Positions 1-64,000 of a stretch of DNA of 64,000 nucleotides are shown one piece after another. The DNA lies in the NCBI GenBank assembly GCA_947179485.1, contig CAMXBY010000063.1, positions 1 to 64,000 on the forward strand, read 5' to 3'. The notes below the pieces were generated by a model. It was not told the DNA's origin. It worked only from the letters and a program-made list of their open reading frames with translations, and did no database searches. A program made the position numbers and the translations under genes. Numbering within the stretch: position 1 is the stretch's first letter; every line of letters begins with the position of its first letter. This DNA is from Allacma fusca. Lineage: Eukaryota > Arthropoda > Collembola > Symphypleona > Sminthuridae.

Positions 1-686
1 CTAAAAATTGAACGAGGGGTTTTTCGGGTCTGGTTACAAATTTACAATGGCCAACTAATTGCAGCATTGGTTACTGTTACTGGTAACCCTACAATGGTCA
101 ATTCCTAACCTTAATGTCGTTAATATACGCATTTAGCTGATTATATTGTTGGCAGAAAATATTAGAGTAGATACTTGAGTACGAAAAACCGTTCGACAAA
201 AAAAATCAACTTTTGAAGGTCGGGGTACGTGAAACTTGTAATTTCCCATGTTAAATGCCATTTAAATTTTGAAGTTTTGAATTTCGAGATAAATTGACTT
301 CGCGCCAATTTTTTTTTAAAAACTACGAAGGATTTTTCAGGTGGCAGGTGTGACTCAAAGTTGTACTCAGGGTGTGAGCAAACTATTTTTAGTGGAATTT
401 CGAAAATCTGGAGGGGGCACCAAAAAATGTTTACTTGTAAGTGGATAATAAAGTAAAATGATAATATTTTTCAAAAATGTGCGCGCCCAGAGAACCTGAA
501 TATTTTCTGCAATGTGTCTAAATAAAACTCTGTAGCTTCGATATGCAGTGAGATTAAAGTTTTAAAGAGTTTAACATTTTTTTTTAAATTCAAAAATTTT
601 AATTATATTTGAAATAATAAATTTCTTATGACATTTAACGTTTCCACGAAATTAGCAATTACTCGAACAGATAAAGAAAGACTTAC
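1..686. other. AT-rich sequence, no gene recognised
   Basis: No convincing coding exon was found on either strand. Downstream exons of the minus-strand chemoreceptor-like gene would be expected here or off the left edge, but I could not place one. Confidence 0.5.
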
Positions 687-1053
687 GGAACTCCCTGCAG
701 AATGTTAAATATTGTACATGCCACTGGGGCAGTTCATAACGAGAACGAAGGTAATTGAAATTCATACCCACTGGAACAATGGTCTGGATCGTTGCTGAAG
801 TCATAATTATGGCATTCTCAATATCCAACTGGGATTTGTTCTTAATTGCATAGAACCTTATGCTATGGGCACTACACCAAATCAGTGCGACAAAACTGCC
901 GATGAAATTTAACAGAAACATGTTGTTCTGGGTTTTATTCAAATCTGTGTAAATTGTTTTGGTTTTTGGATCAAACCAATACGGCATATGCTTAAAACGT
1001 GTTCCCCAAATGTAACCCTTAAAAAAATACTTCATAGATAGTGGCCCTATCAT
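687..1053 (-). CDS. Chemoreceptor-like membrane protein, 5' exon only (partial)
   Basis: An open exon of 122 codons plus one base starts at ATG 1053 and ends at a good donor (GTAAGT, read on the minus strand, at 686). The product has a short N-terminal region with an aromatic stretch and a WFDPKTK motif, a hydrophobic segment near residues 44-65 (MFLLNFIGSFVALIW), and a second one near residues 80-100. This layout resembles the N-terminal part of arthropod seven-transmembrane gustatory/odorant receptors, which would act as ligand-gated channels in sensory neuron membranes. That assignment rests on general character, not on a signature motif, since the diagnostic C-terminal part is absent. A second in-frame Met seven residues in could also be the start. 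The rest of the gene lies leftwards and was not found. Confidence 0.4.
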
Positions 1054-2476
1054 TTTGAGAGGATTATAATTCCAAGTAATATAAAAACAATTCAGTTCTT
1101 TGGGCTGGAAAATTTGACGAGTTTACCTAGAACTTAGTTCTGAGAGTCAGTTTTTTAAAATGTTAATCAACCTCTGCTCAGGATAAAAGTGCTTAATTTT
1201 CCAATGCTGTGGAGCTCTTTTATACTTTGAAACTAAAACGTCTGTGTTCAAGAATAAATACTAAATTATAAATCATTAAAGTTATTTGCCCAATTACTAG
1301 TGCTCACTTTGAATGAATGCTTGTAAAACATAGTTGCTTGAAATATCTTACTTACTTCATCCAAAGATTAGGGTATTTTAATACTCTACGCATAAAATTC
1401 TTTACTTTCACAATGCTCAAGGTGATATAAGTTGTCTAACAATGTTCAATGTGTACAATTCAATCATTTAAACTTTGTTTGAATTTCCAACAGTAAATAG
1501 TTCATTTCATAAATTTGAACATTCAACTGGCATTACCTTTCAAATTGCATTTCAAGTAATTTAAGATCAAAAGTTACATGTGGTTGCGTAAACTATTATG
1601 TTGTGTTTTGACCTGTTCTATGATCAATTTTATTAAATAAAAAGGCAAAAACGTTTCTAATTGAACCACTTTACAATAACATCGTATCAATAAAAGCAAG
1701 ATTTCTGCTCGATTAAGGGTTATACATGCGAAAAAGTATTTGGAATGTATCAATTTATATTTATCTATTAAATATATTATTCAACCTGACTCAACCTATT
1801 CAATTACTTGTTACCAATGTTGGCCATACTGAGATCAATCAACTGGTTAATATATGTTTTCAAATGAATCCGTATCCTTGACTTGCTTTGTTTGATTGGT
1901 TTCAGTGGTGTATAAATTTTGAGAATCGATTCTTAGGATCCAAGTATTTACTTACAAAATACAATGGAATTATGGTGTATTTACGTGTATTTTGCCAGAA
2001 TGGTTCAATAAATGGACGGAACGAAATCTACCTATAATGGGATCTTGATATAAAGGGTTAGAATAATGAGCATGTTTACCTAAACTTAAATGGCTTAAGG
2101 AAGTTTTATAAAAGATGTGCTCTCATAATCAGTTTTTCCACATAACTATTTCAACGAGGTTTTTATGTAATAATTTGGTTTTGAAGACATATCGAATGAA
2201 ACTTGCAGATTTATATGTACTGACAATAAATCCGTCCTAAAGCTTGAAGTGATTTTAATCATTATGTGTTTCAAAGTACAAATTTTAAAAATCGAATATT
2301 AACTTAGAAGAAAACCTCTTTGATTCCGTACTACCGAATCTTGTCTTTCTCCAATACAAGGAAGACATAATGCGAGGTACATACAACAAGATTTGACCAG
2401 TAAACAAAATTCTATTTTTGTCTACTATGTATTCTTTGTTCTATTATACTAGTATTTTTAAATTCCATATTTACTA
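1054..2476. other. Intergenic, nothing recognised
   Basis: AT-rich sequence with no long open frame, no clear exon and no repeat I could delimit. Confidence 0.5.
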
Positions 2477-3097
2477 ACAAGCAAAGTCTTCCGATGTGAC
2501 CTTCAGAATTAAATGAAAATTGGCGGAATTGTAGGCACTACTAATAGTGTTCACACAAACCACAAACTTGATGCCATCTCCTCTGGGTTCGGGCAGTAGG
2601 ACATTTGAAAGTTTGATTTTTTTTGAAAGTTTGACAGGGGGGACCCTTCCTCGCTTGAATTTTTGCATGTTAAATCCCATAAGAAAAATCCATTTTCGCG
2701 ACTCGAACAAAATCCAAACAAATTATATACGAATTGAATAAAATAATTTCTATAATGTTGAGATTTGGCTTATTTCTGCTCAAATTGTGTACCCCCGAAT
2801 AGGGGACTAGAGTATTTTTATGTATGAACATGGTCAGAACATGTGTGAACATTGGTTTGGATTTTGTTCGTGTTGCGAAAATGGATTTTCCTTATGGGAT
2901 TTAACATGCAAAAATTCAAGCGAGGAAGGGTCCCCCCTGTCAAACTTTCAAAAAAAATCAAACTTTCAAATGTCCTACTGCCCGAACCCAGAGGAGATGG
3001 CGTCAAGTTTGTGGTTTGTATGAACACTATTAGTAGTGCCTACAATTCCGCCAATTTTCATTTAATTCTGAAGGTCACATCGGAAGACTTTGCTTGT
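2477..3097. repeat. Foldback element: two 243-bp inverted arms around a 135-bp loop
   Basis: Positions 2477-2719 and 2855-3097 are inverted copies of equal length, with no indels seen and only a few mismatches (about 98% identity by eye). The outer ends are ACAAGCAAAG and CTTTGCTTGT. Open frames inside (for example 2852-3115 plus and 2474-2710 minus) mirror each other because of the symmetry and are not genes. No target-site duplication was clear. It may be a foldback-type transposon or a recent inverted duplication, and a transcript would form a very long hairpin. Confidence 0.85.
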
Positions 3098-3743
3098 AAG
3101 ATTAACATGCGTTGAATAACTACACCCGATCGAGCAAACAACATTACCATACGCTAATGATTGAGGCTTAATCTAGCGACAACCGATTCCCATAATATAA
3201 TTTACATAATACATGGTAGTATTCTGTTCAAGAGTGAATTTTGCGAGGCAAATAATGTTTCAACAAGAATTGTATGTATTCAGGATAGCCACAGTTTTCA
3301 TTTTAACTTCATTTACAGCTTTTTCTAAAACCTAAATAAGGCCCAGTTGCAACGATTGTTTTCGAAAGACTTGTGCAAGATGCCTTCTTTGTGAAGGACA
3401 TTGCGTCTGAGAGAAGAAGGTATGGCAGATGTTGAGAAGGAAAATGTATACAAATTAATATATAACGTAGTGAACAACAATCGTTCAAATATTCGATAAA
3501 CTTGATATAAAAATAGTATTTAACATCTAAATTACGTTTAGGATGCAGCGCTTCTGAACGTTCTGATTTCTTGTGGAGAGTCGTGAGTTAGCACAGGTAT
3601 CTGCACATGTTATGGCATATTCACATGTATACCCGTGGAGCCTAAATGATTATTTAAAGTTAAATAATATGTGTGCCTAAAAATAGTTTCTTTTACACCA
3701 ACGCCATTTAATTTGCCAGTGCCTTCGAAATTTCACATTTACA
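3098..3743. other. Intergenic / presumed promoter side of the small gene at 3744
   Basis: No coding signal seen. The region immediately precedes the small two-exon gene and should contain its promoter, but I see no distinctive core element. Confidence 0.4.
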
Positions 3744-4046
3744 ATGCAAAAATCAGGAAAAAATCTTACAATGGATCCAAATGGTTTTAGCTACGAATAT
3801 TATGGAAAGACGCTCAAATTTGCAAAACAAGTAAATTTTCATTCTTCAATTCAAGTTATGGTTCTGATTTCAACAAAGCGTCATTGTCATAAAATTTGCT
3901 CAAGCCTGTGATTGTTTCAGAACAAGAAGCGGAAAAACGCGGCAATTTTCTGGGAACAAAATAAACAATACATCGAACAGTGGGAAAAAAATCTAAAACT
4001 TAAAACTCATTATACAGTCGAGGTCGCAAAACAGCCGAATCGCTAA
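3744..4046 (+). CDS. Small basic two-exon protein, 70 aa, unknown function
   Basis: Exon 1 is 3744-3830 (29 codons, ending before GTAAAT). Exon 2 is 3921-4046, after the acceptor TTGTTTCAG, and ends in TAA. The 90-bp intron is phase 0 and typical of compact arthropod introns. The product is hydrophilic and Lys-rich with several aromatic residues (SYEYYGKTL in exon 1; a KKRKN basic cluster and two Trp in exon 2). It has no signal peptide or membrane segment. The basic cluster could be a nuclear localisation signal or a nucleic-acid contact, but this is inference. Support for a real gene: both splice sites are good, the joined frame is open throughout, and a polyadenylation signal follows 36 bp after the stop. 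I do not recognise the family. Confidence 0.6.
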
Positions 4047-4081
4047 AGCGTTTGAAATGCAATCACACACAGAAGTGTTGA

Positions 4082-4087
4082 AATAAA
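4082..4087 (+). terminator. Polyadenylation signal AATAAA
   Basis: A canonical AATAAA lies 36 bp after the stop codon of the small gene ending at 4046. Confidence 0.5.
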
Positions 4088-4864
4088 GGAATAATGACGC
4101 TATTGCCTTTATAAGCGTTAATACATGTTGGAATCGCCTGTCCAACATCAAAATAAAGTCCAAATATTTAGCAATAGTTTCATCATGTCAATATTTTACA
4201 GAAATACTTACAGGTTGGATTCAATAGGCTTGAGCAAGTCTTCCGTCGATCTTCAGTCCCGAGGTTTATTACTATTGTCAAACTATATTTGCTATGTGAG
4301 TAATTGGTTTCGTCCTCGCGGGCAAGTTTCTTCCTCTTGCATGTGTTATTGTAGATTCAGCGATTTCAGTTTCTCTTTCCTTCTAATAATCTCTCATAAC
4401 AAATACTTTATACATGACAAACTCATTTAGTCATTCTCTGCATCAGTCAATAAACTTATTTTTGAAGAGCTAATTCAATAATTACAACTAGAAGTAAATG
4501 CTCGCGGAGTACTTGTAATGAGAGAGACGATTCAAACTGAACGTGTACCTGCTCTGGTTGACGAAAATGATAACAGTGTGTTTAACGCATTTCTACAGCT
4601 ATAAAAACAATAATTTCAAGGAATTCCGTAATAATTAGGACAGCCCACCCAACGATTGGGTGGTTCCTCAAAATATTCCAGTATTTATGATCTTCCAATT
4701 TACTACGATTTCGCAATAGTTCGCAAGTCGAACTGGCAATAGTACGTAAAGCAATTTCATAACTGTACATTCATTTAAAATCTCGTTCAAAGATCATATA
4801 GTCCTCATGTGGGACAATGTTTCAGTCGATTCTTTTTTTCTGAAAGATATGGTCAGTAATTTAT
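4088..4864. other. Intergenic with one doubtful membrane-type ORF
   Basis: A 62-codon minus-strand frame (4770-4582) encodes a hydrophobic segment (HPIVGWAVLIITEFLEIIVF) before its stop. It could be a last exon, but I found no convincing partner exon. Nothing else was recognised. Confidence 0.3.
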
Positions 4865-4872
4865 TTTGCTAT

Positions 4873-5726
4873 CAGAGGTGCTTATTATTGAAATACAAAT
4901 ACATACATTTTCAGGACAGTTAAAATACAAATATAAACTACAAATACCAGGTGTAACTTAGTGAAGACACAATATAAAATAAAAATATCCGGAGTCATTT
5001 GGGCAAGATACAAAATAAAATACTTTCCTTCCAACAAAAAGAGAAAATATGAAATAAAAATACCGTATTTGAGATACGAAATACATATTGAAAATACTCT
5101 CATATTTATCTCAAAGTACATATCTGAGATGTATCTAAAGTTTATTCTCCCAAAATATTTTGTATAATTAGGCCAAATAATACAACTTAATAAAAGTAAC
5201 TACATGTTATTTGACTTTAAAGTTGTGTATTTGTGTGTATCAAAGTAAATTAACATGGCCCTAGGTACAGAATATTTTTCCTTTAAACAAATAATCTTAT
5301 AACTCCTGGGTAACTATGTTATGTTATGTTTATGTATTTATACAGTAATTTCTTCAAACCCGTCCAACAGGTTTCAAAAACTGGTTTAAAAATATTTTAA
5401 ATTAGTGCTTTTACATTTAAAATATTTATTTGAGCATGTTTTAGAGACGACCTTAACAATTTCCAGAGTCATGTATTTTAAAACTATATTTTGTATTTGA
5501 AATACTGACTGGGTAAATTTTAGAAGATAAATAAATACAAAATACTATCACGTTCGTAATCTTCAAAATACGAAATATAAAATACAGTAGACATGTTGGT
5601 GCTGGCAAAATACGAAATACAAAATACTTTAAACAATTTACGGCTAGAAAAATACCAAATACGAAATACTAAATGTATTTCAAATACTATTTCAAATACA
5701 ATATTTCAAAATATTCCACACCTCTG
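4873..5726. mobile_element. hAT-type MITE, AAATAC-rich (854 bp)
   Basis: The ends are CAGAGGTG and CACCTCTG, perfect 8-bp inverted termini. They are flanked by TTTGCTAT (4865-4872) and TTTGCTAC (5727-5734), an 8-bp target duplication with one mismatch, the length typical of hAT transposition. The interior consists largely of degenerate AAATACNAAATAC runs on both strands. There is no transposase; the open frames inside are low-complexity by-products. Confidence 0.8.
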
Positions 5727-5734
5727 TTTGCTAC

Positions 5735-6714
5735 TACTTCTTTCTTGTACATTCACATTCAAATGTAATTAGTAAGATTGTTACAACAACAAAAAAAATT
5801 TTTCATGTCATATTAATGTTGGGTTGCTCCAGGTATTCTAAGTCGTTTAGTATGACTTAATACTTGTGTATTATTCACAGAAGTCTTATTGTTAGCAAGC
5901 ATCCACAAATGAGAGCTTCCTTACGGATTACAGAGCATAGCTCCAGCTATACTCAAGAGGTCTGCATTACTATAACCTTCCACACACGTATGTTTCCAGA
6001 CAATGGATTACAAGAGTCACTTATATTTCCATCTTAGCGTTTGGTCTGATTAGGCGTTATTTTGGGGAGTCTGATATCAATATTTGTAGGAGTTACTTTG
6101 TAGAGAAAGCCAAGACATTTCCAGTAACTCTCAAATTTGAAGGATATGGTCCCATTTATTTTGCTTTGCATATAGTTCGGCCGATTCGTTATTGGGCGCA
6201 AAATATTGTGTCCAACAACGAATTGGTTTTCATTCCAAGTGTTTCTCAAAAAATCAGTAATTCCTGTTATTTTTGCTAAACCGTTGACTTTGATGTCAAT
6301 TTTTTGGTGAGGCTGACCTGGCAATTTTGTAATTTTGCAGTTAACAAAATATTCGATGCAATTCCATACATCGAGATGAGTTGCTTATGAAAATTGGTGG
6401 AATGTTTGTAGCCATGAGAGGTCCCCAAAATCCTTTTCTGGAAATTTTGAGCTCGGATACGCTTTATTCATTAAAATATACAAAACCTAGTCCCGACGGC
6501 CCTGTGTTGATTGTCGCGCAAATTAATCGTACTTTTAATTCAGTTTTTTCAGTTAACAATCAGAAAGAAATCATCGATCGTCTTCCGGTTTTGAATAATT
6601 AATTCTAACAATAAAATCGGACTAAATACTATTATTTTTTGCAGAGGCTGATTTTCAATTGTTTAAATCCGCCCTGCAAGGTAATTGACCTGATTTTCTG
6701 TTGTTTGCGTAACC
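5735..6714. other. Intergenic with two unassigned open frames
   Basis: A minus-strand frame covers about 6034-6390 (roughly 100 codons, no clear ATG start) and a plus-strand frame covers about 6372-6602. Neither has recognisable domains or convincing splice partners. The ancestral end of the minus-strand gene (before a MITE insertion) reaches about 6663 here. Unclear whether any of the frames is expressed. Confidence 0.3.
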
Positions 6715-6722
6715 CCTGGGAC

Positions 6723-7527
6723 CAGACATGTGTAGTACTTGAAATACTTAAGTACAAAATACAATCTAAAATAAAAAATACGTATCTTGTATCTTGTATT
6801 TTAAACCTACTGTGGTAGTCGTAGTATTTTGTATCTTACAATTAGTATTTTACATATTACGATGCTGGAAAGTATTTGATATTTTAGTATTTGCTGACAT
6901 TAATAGTAATATAAGTACTTAAAATAAGATACTTGATCAAAATACTTAAGTACTCAAACTTTTTAAATTGCCGCAGTCGTGCTTGTTGAAAACTATTTGT
7001 GACCCTTAACATATAGTATTAGAAAGTTTTCTGTCGATTAAGAAACGTCGTATCGACTGGAAATATTAAACGGGATAAATTCGCTGTCTTTCCACTGCAA
7101 ATAAAGTAGCATCAGAGAGCATTTAGAGAGTTCTTCTAGTTAGCATGCTTTCAAAATTATAAGAAATTGATAGTTTAGAAAACCCCTTTTTAATACCCCA
7201 TTGCCGTCTTCAGCTCCTGTGGAACAATTGTTTAGCATTGCATGTCTGATTTTTAGTGCGCGTGACTCTCGGATGAATTGTTCAAAAAGCTGCAATTTTG
7301 AAATTCTGTACTCGATTTCCAAAACAATAATTTCATGTATTTCCTGATTTTGAAGTTTTTCAGATTCGTATTTTTGAAGCAGTTTTTGATTTGTATTTTA
7401 CTGAGATATTTTAGAAAAACTAGTTACTTGTATCATATTTAGTATTTAGTATTTTATGTTAAGGAAAAAATAATAAGTATTTGGTAATTATTTTTAAAAT
7501 TAAAATGAGGTATTTTACCCATCTCTG
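6723..7527. mobile_element. hAT-type MITE, AAATAC-rich (805 bp), inserted in a coding exon
   Basis: A perfect 8-bp direct repeat CCTGGGAC (6715-6722 and 7528-7535) flanks termini CAGACATG and CATCTCTG. These are related to the CAGAGGTG ends of the element at 4873-5726, and the interior has the same AAATAC-like composition. No transposase. The target lies within the last coding exon of the minus-strand gene 7515-10112. Confidence 0.85.
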
Positions 7528-10112
7528 CCTGGGACACATTTCTCGTCAATATGAGCAACCCGAGTGGGTGCTAGAACATATGATCCCTGATTTTGAGTAG
7601 CTTGAACAGACGTTTTAAAACATTTCCCTTCCTTTTGAGGAAGTTGAGTTGGCGCTAAAACATAGCTTCCCCGAATTTGACTTCCGCTTGGATTAGAACC
7701 AACCGGGAAATTTGAAGGATATGAATGCGGAAGGTATTCATTGTATCCTTGCTGATACGGCCCTGGTGGATTCCAAGCTGTGTGGTCAAAACAAAGTTAA
7801 ATTATACTGAATTGTCTGTACCTGTACTACTGTGACATGTTGGTTATTACAACACTTGCTCTATTGGGTGTAAAAATTTGAAACACATTTGCATGTAAAC
7901 CAGTTCCATTTTTACAGATAAATACTTTACTTAAATTGTAAATCCATTCTTCTTCCTTATTCGTTTACTTTATCAATGTGTAAAAAAACACTTAATACCT
8001 TGGGAATGGTAAGGTTGACGTGATTGTGTCAGTGCATGTTGATTATAGATTTGAGTCCGATCACAACTTTGATTAACAAGGGCAGGTGTAGGTGAGCTAG
8101 GAATACCGCCCTTGTTGTTGTAACCTGGATGACCCCCCGTTGGAGTTAAGCCAACTGGAAATTTAAATCAAAAACTGCTCTAACGTATGAATGGAACAAA
8201 TCCAACAGCTCTATGGTAGCATTTATAATTCAGGGACAAAGGGTGTCTTATAATTAAAGATTCAATTTCACATACTGTCCGAATAACTCGTGGATGTTGC
8301 TAAACACATGCAATGTCCCTTGCTGGATTGCCCAATTGAGCAAGATCCTGTTCATATTTTAACCAGACAGGTTATACCTAATTTAATTTTTGCTTGTAGG
8401 ATTCCCATTTTATTAAACTCTGGAGCTCTATTCCCACTCCCAAGTCAAAACGATTCAAATGCTTTTATACATTCTTTACCATGATGCTGCTGATAATCTG
8501 TCAGAACCTGTGTGGGTGCGCATGGCTCAACATTTATGACTCCCTGTGATTCCATTTCCCCTTGAAATCCTGGATTCGGAATAAGTTGTCCCGATCCTGA
8601 TTGTCCTGGTCCCTGAAGCTTATCTAAAAATTGGGAACAAATTCCCATGAGCGGTAACAGACGCCGGCGAGCAAAATGGTCCAATAATGACAAACGTTAA
8701 CCTCCACTAAATAGTTTCTCTCATTGGGAATTTGAAATGAAATAATCTAAAGGACGTACCTCCTTTATTTGGACTCATGCTGGGATAAATATTATGGAGC
8801 TGTTAATTGCAATCACACACTTCATATTATTTATAAGAATAAGAACTGAATACTTATTTTAAAATTTGACAACAAATTATAGAAATCAACGTTCATAATT
8901 TGGAAATCTTTCATTCATACTATCGTCCATACACATTCCCAGATTGGTTGTGCAAAGAGTGATAACTTACGGGAACTTCTGGTTGATTTGTATTTCTTGG
9001 AATTTCCAAAACTATTTCTTGTCCTGGATTCCCGAACACAACTGCATCCACCCATTCCTTTTCTTTTCGAGATAGCGTTACAGGGCGTTCTTGTAAAAAA
9101 AAAGAGTATAAGAGCCCCTTTAAATTACGAAGCACAAGATAAAGATCCTCAAGAAACCCCATAAAAACACAACTTACTTGCAACATTCGACATCATACAT
9201 TGAGTGGAGCAGAAGTACACGGTGGGATTCGTAACTATAGCTTTCGACCGACGACACCCCGCGCACCACACTTTCTCATAAACTGACTCGAAAGGAATCT
9301 GTAACTCGTAATAACAGACATTATTCCTTCGATATTTGTTGGCAAGCTTTTAAACGAGGTAGGAAAAAATATTTCAAGAATTTGAATCCAAAAATTAAAG
9401 AAACTTTTTTTAAAAATTTAGTTATTTTTTATGGCACACAATTTAACTGTGTATGAATATGTAACCTGTATTCACATGCAAACTGATTTGGTGTATAGTT
9501 GCTTCTACACATTTTTGTGAGCGTAAGTAATGACCATGAAAAAAGCATATCATGAGAATTAACTTCAAACTTCAACACATTCCCCCTATCTGCATTCCCA
9601 TATGGAACAATTAGTTGAAAGAAAATCCTTTCCTAACTATCCAGCAATAACAATAATTTAATTATGTACATAGGTACATACATGCTTAGATTATATATTA
9701 TAAAATTTGCTTACCGGAAGTATGTCGTTTCCCCTGAAAATTTAAAACAGATTGGTTTTATTTATCAAGAATTATCAAAATATGGAAGGATAGAAATTAT
9801 GGCATGTGTGAGAAAAATAATGAAACTGTAATAGCGCTACTACAAAAACGGGACAAATACCAAACTCTCGTATGACATAAATGCTGAGAAAAATTAATAT
9901 GGTAAGGGGAAAAGTCCTCATTGCTTCCCCCTATGTATTGAGGCTTACTCATCAAAGCTTGTTACATAAAAAAAAGTCCCGCGAGTATTTTGTGTAGAAG
10001 TAAAAAATAAATTCGTTTTTTTCTGTATTACTGTAGCCTTTGAATTATTCAAAATCCAATTAAACTGAAACATTGTTGAAACATACCTGGGACCACAACT
10101 TTGATGGGACAT
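7515..10112 (-). CDS. Cys-cluster protein with Gln/Pro/Gly-rich tail, 295 aa, eight exons (paralog of 11783-17806)
   Basis: Exons on the minus strand: 10112-10087, 9733-9715, 9298-9178, 9089-8971, 8799-8760, 8623-8480, 8154-7999, 7777-7515. Every junction has GT/AG and all phases join to one open frame of 296 codons. Near residues 27-49 is a cluster C-x2-C-x14-C-x3-C ending CSTQC, which could bind zinc. Next comes a block with EWVDAVVFGNPGQEI and LEIP. The remaining ~190 residues are low-complexity, rich in Pro, Gln, Gly, Asn and Tyr, with SYVLAPT present twice in the last exon. No signal peptide or membrane segment. The plus-strand neighbour has the same exon order and phases, so the two are paralogs in head-to-head arrangement. 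The last codons (RDG, stop) come from an inserted MITE. Function unknown; a nuclear or RNA-associated role would be a guess. Confidence 0.75.
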
Positions 10113-11782
10113 ATTTATTCTGGGTTGAGATTGGCCGAGTTAATGTAATTATATCCTGATGGTTGTGCTGCAGGCTGGATATGGTCTTGATGAAAGTATT
10201 GTCTTTTATGGAAATAAAATAGATGAGATTGATTGAGTATTAAATTTAATTAATTAGTACACCTTCCGGAAAATATCAAGACAAATCTTTTAAGAAAATG
10301 CTTCACACGTATTATAGACAGTACTATGAGCTGAGGTGAAATAGAAATAATCTTGTAGCATTTTCTCAAATGCGGGTTCGTTGTGTTCCTTATACCTTCT
10401 GTTCACAATGAATCTCTGGAAGCAGTGTCCTCCCCTTTTGAAGGGCAATTGCAAGGAGAAAGGGACAGAATTTCTATTTATAAAATAACAGTAATAATTA
10501 TAGTATGTATGTAATTATGTATTTACATGTGTATCTACATTTATGTTTTATGAAGGGTTCCCAATGGTTTCTGGAATCCCCTTATTGATTCTACGAATAC
10601 AGAAAATAACAACGGGTAAATATCGCATTAAATGCTTCAAAGTACTTACCCACAAAATAAATATTATTGTATATAATATGTAATATGTATAATGTTATAT
10701 TGGTGTATATACATACATATATGAACGATTTAATGTTTTACCGTACCTCGTGTTGTTACATCACACAGCGGCCCTTCGCATCTTTGTCACACTTACTTAC
10801 AATTAGCACAATTTTCACCTGTCAGTTGTGCGCTTTATGCTGTCTGTGATCTCTCATAACGATACCCCAACGGTAGGAATAATTGGGTCATTAATTGTCT
10901 CGTAAGAGAATGTCGTTATAAAGATTCCAACAAATTTTAAAAAAAAGTAGTCACAATGATATGAAGTCCTTATAAAGAGAGTCGATTGTATAATTAGTGG
11001 TATTTGATGCAAATTGAAGGGATCGATATGATTCAACATTTCTGTCAATAATTAAATTTTCTTTCAATATTAAGTATATTGAGTTTGAATTGAGACCTAT
11101 GTAGTTTCCCAAGAATTAAACATAATTAACCATTACATTTATTCTGCCCATTGTGGATTGGGTGGGGAGAAATATTCCAGGCTATTTTAATTCAGAGACT
11201 CCAACCAGACGAAACCAAATATTAAACCAGGATTAGATTTAAATAAGAAATCTTTTTTAAAACTAATTTATTTTTGTGACTTTAAATTAACTCCATAGAA
11301 ATTCTTGCAAGTGGATCTGGTATATGTATCAGTTGTAATTAATACAATAATCCTTCCTAGTTTTTTCTTGCTGAGCTCATCACCGGAATTTGATTGTTGA
11401 AACTACTTGTAGTTTTGGCCTCTCAAATATTGCTTCTAAAAATAGGAATGCCCTTCACTTCTGTGCAAGTCCTTGTTGTTCAGAGTGGTCACCTCCCAGT
11501 TATTTTTCCTTAGGCAAGGCAGAAACTACTGCAGTGGGAAGATATTTCCATTACTATTTAACTATTGAGTATAAGCAATATAATGAAGTATTTTTTACAA
11601 ATACACTGAGAGTAGACATCTTCCAGAAATAATTCCGTAGATTTTGATTCCAAATAAAGATTAACTTCTCTCAGCCCCTCTGCTCTCTCTTGAAATATTT
11701 TCTGGGAATTCAAATATCTAAACACATTTTATTCAATATTCTGTCAGACAGACGAATAGCTAATCAGAATTATTGGATAAAA
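10113..11782. promoter_or_regulatory. Shared intergenic region of a divergent paralog pair (1.67 kb)
   Basis: This region separates the start codons of the two head-to-head paralogs, so both promoters must lie here. It is AT-rich with short open frames only. I see no motif strong enough to call as a core promoter. Its role is inferred from position. Confidence 0.4.
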
Positions 11783-14700
11783 ATGGAAGGGGAAGGTCAA
11801 GAAACCCGCGATCGGTAAGTTCCAATATGTTTTCATTATTCTGTCAGGAGAATTATTTCAGCACTTATTCGAAAAGGCGCCACTATAAAGAATACTTGAG
11901 CATATACTATTACTTGTGAATATAGTTTTAATCAAACAAACAGTTGAGTAGAGACCGAATTTGATAAATTATTTCTTGTATAATTATAATTATGGTGCTA
12001 TATATGTACATGTCAAAATGCTGGAAACAACTTCCATGCATAGGAGTTGCATTCATTTTATTTTGCTCTCGGATTCAATATTTCTCATAAAGTATGTATA
12101 GATACATTTAGATATAGTTAACAGTGATGAGTAAAATGAGAAATCAGAACAAAAATCACGGGAAATTAAAGAAAATTAAAATGGGAATTTGTTTAAAAAA
12201 TTTTCATGGAAAGCTATTTTTACATGATATCTCAACCATATACATACATACATCCTGTTAATTTAGTGACATGCCCACGGATTCTTCCCTGAAGTGTGAA
12301 CCACCAAGTCCTACAAATGAAGTCGTAAAGGAAGAGTTTTCCAAAATCGCCTCCTGTCAAAGTCCTCTGGCCTCAAGATTGGATGAATGAAGTTTATATT
12401 TTGAAAATTCATCTTTATCTATTCCCTTTCAAAGTAGAATTTCCACCAAACAGCTTTTTTCCCGCTTGAATTTTTTTATAGTTTTTGATAATTCTTAACG
12501 GAAATTGCTATAAGTGATTAACATTTGTTTGAGGAACTGATGCATTTAGAAAATATGATGGTGCTGGTATTGTGAGTCATTATTCAAAAACCTCACTTGA
12601 TTTTACATTTCGAAGGGCCTAATCATTCTTGATTGCTGCCATAGTTTCATATTAAATTAATTGTTTTTTTTTGTCATTTCAGGTCAGGCGAATTTGATCA
12701 AGTAAGCATAAACGCTTTTTACTAAATTGATTTCATATTGTCAATAATAGTCTTCAGCTTGTCCAAAGTAATAAATTATTACCGTTGGAGCGCAGCCATC
12801 AGCATTGATTCAAATACAGGCTCACAGAAATCATAGAGCGATTATTTTAGTGAGGGGTTATACAGACTCACAATTTACATTCAAAAATTTGACCAGGTAT
12901 TATTTACACATTGCCGGATATTTATTAGAGCATTTTCCAGACAGGGCGAACAATTGGAATCATTTCCGTTTACCGAAGAATACATTGACAAATAAGTCAA
13001 TCCTTGTAAGAGCATTCCATTATTGAAAGCTTGAAATGCCTCTATTAGAGCGAGGGCATTGTTTCACAAAATAACTATAACAAAATTGTTTTTATTTTGG
13101 CCAATCGTGTATAGTTCCTCCAGATTTCTACAGTACAGTTTATCTGGGATATTTTTAGGGACTGGTTAATTCTACATATTAGGTATCTATCATTCCTATT
13201 TGAGCACAGGATTTGTCGCAGAAACTAGGGTTTAAAATTTCAGCAGATTTATATAAGAGGAAAGGAGGAGTGAAGAGAGGCACATAATTGAAAAAATGAC
13301 CAATAGATAAGTTAAATTGGATAATTCGAAATGTTTGCGACTGTGCCGCGGAAGTTGGAACGGAAACTTAAGAATTTTCAGCCATTTTGAAATTGCGAAT
13401 GTGTTGTGTAGACATTGAGTAGCAGTATTTTAATTTACAGATCTCTATGAGGTTAGGATACAAGAAAATGATGTGCAACTGTGGGAAATCCTTATCAAGT
13501 TTTACTACAATTGAGAATACAGGACCCTTTATTTGCTCCACCACTTGTTTACTCTGGCATGGGACAGGTAAATTCTCTTTTGTATTAATTAACTTGTACG
13601 ACTTTGTTCAAACTGCATTCACAGGCACGTTACAACAAGTTAGGCAAAAGGAGTGAAATTACAAATTTGGAAATTCCAACGGTGCTTCGGGTTTTTAATT
13701 TTTTTATGATGACGTATGTTAATCACGTCGTCGGTAAAAATTTACCAAAGATTTACATGCTATAGAGGTTCTTGAATAGTCTCCTATTCTAACAGATGTT
13801 AATCTTTTGAAGGTCTACCCATAAAGATTGAATCTAAGCAGCAGAAACAATGGATAGACTTTTTAGTCCTTGGAAACCAAGGAAAGGATATGATTTTGGA
13901 GATACCAAACAACTGTCACGATCACGAAATACCGGTAAATACCTTCCACGGGACAATCTAACTCCTATTTTTCTGAGCTTTGCATTATATTAAACAACCT
14001 TCAATTTCCTCCCGAATTCCGGGAAACCTCGTATAAAATAATGCCGAAACGATTGCGATTTTTTTCATAAGTTTCATAAGTAAAATGCTAGGATGCTTTC
14101 TTATTTATACTGAATCCAGAACCGCATACGTAACTGCAAACACTCATGGGCAATTGTTTTTCCTTGCCTTCGACATTGGCATGAAAATGAAATACAATAA
14201 CACCTTCCTTTGCACCTTCCCTGCATCATATTTTGCAATTTACCCTCATCCAAAAATTAGGCTAATATTTTTACCTTCCTTGCCTTTTTGTGCCATTTCA
14301 AAATGCCTTTTGTCTAACCTTAAATGCCCTTTTTGTGCAAAAATAGGTTTGGCTGCCTGTAACATGTGGCTGGTTCAATGTGCAATACGATTTAATTAAG
14401 CATTGAACGTGTTTGACATAGACGTCAGTGTTCACGTACCAATGGAGTTAAAATTTATTTTAAACAGTATATTTCATTGAAAGATAACTTTGTGAAAAAT
14501 TATAATTTTTTGTGTTGATGTAAATTTGTTTTCACACAATGTATAATTATTTAGAGTTCGAAAGCAAACGTATATTCAACAAGAAAAGAGATAAAATACC
14601 AAATAAAAAGTCCACTGTTTGCAACCTTCAAAGTTTGTCATCTTCTAAATATGTTTTTGCACTTTCACATATTTGGCTCATAGAATTCATCTAGCGATTA

Positions 14701-17700
14701 TTTTGTATCTTTTACCAGCCAATATTAAATTCAAAACTTATGTAGGCACTGGCGAAAGTGTTCTTTATATTATTCAACAATATAAATATTCAAAATTCAA
14801 TTCAAAACTTTTCAAGGATTATTGAAATCTTTAACTTAATTTTTTAAACTACTGACCATGAGTACTGAATTAGGCCAATTAAAACGTTTTTTTAATTGAC
14901 ATTGAAATTTTCTAAAACTGGATGAGTTTGATTATGCCATGAAAAGTAATGGTCAGGGTGTGTTTCGGGTGGGCAGCAAAGCTTGGCAAAATATTCGCGT
15001 ACCTTAAATCCTAGATATTTTTAGAACCTTAAGTAGAGCCTGCATATTAGCCTACTTATATCCCTCTCGTTATTTGACCGTACCTACAACATACATATAA
15101 TGTCGAAATTGAATCCTACCTGCAAACTAAAATGAAATTATGCATGTATAAATTGAAGGCTACAAGTGATTTACATTGCACCTATTTTAAATATAAACAA
15201 TAGAGTTGGCAACGAAAATACGTACTGATTATTCCCAGCATACGTGAGTTGCAGAATTTTTGTCTCGAAATATCCACCCTACATACACTTGCCTACAAAA
15301 TAGTTAAAAATGTGAGCGTAACCTACAATTTTGCCTTCTTGTAGGCATACATACATGTAGGGTGTGAGCCCAGCTTTGGTGGGCAGGCATGTAACTCAAT
15401 TAAAGGCTTCTTTTATAAGAGTCCAGAATTTTTACTCAGGGACTAGAATTTGTTCTACCAGTTTTGCTTGCTATAATACAAAACCTTGAAATTTTTAGTT
15501 ACTAAAAATGACGTACCCGTTTTTATTGATACAGATAGTCCGTGTTCACGTCAAGCAGGATCCTCAAGAAGGTACGACGAACTTACTTTTTATTCGCTAT
15601 TTGGTTCTAATCTTCTAATACCTTTGTCAAGTTATTCTTTCCCGTTGCTTTTATTCGTAACTGTTGATCTTTGATCAAACTTGTATTTTAGCTATTGATC
15701 TTCAGATCAATATTTCTATTTCCTTTCTTTTAGAATAAATAATTAGCCTTTGTGTTATTGTTTTAGTATTCAGGTGTTGTGGTATCAGTTCTGGTACAAT
15801 AAGCTATAACTTACCAATATGTATCTTACATGATTTTACAGCCTTTCATCAGGCTCAGCCAGCAGGTCCAATCAATCCAGGAAGAAATAATTTGTTCCAT
15901 GCTGGACTGAATAATGCAAGTGCTTTCAATCCTGGAAGGATTCAAAATTCTCCTGTACTAATTCCGTACGATTATGGTAAAAATTATTCGGATAGTATAA
16001 ACGTACACAGTACGTTTCTGCAATAACGTTTTGCGACAACCAAAAATAGTAATAGAGATACAAAACCTGGTAGTTATGATTGTAATGAAATTGCAACAGG
16101 GAAATATCGTAGTGCTGGGCTCGGGTCAAGTATTTATAAAGATCCGACCACGAGCTTGACTTGACCCCGACTTCTCAAGTACGTATTTCAAAATTACCCG
16201 AACTTGACATTTTCAATTCAAGTAATAGATACTTGAATGGAACAAGTTCGGGTTTTCAAGTCATTCTTCGATTACTTGACCATGACTTTATGCGCGCGTT
16301 TCGGGTCCAACTTTAACTTGACTTTACCATGACCCGAACTTGACAATGAACTGGAACTTTCAAGTACAAGAAACTTGATTTGTAGGACACCAAAATACTT
16401 AAATTTTATTGGCGAAAAATTTATATTTGTAATAAAAGTGAACATATGTAGGTTTCTAACGCACACTAGGTTCCACCCAGAACTTTTCGAGCAAACGCTT
16501 CTAAAAATAATAATTGTATTTTTGATCCTTTTCACTGAATGTCGAATGATGGTACTTTGGAGATCTGATTTCGTGTACCGGTGGGTCTGGTATTTCAGTT
16601 TACATTTTCGGTGACACAAAACTTATTTTAACGTTCGTTGGCAATACTATTGTAAAAATGGATGCGAAAATTTTAAAATTAATTTCTACGGAGTCATATG
16701 AGTGTTCAGCGTTCTTTTGTATTTGTGTACACGGAACACGTTAACAAAGGCTTGCTAAAGTCATGTACTAAAATGCCAAAAAAATGTACTAAATTAAGTT
16801 TTATTTAGCATAGTGAATCGTAAGTGAATTGAAAATTCCCTCAGCCGTGAAGACTTGCGCAAACAGAAAACTTAAACTTGTAAAAGAAAAACTCAAGTTC
16901 GTGGTCATAAGTACTTCTTAATATTTTATTACTTAACAGCCCCTATTCACCCTCAACAAAATTATCATCAGCAACGTGTCATATCACACGATGGACAATA
17001 CTATGGGAACAATGTTACAGAAGGCAGGAATTTAGATGGGATGCAAATGTATATGAGAACAGTGCCAAGTACTTACAACTCAGGTAATTTGGTTTTTAAC
17101 GTATTTCCGGTTGTACTTTAATTCCTTCAAAATTGCAATTATTGTATTACCAGGGGCAAGCAGTAATTGGAAAACATGCCACTTTGCCTCAATTCAATTA
17201 TAAAAGTTACAATAATGACCATACACTTACCATTGCGTTAGCAAAGCTCAGCTCACGCTTCCCCCTTGGTGTCTTTTAACATTTACTATTTAGGAGCAAA
17301 GTAAGTGTAATCATTTGTACGAGTGCGGCACTTCTTACATTACATTCAGATACATACATATGTCCACAAATGCTCTCGCCAATTTAAATCTGAATTGGCA
17401 AAGTTCTGTTCAATTCAATTGTCGATTCAATATCGAATTGAATCGACGGATTCCGATCTTAACTTTGAATTAAAATGAATTATTTTTCTAGCAATATTTT
17501 ATGTATAGTGTTATACTTATAACGTCCTGAATTCGTCTCATGATATTCATAGTTCCTTGAGTCTCCACATCCTTGTAATTGAACCTTACCACAGGATTTT
17601 TATTGTAATGGATTGGAAATATTTAAATATGTATGGATATAAGTACAATTAATTATACAAATTTCTCTTTTGACCAATAAGACAACCCCACGAATGTGCA

Positions 17701-17806
17701 GCCAACTTCATTTGACATATTACCTTTAGGGATTCGACATGGAAGTCCTCACAGAATCCCGGAGAAAAAACTCAATAATTTTTCAGAACAAGGGGCTGCG
17801 CAGTAA
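11783..17806 (+). CDS. Cys-cluster protein with Asn/Gln/Pro-rich tail, 246 aa, eight exons (paralog of 7515-10112)
   Basis: Exons: 11783-11814, 12683-12701, 13441-13567, 13813-13934, 15535-15571, 15842-15976, 16940-17083, 17682-17806. All junctions are GT-AG and join to 247 codons ending TAA. Intron phases match the minus-strand paralog throughout, and exon 2 is exactly 19 bp in both. The Cys cluster is C29-x-C31-x17-C49-x3-C53, ending CSTTC. A conserved block follows with QWIDFLVLGNQGKDMILEIP, aligned with the paralog at W, D, G-N, G and LEIP. The tail is rich in Asn, Gln, Pro, Gly and His, without membrane segments. Introns 4 and 6 are long; intron 4 holds a hAT-type MITE. No family recognised. 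A zinc-binding head plus disordered tail is the cautious description. Confidence 0.75.
14977..15378. mobile_element. hAT-type MITE in intron 4 (402 bp)
   Basis: Termini CAAAGCTTGGC and GCCCAGCTTTG form an 11-bp inverted repeat with one mismatch. A perfect 8-bp direct repeat GTGGGCAG flanks them (14969-14976 and 15379-15386). No coding capacity. It sits inside intron 4 of the plus-strand paralog. Confidence 0.8.
16105..16380. repeat. Degenerate CTTGAC/GGGTCAAG-rich repeat in intron 6
   Basis: About ten imperfect copies of CTTGAC, CCCGAAC and TCAAGT motifs occur on both strands. The composition is like the interior of a MITE, with a left edge resembling a hAT terminus (GTGCTGGG), but I found no matching right end. 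Confidence 0.45.
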
Positions 17807-19204
17807 CAATCTACACTTTGTAATTCATAAGCCACAGCCAGTATTCATAATTTTTGCACTATTCAAAGAAAGGTATTTTATTCTTTGTCTAGAATAAATA
17901 CTCACGGCTCTGTAATCACATGTAGTAATATTTTATTTTCATTATTAATTGATTGTACATCTGTGTGGCTAATGAGTATAATGTCAAACATTTCAAGAAT
18001 TTCCTCCTCAAGATCAGATTGGACTTTTTCACACTGAATATAGCAATTAAGTCCTCAATTGTTTTATGTAATAACTGCCTTTTAGACAAAAGTTGTGTGT
18101 GTCAATTTTAACTTTATTTGAATTCAATGAATGAAAATATTTGAATAGAAATCAGTTTGCGTTATTTACATATAATTATATTGAGTGTCATTAATTTAAA
18201 GCGGATTTCTGGGAATATACCTAACAATAAGTCTAATTAAATCTAATTAAGTCTTATTAAAATCAATATGCTCACATGATTTCACTGTAACATTGACGAT
18301 TTATCTAAATACTTTGATCTTTTACCCACCAAATCCTGTAGAGGGAATAGGGGCTGTAAAGATTTGCGGAGTTTCTCAGTGTCTCACAGTGCCCCAGGAA
18401 ATTGATAGACGGACTGGGAGTATTTACCAAGATTGTAAGCATATACGCACACAGATTCATCTATAAAAACCTACCCATTATAAATAGTATGCACTGCCAT
18501 CCAACATTACATATGTATACATTTAGGACAGGTTTCTAAAATTTTCTTCCATAACTTTTGAATAAACAGTAAATTTTCTCGACATTTTTTTATGACTATA
18601 GTCCCTGAAAATAAAATTAAAAATTCAATCCCCTTAGCCCACTTTGTAATGGTATTGGAAAAGACTGTCGGGAGGTTAACATTTCAGGTGTCAAAGCTTT
18701 GAGTACTTGCGACCACGATTTAAAGATATAAGGAAACCAGGAATCTTAATTTATAGGTCAAACTATAGTTTAAACATCAGGTATTACGATTGTAGTGAAA
18801 GAAATATTTTTATTACAAACACCCAATTGACGTCAACTCATATTAAGTTTTAAAGAAATAATCAGATGGAAACAAGTGCGAGCGGTTGTGTCAGCCAATA
18901 GTGAACATTTGATAATTTTAAAATCCAAGTTAGTCATCGACATTATACTCCTCAAGTATAGAGACAGGAAATAGAATGTCATCAATATATTTTTGTATTT
19001 GGACCATTAATGGGTTAAGTCCAGACCAGTTTTTAATCCAATGTATTAATCCAGTCACAGGACTTGTGTCCTCAGGTCTGTGCAATTCACATAATATTCT
19101 TACAGTTTAGTAAATTTTTGCTTGGAATGTCCAAAAAAATTGTGTAATGTCTTATCTAGCTGTTTGCACCCCTATCATTATAGGGGAGTGAAATTTGTCA
19201 ATTC
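17807..19204. other. Intergenic between the plus-strand paralog and the BEL/Pao element
   Basis: This holds the 3' UTR of the plus-strand gene and AT-rich sequence. No gene or delimited repeat seen. Confidence 0.45.
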
Positions 19205-19209
19205 ACCCT

Positions 19210-20077
19210 TGTGACGGCTAGTATGGAAGCGAGAATGAATGCAGAATAAATGGAACGATGGGCGGTACTCTTATGAGCTGTGTCTTTGGCTGTCAGCTGA
19301 AGCGCCTCTCCTCTTCACTTAGGAATCAGACAGCGCCAAGCTTACAGCATTAAGTTACATGTAAATACATATATAGTATTAGTATATAAGAGCCTCATAG
19401 ATGGCGAACCTGTATTATGTTCGTATCATGTAAGCGATTAAATACCCGGATATTGTTATGTTAAATACCCGGGTAAGTATATAATGTCAAACCATGTAGA
19501 TGTTACTAAAAGTTATCCTTATGTATGTTAATTGAATTTAGGATACTTAAATGAAAATGTTGGTATTAGTTTTGTAATAAGTTAGCATACATTTAGTTTA
19601 TATTAACACATATGTATTTACCATATATTTGAATGGGAATTGTTGCATGATGTTGTCATGGCTATTTAGCACATATTTGTTGTTGAATATTTTAAATTGA
19701 TTGAATATTGTAAATTGATTGAATATTGAGCTGGAATGATTGGGCTTGCGAAAGAGATGTATTATGCAGATTGTAAGTCTACGAGAAAAAAGACAGAACT
19801 TCTTTTGGTGTGAATGAGAGAGCACGGCTATTCTAATAAAGAAAAAGCTTTTGTGATTTTCACTACAAATTTCCTTACTAAAATTTAGTACCTTCATTCA
19901 CACTGGGTAGCAAAGGCTACCACAGGTACTTAAATCGTTGAACGTGAGGGAATTTTGCTAATAAATAATTTACGTGCGCTGAAAGCAGCGCTGGTCCTTC
20001 ACAAAGTTACCCTTCCAGTCAGGTTGGGTTTTGTTCGAGAAGACCTTTATTATTGAAGCCGATCTGAGGCTCCAACA
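19210..20077 (+). repeat. 5' LTR of the BEL/Pao element
   Basis: It starts TGTGACGG and ends CTCCAACA. It contains a TATA-like TATATAAG near 19384, a plausible retroelement promoter, and AATAAA at 19245-19250. A 99-codon minus-strand frame inside is present in both LTRs only because they are duplicates. Confidence 0.92.
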
Positions 20078-22709
20078 GTTGGATGACAACCTACACGGTG
20101 CCAATGATGAAGAATCAGCTAGCAAATGTATAAGAGACACAATCGAGCTATTTAGTAAGGGAGGATTCCATATATGTAATTGGGCGAGCAACTCGAGGTT
20201 GGCAATACAGGCTCTACACCCCGACCTTCGAGCGAAGAACTTGGTCGACCTTTCCGAAGATACAGAATTACCAGCTGAAAGAGTGCTTGGGCTATTTTGG
20301 GATGCAGAGGAAGATAAATTTATCTTTAAAATAAACTTTCCTAAGGTCCACGAAGATATTTTGACATGCACCAGGATACCTACCAAGCGGGAGATGGCAT
20401 CGCTGGTTATGTCCGTTTTTGACCCATTAGGACTTGTAGTTCATTTCACGATTAAAGGGCGCATCATTTTTCAGGAGGCATGGCTATCAAAGAAGGGTTG
20501 GGATGAAGAGATTCCTGAAGAGCTGTTTGTCAAATGGAAATGGTGGGTTGCAGAGTTGTCCAATATTGTAAACGTAAGAGTCCCAAGATGCTACACATTC
20601 CATTTGGGGGAAGCACAGTCTGTTCAGCTCCATATATTTGTGGATGCGAGTAGTAAGGCTTTTGCATCCGTAGCTTACCTAAGAACTTTATTGGAGGGTA
20701 CAGCCGAAGTATCGTTGGTACTTGCAAGAGCCCGCGTAGCACCGCTCAAAGCTTTGACTATTCCCAAACTGGAGTTACAAGCAGCTTTAATGGGATCTAG
20801 AATGGCGGCGACTATTAAGGAGGAAATTCAGGTTACTATCAACACAACAGTTTTATGGTCGGATTCACAGACGGTAATTTCCTGGATTCGATCACACAAG
20901 ACAAATCCGAGGCAGTTTGTAGCCAATCGTATTGGAGAAATCTTGGAGAACTCAGAGGTTGGTGACTGGCGATGGCTACCAACAGAAGAAAATGTGGCTG
21001 ACGAAGCCACGAGACCCAACGAAGGGACCCAATTTGAACCACAGGCAAGGTGGTACAAAGGACCGGCCTTCTTAAAACTACCGGAATCTGACTGGCCGAA
21101 AGAACGGGGAAATTTACTAGTTGAATCCGAAAACTCCAAAAGTGAAAGCATCGAAGTGGTTTTTGCTACAGTACCAAAAATTGCTGACCGTCACGTCCCG
21201 TACATTGTTAGATTCTCATCCTGGCTGAAGTTAGTCCGAACTACAGCGTGGGTACGTCGATTTGTAAAAAACTGGATAGGAAAAACTACTACCAAAGGGG
21301 AGCTGTCTGGCAAAGAGTTTCAAGAGGCTGAGCAATCCTGGTGGAAAGTGGTACAAACAACCTGTTTTGGAGAAGATCTGAAGCTACTGGTCAAAGGGTT
21401 GCCACTTTCTTCTACTTGCAAGTTACGCAAACTTTCTCCTTTCATTGATGCTCAAGGTATTGTAAGAATGAAAGGAAGACTTTCTGAAGCAGATGATCTA
21501 CCCGTTGAAACAAGGGAACCAGTAATTCTCGACCGGAGACATCGCTACACACAACTACTAATAGAGCATCTACACAAGGAATCTGCTCACCAAGGAGTAG
21601 AAACCGTTTTAAACGAACTACGTCAAAGTTTCTGGGTCCCAGATGGGAGAGCTGCGGTCAAGAAAGCGTTCTCAGAGTGCCAATGGTGCAAGGTTCGAAA
21701 GGCATCCCCGTTAACTCCAGAGATGTCCTCATTACCAGCAGAAAGAGTGACAAGACCGGAGGGACCATTTAGCAACACAGGGCTTGACTTTTTTGGTCCT
21801 TTTATGGTATCGATAATGAGAAAGCATGTGAAACGGTATGGTGTAATTTTCACATGCCTTTCTACTAGAGCAATCCATCTAGAAGTGGCCCCAGACCTCT
21901 CAACCGACGGAGCTATCAATGCCATCAGGAGATTCGTGGCCAGGCGTACTGTTCCACATACCTTATGGTCCGATAATGGAACGAATTTCCATGGTGCCGA
22001 CCGGGAATTACAGCAAGCAGTAAGAACTCTTGACAAGGAGGAAATTTTGAGGAAATTTGCTGGAAAAGGAATGACGTGGCGCTTCAACCCACCTGCATCC
22101 CCGCACATGGGTGGTGCCTGGGAGCGGCTTGTAAAATCGGTAAAGGTAGCGCTAAGTGCTACACTGAAGGAAACCATTCCCAAAGAGGACGTTTTACACA
22201 CTCTGCTTGTAGAAGCAGAATTTATTGTAAACAATAGGCCATTAACTCATGTAAGTGTAGATCCAGACGATCCGGAATGCTTAACTCCAAACCATTTCCT
22301 CAGGTGTGGAAAGGACGTTGGCGTAACACCTGGAGTATTCACGGAAGGTAACTGGAATTTGCGAAGTCAATGGAAGTTAGTCCAGGTTCTAACCGAGAAG
22401 TTGTGGCAAAGATGGGTCAGAGAATATTTACCCACGCTCTCCAGAAGATCGAAATGGTTCTCACCTGTTAAGTCCATAGAGGTTGGGGATATTGTGGTGG
22501 TAGCGGACAAAGATGGTCCACGAAATTCTTGGCCGTTGGGGAGAATTATTCAGGTCTATCCAGGAAAAGATGGGCAAGTTAGGGTTGTCGACGTAAAGAC
22601 AATGGACGGCATTTACAGAAGACCCGCTTCTAAGATCTGTGTATTAGACGTCACCAAGAAAGATGAAGAGATCAACTCCTCATCTGGGGGGAAGAAATGT
22701 GACGGCTAG
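20078..22709 (+). CDS. pol: BEL/Pao pol remnant: RT C-terminus, RNase H, integrase
   Basis: The open frame runs from inside the 5' LTR (20031, no natural ATG) to a TAG just inside the 3' LTR. Counting from 20031, the interior begins at residue 17 within what should be the RT YxDD box: only LDD remains, and the upstream fingers/palm are missing. The Pao-type region after RT follows (GLFWDAEEDKF, SVFDPLGL). RNase H has its acidic residues D205, E248, D278 and D324. Integrase has H513/H515/H520 with C550-x2-C553, and catalytic D586, D648 and E698 (LDFFGPF, WSDNGTNF, GGAWERL). A DUF5641-like C-terminal domain ends the protein. Without gag, protease and RT it cannot act alone. Confidence 0.9.
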
Positions 22710-23565
22710 TATGGAAGCGAGAATGAATGCAGAATAAATGGAACGATGGGCGGTACTCTTATGAGCTGTGTCTTTGGCTGTCAGCTGAAGCGCCTCTCCT
22801 CTTCACTTAGGAATCAGACAGCGCCAAGCTTACAGCATTAAGTTACATGTAAATACATATATAGTATTAGTATATAAGAGCCTCATAGATGGCGAACCTG
22901 TATTATGTTCGTATCATGTAAGCGATTAAATACCCGGATATTGTTATGTTAAATACCCGGGTAAGTATATAATGTCAAACCATGTAGATGTTACTAAAAG
23001 TTATCCTTATGTATGTTAATTGAATTTAGGATACTTAAATGAAAATGTTGGTATTAGTTTTGTAATAAGTTAGCATACATTTAGTTTATATTAACACATA
23101 TGTATTTACCATATATTTGAATGGGAATTGTTGCATGATGTTGTCATGGCTATTTAGCACATATTTGTTGTTGAATATTTTAAATTGATTGAATATTGTA
23201 AATTGATTGAATATTGAGCTGGAATGATTGGGCTTGCGAAAGAGATGTATTATGCAGATTGTAAGTCTACGAGAAAAAAGACAGAACTTCTTTTGGTGTG
23301 AATGAGAGAGCACGGCTATTCTAATAAAGAAAAAGCTTTTGTGATTTTCACTACAAATTTCCTTACTAAAATTTAGTACCTTCATTCACACTGGGTAGCA
23401 AAGGCTACCACAGGTACTTAAATCGTTGAACGTGAGGGAATTTTGCTAATAAATAATTTACGTGCGCTGAAAGCAGCGCTGGTCCTTCACAAAGTTACCC
23501 TTCCAGTCAGGTTGGGTTTTGTTCGAGAAGACCTTTATTATTGAAGCCGATCTGAGGCTCCAACA
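22698..23565 (+). repeat. 3' LTR of the BEL/Pao element
   Basis: It has the same length and, by eye, the same sequence as 19210-20077. The pol stop codon lies in its first 12 bases, as is common in this superfamily. Confidence 0.92.
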
Positions 23566-23570
23566 ACCCT

Positions 23571-24669
23571 TATGAAAGCATACAAACGACACTCAACCTG
23601 TTTGGATCCGTTCCTGCGTGCTTCTCCCTGGGTTACTGACATTTAGATACAATTAAGAATCGAAAACTTATAACCCAAAACTCATCAAATATTTTAATAT
23701 AGTTGAAAGATCTGCTCATCAAAATTTTTAAGGAGTACGGTTCATGGGGTTTTATTTTCTTACATAATATTTTCTCTATATATCCTCACCCCTAATCCCC
23801 CTGGTGGCCCAACGTGTTACTAAATTACGAACTCATTTGATTGAAAGCAGAAATTAGTAGTCATACACATTGCACATACATATGTATCTACATATAATAA
23901 TTATAGGTTCTAGTATAAAGCTGCTGAAAGTGATAAAGGAAAATTTGTATTTGTATTTGAAGCAGTTTGTCCCAAATTATCGTAGCATTTACTATGTATC
24001 CAAGCTTACGAGTACTCTTACAATGCACTCTTCCAATAAAACACCCATTTAAAAATTATTTTGTCTTACATCCTTATTGCTGATTTCAGTTCCACTGTTT
24101 CCCCTAACAGAGAAATTTCATGTTGGCATCCGCATGGCTTCCTTATCTTTGTGGTACACGAACGGCCTACATTTTAAGTGCATAACTGGATGTCACAGGA
24201 ATATTGAATCGGCATCTGTCAACTTGAGTGATCTGGAAATATTGGGTCAAATATTAATTTGTCAATTTGAAATAAATAAATTTAACCATCGAAAATTTAG
24301 ATTAGTGAATGGCAAAAGTGATGAAGTGATGAAATGATTGGAATTATAACATTCGGTATCTTCGTACAGTCAATTTTTGATGCTCTTAAAACTTAATTGT
24401 AATTACTAAAAAACAATTTATATTACCCGGAGGAACTTTTTTAGGAGTTAGATATTTTAGCATCTTGAGGTTTGTTTTTTAAACTACGGCTGGCCTTTCT
24501 GTACGGATGCAGACAAAGAAGAATGCATTGAGATTGTAAAGGTTAATAATACACCAAAATTACCCCAAGTATTTCCTAAACAAACACTTTCAAAACATTA
24601 TAGCATTTAATTCACAAATAGATTCACAAAATTGTAATTTCATTGAATAAAACTATTTTAATTTGTTGG
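23571..24669. other. Intergenic with one unassigned open frame
   Basis: A plus-strand frame follows a possible acceptor at about 24090 and runs to a stop at 24337 (about 80 codons, no recognised domain). I found no partner exon. Otherwise AT-rich sequence. Confidence 0.3.
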
Positions 24670-24742
24670 AGGATTTCCCTATTGATATTATTATCGTATT
24701 TCGTGGTAAACTACATAATATTATATTTCACATGAAAAAACT
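24670..24742. repeat. Conserved ~70-bp module of the peptide-gene cluster (first copy)
   Basis: The core reads approximately GATATTAT, then TTTCGTAGTAAACTA, then TTTCACATGAAAAA. Related copies recur near 29951-30020, 31950-32020, 33568-33640, 38167-38242, 40415-40480, 41498-41565 and 43137-43205, and at the equivalent places in the later repeat units. Each lies in an intergene of the cluster. It may be duplicated flanking sequence or a shared regulatory block. Confidence 0.55.
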
Positions 24743-25281
24743 TATGATATTGTAAGGATTTTGTATGCATGCCGTTATTACGGAGAAGGCTATTCCTCAC
24801 CACAATGCTAAGTACGTTATTAAACTTCAATCGATTTAAAAATCCTATCAATAATATTATCACGTGTGGATTTTGAGGAAGACATTAAATACCATTTGGT
24901 TTTTACACGAAAAAAGGAAAGTTTCGGAGTATATTTATTAATTTCCGTCGACCTCTTCCACAAGTGTTCCAAAGAATTCAAAATCAGTTGGTATATAATT
25001 GGTATTGGGCTTCCGGTCTGCGGTTCCAATTCCTCCAAATGGATCTGTCTTCTCGCACGTCAAAATGCAATGAAATGTGAGCATTAGTGGGTTTTTCGTA
25101 AGTCATTAGTTTGGAAAGGAGAAGCTTCAGGAGTCTCCCTTTAGCCTCAAACTCCGACCTGTTATTACGAGAAAGCGTGTAAAATTCCCAAACAAAACCA
25201 AGCCAACCAAGGAACCATCCCCAGATTTTTTATTTCCATTTCTGTAACCTAAAGTGCAGTTCACTTTTGTGAAATTCCAGG

Positions 25282-25601
25282 ATGGGAAGAAGGACTCACT
25301 TTGTTTTTTACGTCTGCGTTCTCTTATTACTTGTCACTATTATGGGGAGTACAGCTTCATGGGAAAGAATTTTGTGAGATATTTTTCCAGATAAAGCATT
25401 ATACTTATTCATATGAAAAAATACAAACACAATACAATCGTTTATTGACTTTTAATATTTTTTATAATTTCTTTTTTTTTTAGTAAAGCTTATAGACAAG
25501 GAGGAATTACTAAGCGTGGGCCATCGACATCGGGCGGGACTTGTGCAAGCATGACTATTTTGAATGGGAAATGTGTCATCAGCCGACCTCAAAAGGACTA
25601 A
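25282..25601 (+). CDS. Secreted cationic C-x9-C peptide precursor, type A0 (69 aa)
   Basis: Exon 1 is 25282-25373 and exon 2 is 25484-25601; the 110-bp phase-2 intron has donor GTGAGA and a T-rich acceptor. Exon 1 encodes a signal peptide: two Arg near the start, hydrophobic core FYVCVLLLLVTIM, then GSTAS as a likely cleavage region. The mature part is about 41 residues, basic (eight Lys/Arg against two acidic), with one Cys pair, C-x9-C, and LNGK before the second Cys. This is the most diverged member of the cluster but keeps the gene layout, signal-peptide motif and Cys spacing. A secreted defence or signalling peptide is inferred from size, charge and the disulfide pair; no known family was recognised. 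Confidence 0.75.
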
Positions 25602-25789
25602 TTTCAGAAGTATACATTTACAATTATTGCAACTGTAAAAAATATTAATTACCATTATTATATATTATAAACACATACGTGTGCGTCTAATGTGAACAAT
25701 TATGTAATGCTATACTTGTCACTTCATTAAATAAAAATATTTTAGTTTAATATCAACCATGTTGAAATAATTGGAATACGTGGATATTG
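25602..25789. other. 3' flank of peptide gene A0
   Basis: Presumed 3' UTR with AATAAA near 25731 (TTAAATAAAAAT). No gene. Confidence 0.35.
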
Positions 25790-25811
25790 CTTAGAATCAA
25801 TTTATTTGCCA

Positions 25812-25846
25812 AGCTTTCGAACTCAAACAGTGTTCATCTTCAGGGC
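25812..25846 (-). ncRNA. Hammerhead-ribozyme-like motif at the end of the Penelope-like fragment
   Basis: On the minus strand CTGAAGA (fits CUGANGA) is followed by a short GAAC...GTTC stem-loop and then GAAA, the order of hammerhead core elements. Penelope-like elements are known to carry hammerhead motifs in their terminal regions. Spacing before the stem is slightly irregular and stems I and III were not folded. Confidence 0.4.
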
Positions 25847-25986
25847 TTAATTATGACTAACTATGCTATCCTTGTTTGATGTAGTATTTATAAAAATTTT
25901 TACATTATTCTAATTTAAAATTATTGAGTTGTGAATATTTTGCAAAAAATAATTATTTTTTCAACAATTTAAATTAAAAAACAAGA

Positions 25987-26508
25987 TCAATCTATTAAAT
26001 TCGGGATTATTGGCTTCCATGCTTTGCTTAAAATAAAACCTTGGTTGACGTTCATCAATGACTGTTTTGATTGTTGGATAACTAAACCTTCCTTTATTTG
26101 TCGTAGGAAATGATTATGTTCGGGAACAACAATCTTTGCATCGTCCCATGCAATATGATGACTTCTGTTTCTTATTATGTGTCTTGCAATAGCTGATTTT
26201 TTATATTCTTTTCTTCTGACATTATCTTTATGTTCTTGTACTCTTGTGTTTAGGTGCCTATAGGTTTCCCCAACGTATATTGAATTGCAAGTATTACAAG
26301 GTATGATGTATACTCCAGCATTCTCAGAATTTTCTCCATCTTTTAAACTTTTCATTAAGTTTTGGATTTTTATACCGGGTAAGAAAGTAGGTTTCCATTT
26401 CAAGACTCTTCGCAAGTATCCTGCGATCCTATTAGAAATATTGCCTATGTATGGAATTGGAATCCATGGTTCAATCTTGTTTTCTGTTTCTATGATTGAT
26501 GAGAGCAA
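25987..26508 (-). pseudogene. GIY-YIG endonuclease domain of a Penelope-like element (173 codons, truncated)
   Basis: The frame contains GVYIIPCNTC at residues 65-74 (with a C-x2-C pair), YVGETYR at 78-84, an R in LNTR at 89, an EH pair at 92-93 and a late Glu in QIKEG near 140. This is the GIY...YVG...R...E pattern of GIY-YIG nucleases, which in Penelope-like elements nick the target DNA. The reverse transcriptase that should precede it is missing, so the copy is a dead remnant although this portion is still open. Confidence 0.8.
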
Positions 26509-26535
26509 ACTTTTTTCAAATTACAAAAAAAAAAT

Positions 26536-26576
26536 CATTTCTAAATTTCCCTGCTGACTATTATCTCCCTGCTGAT
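26536..26576. repeat. 41-bp fragment matching part of the MITE at 27262-27651
   Basis: The stretch beginning ATCATTTCTAAATTTCCCTG and running to CTCCCTGCTG is identical by eye to 27295-27335. It sits exactly at the truncated end of the Penelope-like fragment. Confidence 0.6.
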
Positions 26577-27253
26577 ATATTAATATATTAATAAATATTT
26601 TAGTTTGTCAAAGGATTTTTCGAATGATGTTACTATTGCAGGATTTTAAATTTTTATTCAAGTGTAGTTGAAAAATTACACTTAGGATTATAACATGTTT
26701 GAGGCATTGAGGTTTTGGTAGAGCATATAAAATAAATTCAACGAGATCCCACAAAATTTCATTTGTGTGGGACTCAAGTGAGGAGTCACTAAAGGGTCGG
26801 AGAGATAAGTTAAAATACATGGGGCAGAGTTACCATACTGTTAAACAGCAGTAATTACCTGCACTCAAATTTTAAAACATTCTAAATTATATGCGGATTG
26901 ATGAGCTCACATTGGATACCAAAATGTTTCGTGCCATCTTTAGGTTGATATTTTAATAACAAGTTCATACAAGCGGGGACCTTTGAACCTGTGAAAGGAT
27001 TTCTGTCAGAGGCATATGTATTAGAGTTTATTTAAATGTGATATGTTCAGGATCGATTTTTGACCAAATAGCAAGATTGTGTGGGTATTTTTAAATAGGA
27101 TTAAAAGGATACGATACCGAATAGCAGTACCAAATAAGAATAAGAAATAAATAAGAAATTTCATATGCATTGGATTTTCAGTTTAAAATTTCCAATTCCG
27201 ATTTATTCAAATACTTGGACAAAATTTAATTTTTGTGTTTTAAAAATTATATA
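26577..27253. other. Intergenic, diverged copy of array sequence
   Basis: From about 26975 (GGGACCTTTGAACCTGTGA) the sequence resembles 34900-35150 of the repeat unit. No gene. Confidence 0.5.
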
Positions 27254-27261
27254 CATATATG

Positions 27262-27651
27262 CGGGGGTCGGATTTTTGTAAATCTCCCTGGAAGATCATT
27301 TCTAAATTTCCCTGCTGACTATTATCTCCCTGCTGGTAGGTCCTCAACGATTTCAGAAATCCCTGCTGGAAAAAAGGTCAACGATTTTCTAAGTCCCTGT
27401 TGGCAAAAAAATCCCTTACAAGACGTGAAATCCCTGTCAAATTTGCCCAATCAAGCTAAAAATCCCTGTTTGCTTAACACATTTCCCTGAAACCCGTCAA
27501 CAAATTTGAAAATCCCTGCCAAAAAAAAGGTCAATGATATTTAAAATCCCTGTTACTAAAAATAAATCCCTTCCCTTTGAGAATTTCCCTGCCAGAAATA
27601 TGTTTTCCCTGGGAAGAATCTTCCCGTCTTCCAACAAAAATCCGACCCCTG
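27262..27651. mobile_element. hAT-type MITE with repeated ATCCCTG motifs (390 bp)
   Basis: Termini CGGGGGTCGGATTTTTGT and its inverted partner ending CCGACCCCTG are flanked by a perfect 8-bp direct repeat CATATATG (27254-27261 and 27652-27659). The interior holds about a dozen TCCCTG motifs at short intervals, which may be subterminal transposase-binding repeats. No coding capacity. Confidence 0.8.
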
Positions 27652-27659
27652 CATATATG

Positions 27660-30567
27660 GATATGTTTGCTGCAAAAATTGGTCAAAAACAGTGCTCGTA
27701 ATAATCCTGATATTATCCTTAATAATATGTGGTTAAATGTCATTTATGGAAACTAGGCCTAATATGATTATCTGTGTGAATGAATCAGCCCCAAGATTAT
27801 GTATATACATATATTCAATCTACATTGATCATTAACCTTTAGCCTTGAAATTATTTGTTTACTTGTTTATTATGGACTCTGTTGAAAATAAATTAAAAAT
27901 CACTCTATGCCTAGGATTTGGAGCATACGCACACAGTATTTTCTTTTCTTAATTTTTGGCATAGAGTCATGCACATTTTCCTTACAGTATCTATACATAA
28001 TAAGAACAAAATTCTCAACTCACATTACATCACACTTCTTACCAACACCAGTGTAATCACTAGTCGCCCTACAATTTCCAGCGCTACCTCACGTCATATT
28101 ATTTTTCAAAGGTAACAAAAATTGTCCCAACAATTGGTCCTGACAATCAGTGCCTAAATTAAGCCCATTTGCTTCCTAGAGCCAGTGAGGGAGCGGCAAT
28201 ACATCTGTCCTATTTTCTACGTGACATAACTGATTAAGCACATCTTTGACTATATGCACTTATTATACATAATTATATATGTGAATACTCACATCATTAT
28301 AAGAAAGTCAAATTTGAAGACTACATTATATGTAAACGAAGCTATAGGTTTACCTCTAAAATTGGAATAAAAATTCTCAGACATTCAAGTTGGTTACGGA
28401 ATTTCTGAGAGTAGTTAAATACACATAGTTTCCTTCCAGGGAATTATCAATTATTCCTGGACGAAATGGCTGGCTATATGGAGTGCATTTTACGGCTGAA
28501 AAATACTTTCCTCTAAGGGTTTGGTCAAACGATAATGAGTAATCCAGTGTTTTTATTTCCTATTGTTCTTGGAATTTCGGAAGTATTCAAGGAATATGAA
28601 TGTTAGAATAATTACCACTTTCGTATTAAACTCCCAAATATTTTCCTTAATATTTGTGCAACAAACACCGGCCAAATGTTACTTTTTGAAGAGTACGAGT
28701 GATTCAACCACTTTGTGGTCACTCGATAGACTTTGAGACTTTAAAATCCAAATTATACAAGAAATTTCCATATTAGTGATTTCCTTTTATTCTTAGATAC
28801 CATCTCGATATTGTGGTATATATGGTTTTAAATCATACCCATGTTTTAATCATATCAAATGTATACAAAATACAGGAATTAGTATTACACAGAGTGTCAC
28901 AAAGGGATTGTCCCCCTTTAGCCTGCACAAGGGACAACAGTAAACAATTATTAAATTCCTCTATGACTGACAACAACAGCAAACGTTTCCCCACATTTCT
29001 CAAAATTTGTTTCTCCCTGCTGGTTTAAAAACTCTAGGTCTGGTTTATTAACGTAGGTTCAGAATTGGAATCACAACCTGGAAAATCCTGAAGAATATTG
29101 CAAGTTATTATTTTATGAGTTATTGTGGAGTTTAAATTTCGCATTTTTTTCAATCTCCCAAAAATATTACGATAAAATTGAAAAAACTAAACAAACTCCC
29201 CCAAATCTTCCTCCAAAAATTCCCCGGTCTTGTCCACAATTCTTAACACATAAATGGACGTTAGATGGATGCCTAAATGCCAACTAAAAAATGCCAACTA
29301 CCCAGTGTCAAATGATTTCCGGGATAAATATTTAGCTCTGTAGAAACAAAGTATTTGAATATTTGAAATCTTCAAAAAATATCTACAGTGATTCACAATG
29401 AGACGACAGTGACGGCAATTACTACTGATCCAATTGAAGAAAACGAAATAATTACAAAAATCTGAGACATAATTTGGTTGAAAAAGGTGTTATCATGTAT
29501 TTTGTAAAATTATCTCTAACATGGTCAAGGGGATACAAAGGCTTGTATTGCAAAATCGTATTGCAGGAGAAAAGACCATCCTTTTTATCCAATACTTTAA
29601 TTCCTCGCATTGATTGATCATTAAGACTTTTGCAAGGAACAAACCCAGACGGAACTAACCCACATGGAACTGACCGACTGGTCAAAAGATTACCAACCAA
29701 TTTGGTGAAATCGTAAAACGTGAAAAATACAAAAATCTTAAATTAAGTTTGTAAAATTTGAAGCGTTTTACATTCGTTAATTGAAATTCCCATTGAACCT
29801 GTAATATTTTGTGCCTTCTAAAAGTAGAACTAATTTCATTCCTGCGTATTTTGAACCCACACAAGTAAGTTCAATTCCATTGGTAAAAAACTTATTCCAG
29901 GTTAAATATTTGCATATTTGTGCATAATGTGCAAAATGCTTTAATTTGTCGAAGGATTTCCCTATTGATATTATTAAAGCATTTCGTAGCAAACTAATAA
30001 TATATTTCACATGAAAACAATTATGATTGTGTGAGGATTTTGTACGCATGCCGTTATTACGGACAAGGCTATACCTCACCGCAATACCAACACCAAGCAC
30101 ATTATTAAACTTCAATCGATTTCAGTATACGGTTGATAATTTTATTGCGGGTTTGGATTTCAAGGAAAACATTAAATATCAATTGGTTTTTACACGAAAA
30201 AAAAACAAAGTCTCGAAGAGTATTTATTAATTTACGCCGGCCTCTTCCTCCAGATTTCCAAATAATCCAAAATAAGCCGGTACATTATTGGTGTTGGGCT
30301 TCCGCATTGCGGTTCCAATTCCTTCAAGTGGATTTGTTTTTTTCATTCAAATGGCAATGAAATGTGAATATTAGTGGATTGTCATAAGTCATCCGTTTGG
30401 AAAGGAGAAGTTCCAGGGTTCACATTTTACAGTATAGCCTCAAACTGCGACAAACTATTACGAAATAACGTGTAAAATTCCTAAACAAAATTTCCAAACC
30501 AAGGAGCCATCTTCAAAATTTATATTTCCATTTCTGTAACGTTAGAGTTCCTCATTGTAATTCCAGG
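27660..30567. other. Diverged array sequence upstream of peptide gene A1
   Basis: The segment 28430-28560 resembles 35174-35300, and 28660-30567 resembles 39129-41012. Segments equivalent to 35.7-39.1 kb, including a type-C gene, are absent. Short minus-strand frames (29452-29700, 29777-30115) recur in the homologous units, but I see no splice or start evidence that they are genes. Confidence 0.5.
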
Positions 30568-30921
30568 ATGGGGAGTAGGGCTAACTTTGTTATTTATGTC
30601 TGCGTGCTCTTATCAGTATTACTTGTCACCATTATGGGGAGTACAGCTTCAAGGGTTAGAATTATGTGAGATACTTTTCTCGTAATAATTTTATTATACT
30701 AGCATATATAAAATGTCTTTATATAATCATTTATTATTGAATTTAAACTGAATCTACATTTTAGCCGACCCCAAGGATGCCCACCAATTTCTCAGCGAAT
30801 TATAGCAGCCCCGAAGGGGAGTGCATGTGAAAACGGTCGAAGGTTTCACGGCTCATGTTTAAATGTACGTTTCATCCCGCGAAAATGCAAATCATTGACT
30901 CAAACGTCTAAATACTACTAA
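30568..30921 (+). CDS. Secreted cationic C-x9-C peptide precursor, type A1 (84 aa)
   Basis: Exon 1 is 30568-30665, intron 99 bp (GTGAGA...TTTTAG), exon 2 is 30765-30921. The signal peptide has core NFVIYVCVLLSVLLVTIM and cleavage region GSTAS. The mature peptide has about 56 residues, one acidic residue and more than ten Lys/Arg. It contains the family core APKGSACENG...HGSC (C-x9-C), plus one Cys before (GCPP) and one after (RKCKS), so two disulfides are possible. This is the only type-A copy in the window, apart from the diverged A0, that keeps its ATG; three later copies have ATA there. A Helitron begins at the base after the stop codon. Function is inferred only: secreted defence-like peptide. 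Confidence 0.75.
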
Positions 30922-31822
30922 CTAGTAAAAGCCCCTTGCTTCGCACAGGAGCAATTGCTTGTGTAAATAAATAGTGTAAATAATAAAAGTGTAAATGGCA
31001 ATAGATCTCGGTATAAGACGTGAAGTATTACTGTAAGACTAACAATTCGTTTCATATAGGTAGTTGACAATTCATCATCAAAATATTATGGGACAACAGC
31101 TTTCGGCCCACTAAAGTTTTCTCCCAAATTCACTATTTGGCTATACACGTGGAATTTAACTAACCGCTTGATCAATTTAATACCAACGTCGTTATTAAAT
31201 CTTGCTGTTGCATCACTGTATGGTGCTTCACTCCTTATTGTTAGTGGATCTGCACACCGTGCTGATCAAATATGATTTTTTATGTTATTATAATTTGTAT
31301 ATAAATCCGTTGTACCGCAATATTGTAACTGAAGCCTCAGACACTGGACGCACTGATTATTTAATTTTTCCTAGCAAGAATCCCACACTAATACGAACAA
31401 AGTTCAGTCATTAAAATTCTCCTCTTATCAAATTATTCTGTACTGTACCCGAACGTAGTTTTTCTCACTACCAGTCTTAATTTAATCCAAATTATTGATG
31501 ATTTATGTCTAATGTTTATATAATAATTATGATTAGCGCTTTTAAGTGATAATCTAAAATGGCATAATATTGAGAGCTTCCCTTCCAGTAGGCTGCAAGC
31601 AGTTGGTACATATATGATTAGCCGAGAAGAAAAGCGAGCTGAGCGAGCTGAAAAAGCTCTCCTCCTCCTCTGCGACAGAGTCTCAGCTTTCAGCCCGCTG
31701 TGCTTCTCGGATTGTTGTATATACCACCGACTTGCTTGGCTTAAGCCGGGATGGTTTGAATTCGTGAAATAAGCCGCGAAGGTTTAAATCAAAGGACAGG
31801 TCGAGAGCAATAAGAAGAAGGA
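30922..31822 (-). mobile_element. Non-autonomous Helitron (901 bp)
   Basis: Read on the minus strand it starts TCCTTC and ends with CTAG, preceded by a hairpin (GCTCC, loop containing GCGAAGC, GGGGC; plus 30931-30952). It sits between A and T. The homologous positions after copies A2, A3 and A4 read straight through (TACTACTAATTTCATT), giving three empty sites that fix both ends exactly. No Rep/helicase frame; short open frames inside look incidental. Confidence 0.85.
31622..31710. repeat. Imperfect hairpin inside the Helitron
   Basis: CCGAGAAG at the left and CTTCTCGG at the right close an imperfect inverted repeat that includes AGCGAGCTGA and CAGCCCGCT segments. It may simply be part of the element's 5' region. 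Confidence 0.5.
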
Positions 31823-33078
31823 TTTCATTCATTTGTATTTTAAGCATAAAAAAATAAGTTCAATTACATCAGTACAATTTACTTCAGGTTAAAATCATAT
31901 CTGTGTATAATAAAGAAAAAGATGATTGAATAATGAATAAATAAATGAAGGATTTCCCGATTGATAGTATGAAATTATTTCGTAGTAAACTACCAATAAA
32001 ATTTCACATGACAAAAATTTTGGTTTTATTCCCAAAAGTGATAAAATTGTGAGAATTCACGAATAGGCTGTATAGTAATTTAAACGCTGTGGATCCGTTT
32101 ATTATTGTACGTCCATTATATCTCATTAAGCGTCGTAGTTGAAATTACAGGTGGTCCAAACCCATAACTTACAATGAGTGCCATCTTGATTGACTTCCCT
32201 AATTGGAATGTCCATTAACTCGAATAATTCCATTAATAACAGAATCCTTACTGTCCTCATTTTACTCACTTTTAATTTCCTCGAAAACTCCCCTAAATCT
32301 TCCCTGAAAAATTCCCCGGTCATGTCCACATTCTAACACATACATAAATGGACTTGTTATAGGATGCATAGAAATCCCCAAAAATTTCCATCGAACCAGT
32401 GTCAAATCATTTCTGGGATAAATGATTAGCTTTGTAGGAACAAAGTATTTGGGTATTTGAAATCTTTAAAAAATATCTACTTTAATTCACAATTTGGACG
32501 ACTCTGAAATGGCAAGTATTATTGATACACGTGAAGAAATCGAATTTTGAAAAATCCTGGGAAATAATTTTCTTGAAAACGTTATGGAATCATGTATTTT
32601 TATGACATTGTCTCCAACATGGGCGAGGGGAATACAAAGGTTCGTGAAACACCGTATAATTGACTTTTCCAGCTACACTGCCACGAAAATATATTAAAAT
32701 ATAGATTATATTGTAGTAGGTAATTTAGCCATACGATACATATTTACCTACTTGACAATAGGAAAGTATGGAGTTTATTTACTACTTGAGTCCTTGTCTT
32801 CCTCAAATTTTCCAAAGAATCGACAACAAATTTCTATAAATTGGCTTCTCTTGTGGCCTGCGGCTGCAATTAAATTCTCTACCTAAGCATTTAAAAGACA
32901 ATCACGCAATAGCATTGGTATTCCCAAATCATCTGCTGGCAAAGGAGTATAGCTCCTGGAGTAATGTGTTAGCTCCCATCTGAAACTAAGACAATAGAAT
33001 AATAATTAAACAATTGTTCAAAATCAAAATTAATACATCCATTTCTGTAACCTAGGAGTTCATCATTGTAATTCCAGG
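31823..33078. other. Intergene between A1 and B1
   Basis: Homologous to the A2-B2 intergene (41367-42626). A 67-codon minus-strand frame at 32126-32329 recurs in each unit with several replacements, but shows no gene signals. The conserved 70-bp module lies at about 31950-32020. Confidence 0.45.
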
Positions 33079-33390
33079 ATGGGGAGTAGGACCAACTTTG
33101 TTATTTATGTCAGCGTGCTCTTATCCGTATTATTTGTCACCATTATGGGGAGTACAACCTCAAAGGTTAGAATTATGTGAGATATTTTTCCAGTAATAAT
33201 TATACAAGCATACAGAAAAATCTTTATATAATCGTTTATTATTGACCTTAAACTAATTAATCTACATTTTAGCGGACCCAAATTTAGAGGAATCCCATAA
33301 GCTCGTCGAGCAGTATCGCTGAGAGGGAGTGAATGTAAAAGCGGTCACAGTTCGAACGGTGCTTGTGTTAAGGGGCGTTTCATCTCGTGA
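33079..33390 (+). pseudogene. C-x9-C peptide gene type B1, premature stop in exon 2
   Basis: Exon 1 (33079-33176) has an intact ATG, signal peptide and donor, and the intron and acceptor are good. Exon 2 (33273-33390) shows an in-frame TAA at 33298-33300 only a few residues in, upstream of the Cys pair. The frame after it stays in phase to the usual TGA. The copy is therefore broken by one nonsense codon while the rest is well kept, suggesting recent loss or possibly a sequencing error. Confidence 0.7.
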
Positions 33391-34546
33391 AAATTTAATT
33401 TAGTGAACCAGACGACGATGTGGGACTAATTTCATTCCTCTGTATTTTGAGCCTTCCGAAATTAGTTCAATTATTACATCAGTAAAATTTACTTCAGGTT
33501 AAATAAATATGTGTGTATAATGAACAAAATTCTTTACTTGTAACTTGTATGAATAAAATTATGGCAATGAAGCATTTCCGGATTAATATTATGAAATTAT
33601 TTCGTAATAAACTACTACTAAAAATGTCACATGACAAAAGTTTTGGTTTCGTTATCAAAATCGAGCGTCAAAATTGTGCGAGCTCACGATTAGACTTAGA
33701 CAATTAAATGCTGTGATATGTTCCCCATTTTTCGTCCATTCTGTATCCCTAACGCTGCTGAGTTGAAATTACAGCTGGCCCAAACCCATAACTTACAATG
33801 AGTACCATCTTGATTGACTTCCCAAAATGGAATTCCAAAGGAAATTAAGACCATATACATTGGTTGCAATGAGATTTGAATAGAAATTCATCAAACATAT
33901 GTACATAACTACAAAATGTCTGCAAGGGTCCTTTTGTTGTATCTCCCCAAAATGGTATCTCCTTCATATGATGACAAGTACTCAGTCTTCTGTTATTCTT
34001 AAAATATTGAAAGCCAAAGTATCCACAGATTATTGACTGCAATCTAGAGTTTTCTGGATCAAACTACAAACTATTTCCCTTGATACCTGGGCAATAAATA
34101 TACATATATAGATAGCAAATTTTACTGTTTTAACACAAATATCGGAAACATTTGAAACGGTACCTCGAACGATTAGCTGCCTTCAAAAGTGAAATTTTGA
34201 CATGGTGTCCCAAGTGGTTTATCTTACTATTAGATAGGATTCCATTGATAGGTCTCAGCGTCATTTATCAGAAAATTAACATGATGCTGAATATGGAGTA
34301 ATGAATGGTTAGATACGGGATGATTCTTTATTAGTCAAATAATTCTTCCTTACATGTAAACACTTGAGAATTATGTCCCTAAAATAAATAACCAATGAAA
34401 CAATTCTATTAAAATTAAGCAAATTTATATCACGTCCACTTACCAAACAACTATTTTCCAAGGGAGACACCCTGGGAATGACTTAATAATTATTTCCGGA
34501 AACTTGTTCAGTTTCGTCCCATCGTACACCCAATTAACCTCGCTCC
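33391..34546. other. Start of unit 1, no gene supported
   Basis: It contains a minus-strand 65-codon frame (33845-34042) that recurs in each unit only because the units are near identical. The intergenic 70-bp module is at 33568-33640. Confidence 0.4.
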
Positions 34547-34891
34547 ATGAACTACAATATTTTACACAATGGATGCTTACTAGTAGATAGTAGTTACAGT
34601 AATTACATTATTGTACAGAATCTGAAAAACTCCACTAAAATGCTTTTCAACCTAAAAAGTTTAGTCTGCAGTGCTACATTCATTACAACAGCGGAAATTA
34701 TCCGAGTATCAAAATTCAAATCCTTTTCCGATGAAAGTGACTTTATCAATGCCGTTTTTTGGTATTACTTCTCCCCAGCAAAACTAACCCGATTGCTAAT
34801 GATCGTGACTCATAATTCAACGGTCACAGATTTTATCATCCACGTTGCGCTAAAACTCCGCGATAGAAGAATTGTAACAACAAGTCCATAA
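34547..34891 (+). CDS. Unassigned 114-codon ORF, unit 1 copy
   Basis: An ATG-to-TAA frame of 114 codons begins MNYNILHNGC and contains Lys/Ser/Phe-rich stretches such as KFKSFSDESDF. No signal peptide, domain or family motif was recognised. All four units carry it intact, but as the units are near identical this says little about selection. It may be a fragment of a larger captured gene or a chance frame. Confidence 0.3.
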   Translation: MNYNILHNGCLLVDSSYSNYIIVQNLKNSTKMLFNLKSLVCSATFITTAEIIRVSKFKSFSDESDFINAVFWYYFSPAKLTRLLMIVTHNSTVTDFIIHVALKLRDRRIVTTSP

Positions 34892-35747
34892 AACGAAGGG
34901 AACCTTTGAGCCTGTGAGAGGGTTTCTGTCAAAGACGAATGTAAAAATTATCGTGTGTTTTGTTTGACCAAATAGCAAGACTGTGATTATTTTTTTAAAA
35001 TTTTTAAATTAAGGATTCAATATCGAATACCAGTACCGAATAAGAATAAGAAATAAAAAAGAAATTCCGTATTATTGGATTTTCAGTGTAAAATTTTCAA
35101 TTCCCACTTATTCAAATACTTGGATAAGACTTAATTTTTGGGTTTTAAAAATTATATAATTACGCATATTTTCCTTCCAGTGAAGTTGCAATTATTCCTG
35201 GGCCAAATGACTGACTATGTGGAGTGCATTTTGCGGCTGAAAAAAACTTTCCTCTAAGGGTTTGGTCAAACGATAACGAGTAATCAAGTGTTTTTATTTC
35301 TTTATGTTCTTGAAATTTCCGAAGTATCCAGGGAATATGAATGTAAGAATAATTAACACTATCATATTAAAATACCAAATATTTTCCTTAATATGTGTAT
35401 TACAAAGCCTGTTAAATTTTAGTTTTTAGAAGAATACGATTGATTTAATCACTTTGGGGTACCTCTATCGACTTTGAGGCTTTAAAATTCAAATTATGCA
35501 GAAATTTCCATGATAGTGGTTGCCTTTTACTTTTAGATAGGGTTCCATCGACATTTTGGTTGGCTTTAAATCATCATGTTTTTGTTATGTCCGATGTATA
35601 CAGCTTACAGCGTAAGAAATACACAGAGTGCCACAAAGGGATTGTTCCCCTATAGCCTGAAAAGGGGATTACACCTCTAAACGCACAAAATCTAAACGTA
35701 TAACAGCTAAACGTATAAGCTCAATACGCATAATCAGCTAAACGTAT
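34892..35747. other. Unit 1 spacer
   Basis: AT-rich spacer, partly shared with the diverged 26975-28560 region. No gene seen. Confidence 0.4.
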
Positions 35748-35905
35748 AAGGTATCTAAACGCATAATCGTCTAAACGTATAGGGTATCTAAACGCATAAT
35801 CACCTGTACGTATAGGGTATCTAAACGCATAATCACCTGTACGTATAGGGTATCTAAACGCATAATCACCTGTACGTATAGGGTATCTAAACGCATAAGG
35901 TAGCA
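35748..35905. repeat. 33-bp minisatellite, unit 1 (long allele)
   Basis: Tandem 33-bp repeats pair TATCTAAACGCATAATCACC with TGTACGTATAGGG. The CACCTGTACGTATAGGG form occurs three times in a row, followed by a last partial copy. Related TAAACGTATAA words extend left to about 35670. Confidence 0.8.
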
Positions 35906-36338
35906 AAATGTATAATAATGTACATGTATATATTGACACTCGTTTGAATAAGGCTAGTATTTTAATTCAGGGATCAAAACAATATTTAGCGTTCTACACA
36001 TTCCCTTGCAGCAGCATCGTCGTTAAAGGGATCAAATTGTCTATTGTATATTAAACCCACGTCTACATGTAATTTAAATAAAAGGAATATATACTAATAT
36101 TTAATAATAATAGTCTAAGTACAGGCAATGTGTACAGGCAAGTCCTTTAACTCTAACTCTAATAGTCCCAAGTAAGTAGCATTCTAACATTCTGTCAGTC
36201 CACTCAGTCGTGTAGTATCCATGCGTTATTAGTCCCTATCAGTCTCAGTCCTAGCAAAAATCTCAGTCAGTCCACTATGTATTTCGTATGCATTTAAGTC
36301 CAGAAGAGTACCACGTGTTGAGCATACACGTCTTCATT
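35906..36338. other. Spacer between minisatellite and 194-bp duplication
   Basis: No gene. A run of short AGTCC/CAGTC words occurs at 36145-36300. Confidence 0.35.
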
Positions 36339-36737
36339 CAGGGTTGTAAAAAAACCGGATTTTATCAATAAAGGCCGAACCAGTGGCAAGAAATGGTAAC
36401 AACCGGTTTTTATTGGACAGTGGATTTATTTGGATAGTATTAAATTATGGCCATTTTATAACAACCTATACAACATCTCCAGACCGGTTAGAACCGGATT
36501 TTAACCAATAATGACCAGGCCATTTCTTGCCTTTTGCCAACCCTTTGTTAATGCATGCATAATATTAGCCAAGCTAGTGGCAAGAAATGGTAGAAACCGG
36601 TTTTTATTGGACAGTGGATTTATTTGGCCAGTATTAATTATGGCCATTTTATACCAACCTATACAACTGGTCCAAGCCAATTAGAACCGGATTTTAACCA
36701 ATGCAGGCCATTCCTTTACGAAAATCCCCCTTTATCG
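36339..36737. repeat. 194-bp tandem duplication with hAT-like edge, unit 1
   Basis: Segments with AGTGGCAAGAAATGGTA and GGTTTTTATTGGACAGTGG occur twice, 194 bp apart. The left edge CAGGGTTG and an internal CCAACCCTTTG are inverted matches like hAT termini, but no target duplication was found. Unit 3 has a single copy. Confidence 0.6.
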
Positions 36738-37684
36738 AACCCCTTTAAAATTTAGTACAATTAAAGCTTTCCAGATTAATCTTATAAATTAACCCAATAG
36801 AATAATTTGACTCCAGCCAAAATTCCTACTGTCTTTATTTTTTCCCTTCTAATTTTCTCTCGAACTCCACAAATCGTCCCTAATTAATTCCCCGGTCTTG
36901 CTCACAATTCTAACACATATAAGAACTTGTTAGATGAGTGCCTAACATTTCCCTAGAATTTCCAGCGAACCACCGTCAGACGATTTCTGGGATAAATGTT
37001 TAGCTATAATATAGGAACAAAGAATTTGAATATTTGAAATCTTCAAAAAATATCTACTTTAATTCATAATATTGACGACTGAGATGGCAAATACTATTGA
37101 TCCACGTGAAGAAAACGAATTCTGAAAAATGTGAGAAATTTGCTTCAAAATGGTAGAATAATATATTTTTGTGACATTGTCTCCAACATATGGGCTAGGG
37201 GGATACAAAGGCTCATGAAAAATCCTAAACTTGACTTTTCCAGCTACAATGCCACGAATATTAAAATACATAGATAAAAATGCAGAAGACAATTTAACCA
37301 TACGATGCATAATTACATCCTTGAGTACAGCAAAGTCGAGGAACTTATTTACAATTTGATTCCTTGTTTTCCTCAGATTTTCCAAAGAATCCAGAATAAA
37401 TTCCTATAAATTGGCTTCTCTTGTGGCCTGCGGTTGCAATTAAATTCTCCGATCTACCTAAATATTTACAAGGCAATCACGCAATAGCATTTGTATTCCC
37501 AAGTCATCTACTGACAAAGGAGTAGCTCCTGGAGTCAAATTAAAGCTCCTGAAACTAAGACATAACAATAACAATAATTAAACAATTGTTCCAAAACCCA
37601 ATTCCTACAACCAAAAACTTCCTTTAAACTTCATAGTTCGATTTCAGAAATACAGTAGTAGCCTAACCAAGAATTTCACCGAAC
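36738..37684. other. 5' region of peptide gene C1
   Basis: No gene supported. It shares blocks with the 5' regions of the A and B genes (for example the TTGGCTTCTCTTGTGGCCTG stretch), showing that the gene modules arose from one another. Confidence 0.45.
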
Positions 37685-37994
37685 ATGGGAAACAAGGCTT
37701 ACTTTATTATTTTTGTCTGCGTATTCATACTACTTGTCATCAACATGAGCAGTACAGACGCCTTTGCTAGATTTGGGTAAGATATTATCCTCAAAATCAT
37801 GCATTCACACTATTCACCTACAAACGTATAACTTACGTAATCGATTCCTGGCTTTAATCTTTAATAATTTATATTTTAGCGGAGTCCCGGGAAGAGGAAT
37901 AATGACCGGTCATATAACTTCCCCGAAGGGGAGTGGATGTGCAGGCGGTCGAGGTTTGAACGGTGGTTGTGTTAAGGGGCGTTTCATCCCGTGA
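37685..37994 (+). CDS. Secreted Gly-rich cationic C-x9-C peptide precursor, type C1 (68 aa)
   Basis: Exon 1 is 37685-37776, intron 103 bp (GTAAGA...TTTTAG, phase 2), exon 2 is 37880-37994 ending TGA. The signal peptide has core YFIIFVCVFILLVINM and cleavage region STDAFA. The mature peptide is about 40 residues: about 13 Gly, six Lys/Arg and no acidic residue. Its single Cys pair is CAGGRGLNGGC, followed by VKGRFIP. Small size, strong positive charge, high Gly and one disulfide fit a membrane-active hairpin-type antimicrobial peptide, but this is inferred from composition. Unlike A and B genes the donor is GTAAG and the start codon is not directly preceded by TTCCAGG. Confidence 0.78.
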
Positions 37995-38541
37995 ATATTA
38001 AATTTATTGAACCATACGCCGATGTAGGTCTAACTGCTATTCTCTGTATTTTGACCCATCTGGAATTAGTGCAATTATTACATCAGTACAATTTATTCCA
38101 AGTTAAACAAGTATTTGTGTATAATGTGCAAAGAGGTTAACTTGAAGCATGATTGAATAAAATTATGTCAATGAAGCATTTCCGGATTAATATTATGAAA
38201 TTATTTCGTAGTAAACTACTAATAAAATGTCACATGACAAAACTTTAGGTTTCATTATCAAAATCGAGCGTTAGAATTGTAAGAGCTCACGAATAGACGG
38301 TATAGTCAATTAAATGCTGAGATATGTTTCCCATTTTTCGTCCATTCTGTATCCCTTAAGTTGCAGTTGAAATTACAGCTGGCCCAAACCCATAATTTAC
38401 AACGAGTGCCATCTTGATTGACTTCCCTAAACGGAATTCAAAAGGAAATTAAGGTTATATATAGTAGACCATACATAACAGTTACAATGAGATTTCAATA
38501 GAAATTCACCAAACATATGTAACAACAAAATGTATACATAT
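37995..38541. other. 3' flank of C1
   Basis: Presumed 3' UTR and spacer with AATAAA near 38154, then the conserved 70-bp module (38167-38242). No gene. Confidence 0.4.
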
Positions 38542-39039
38542 CTCTAGCGTGGTCCTGCTGTTCCAAATTATTAGAGAATGCTTCTAGGATTCCCTTTCCT
38601 CTGCAGATTCCGTGGCACTTGCGAGTGGAGAAATGAAAAATAATTGATGCTGCAGTAGACAAATTGAGTGTTCTCCCAGGCAAAGGAAAAAGAATACTTT
38701 TTAATATACTTTTCAAAATTATATTTTCTTCAACAAAAATAAATAAAAATGAAGGGAGCTCAGCTCATCTCAATTCCAAAAACCAGAATGACCTGCTGCT
38801 CTGGAGAATGATCTCACGCATGAGATTTTCTCAGAGCCAAAACTGTTTCCACCTCTCCTCTTTTAGTACTCTTGCAGAGTACTCCTCCGCGTAACATTGA
38901 CATGACCCATACATATTTCCTCCTTCCCTCAACTTTGGCTTCATGAATTCTTAGTTTAAAGCTTGACTGTACCAACCTTTCCCCCATGCAAAATACACAC
39001 ACAGTAGAACCTTAATACTGTAAGCCATAAGTGCTACAG
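38542..39039. mobile_element. 498-bp insertion with 7-bp target duplication, unit 1
   Basis: TACATAT flanks it on both sides (38535-38541 and 39040-39046). Unit 3 has the empty site with one TACATAT (57537-57543). The ends CTCTAGC and GCTACAG are short imperfect inverted termini. No recognisable transposase; three short frames inside are not supported as genes. Superfamily unassigned. Confidence 0.7.
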
Positions 39040-39046
39040 TACATAT

Positions 39047-41012
39047 CGTCATTTAAATCTTGACTCAAAGTCTTACCTCACTTCCAATAATTTCCATGAA
39101 AGGTACTTGCAGCGCCCAGTCAGAATGCCGGCCAAATGTTACTTTTTGAAGAGTACGAGTGATTCTACCACTTTGGGGTTCCTTCGATCGACTTTGAGGC
39201 TTTGAAATCCAAATTATACAGAAATTTGTATATTAGTGATTTCCTTCTATTTTTCGATAGAATTCCATCGATATTGTGGTATATATGGTTTTAAATCATC
39301 CCCATGTTTTGGTCATATCAAATCTATACAACACACAGTGATTAGTATTACACAGAGTGCCACAAAGGGATTGTTCCCCTTTAGCCTACACAAGGGACAA
39401 CCGTAAACACATTAAATTTCTCTATGACTGCGAGCAAACGATTCCCCACATTTTTAAAAATTTGTTTCTTCCTGCTGGTTCAAAAACTCTGGATCTGGTT
39501 TATTAACTTAGGTTCAGAATTGGGGTCACAACCTGGAAAATCCTGAAGAATATTGCGAGTTATAATTCTATGAGTTATTGCGGATTTTAAATTTCACATT
39601 TTTTTCAATCTCCCCAAAAAATATTACGATAAAATTGAAAAAACTAAACAAACTCACCCAAATATTCCTCCAAAAATTCTCCGGTCTTGTCCACAATTCT
39701 AACACATAAATGAACGTTAATGGATGCCTAAATACCAACTAAAAAATCCCAACGAACCAGTGTCAAATGATTTCTGGGATAAATGTGTAGCTCTGTAGAA
39801 ACAAAGTATTTGAATATTTGCAATCTTCAAAAAAGATCTACTGTGATTCACAATTAGACAGTGACGGCAATTACTATTGATCCAATTGAAGAAAACGAAA
39901 TAATTATTACAAAAGTCTGAGACATAATTTGCTTGAAAACGGTGTAATCATGTATTTAACATTATCTCTAACATGGGCCAGGGGATACAAAGACTCGTAT
40001 TGCAAAATCGTATTGCAGGAGAAAAGACGATCCTTTTTGTCCAATACTTGAAATCCTCCCATTGATTGCTCATTAAGGCTTTTGCAAGGAACAAACCCAG
40101 ACGGAACTAACCCCCATGGAACTGACCGACTGGTCAAAAGATTACCAACCGAAGTATTCAAATTTGATGGATTCGTAAAACCTGAACAATACAAAAGTCT
40201 GAAATTAAGTTTCAAAATTTGAAGCGTTTTACATTCGTTAATTGAAATTCCTATTGAACATGTAATATTTTGTACGTTCCAAGTAGAACTAATTTCATTA
40301 TTGTGTATATATTTTGAACGCCCAGAAATAAGTTGAATTCCATTAGTAAAACATATTCCAGGTTAAATATTTGCATATTTGTGCATAATGTGCAAAATGC
40401 TTTAATTTGTCGAAGGATTTCCCAATTGATATTATTAAGGCATTTCGTAGCAAACTAATTATATATTTCACATGAAAACAATTATGATTGTGTGAGGATT
40501 TTGTACGCATGCCGTTATTATGGACAAGGCTATACCTGACCGCAATACCAAGTACATTATTAAACTTCAATCGATTTCAGTATACGGTTGATAATTTTAT
40601 TGCGGGTTTGGATTTCGAGGAAGACATTAAATATCAATTGGTTTTTACACGAAAAAAGCAAACTCGCGAAGAGTATTTATTAATTTACGTCGGCCTCTTC
40701 CTTCAGATTTCCACATAATCCAAAATAAGTCGGTACATTATTGGTGTTGGGATTCCGGCCTGCGGTTCCAATTCCTCCAAGTGAATTTGTCTTTTTCCAG
40801 TCCAATGGCAATGAAATGTGAATATTAGTGGCTTGTCATAAATCATCTGTTTGGAAAGGAGACGCTCCAGGGTTCACATTTTAGCCTCAAACTGGGATCT
40901 GCTATTACGAAATAACGTAAAATTCCTAAACAAAATTTCCAAACCAAGGAGCCATCTTCAAAATTTATATTTCCATTTCTGTAACGTTAGAGTTCCTCGT
41001 TGTAATTCCAGG
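39047..41012. other. Spacer upstream of A2
   Basis: Homologous to 28660-30567. It includes a recurrent minus-strand frame (39907-40215) and the 70-bp module (40415-40480). No gene supported. Confidence 0.4.
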
Positions 41013-41366
41013 ATAGGGAGTAGGGCTAACTTTGTTATTTATGTCTGCGTGCTCTTATCTGTATTACTTGTCACCATTATGGGGAGTACAGCTCCAAGGG
41101 TTAGAATTATGTGAGATATTTTTCTCGTAATAATATTATTATACTAGCATATATAAAATGTCTTTATATAATCATTTATTATTGAATTTAAACTGAATCT
41201 ACATTTTAGCCGACCCCAAGGATGCCCACCAATTTCTCAGCGAATTATAGCAGCCCCGAAGGGGAGTGCATGTGAAAACGCTCGAAGGTTTAACGGCTCT
41301 TGTTTAAATGGACGTTTCATCCCGCGAAAATGCAAATCATTGGCTCAAACGTCTAAATACTACTAA
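41013..41366 (+). pseudogene. C-x9-C peptide gene type A2, start codon lost
   Basis: Exon 1 (41013-41110), intron and exon 2 (41210-41366) align base for base in layout with A1. The signal-peptide region, splice sites, four-Cys mature region and stop are open. The start codon is ATA instead of ATG. The frame is open upstream to an ATG at 40851, and another in-frame ATG lies late in the signal peptide. Neither would give a normal signal peptide at the N-terminus, so I call it a probable pseudogene. Confidence 0.6.
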
Positions 41367-42626
41367 TTTCATTCATTTGTATTTTAAGCATCAAAAAATA
41401 AGTTCAATTACATCAGTACAACTTACTGCAGGTTAAATTCATATCTGTGTATAATGAACAAAATGCTTCTGATTGAATATAATGAATAAATCAATGAAGG
41501 ATTTCCCAATTGATATTATGAAATTATTTCGTAGTAAACTACCAATAAAATTTCACATGACAAAAATTTTGGTTTTATTCCCAAAAGCGAGTGATAAAAT
41601 TGTGAGAATTCACGAATAGGCTGTATAGTTAATTAAATGCTGTGGATCCGTTTCCCATTGTACGTCCATTCTGTCTCCTTAAACGCCGTAGTTGAAATTA
41701 CAGCTGGTCCAAACCCATAACTTACAATGATTGCCATCTTGATTGACTTCCCTAATTGGAATGTCCATTAACTCGAATAATTCCATTAATAACAAAATTC
41801 TTACTGTCCTCATTTTACTCACTTTTAATTTCCTCGGACACTCCCCTAAATCTTCCCTGAAAAATTCCCCGGTCATGTCAACACTCTAACACAGACACAA
41901 ATGGCCTTGTTATAGGATGCATAGAAACCCCCAAAAATTTCCATCGAACCAGTGTCAAATCATTTCTGGGATAAATGATTAGCTTTGTAGGAACAAAGTA
42001 TTTGGGTATTTGAAATCTTTAAAAAATATCTACTTTAATTCACAATTTGGACGACTCTGAAATGGCAAGTATTATTGATACACGTGAAGAAATCGAATTT
42101 TGAAAAATCCTGGGAAATAATTTTCTTGAAAACGTTGGAATTATGTATTTTGTGACATTGTCTCCAACGTGGGCTAGGGGAATACAAAAGCTCATGAAAC
42201 ACCGTATAATTGACTTTTCCAGCTACACTGCCACGAAAATATATTAAAATAGATTATATTGTAGTAGATAATTTAGCCATACGATACAAAATTACCTACT
42301 TGACAACAGGAAAGTGTGGAGTTTATTTACTACTTGAGTCCTTGTCTTCCTCAAATTTTCCAAAGAATCGACAATAGATTTCTACAAATTGGTTTTTTTT
42401 GTGGCCTGCGGCTGCAATTAAATTCTCTGCCTAAGTATTTAAAAGGCAATCATGCAATAGCATTGGTATTCCCAAATCATCTGCTGGCAAAGGAGTATAG
42501 CTCCTGGAGTAATGTGTTAGCTCCCATCTGAAACTAAGACAATAGAATAATAATTAAACAATTGTTCAAAATCAAAATTAATACATCCATTTCTGTAACC
42601 TAGGAGTTCATCATTGTAATTCCAGG
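41367..42626. other. A2-B2 intergene
   Basis: It contains the empty Helitron site at its start and the 70-bp module (41498-41565). No gene supported. Confidence 0.4.
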
Positions 42627-42951
42627 ATGGGGAGTAGGACCAACTTTGTTATTTATGTCAGCGTGCTCTTATCTGTATTACTTGTCACCATTATGGGGAG
42701 TACAACCTCAAGGGTTAAAATTATGTGAGATATTTTTCCAGAAATAATTATACTAGCATACAGAAAATTCTTTATATAATCGTTTATTATTGACCTTAAA
42801 CTTTATTTATCTACATTTTAGCGGACCCAAATTTAGAGGAACCCCAAATTTAGAGGAACAACTTCGTCGAGCAGTATCGCTGAGAGGGAGTGCATGTGAA
42901 AGCGGTCACAGTTTGAACGGTGCTTGTGTTAAAAGGCGTTTCATCTCGTGA
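42627..42951 (+). CDS. Secreted cationic C-x9-C peptide precursor, type B2 (75 aa)
   Basis: Exon 1 is 42627-42724, intron 97 bp (GTGAGA...TTTTAG, phase 2), exon 2 is 42822-42951 ending TGA. The signal peptide core is NFVIYVSVLLSVLLVTIM with GSTTS as cleavage region. The mature peptide is about 47 residues with ten Lys/Arg, three Glu and the pair CESGHSLNGAC, followed by VKRRFIS. Exon 2 holds a short direct duplication (CCCAAATTTAGAGGAA twice, near 42827-42858) absent from B1, which lengthens the linker before the Cys pair. This gives an intact type-B frame, in contrast to B1. Role inferred only: secreted defence-like peptide. Confidence 0.78.
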
Positions 42952-44111
42952 ATATCCAAATTATTGAATCAAAGGACTATGTAGGACTATAGTTGCATTC
43001 CTCTGTATTTTGACCCTTCTGAAATTAGTTCAATTATTACATCAGTAAAATTTATTCCAAGTTATAAATACATATTTGTATACAATTTGTAAAAAGCTTT
43101 AATTGTAACTTCATTGAATAAAATTATGTCAAAGAAGGATTTCTCGATTAATATTATGAAATTATTTCGTAATAAACTACTAATAAAAATGTCACATGAC
43201 AAAAGTTTTGGTTTCGTTATCAAAATCGAGCGTCAAAATTGTGCGAGCTCACGATTAGACTTAGACAATTAAATGCTGTGATATGTTCCCCATTTTTCGT
43301 CCATTCTGTATCCCTAACGCTGCTGAGTTGAAATTACAGCTGGCCCAAACCCATAACTTACAATGAGTACCATCTTGATTGACTTCCCAAAATGGAATTC
43401 CAAAGGAAATTAAGACCATATACATTGGTTGCAATGAGATTTGAATAGAAATTCATCAAACATATGTACATAACTACAAAATGTCTGCAAGGGTCCTTTT
43501 GTTGTATCTCCCCAAAATGGTATCTCCTTCATATGATGACAAGTACTCAGTCTTCTGTTATTCTTAAAATATTGAAAGCCAAAGTATCCACAGATTATTG
43601 ACTGCAATCTAGAGTTTTCTGGATCAAACTACAAACTATTTCCCTTGATACCTGGGCAATAAATATACATATATAGATAGCAAATTTTACTGTTTTAACA
43701 CAAATATCGGAAACATTTGAAACGGTACCTCGAACGATTAGCTGCCTTCAAAAGTGAAATTTTGACATGGTGTCCCAAGTGGTTTATCTTACTATTAGAT
43801 AGGATTCCATTGATAGGTCTCAGCGTCATTTATCAGAAAATTAACATGATGCTGAATATGGAGTAATGAATGGTTAGATACGGGATGATTCTTTATTAGT
43901 CAAATAATTCTTCCTTACATGTAAACACTTGAGAATTATGTCCCTAAAATAAATAACCAATGAAACAATTCTATTAAAATTAAGCAAATTTATATCACGT
44001 CCACTTACCAAACAACTATTTTCCAAGGGAGACACCCTGGGAATGACTTAATAATTATTTCCGGAAACTTGTTCAGTTTCGTCCCATCGTACACCCAATT
44101 AACCTCGCTCC
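42952..44111. other. Junction of units 1 and 2
   Basis: B2 3' flank, the 70-bp module (43137-43205) and the start of unit 2. No gene supported. Confidence 0.4.
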
Positions 44112-44456
44112 ATGAACTACAATATTTTACACAATGGATGCTTACTAGTAGATAGTAGTTACAGTAATTACATTATTGTACAGAATCTGAAAAACTCCAC
44201 TAAAATGCTTTTCAACCTAAAAAGTTTAGTCTGCAGTGCTACATTCATTACAACAGCGGAAATTATCCGAGTATCAAAATTCAAATCCTTTTCCGATGAA
44301 AGTGACTTTATCAATGCCGTTTTTTGGTATTACTTCTCCCCAGCAAAACTAACCCGATTGCTAATGATCGTGACTCATAATTCAACGGTCACAGATTTTA
44401 TCATCCACGTTGCGCTAAAACTCCGCGATAGAAGAATTGTAACAACAAGTCCATAA
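44112..44456 (+). CDS. Unassigned 114-codon ORF, unit 2 copy
   Basis: Identical in translation to 34547-34891. No recognised domain. Confidence 0.3.
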   Translation: MNYNILHNGCLLVDSSYSNYIIVQNLKNSTKMLFNLKSLVCSATFITTAEIIRVSKFKSFSDESDFINAVFWYYFSPAKLTRLLMIVTHNSTVTDFIIHVALKLRDRRIVTTSP

Positions 44457-45312
44457 AACGAAGGGAACCTTTGAGCCTGTGAGAGGGTTTCTGTCAAAGA
44501 CGAATGTAAAAATTATCGTGTGTTTTGTTTGACCAAATAGCAAGACTGTGATTATTTTTTTAAAATTTTTAAATTAAGGATTCAATATCGAATACCAGTA
44601 CCGAATAAGAATAAGAAATAAAAAAGAAATTCCGTATTATTGGATTTTCAGTGTAAAATTTTCAATTCCCACTTATTCAAATACTTGGATAAGACTTAAT
44701 TTTTGGGTTTTAAAAATTATATAATTACGCATATTTTCCTTCCAGTGAAGTTGCAATTATTCCTGGGCCAAATGACTGACTATGTGGAGTGCATTTTGCG
44801 GCTGAAAAAAACTTTCCTCTAAGGGTTTGGTCAAACGATAACGAGTAATCAAGTGTTTTTATTTCTTTATGTTCTTGAAATTTCCGAAGTATCCAGGGAA
44901 TATGAATGTAAGAATAATTAACACTATCATATTAAAATACCAAATATTTTCCTTAATATGTGTATTACAAAGCCTGTTAAATTTTAGTTTTTAGAAGAAT
45001 ACGATTGATTTAATCACTTTGGGGTACCTCTATCGACTTTGAGGCTTTAAAATTCAAATTATGCAGAAATTTCCATGATAGTGGTTGCCTTTTACTTTTA
45101 GATAGGGTTCCATCGACATTTTGGTTGGCTTTAAATCATCATGTTTTTGTTATGTCCGATGTATACAGCTTACAGCGTAAGAAATACACAGAGTGCCACA
45201 AAGGGATTGTTCCCCTATAGCCTGAAAAGGGGATTACACCTCTAAACGCACAAAATCTAAACGTATAACAGCTAAACGTATAAGCTCAATACGCATAATC
45301 AGCTAAACGTAT

Positions 45313-45470
45313 AAGGTATCTAAACGCATAATCGTCTAAACGTATAGGGTATCTAAACGCATAATCACCTGTACGTATAGGGTATCTAAACGCATAATCA
45401 CCTGTACGTATAGGGTATCTAAACGCATAATCACCTGTACGTATAGGGTATCTAAACGCATAAGGTAGCA
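45313..45470. repeat. 33-bp minisatellite, unit 2 (long allele)
   Basis: Same copy number as unit 1, with three CACCTGTACGTATAGGG repeats. Confidence 0.8.
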
Positions 45471-45903
45471 AAATGTATAATAATGTACATGTATATATTG
45501 ACACTCGTTTGAATAAGGCTAGTATTTTAATTCAGGGATCAAAACAATATTTAGCGTTCTACACATTCCCTTGCAGCAGCATCGTCGTTAAAGGGATCAA
45601 ATTGTCTATTGTATATTAAACCCACGTCTACATGTAATTTAAATAAAAGGAATATATACTAATATTTAATAATAATAGTCTAAGTACAGGCAATGTGTAC
45701 AGGCAAGTCCTTTAACTCTAACTCTAATAGTCCCAAGTAAGTAGCATTCTAACATTCTGTCAGTCCACTCAGTCGTGTAGTATCCATGCGTTATTAGTCC
45801 CTATCAGTCTCAGTCCTAGCAAAAATCTCAGTCAGTCCACTATGTATTTCGTATGCATTTAAGTCCAGAAGAGTACCACGTGTTGAGCATACACGTCTTC
45901 ATT

Positions 45904-46302
45904 CAGGGTTGTAAAAAAACCGGATTTTATCAATAAAGGCCGAACCAGTGGCAAGAAATGGTAACAACCGGTTTTTATTGGACAGTGGATTTATTTGGAT
46001 AGTATTAAATTATGGCCATTTTATAACAACCTATACAACATCTCCAGACCGGTTAGAACCGGATTTTAACCAATAATGACCAGGCCATTTCTTGCCTTTT
46101 GCCAACCCTTTGTTAATGCATGCATAATATTAGCCAAGCTAGTGGCAAGAAATGGTAGAAACCGGTTTTTATTGGACAGTGGATTTATTTGGCCAGTATT
46201 AATTATGGCCATTTTATACCAACCTATACAACTGGTCCAAGCCAATTAGAACCGGATTTTAACCAATGCAGGCCATTCCTTTACGAAAATCCCCCTTTAT
46301 CG
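45904..46302. repeat. 194-bp tandem duplication, unit 2
   Basis: Same as 36339-36737. Confidence 0.6.
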
Positions 46303-47249
46303 AACCCCTTTAAAATTTAGTACAATTAAAGCTTTCCAGATTAATCTTATAAATTAACCCAATAGAATAATTTGACTCCAGCCAAAATTCCTACTGTCTT
46401 TATTTTTTCCCTTCTAATTTTCTCTCGAACTCCACAAATCGTCCCTAATTAATTCCCCGGTCTTGCTCACAATTCTAACACATATAAGAACTTGTTAGAT
46501 GAGTGCCTAACATTTCCCTAGAATTTCCAGCGAACCACCGTCAGACGATTTCTGGGATAAATGTTTAGCTATAATATAGGAACAAAGAATTTGAATATTT
46601 GAAATCTTCAAAAAATATCTACTTTAATTCATAATATTGACGACTGAGATGGCAAATACTATTGATCCACGTGAAGAAAACGAATTCTGAAAAATGTGAG
46701 AAATTTGCTTCAAAATGGTAGAATAATATATTTTTGTGACATTGTCTCCAACATATGGGCTAGGGGGATACAAAGGCTCATGAAAAATCCTAAACTTGAC
46801 TTTTCCAGCTACAATGCCACGAATATTAAAATACATAGATAAAAATGCAGAAGACAATTTAACCATACGATGCATAATTACATCCTTGAGTACAGCAAAG
46901 TCGAGGAACTTATTTACAATTTGATTCCTTGTTTTCCTCAGATTTTCCAAAGAATCCAGAATAAATTCCTATAAATTGGCTTCTCTTGTGGCCTGCGGTT
47001 GCAATTAAATTCTCCGATCTACCTAAATATTTACAAGGCAATCACGCAATAGCATTTGTATTCCCAAGTCATCTACTGACAAAGGAGTAGCTCCTGGAGT
47101 CAAATTAAAGCTCCTGAAACTAAGACATAACAATAACAATAATTAAACAATTGTTCCAAAACCCAATTCCTACAACCAAAAACTTCCTTTAAACTTCATA
47201 GTTCGATTTCAGAAATACAGTAGTAGCCTAACCAAGAATTTCACCGAAC

Positions 47250-47559
47250 ATGGGAAACAAGGCTTACTTTATTATTTTTGTCTGCGTATTCATACTACTT
47301 GTCATCAACATGAGCAGTACAGACGCCTTTGCTAGATTTGGGTAAGATATTATCCTCAAAATCATGCATTCACACTATTCACCTACAAACGTATAACTTA
47401 CGTAATCGATTCCTGGCTTTAATCTTTAATAATTTATATTTTAGCGGAGTCCCGGGAAGAGGAATAATGACCGGTCATATAACTTCCCCGAAGGGGAGTG
47501 GATGTGCAGGCGGTCGAGGTTTGAACGGTGGTTGTGTTAAGGGGCGTTTCATCCCGTGA
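47250..47559 (+). CDS. Secreted Gly-rich cationic C-x9-C peptide precursor, type C2 (68 aa)
   Basis: Exons 47250-47341 and 47445-47559. Sequence and predicted product match C1: signal peptide, phase-2 intron with GTAAG donor, about 40-residue mature peptide without acidic residues and with one C-x9-C pair. Two apparently identical copies would double the dose of the same peptide rather than diversify it. Confidence 0.78.
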
Positions 47560-48106
47560 ATATTAAATTTATTGAACCATACGCCGATGTAGGTCTAACT
47601 GCTATTCTCTGTATTTTGACCCATCTGGAATTAGTGCAATTATTACATCAGTACAATTTATTCCAAGTTAAACAAGTATTTGTGTATAATGTGCAAAGAG
47701 GTTAACTTGAAGCATGATTGAATAAAATTATGTCAATGAAGCATTTCCGGATTAATATTATGAAATTATTTCGTAGTAAACTACTAATAAAATGTCACAT
47801 GACAAAACTTTAGGTTTCATTATCAAAATCGAGCGTTAGAATTGTAAGAGCTCACGAATAGACGGTATAGTCAATTAAATGCTGAGATATGTTTCCCATT
47901 TTTCGTCCATTCTGTATCCCTTAAGTTGCAGTTGAAATTACAGCTGGCCCAAACCCATAATTTACAACGAGTGCCATCTTGATTGACTTCCCTAAACGGA
48001 ATTCAAAAGGAAATTAAGGTTATATATAGTAGACCATACATAACAGTTACAATGAGATTTCAATAGAAATTCACCAAACATATGTAACAACAAAATGTAT
48101 ACATAT

Positions 48107-48604
48107 CTCTAGCGTGGTCCTGCTGTTCCAAATTATTAGAGAATGCTTCTAGGATTCCCTTTCCTCTGCAGATTCCGTGGCACTTGCGAGTGGAGAAATG
48201 AAAAATAATTGATGCTGCAGTAGACAAATTGAGTGTTCTCCCAGGCAAAGGAAAAAGAATACTTTTTAATATACTTTTCAAAATTATATTTTCTTCAACA
48301 AAAATAAATAAAAATGAAGGGAGCTCAGCTCATCTCAATTCCAAAAACCAGAATGACCTGCTGCTCTGGAGAATGATCTCACGCATGAGATTTTCTCAGA
48401 GCCAAAACTGTTTCCACCTCTCCTCTTTTAGTACTCTTGCAGAGTACTCCTCCGCGTAACATTGACATGACCCATACATATTTCCTCCTTCCCTCAACTT
48501 TGGCTTCATGAATTCTTAGTTTAAAGCTTGACTGTACCAACCTTTCCCCCATGCAAAATACACACACAGTAGAACCTTAATACTGTAAGCCATAAGTGCT
48601 ACAG
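48107..48604. mobile_element. 498-bp insertion, unit 2 copy
   Basis: Same insertion, same TACATAT duplication and same position as in unit 1, so it was present before these two units separated. Confidence 0.7.
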
Positions 48605-50577
48605 TACATATCGTCATTTAAATCTTGACTCAAAGTCTTACCTCACTTCCAATAATTTCCATGAAAGGTACTTGCAGCGCCCAGTCAGAATGCCGGCCAA
48701 ATGTTACTTTTTGAAGAGTACGAGTGATTCTACCACTTTGGGGTTCCTTCGATCGACTTTGAGGCTTTGAAATCCAAATTATACAGAAATTTGTATATTA
48801 GTGATTTCCTTCTATTTTTCGATAGAATTCCATCGATATTGTGGTATATATGGTTTTAAATCATCCCCATGTTTTGGTCATATCAAATCTATACAACACA
48901 CAGTGATTAGTATTACACAGAGTGCCACAAAGGGATTGTTCCCCTTTAGCCTACACAAGGGACAACCGTAAACACATTAAATTTCTCTATGACTGCGAGC
49001 AAACGATTCCCCACATTTTTAAAAATTTGTTTCTTCCTGCTGGTTCAAAAACTCTGGATCTGGTTTATTAACTTAGGTTCAGAATTGGGGTCACAACCTG
49101 GAAAATCCTGAAGAATATTGCGAGTTATAATTCTATGAGTTATTGCGGATTTTAAATTTCACATTTTTTTCAATCTCCCCAAAAAATATTACGATAAAAT
49201 TGAAAAAACTAAACAAACTCACCCAAATATTCCTCCAAAAATTCTCCGGTCTTGTCCACAATTCTAACACATAAATGAACGTTAATGGATGCCTAAATAC
49301 CAACTAAAAAATCCCAACGAACCAGTGTCAAATGATTTCTGGGATAAATGTGTAGCTCTGTAGAAACAAAGTATTTGAATATTTGCAATCTTCAAAAAAG
49401 ATCTACTGTGATTCACAATTAGACAGTGACGGCAATTACTATTGATCCAATTGAAGAAAACGAAATAATTATTACAAAAGTCTGAGACATAATTTGCTTG
49501 AAAACGGTGTAATCATGTATTTAACATTATCTCTAACATGGGCCAGGGGATACAAAGACTCGTATTGCAAAATCGTATTGCAGGAGAAAAGACGATCCTT
49601 TTTGTCCAATACTTGAAATCCTCCCATTGATTGCTCATTAAGGCTTTTGCAAGGAACAAACCCAGACGGAACTAACCCCCATGGAACTGACCGACTGGTC
49701 AAAAGATTACCAACCGAAGTATTCAAATTTGATGGATTCGTAAAACCTGAACAATACAAAAGTCTGAAATTAAGTTTCAAAATTTGAAGCGTTTTACATT
49801 CGTTAATTGAAATTCCTATTGAACATGTAATATTTTGTACGTTCCAAGTAGAACTAATTTCATTATTGTGTATATATTTTGAACGCCCAGAAATAAGTTG
49901 AATTCCATTAGTAAAACATATTCCAGGTTAAATATTTGCATATTTGTGCATAATGTGCAAAATGCTTTAATTTGTCGAAGGATTTCCCAATTGATATTAT
50001 TAAGGCATTTCGTAGCAAACTAATTATATATTTCACATGAAAACAATTATGATTGTGTGAGGATTTTGTACGCATGCCGTTATTATGGACAAGGCTATAC
50101 CTGACCGCAATACCAAGTACATTATTAAACTTCAATCGATTTCAGTATACGGTTGATAATTTTATTGCGGGTTTGGATTTCGAGGAAGACATTAAATATC
50201 AATTGGTTTTTACACGAAAAAAGCAAACTCGCGAAGAGTATTTATTAATTTACGTCGGCCTCTTCCTTCAGATTTCCACATAATCCAAAATAAGTCGGTA
50301 CATTATTGGTGTTGGGATTCCGGCCTGCGGTTCCAATTCCTCCAAGTGAATTTGTCTTTTTCCAGTCCAATGGCAATGAAATGTGAATATTAGTGGCTTG
50401 TCATAAATCATCTGTTTGGAAAGGAGACGCTCCAGGGTTCACATTTTAGCCTCAAACTGGGATCTGCTATTACGAAATAACGTAAAATTCCTAAACAAAA
50501 TTTCCAAACCAAGGAGCCATCTTCAAAATTTATATTTCCATTTCTGTAACGTTAGAGTTCCTCGTTGTAATTCCAGG

Positions 50578-50931
50578 ATAGGGAGTAGGGCTAACTTTGT
50601 TATTTATGTCTGCGTGCTCTTATCTGTATTACTTGTCACCATTATGGGGAGTACAGCTCCAAGGGTTAGAATTATGTGAGATATTTTTCTCGTAATAATA
50701 TTATTATACTAGCATATATAAAATGTCTTTATATAATCATTTATTATTGAATTTAAACTGAATCTACATTTTAGCCGACCCCAAGGATGCCCACCAATTT
50801 CTCAGCGAATTATAGCAGCCCCGAAGGGGAGTGCATGTGAAAACGCTCGAAGGTTTAACGGCTCTTGTTTAAATGGACGTTTCATCCCGCGAAAATGCAA
50901 ATCATTGGCTCAAACGTCTAAATACTACTAA
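50578..50931 (+). pseudogene. C-x9-C peptide gene type A3, start codon lost
   Basis: Same ATA in place of ATG as A2, with exon 1 50578-50675 and exon 2 50775-50931 otherwise open. Confidence 0.6.
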
Positions 50932-52191
50932 TTTCATTCATTTGTATTTTAAGCATCAAAAAATAAGTTCAATTACATCAGTACAACTTACTGCAGGTTA
51001 AATTCATATCTGTGTATAATGAACAAAATGCTTCTGATTGAATATAATGAATAAATCAATGAAGGATTTCCCAATTGATATTATGAAATTATTTCGTAGT
51101 AAACTACCAATAAAATTTCACATGACAAAAATTTTGGTTTTATTCCCAAAAGCGAGTGATAAAATTGTGAGAATTCACGAATAGGCTGTATAGTTAATTA
51201 AATGCTGTGGATCCGTTTCCCATTGTACGTCCATTCTGTCTCCTTAAACGCCGTAGTTGAAATTACAGCTGGTCCAAACCCATAACTTACAATGATTGCC
51301 ATCTTGATTGACTTCCCTAATTGGAATGTCCATTAACTCGAATAATTCCATTAATAACAAAATTCTTACTGTCCTCATTTTACTCACTTTTAATTTCCTC
51401 GGACACTCCCCTAAATCTTCCCTGAAAAATTCCCCGGTCATGTCAACACTCTAACACAGACACAAATGGCCTTGTTATAGGATGCATAGAAACCCCCAAA
51501 AATTTCCATCGAACCAGTGTCAAATCATTTCTGGGATAAATGATTAGCTTTGTAGGAACAAAGTATTTGGGTATTTGAAATCTTTAAAAAATATCTACTT
51601 TAATTCACAATTTGGACGACTCTGAAATGGCAAGTATTATTGATACACGTGAAGAAATCGAATTTTGAAAAATCCTGGGAAATAATTTTCTTGAAAACGT
51701 TGGAATTATGTATTTTGTGACATTGTCTCCAACGTGGGCTAGGGGAATACAAAAGCTCATGAAACACCGTATAATTGACTTTTCCAGCTACACTGCCACG
51801 AAAATATATTAAAATAGATTATATTGTAGTAGATAATTTAGCCATACGATACAAAATTACCTACTTGACAACAGGAAAGTGTGGAGTTTATTTACTACTT
51901 GAGTCCTTGTCTTCCTCAAATTTTCCAAAGAATCGACAATAGATTTCTACAAATTGGTTTTTTTTGTGGCCTGCGGCTGCAATTAAATTCTCTGCCTAAG
52001 TATTTAAAAGGCAATCATGCAATAGCATTGGTATTCCCAAATCATCTGCTGGCAAAGGAGTATAGCTCCTGGAGTAATGTGTTAGCTCCCATCTGAAACT
52101 AAGACAATAGAATAATAATTAAACAATTGTTCAAAATCAAAATTAATACATCCATTTCTGTAACCTAGGAGTTCATCATTGTAATTCCAGG

Positions 52192-52516
52192 ATGGGGAGT
52201 AGGACCAACTTTGTTATTTATGTCAGCGTGCTCTTATCTGTATTACTTGTCACCATTATGGGGAGTACAACCTCAAGGGTTAAAATTATGTGAGATATTT
52301 TTCCAGAAATAATTATACTAGCATACAGAAAATTCTTTATATAATCGTTTATTATTGACCTTAAACTTTATTTATCTACATTTTAGCGGACCCAAATTTA
52401 GAGGAACCCCAAATTTAGAGGAACAACTTCGTCGAGCAGTATCGCTGAGAGGGAGTGCATGTGAAAGCGGTCACAGTTTGAACGGTGCTTGTGTTAAAAG
52501 GCGTTTCATCTCGTGA
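52192..52516 (+). CDS. Secreted cationic C-x9-C peptide precursor, type B3 (75 aa)
   Basis: Exons 52192-52289 and 52387-52516. Product the same as B2, including the linker duplication. ATG, splice sites and stop are intact. Confidence 0.78.
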
Positions 52517-53677
52517 ATATCCAAATTATTGAATCAAAGGACTATGTAGGACTATAGTTGCATTCCTCTGTATTTTGACCCTTCTGAAATTAGTTCAATT
52601 ATTACATCAGTAAAATTTATTCCAAGTTATAAATACATATTTGTATACAATTTGTAAAAAGCTTTAATTGTAACTTCATTGAATAAAATTATGTCAAAGA
52701 AGGATTTCTCGATTGATATTATGAAATATTATTTTGTAGTAAACTACTATTAAAATTTCATATGACAAAAATTTTGGTTTCGTTATCAAAATCGAGGGTC
52801 AAAATTGTGCGAGCTCACGATTAGACTTAGACAATTAAATGCTGTGATATGTTCCCCATTTTTCGTCCATTCTGTATCCCTAACGCTGCTGAGTTGAAAT
52901 TACAGCTGGCCCAAACCCATAACTTACAATGAGTACCATCTTGATTGACTTCCCAAAATGGAATTCCAAAGGAAATTAAGACCATATACATTGGTTGCAA
53001 TGAGATTTGAATAGAAATTCATCAAACATATGTACATAACTACAAAATGTCTGCAAGGGTCCTTTTGTTGTATCTCCCCAAAATGGTATCTCCTTCATAT
53101 GATGACAAGTACTCAGTCTTCTGTTATTCTTAAAATATTGAAAGCCAAAGTATCCACAGATTATTGACTGCAATCTAGAGTTTTCTGGATCAAACTACAA
53201 ACTATTTCCCTTGATACCTGGGCAATAAATATACATATATAGATAGCAAATTTTACTGTTTTAACACAAATATCGGAAACATTTGAAACGGTACCTCGAA
53301 CGATTAGCTGCCTTCAAAAGTGAAATTTTGACATGGTGTCCCAAGTGGTTTATCTTACTATTAGATAGGATTCCATTGATAGGTCTCAGCGTCATTTATC
53401 AGAAAATTAACATGATGCTGAATATGGAGTAATGAATGGTTAGATACGGGATGATTCTTTATTAGTCAAATAATTCTTCCTTACATGTAAACACTTGAGA
53501 ATTATGTCCCTAAAATAAATAACCAATGAAACAATTCTATTAAAATTAAGCAAATTTATATCACGTCCACTTACCAAACAACTATTTTCCAAGGGAGACA
53601 CCCTGGGAATGACTTAATAATTATTTCCGGAAACTTGTTCAGTTTCGTCCCATCGTACACCCAATTAACCTCGCTCC

Positions 53678-54022
53678 ATGAACTACAATATTTTACACAA
53701 TGGATGCTTACTAGTAGATAGTAGTTACAGTAATTACATTATTGTACAGAATCTGAAAAACTCCACTAAAATGCTTTTCAACCTAAAAAGTTTAGTCTGC
53801 AGTGCTACATTCATTACAACAGCGGAAATTATCCGAGTATCAAAATTCAAATCCTTTTCCGATGAAAGTGACTTTATCAATGCCGTTTTTTGGTATTACT
53901 TCTCCCCAGCAAAACTAACCCGATTGCTAATGATCGTGACTCATAATTCAACGGTCACAGATTTTATCATCCACGTTGCGCTAAAACTCCGCGATAGAAG
54001 AATTGTAACAACAAGTCCATAA
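53678..54022 (+). CDS. Unassigned 114-codon ORF, unit 3 copy
   Basis: Identical in translation to 34547-34891. No recognised domain. Confidence 0.3.
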   Translation: MNYNILHNGCLLVDSSYSNYIIVQNLKNSTKMLFNLKSLVCSATFITTAEIIRVSKFKSFSDESDFINAVFWYYFSPAKLTRLLMIVTHNSTVTDFIIHVALKLRDRRIVTTSP

Positions 54023-54878
54023 AACGAAGGGAACCTTTGAGCCTGTGAGAGGGTTTCTGTCAAAGACGAATGTAAAAATTATCGTGTGTTTTGTTTGACC
54101 AAATAGCAAGACTGTGATTATTTTTTTAAAATTTTTAAATTAAGGATTCAATATCGAATACCAGTACCGAATAAGAATAAGAAATAAAAAAGAAATTCCG
54201 TATTATTGGATTTTCAGTGTAAAATTTTCAATTCCCACTTATTCAAATACTTGGATAAGACTTAATTTTTGGGTTTTAAAAATTATATAATTACGCATAT
54301 TTTCCTTCCAGTGAAGTTGCAATTATTCCTGGGCCAAATGACTGACTATGTGGAGTGCATTTTGCGGCTGAAAAAAACTTTCCTCTAAGGGTTTGGTCAA
54401 ACGATAACGAGTAATCAAGTGTTTTTATTTCTTTATGTTCTTGAAATTTCCGAAGTATCCAGGGAATATGAATGTAAGAATAATTAACACTATCATATTA
54501 AAATACCAAATATTTTCCTTAATATGTGTATTACAAAGCCTGTTAAATTTTAGTTTTTAGAAGAATACGATTGATTTAATCACTTTGGGGTACCTCTATC
54601 GACTTTGAGGCTTTAAAATTCAAATTATGCAGAAATTTCCATGATAGTGGTTGCCTTTTACTTTTAGATAGGGTTCCATCGACATTTTGGTTGGCTTTAA
54701 ATCATCATGTTTTTGTTATGTCCGATGTATACAGCTTACAGCGTAAGAAATACACAGAGTGCCACAAAGGGATTGTTCCCCTATAGCCTGAAAAGGGGAT
54801 TACACCTCTAAACGCACAAAATCTAAACGTATAACAGCTAAACGTATAAGCTCAATACGCATAATCAGCTAAACGTAT

Positions 54879-54970
54879 AAGGTATCTAAACGCATAATCG
54901 TCTAAACGTATAGGGTATCTAAACGCATAATCACCTGTACGTATAGGGTATCTAAACGCATAAGGTAGCA
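54879..54970. repeat. 33-bp minisatellite, unit 3 (short allele)
   Basis: Only one CACCTGTACGTATAGGG repeat, two fewer than units 1 and 2, a 66-bp difference. Confidence 0.8.
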
Positions 54971-55409
54971 AAATGTATAATAATGTACATGTATATATTG
55001 ACACTCGTTTGAATAAGGCTAGTATTTTAATTCAGGGATCAAAACAATATTTAGCGTTCTACACATTCCCTTGCAGCAGCATCGTCGTTAAAGGGATCAA
55101 ATTGTCTATTGTATATTAAACCCACGTCTACATGTAATTTAAATAAAAGGAATATATACTAATATTTAATAATAATAGTCTAAGTACAGGCAATGTGTAC
55201 AGGCAAGTCCTTTAACTCTAACTCTAATAGTCCCAAGTAAGTAGCATTCTAACATTCTGTCAGTCCGCTCACAATCAGTCGTGTAGTATGCATGCGTTAG
55301 TCCCTATCAGTCTCAGTCCTAGCAAAAATCTCAGTCAATCCATTATGTATTTCGTATGCATTTAAGTCCAGAAGAGTACCACGTGTTGAGCATACACGTC
55401 TTCATTCAG

Positions 55410-55590
55410 GGTTGGAAAAAAACCGGATTTTATCAATAAAGGCCAATCCAGTGGCAAGAAATGGTAACAACCGGTTTTTATTGGACAGTGGATTTATTTG
55501 GATAGTATTAATTATGGCCATTTTATACCAACCTATACAACTGGTCCAAGCCGGTTAGAACTGGATTTTAACCAATACAGGCCATTCCTT
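55410..55590. repeat. Single copy of the 194-bp segment, unit 3
   Basis: The segment with GGTTTTTATTGGACAGTGG is present once, with the left edge CAGGGTTGG. It appears to be the unduplicated form. Confidence 0.6.
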
Positions 55591-56559
55591 TACGAAAGTC
55601 CCCCTTTATCGAACCCCTTTAAAATTTAGTACAATTAAAGCTTTCCAGATTAATTTTATAAATTAACCCAATAGAATAATTTGACTCCAGCCAAAATTCC
55701 TACTGTCTTTATTTTTTCCCTTCTAATTTTCTCTCGAACTCCCCCAAATCTTCCTTAATTAGTTCCCCGGCCTTGCTCACAATTCTAACACATATAAGAA
55801 CGTGTTAGATGGGTACCTAAAAATCCCGTAGAATTTCCAGCGAACCACCGTCAGACGATTTCTGGGATAAATGTTTAGTTATAATATAGGAACAAAGAAT
55901 TTGAATATTTGAAATCTTCAAAAAATATCTACTTTAATTCATAATATTGACGACTGAGACGGCAATTACTATTGATCCACGTGAAGAAAACGAATTCTGA
56001 AAAATGTGAGAAATTTGTTTCAAAATGGTAGAATAATATATTTTTGTGACATTGTCCCCAACATATGGCCTAGGGGGATACAAAGGCTCATGAAACATCC
56101 TAAACTTGAATTTTCCAACTACAATGCCATGAATATTAAAATACATAGATCAAAGTGCAGAAGACAATATAACCATACGATGCATAATTACATACTTGAC
56201 TACAGGAAAGTCGAGGAACTTATTTACAATTTGACTCCTTGTTTTCCTCAAATTTTCCAAAGAATCCACAATAAATTACTATAAATTGGCTTCTCTTGTG
56301 GCCTGCGGTTGCATTTAAATTCTCCGATCTGCCTACATATTTAAAAGGCAATCACGCAATAGCACTGGTATTCCCAAGTCATCTACTGGCAAAGGAGTAG
56401 CTCCTGGAGTCATATTAAAGCTCCTGAAACTAAGACATAACAATAACAATAATTAAACAATTGTTCCAAAACCCAAATCCTACAACCAAAAACTTCCTTT
56501 AAACTTCATAGTTCGATTTCAGAAATACAGTAGTAGCCTAACCAAGAACATCACCGAAC

Positions 56560-57031
56560 ATGGGAAACAAGGCTTACTTTATTATTTTTGCCTGCGTATT
56601 CATACTACTTGTCATCAACATGAGCAGTACAGACGCCTTTGCTAGATTTGGGTAAGATATTATCCTCAAAATCATGCATTCACACTATTCACCTACAAAC
56701 GTATAACTTACGTAATCGATTCCTGGCTTTAATCTGTAATAATTTATATTTTAGCGGAGTCCCGGGAAGAGGAATAATTACCGGTCACATAACTTCCCCG
56801 AAGGGGAGTGGATGTGCAGGCGGTCGAAGTTTGAACAGTCGTTGTTTAACGGGGCGTTTAAACTTTATTAATCTACATTTTAGCGGACCCAAATTTAGAG
56901 GAACCCCACGTAGTAGAGCAGTATCGCTGATAGGGAGTGAATGTAAAAGCGGTCTCAGTTTGAACGGTGGTTGTGTTAAGGGGCGTTTCATCCCGCGAAA
57001 ATTCAATTTATTGAACCATACGCCGATGTAG
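56560..57031 (+). CDS. Chimeric two-domain C-x9-C peptide precursor, C3 (122 aa)
   Basis: Exon 1 (56560-56651) encodes a type-C signal peptide; intron GTAAGA...TTTTAG; exon 2 (56755-57031) is more than twice the usual length. The first part is a type-C mature region with pair CAGGRSLNSRC. Instead of stopping it runs through a stretch that is the 3' end of a type-B intron (ending CTACATTTTAG at about 56881) and then a complete type-B-like mature region with pair CKSGLSLNGGC. The frame stays open through the former intron end to TAG. Two outcomes are possible: one precursor with two Cys-pair domains, or alternative acceptors at 56755 and about 56882 that would join exon 1 to either domain. The phase-2 junction fits both. 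Function inferred as for the other members. Confidence 0.72.
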
Positions 57032-59513
57032 GTCTAACTGCATTCCTCAGTATTTTTAGCCACCTGAAATTAGTGCAATTATTACATCAGTACCATTTAT
57101 TTCAAGTTAAACAAGTATTTGTGTATAATGTGCAAAGAGGTTAACTTGAAGCATGATTGAATAAAATTATGTCAATGAAGCATTTCCGGATTAATATTAT
57201 GAAATTATTTCGTAGTAAACTACTAATAAAATGTCACATGACAAAACTTTAGGTTTCATTATCAAAATCGAGCGTTAGAATTGTAAGCGCTCACGAATAC
57301 AGGGTATAGTCAATTAAATGCTGAGATATGTTTCCCATTTTTCGTCCATTCTCTATCCCTTAAGTTGCAGTTGAAATTACAGCTGGCCCAAACCCATAAT
57401 TTACAACGAGTGCCATCTTGATTGACTTCCCTAAACGGAATTCAAAAGGAAATTAAGGTTATATATAGTAGGCCATACATCAGTTACAATGAGATTTCAA
57501 TAGAAATTCACCAAACATACGTAACAACAAAATGTATACATATCGTCATTTAAATCTTGACTCAAAGTCTAACCTCACTTCCAATAATTTCCATGAAAGG
57601 TACTTGCAGCGCCCAGTCAGAATGCCGGCCAAGTGTTACTTTTTGAAGAGTACGAGTGATTCTACCACTTTGGGGTTCCTTCGATCGACTTTGAGGCTTT
57701 AAAATCCAAATTATATAGAAATTTTCGTATTAGTGATTTCCTTTTATTTTTAGATAGAATTCCATCGATATTGTGGTATACATGGTTTTAAATCATCCCC
57801 ATGTTTTGGTCACATCAAATCTATACAACACACAGTGATTAGTATTACACAGAGTGCCACAAAGGGATTGTTCCCCTTTAGCCTACACAAGGGACAACTG
57901 TAAACACATTAAATTCCTCTATGACTGCGAGCAAACGATTCCCCACATTTTTTAAAATTTGTTTCTTCCTGCTGGTTCAAAAACTCTGGATCTGGTTTAT
58001 TAACTTAGGTTCAGAATTGGGGTCACAACCTGGAAAATCCTGAAGAATATTGCGAGTTATAATTCTATGAGTTATTGCGGATTTTAAATTTCACATTTTT
58101 TTCAATCTCCCCAAAAAATATTACGATAAAATTGAAAAAACTAAACAAACTCACCCAAATATTCCTCCAAAAATTCCCCGGTCTTGTCCACAATTCTAAC
58201 ACATAAATGAACGTTAATGGATGCCTAAATACCAACTAAAAAATCCCAACGAACCAATGTCAAATGATTTCAGGGATAAATGTTTAGGTCTGTAGAAACA
58301 AAGTATTTGAATATTTGAAATCTTCAATAAAGATCTACTGTGATTCACAATTAGACGACAGTGTCGGCAATTACTATTGATCCAATTGAAGAAAACGAAA
58401 TAATTATTACAAAAATCTGAGACATAATTTGCTTGAAAACGGTGTAATCATGTATTTAACATTATCTCTAACATGGGCCAGGGGATACAAAGGCTCGTAT
58501 TGCAAAATCGTATTGCAGGAGGAAAGACAATCCTTTTTGTCCAATACTTTAAATCCTCCCATTGATTGATCATTAAGACTTTTGCAAGGAACAAACCCAG
58601 ACGGAACTAACACCCATGGAACTGACCGACTGGTCAAAAGATTACCAACTGAAGTATTCAAATTTGATGGAATCGTAAAACCTGAACAATACAAAAGTCT
58701 GAAATTAAGTTTGCAAAATTTGAAGCGTTTTACATTCGTTAATTGAAATTCCTATTGAACATGTAATATTTTGTACGTTCCAAGTAGAACTAATTTCATT
58801 CCTGTGTATACATTTTGAACGCCTAGAAATAAGTTGAATTCCATTAGTAAAACATATTCCAGGTTAAATATTTGCATATTTGTGCTTAATGTGCAAAATT
58901 CTTTAATTTGTCGAAGGATTTCCCTATTGATATTATTAAGGCATTTCGTATCAAACTAATTATATATTTCACATGAAAACAATTATGATTGTGTGAGGAT
59001 TTTGTACGCATGCCGTTATTATGGACAAAGCTATACCTCACCGCAATACCAAGCACATTATTAAACTTCAATCGATTTCAGTATACGGTTGATAATTTTA
59101 TTGCGGGTTTGGATTTCGAGGAAGACATTAAATATCAATTGGTTTTTACACGAAAAAAGCAAACTCGCGAAGGGCATTTATTAATTTACGTCGGCCTCTT
59201 CCTTCAGATTTCCACATAATCCAAAATAAGTCGGTACATTATTGGTGTTGGGCTTCCGGCCTGCGGTTCCAATTCCTCCAAGTGAATTTGTCTTTTTCCA
59301 GTCCAATGGCAATGAAATGTGAATATTAGTGGCTTGTCATAAATCATCTGTTTGGAAAGGAGACGCTCCAGGGTTCACATTTTAGCCTCAAACTGGGATC
59401 TGCTATTACGAAATAACGTAAAATTCCTAAACAAAATTTCCAAACCAAGGAGCCATCTTCAAAATTTATATTTCCATTTCTGTAACGTTAGAGTTCCTCG
59501 TTGTAATTCCAGG

Positions 59514-59867
59514 ATAGGGAGTAGGGCTAACTTTGTTATTTATGTCTGCGTGCTCTTATCTGTATTACTTGTCACCATTATGGGGAGTACAGCTCCAAGG
59601 GTTAGAATTATGTGAGATATTTTTCTCGTAATAATATTATTATACTAGCATATATAAAATGTCTTTATATAATCATTTATTATTGAATTTAAACTGAATC
59701 TACATTTTAGCCGACCCCAAGGATGCCCACCAATTTCTCAGCGAATTATAGCAGCCCCGAAGGGGAGTGCATGTGAAAACGCTCGAAGGTTTAACGGCTC
59801 TTGTTTAAATGGACGTTTCATCCCGCGAAAATGCAAATCATTGGCTCAAACGTCTAAATACTACTAA
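59514..59867 (+). pseudogene. C-x9-C peptide gene type A4, start codon lost
   Basis: Exon 1 59514-59611, exon 2 59711-59867. It has the same ATA start as A2 and A3 and is otherwise open. Confidence 0.6.
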
Positions 59868-61127
59868 TTTCATTCATTTGTATTTTAAGCATCAAAAAAT
59901 AAGTTCAATTACATCAGTACAACTTACTGCAGGTTAAATTCATATCTGTGTATAATGAACAAAATGCTTCTGATTGAATATAATGAATAAATCAATGAAG
60001 GATTTCCCAATTGATATTATGAAATTATTTCGTAGTAAACTACCAATAAAATTTCACATGACAAAAATTTTGGTTTTATTCCCAAAAGCGAGTGATAAAA
60101 TTGTGAGAATTCACGAATAGGCTGTATAGTTAATTAAATGCTGTGGATCCGTTTCCCATTGTACGTCCATTCTGTCTCCTTAAACGCCGTAGTTGAAATT
60201 ACAGCTGGTCCAAACCCATAACTTACAATGATTGCCATCTTGATTGACTTCCCTAATTGGAATGTCCATTAACTCGAATAATTCCATTAATAACAAAATT
60301 CTTACTGTCCTCATTTTACTCACTTTTAATTTCCTCGGACACTCCCCTAAATCTTCCCTGAAAAATTCCCCGGTCATGTCAACACTCTAACACAGACACA
60401 AATGGCCTTGTTATAGGATGCATAGAAACCCCCAAAAATTTCCATCGAACCAGTGTCAAATCATTTCTGGGATAAATGATTAGCTTTGTAGGAACAAAGT
60501 ATTTGGGTATTTGAAATCTTTAAAAAATATCTACTTTAATTCACAATTTGGACGACTCTGAAATGGCAAGTATTATTGATACACGTGAAGAAATCGAATT
60601 TTGAAAAATCCTGGGAAATAATTTTCTTGAAAACGTTGGAATTATGTATTTTGTGACATTGTCTCCAACGTGGGCTAGGGGAATACAAAAGCTCATGAAA
60701 CACCGTATAATTGACTTTTCCAGCTACACTGCCACGAAAATATATTAAAATAGATTATATTGTAGTAGATAATTTAGCCATACGATACAAAATTACCTAC
60801 TTGACAACAGGAAAGTGTGGAGTTTATTTACTACTTGAGTCCTTGTCTTCCTCAAATTTTCCAAAGAATCGACAATAGATTTCTACAAATTGGTTTTTTT
60901 TGTGGCCTGCGGCTGCAATTAAATTCTCTGCCTAAGTATTTAAAAGGCAATCATGCAATAGCATTGGTATTCCCAAATCATCTGCTGGCAAAGGAGTATA
61001 GCTCCTGGAGTAATGTGTTAGCTCCCATCTGAAACTAAGACAATAGAATAATAATTAAACAATTGTTCAAAATCAAAATTAATACATCCATTTCTGTAAC
61101 CTAGGAGTTCATCATTGTAATTCCAGG

Positions 61128-61452
61128 ATGGGGAGTAGGACCAACTTTGTTATTTATGTCAGCGTGCTCTTATCTGTATTACTTGTCACCATTATGGGGA
61201 GTACAACCTCAAGGGTTAAAATTATGTGAGATATTTTTCCAGAAATAATTATACTAGCATACAGAAAATTCTTTATATAATCGTTTATTATTGACCTTAA
61301 ACTTTATTTATCTACATTTTAGCGGACCCAAATTTAGAGGAACCCCAAATTTAGAGGAACAACTTCGTCGAGCAGTATCGCTGAGAGGGAGTGCATGTGA
61401 AAGCGGTCACAGTTTGAACGGTGCTTGTGTTAAAAGGCGTTTCATCTCGTGA
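61128..61452 (+). CDS. Secreted cationic C-x9-C peptide precursor, type B4 (75 aa)
   Basis: Exons 61128-61225 and 61323-61452. Product the same as B2 and B3, with intact ATG, splice sites and stop. Confidence 0.78.
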
Positions 61453-62612
61453 ATATCCAAATTATTGAATCAAAGGACTATGTAGGACTATAGTTGCATT
61501 CCTCTGTATTTTGACCCTTCTGAAATTAGTTCAATTATTACATCAGTAAAATTTATTCCAAGTTATAAATACATATTTGTATACAATTTGTAAAAAGCTT
61601 TAATTGTAACTTCATTGAATAAAATTATGTCAAAGAAGGATTTCTCGATTAATATTATGAAATTATTTCGTAATAAACTACTAATAAAAATGTCACATGA
61701 CAAAAGTTTTGGTTTCGTTATCAAAATCGAGCGTCAAAATTGTGCGAGCTCACGATTAGACTTAGACAATTAAATGCTGTGATATGTTCCCCATTTTTCG
61801 TCCATTCTGTATCCCTAACGCTGCTGAGTTGAAATTACAGCTGGCCCAAACCCATAACTTACAATGAGTACCATCTTGATTGACTTCCCAAAATGGAATT
61901 CCAAAGGAAATTAAGACCATATACATTGGTTGCAATGAGATTTGAATAGAAATTCATCAAACATATGTACATAACTACAAAATGTCTGCAAGGGTCCTTT
62001 TGTTGTATCTCCCCAAAATGGTATCTCCTTCATATGATGACAAGTACTCAGTCTTCTGTTATTCTTAAAATATTGAAAGCCAAAGTATCCACAGATTATT
62101 GACTGCAATCTAGAGTTTTCTGGATCAAACTACAAACTATTTCCCTTGATACCTGGGCAATAAATATACATATATAGATAGCAAATTTTACTGTTTTAAC
62201 ACAAATATCGGAAACATTTGAAACGGTACCTCGAACGATTAGCTGCCTTCAAAAGTGAAATTTTGACATGGTGTCCCAAGTGGTTTATCTTACTATTAGA
62301 TAGGATTCCATTGATAGGTCTCAGCGTCATTTATCAGAAAATTAACATGATGCTGAATATGGAGTAATGAATGGTTAGATACGGGATGATTCTTTATTAG
62401 TCAAATAATTCTTCCTTACATGTAAACACTTGAGAATTATGTCCCTAAAATAAATAACCAATGAAACAATTCTATTAAAATTAAGCAAATTTATATCACG
62501 TCCACTTACCAAACAACTATTTTCCAAGGGAGACACCCTGGGAATGACTTAATAATTATTTCCGGAAACTTGTTCAGTTTCGTCCCATCGTACACCCAAT
62601 TAACCTCGCTCC

Positions 62613-62957
62613 ATGAACTACAATATTTTACACAATGGATGCTTACTAGTAGATAGTAGTTACAGTAATTACATTATTGTACAGAATCTGAAAAACTCCA
62701 CTAAAATGCTTTTCAACCTAAAAAGTTTAGTCTGCAGTGCTACATTCATTACAACAGCGGAAATTATCCGAGTATCAAAATTCAAATCCTTTTCCGATGA
62801 AAGTGACTTTATCAATGCCGTTTTTTGGTATTACTTCTCCCCAGCAAAACTAACCCGATTGCTAATGATCGTGACTCATAATTCAACGGTCACAGATTTT
62901 ATCATCCACGTTGCGCTAAAACTCCGCGATAGAAGAATTGTAACAACAAGTCCATAA
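62613..62957 (+). CDS. Unassigned 114-codon ORF, unit 4 copy
   Basis: Identical in translation to 34547-34891. No recognised domain. Confidence 0.3.
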   Translation: MNYNILHNGCLLVDSSYSNYIIVQNLKNSTKMLFNLKSLVCSATFITTAEIIRVSKFKSFSDESDFINAVFWYYFSPAKLTRLLMIVTHNSTVTDFIIHVALKLRDRRIVTTSP

Positions 62958-63814
62958 AACGAAGGGAACCTTTGAGCCTGTGAGAGGGTTTCTGTCAAAG
63001 ACGAATGTAAAAATTATCGTGTGTTTTGTTTGACCAAATAGCAAGACTGTGATTATTTTTTTAAAATTTTTAAATTAAGGATTCAATATCGAATACCAGT
63101 ACCGAATAAGAATAAGAAATAAAAAAGAAATTCCGTATTATTGGATTTTCAGTGTAAAATTTTCAATTCCCACTTATTCAAATACTTGGATAAGACTTAA
63201 TTTTTGGGTTTTAAAAATTATATAATTACGCATATTTTCCTTCCAGTGAAGTTGCAATTATTCCTGGGCCAAATGACTGACTATGTGGAGTGCATTTTGC
63301 GGCTGAAAAAAACTTTCCTCTAAGGGTTTGGTCAAACGATAACGAGTAATCAAGTGTTTTTATTTCTTTATGTTCTTGAAATTTCCGAAGTATCCAGGGA
63401 ATATGAATGTAAGAATAATTAACACTATCATATTAAAATACCAAATATTTTCCTTAATATGTGTATTACAAAGCCTGTTAAATTTTAGTTTTTAGAAGAA
63501 TACGATTGATTTAATCACTTTGGGGTACCTCTATCGACTTTGAGGCTTTAAAATTCAAATTATGCAGAAATTTCCATGATAGTGGTTGCCTTTTACTTTT
63601 AGATAGGGTTCCATCGACATTTTGGTTGGCTTTAAATCATCATGTTTTTGTTATGTCCGATGTATACAGCTTACAGCGTAAGAAATACACAGAGTGCCAC
63701 AAAGGGATTGTTCCCCTATAGCCTGAAAAGGGGATTACACCTCTAAACGCACAAAATCTAAACGTATAACAGCTAAACGTATAAGCTCAATACGCATAAT
63801 CAGCTAAACGTATA

Positions 63815-63905
63815 AGGTATCTAAACGCATAATCGTCTAAACGTATAGGGTATCTAAACGCATAATCACCTGTACGTATAGGGTATCTAAACGCATAAGG
63901 TAGCA
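63815..63905. repeat. 33-bp minisatellite, unit 4 (short allele)
   Basis: One CACCTGTACGTATAGGG repeat, as in unit 3. Confidence 0.8.
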
Positions 63906-64000
63906 AAATGTATAATAATGTACATGTATATATTGACACTCGTTTGAATAAGGCTAGTATTTTAATTCAGGGATCAAAACAATATTTAGCGTTCTACACA

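Follow-up and report, generated by a model that had tools for sequence, protein, structure and literature searches.

In the springtail Allacma fusca, a tandem array of two-exon genes encodes short basic peptides that share a fixed pair of Cys residues. We analyzed a 64,000-nucleotide stretch (the window), which is part of a 92.7-kb contig (C68) in a 392.7-Mb assembly, and found twelve exon 1–exon 2 pairs, all on the forward strand (Table 1). In every pair, exon 1 resembles a signal peptide, the intron is in phase 2, and exon 2 is basic, with two Cys separated by nine residues (C-x9-C). That these genes form a real, expressed family of predicted secreted peptides, leaving defence aside, is very probable; of the functions considered, a candidate role in defence is the likeliest. 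Amplification is confined to one of what seem to be the two parental copies of the locus, and chimeric peptides have arisen from recombination within or next to the Cys ring.

Table 1. Copies of the C-x9-C family and associated features in the window
Feature	Coordinates	Strand	Exon 1; intron; exon 2	Remarks
BEL/Pao LTR retrotransposon	19210..23565	+		868-bp LTRs, 100% identical; 5-bp target duplication
Type D gene	25282..25601	+	25282-25373; 25374-25483; 25484-25601	Intact
Type A gene	30568..30921	+	30568-30665; 30666-30764; 30765-30921	Intact; four Cys in exon 2
Tandem array of B-C-A modules	31822..64000			Spacing ~9.5 kb twice, then 8.9 kb; runs on past the window
Type B copy	33079..33390	+		Exon 2 contains a stop; frame closes at 33300
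Type C gene	37685..37994	+	37685-37776; 37777-37879; 37880-37994	Intact
Type A copy	41013..41366	+		ATA in place of start ATG
Type B gene	42627..42951	+	42627-42724; 42725-42821; 42822-42951	Intact
Type C gene	47250..47559	+		Intact; protein identical to 37685
Type A copy	50578..50931	+		ATA in place of start ATG
Type B gene	52192..52516	+		Intact; protein identical to 42627
C/B fusion copy	56560..57031	+		Two C-x9-C loops; open frame to 57031
Type A copy	59514..59867	+		ATA in place of start ATG
Type B gene	61128..61452	+		Intact; protein identical to 42627

Results

Gene plan and conserved motif

A first-pass annotation of this DNA had described spliced copies with a signal-like exon 1, a ~100-bp phase-2 intron, and a C-x9-C exon 2, and this plan is present in all twelve copies at the places given. 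The three splice junctions that it predicted (30665/30765, 37776/37880, and 42724/42822) agree exactly with the corresponding introns of Table 1, which begin with a GT[AG]AG donor and end with a TAG acceptor. Across the family, introns lie in phase 2 and measure 96 to 110 bp with the acceptors chosen in this analysis; in the type D gene, an alternative acceptor would end the intron at 25495. As independent evidence, the count of twelve was overstated, as the copies encode just seven distinct precursors (type B is the same in three copies, type A lacking the ATG in three, and type C in two) and are not independent witnesses because a module of ~9 kb is tandemly repeated. The copy decay that had been claimed is also evident, with four of the twelve copies broken (33079 by its stop; 41013, 50578, and 59514 at the start codon).

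The C-x9-C motif is found in every window copy, that at 33079 being read through its stop, and searching all six frames of the window with C-x6-[NHDS]-G-x-C returned 12 matches, every one a family exon, with a pattern that skips the first of the two loops in the fusion copy (LNSRC). Exon 2 holds two Cys in types B, C, D, and E and four in type A, where the arrangement is C-x9-C-x9-C, and so the Cys pair of the first-pass annotation is general but describes type A incompletely. Two CX9C units thus occur in type A, and the fusion copy has two separate loops. The Asn-Gly step proposed as a turn does precede the second Cys; it occupies loop positions 7 and 8, adjoining that Cys, so that a symmetrical hairpin would not have its tip there.

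Exon 2 is basic, with 5 to 10 Lys and Arg versus 0 to 4 Asp and Glu among 11 models; the sequence C_c1, with 6 basic versus 4 acidic residues, weighs against a defence reading. Type C exon 2 has no Asp or Glu and is 34% Gly, in keeping with the original description of an acid-free peptide that is one-third Gly. A dibasic site lies 8 to 11 residues ahead of the first Cys of the ring in types D, B, and C_c1, and no such site was found before the ring in the A, E, and C_w37 sequences. Signal-peptide prediction had been suggested as a check on exon 1, and when ATG-started 31-codon open frames are ranked by hydropathy, family exon 1s take nine of the top ten places among 342. All nine exon 1 sequences examined are hydrophobic with plausible −3/−1 cleavage residues, and it is on these residues and hydropathy that the signal-peptide call is based.

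Evidence for splicing and searches for relatives

A 77-aa protein from JGI data, P0001, encoded on a 985-bp contig, reads unbroken through the predicted splice junction. Its residues 1 to 32 match position 42682621 of the chromosome-size A. fusca contig C1 at 97%, and its residues 30 to 77 match C1:42682811 at 88%. No single match among the 20 genome matches listed covers the full protein, which indirectly supports the splicing and transcription of the family. Relative to the type C model on C1, P0001 differs in exon 2 alone (four substitutions and a different end), with frame and ring kept.

P0001 was the sole relative returned by protein searches over 5.8 billion sequences. Chance-level matches alone were obtained with eight precursors in Pfam (best E 0.13, with no CHCH match) and with three in NCBIfam (best E 0.11), and phmmer and profile searches of PDB sequences gave no meaningful match (best E 1.2); the earlier statement that the peptides belong to no recognized family stands for these three collections. 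No relative was found in a scan of viral contigs or in a plasmid search with 601 bases, and scans of the window with Rfam (at the gathering threshold) and for tRNAs found none.

A module array that differs between two contigs

Tandem amplification, another claim of the first-pass annotation, is borne out by a ~9-kb module that repeats with 94.6 to 100% identity in long blocks. One A-B-C module is present on C1 and at least four are present on C68. The left flank of C68 is collinear with C1 at 98.9 to 99.7% identity, and C1 has an empty site at the position of the BEL/Pao retrotransposon; these two features make it most likely that C68 and C1 represent the two haplotypes of one animal. The type D gene has an identical predicted protein at C1:42653174, the type A gene at 30568 has its counterpart at C1:42665575, and at C1:42705362 an insertion divides exon 2 of a copy.

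Recombinant copies are present. The type C gene at 37685 is a mosaic that is C-type until roughly the Cys ring and B/E-type afterwards. The fusion copy at 56560 starts as type C, from exon 1 through the intron into most of exon 2, and continues with the end of a type B intron, acceptor included, and type B exon 2; a fusion copy of the same type at C68:65495 is modelled as 122 aa.

Sequence evolution

Overall constraint on the exons is weak, with a pooled dN/dS of 0.85 for exon 2 and 0.70 for exon 1, values that come from small, mutually dependent pairs. Exon 2 keeps its Cys codons while its rate of change roughly equals that of the intron: among seven sequences, the tree length of the 16-codon core equals that of the introns (1.34 for each), and both Cys codons show 0 changes where the intron rate would predict ~7.1 amino-acid-changing hits, in a test biased by a codon alignment anchored on the motif itself. 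The chance of finding two unchanged codons anywhere in 16 is ~1/8 by hand estimate, and ~0.001 if the Cys codons are named beforehand. Exon 2 change free of purifying selection had been put forward as evidence against the family, and the pooled ratio goes part of the way toward it, but the Cys codons do not.

In all 16 pairs compared, conservation is higher in exon 1 than in the intron of the same gene; for exon 2, similarity falls below that of the intron in 10 pairs and exceeds it in 6. Many pairs have elevated silent divergence in exon 2 too, and so recombination between older variants could also explain the contrast with exon 1. With dN/dS near 1, small and dependent pairs, and this rise in silent divergence, we do not claim positive selection on exon 2.

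Upstream regions and structure prediction

In nine 600-bp upstream regions, three forms of a kB-like motif were found 0, 1, and 1 times versus 0.56, 1.92, and 2.70 expected, and GATA 10 times versus 16.1. The STAT-like motif TTCNNNGAA alone exceeds expectation, with 10 counts versus 4.5, these counts being five palindromic sites read on both strands and partly one site in related copies. AlphaFold2 modeling of type A exon 2 from a six-row alignment gave a mean pLDDT of 48.4, too low to inform on the fold, and no strand elements. The lack of a kB excess and the exon 2 dN/dS of ~0.85 speak against a simple defence reading, which gains no support from the AlphaFold2 model.

Discussion

Under the explanation that we favour, removal of the signal peptide of exon 1 would yield short secreted peptides of ~25 to 50 residues, basic and containing an 11-residue ring shut by one disulphide between the Cys of C-x9-C. 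Released to the haemolymph, the gut, or the cuticle surface, they would most likely serve in defence as cationic antimicrobial or antifungal peptides, attaching to the negative charges of microbial surfaces. We take the locus to diversify through unequal crossing-over together with recombination within exon 2, with the signal exon and the ring retained and the remainder swapped and mutated. We put this explanation as a whole, that is, locus-restricted secreted C-x9-C peptides in a springtail with defence included, at about even odds. We propose more tentatively that this is a new springtail family of single-ring defence peptides at one locus, which has one module on one haplotype of a single animal and at least four on the other, and in which new peptides arise within the species by crossover in or beside the ring (type C in the window) and by exon fusion (56560). 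The fusion gene possibly gives two peptides through either acceptor.

The gene plan would suit any fast-evolving secreted family, and the peptides could be of another kind, be it reproductive (spermatophore or accessory gland), cuticular or from a defensive gland, or signals between cells, with their diversity driven by conflict or communication instead of microbes. The missing kB excess fits such roles, and the dibasic sites of D, B, and C_c1 resemble those of processed signalling peptides; however, A, E, and C_w37 lack these sites, and a basic composition and differences in copy number are usual in defence peptides, so that we regard this alternative as rather unlikely. A mostly non-functional, decaying array of duplicates, in which the motif is kept merely through the youth of the copies, would account for the broken copies in the window and on C1 and for a pooled dN/dS near 1. 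It is nonetheless improbable, given that frame, splice sites, and the two Cys codons are all retained in seven diverged sequences, that exon 1 is better conserved than its own intron in every pair compared, and that P0001 departs from the C1 model of type C in exon 2 alone and retains frame and ring.

We also weighed an assembly artefact, in the form of a repeat looped on an unplaced contig, as the source of the copy number in the window. C68 is short and its modules (m1 to m4) are near-identical, with 4,032 bp of m2 and m4 lacking a single difference; yet m1 and m2 differ by 1.4% over 9.57 kb, m3 and m4 have another length and another C/B copy, and the assembly was built from HiFi reads at 80-fold (PMC10427803), which together make an artefact quite improbable.

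We compared the candidate defence family with known systems. In exon 2, the two or four Cys do not match the six conserved Cys by which arthropod defensins and the Alo knottin are described, and the Cys pair of all twelve copies does not fit the Cys-free cecropins and diptericins. Twin CX9C (CHCH) mitochondrial proteins have two CX9C motifs in a helix-turn-helix and no signal peptide; they share the C-x9-C spacing and nothing more, and we rejected this assignment on the signal-like exon 1, the lack of a Pfam CHCH match, and the single motif of most types. The ring has nine residues between its Cys, whereas the shorter ring of thanatin has six, no meaningful PDB sequence match links the two, and the low-pLDDT model of type A exon 2 has no strands. 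Thanatins, the beta-hairpin antimicrobial peptides of true bugs, are nevertheless described as short peptides with one disulphide released from a larger precursor (PMC13001179), as predicted here. Collembolan antimicrobial families as described by Pradhan and Engsontia in 2023, namely diapausin, Alo, diptericin, defensin, and cecropin, are likewise short secreted peptides with gene gains and losses, with six Cys in Alo and defensin and mature diptericins and cecropins without Cys (PMC10051947); the main text of that article does not mention Allacma. Human DEFA1/DEFA3 are defence-peptide genes that also vary in number between haplotypes (PMC1779775), but vertebrate defensin clusters are a different gene family and the difference described here separates two contigs within a single assembly.

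The soil in which springtails live is rich in microbes. A survey of their antimicrobial peptide genes was homology-based, and its authors suspected unrecognized families (PMC10051947), for which this locus is a small and concrete candidate. One assembly seems to hold two haplotype states of the locus, amplified and unamplified, and the breakpoints of its chimeric products are readable, so that the origin of new secreted peptides could be traced directly.

Gene plan and copy number

The gene plan described in the first-pass annotation, in which a signal-peptide exon is followed by a short phase-2 intron and a second exon encoding a small basic peptide with two Cys nine residues apart (the ring), was recovered exactly in twelve exon pairs on the + strand between 25282 and 61452. 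Each exon 1 encodes a hydrophobic stretch followed by a GT[AG]AG donor in phase 2, the introns span 96–110 bp, and the C-x9-C motif is present in exon 2 of 12/12 copies, with copy 33079 (copies are named by exon-1 start) read through its stop for this count. When the entire window was searched in six frames for the pattern, 12 matches were returned, family members without exception. The window contains 342 open frames of 31 codons that start with ATG; ranked by hydrophobicity, nine of the top ten are family exon 1s.

Although twelve copies had been claimed and as many exon pairs were located, these encode only seven distinct precursors, because the modules (tandem B-C-A repeat units of ~9 kb) are recent tandem duplicates. 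The proposed tandem amplification is borne out by 98.9% identity between 31822–45397 and 41366–54963; pairwise, the four modules are 94.6–100% identical in long blocks, a range that leaves aside ~80% matches between different gene types within modules. Intact plain two-exon genes account for 7/12 copies, and the decay anticipated for others takes the form of a stop in exon 2 or of ATA at the start position (see table). Each module also carries one minisatellite. An insert lies directly after the stop codon of type A gene 30568 and is absent after A copy 41013 and after the A copy of C1, a chromosome-size contig of the same assembly.

Features of the window (family copies by exon-1 start)
Feature	Position	Strand
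Type D gene, intact	25282	+
Type A gene, intact	30568	+
Type C genes, intact	37685, 47250	+
Type B genes, intact	42627, 52192, 61128	+
C/B fusion, open frame	56560	+
Copy with stop in exon 2	33079	+
Copies with ATA at start position	41013, 50578, 59514	+
Insert, ~900 bp	30922–31821	
Minisatellite, 33-bp/17-bp	35677–35915, 45242–45480, 54808–54980, 63743–63915	
BEL/Pao LTR retrotransposon	19210–23565	
Open frame with GIY-YIG domain	25987–26520	-
Inverted pair	2477–3112	

A second cluster and two probable haplotypes

The window lies on contig C68 (92,689 bases) of an assembly (G000) of 392,743,791 bases in 91 contigs, and a second cluster of the family is found on C1 (81,893,619 bases) at 42,653,174–42,706,713. 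Window positions 516–19214 are collinear with C1 at 98.9–99.5%, a gap at 5889–6529 excepted, and 23566–26333 match at 99.7%; C1:42654225–42661339 (~7.1 kb) and C1:42673077–42682225 (~9.1 kb) are missing from C68. Most simply, C68 would be an unplaced contig that represents the second haplotype.

C1 harbors one copy each of D, A, B, and C, and C68 harbors D x1, A x5, B x4, C x2, and C/B x2. C1 further contains a type A-like gene (42705362–42706760) with exon 2 split by a ~1 kb insert bearing ACTGGGAGT at both sides and, near 42683870, a decayed exon 2 that has lost its first Cys. C68 includes a B-like E copy (C68:84982) and, near the contig end, a truncated type C exon 1 that runs into unrelated sequence before the contig terminates (92568–92689). 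Whole-genome protein queries, for which match counts are lower bounds, revealed no further convincing locus and two stray matches (E 0.76 and 0.88).

The BEL/Pao element has 868-bp LTRs that are 100% identical and a target duplication read from the flanks as ACCCT; it is absent from C1, where the empty site is at C1:42651458, and is evidently a very recent polymorphic insertion. The GIY-YIG frame (Pfam E 9.5e-07) adjoins the type D gene and is presumably a Penelope-like element remnant. The inverted pair consists of one stretch in two copies with the same frames on opposite strands, possibly a foldback element.

Sequence evolution and recombination

In 16/16 pairs compared, similarity is higher in exon 1 than in its own intron; for exon 2 it is lower than in the intron in 10/16 pairs and higher in 6/16. 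Across 36 pairs that are not independent of one another, pooled dN/dS reaches 0.70 in exon 1 and 0.85 in exon 2. Among seven sequences, the tree length of the 16-codon core equals that of the introns (1.34 versus 1.34), and both Cys codons show 0 changes against ~7.1 amino-acid-changing hits expected at the intron rate, a result favored by aligning the core codons on the motif itself. Equal tree lengths and unchanged Cys codons together argue that the ring is kept, with the remainder almost free or diversifying.

The window type C resembles C1 type C to ~+260 to +300 from the ATG and is B/E-like beyond; with Cys codons at +253 and +283, the switch point is placed within the ring or immediately after it. 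Copy 56560 is C-like to ~+300 and then continues with a B intron tail, including the acceptor. Since 56560 retains the C1-like ring end, we infer that the window type C is by ancestry the likelier recombinant of the two.

Expression, relatives, and putative function

Four window types searched against 5.8 billion proteins gave a sole match among 550 candidates (E 1.3e-23), P0001, a 77-residue protein from JGI data encoded on a 985-bp contig. Its residues 1–32 match C1:42682621 at 97% and residues 30–77 match C1:42682811 at 88%; relative to the C1 gene model, exon 1 is identical, and exon 2 carries four substitutions and a different end. P0001 continues without interruption over the position of a 103-bp genomic intron, and among the 20 listed genome matches not one covers its full length; the most plausible interpretation is therefore a spliced transcript from the same species or a closely related one. 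P0001 and three C1/C68 sequences used as protein-search queries returned P0001 again and no other match. In a literature search covering few subscription journals, no paper was found joining Allacma fusca with an antimicrobial peptide (AMP); the accessible part of a springtail AMP survey (PMC10051947) lists five AMP families, with Allacma unmentioned and no single C-x9-C family described.

A putative role in host defence fits best with the plan of a signal exon, a basic Cys-paired product, tandem amplification, and copy-number difference; the peptides may instead have a reproductive, cuticular, or signalling role. Nine 600-bp upstream regions contain no excess of three forms of kB motif (0, 1, and 1 found versus 0.56, 1.92, and 2.70 expected), of TATA (9 versus 11.6), or of GATA (10 versus 16.1). 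STAT-like TTCNNNGAA palindromes are in ~2x excess in these regions, with 10 counts (five sites) versus 4.5 expected on the same count, the sites being common to related copies. They lie upstream of the A, B, and C copies of C1 (A_c1, B_c1, and C_c1) and of window copies 30568 (A_w30) and 37685 (C_w37), and in type C a site is positioned 10 bp 5' of the ATG. The idea of a beta-hairpin is unsupported, as the AlphaFold2 prediction has a pLDDT of 48.4 and lacks strands.

This fast-evolving family of apparently secreted peptides is real and probably expressed. It has no known relative in the searches made and is ordinary in kind and new in sequence; the haplotype difference and the recombinant copies give it added interest.
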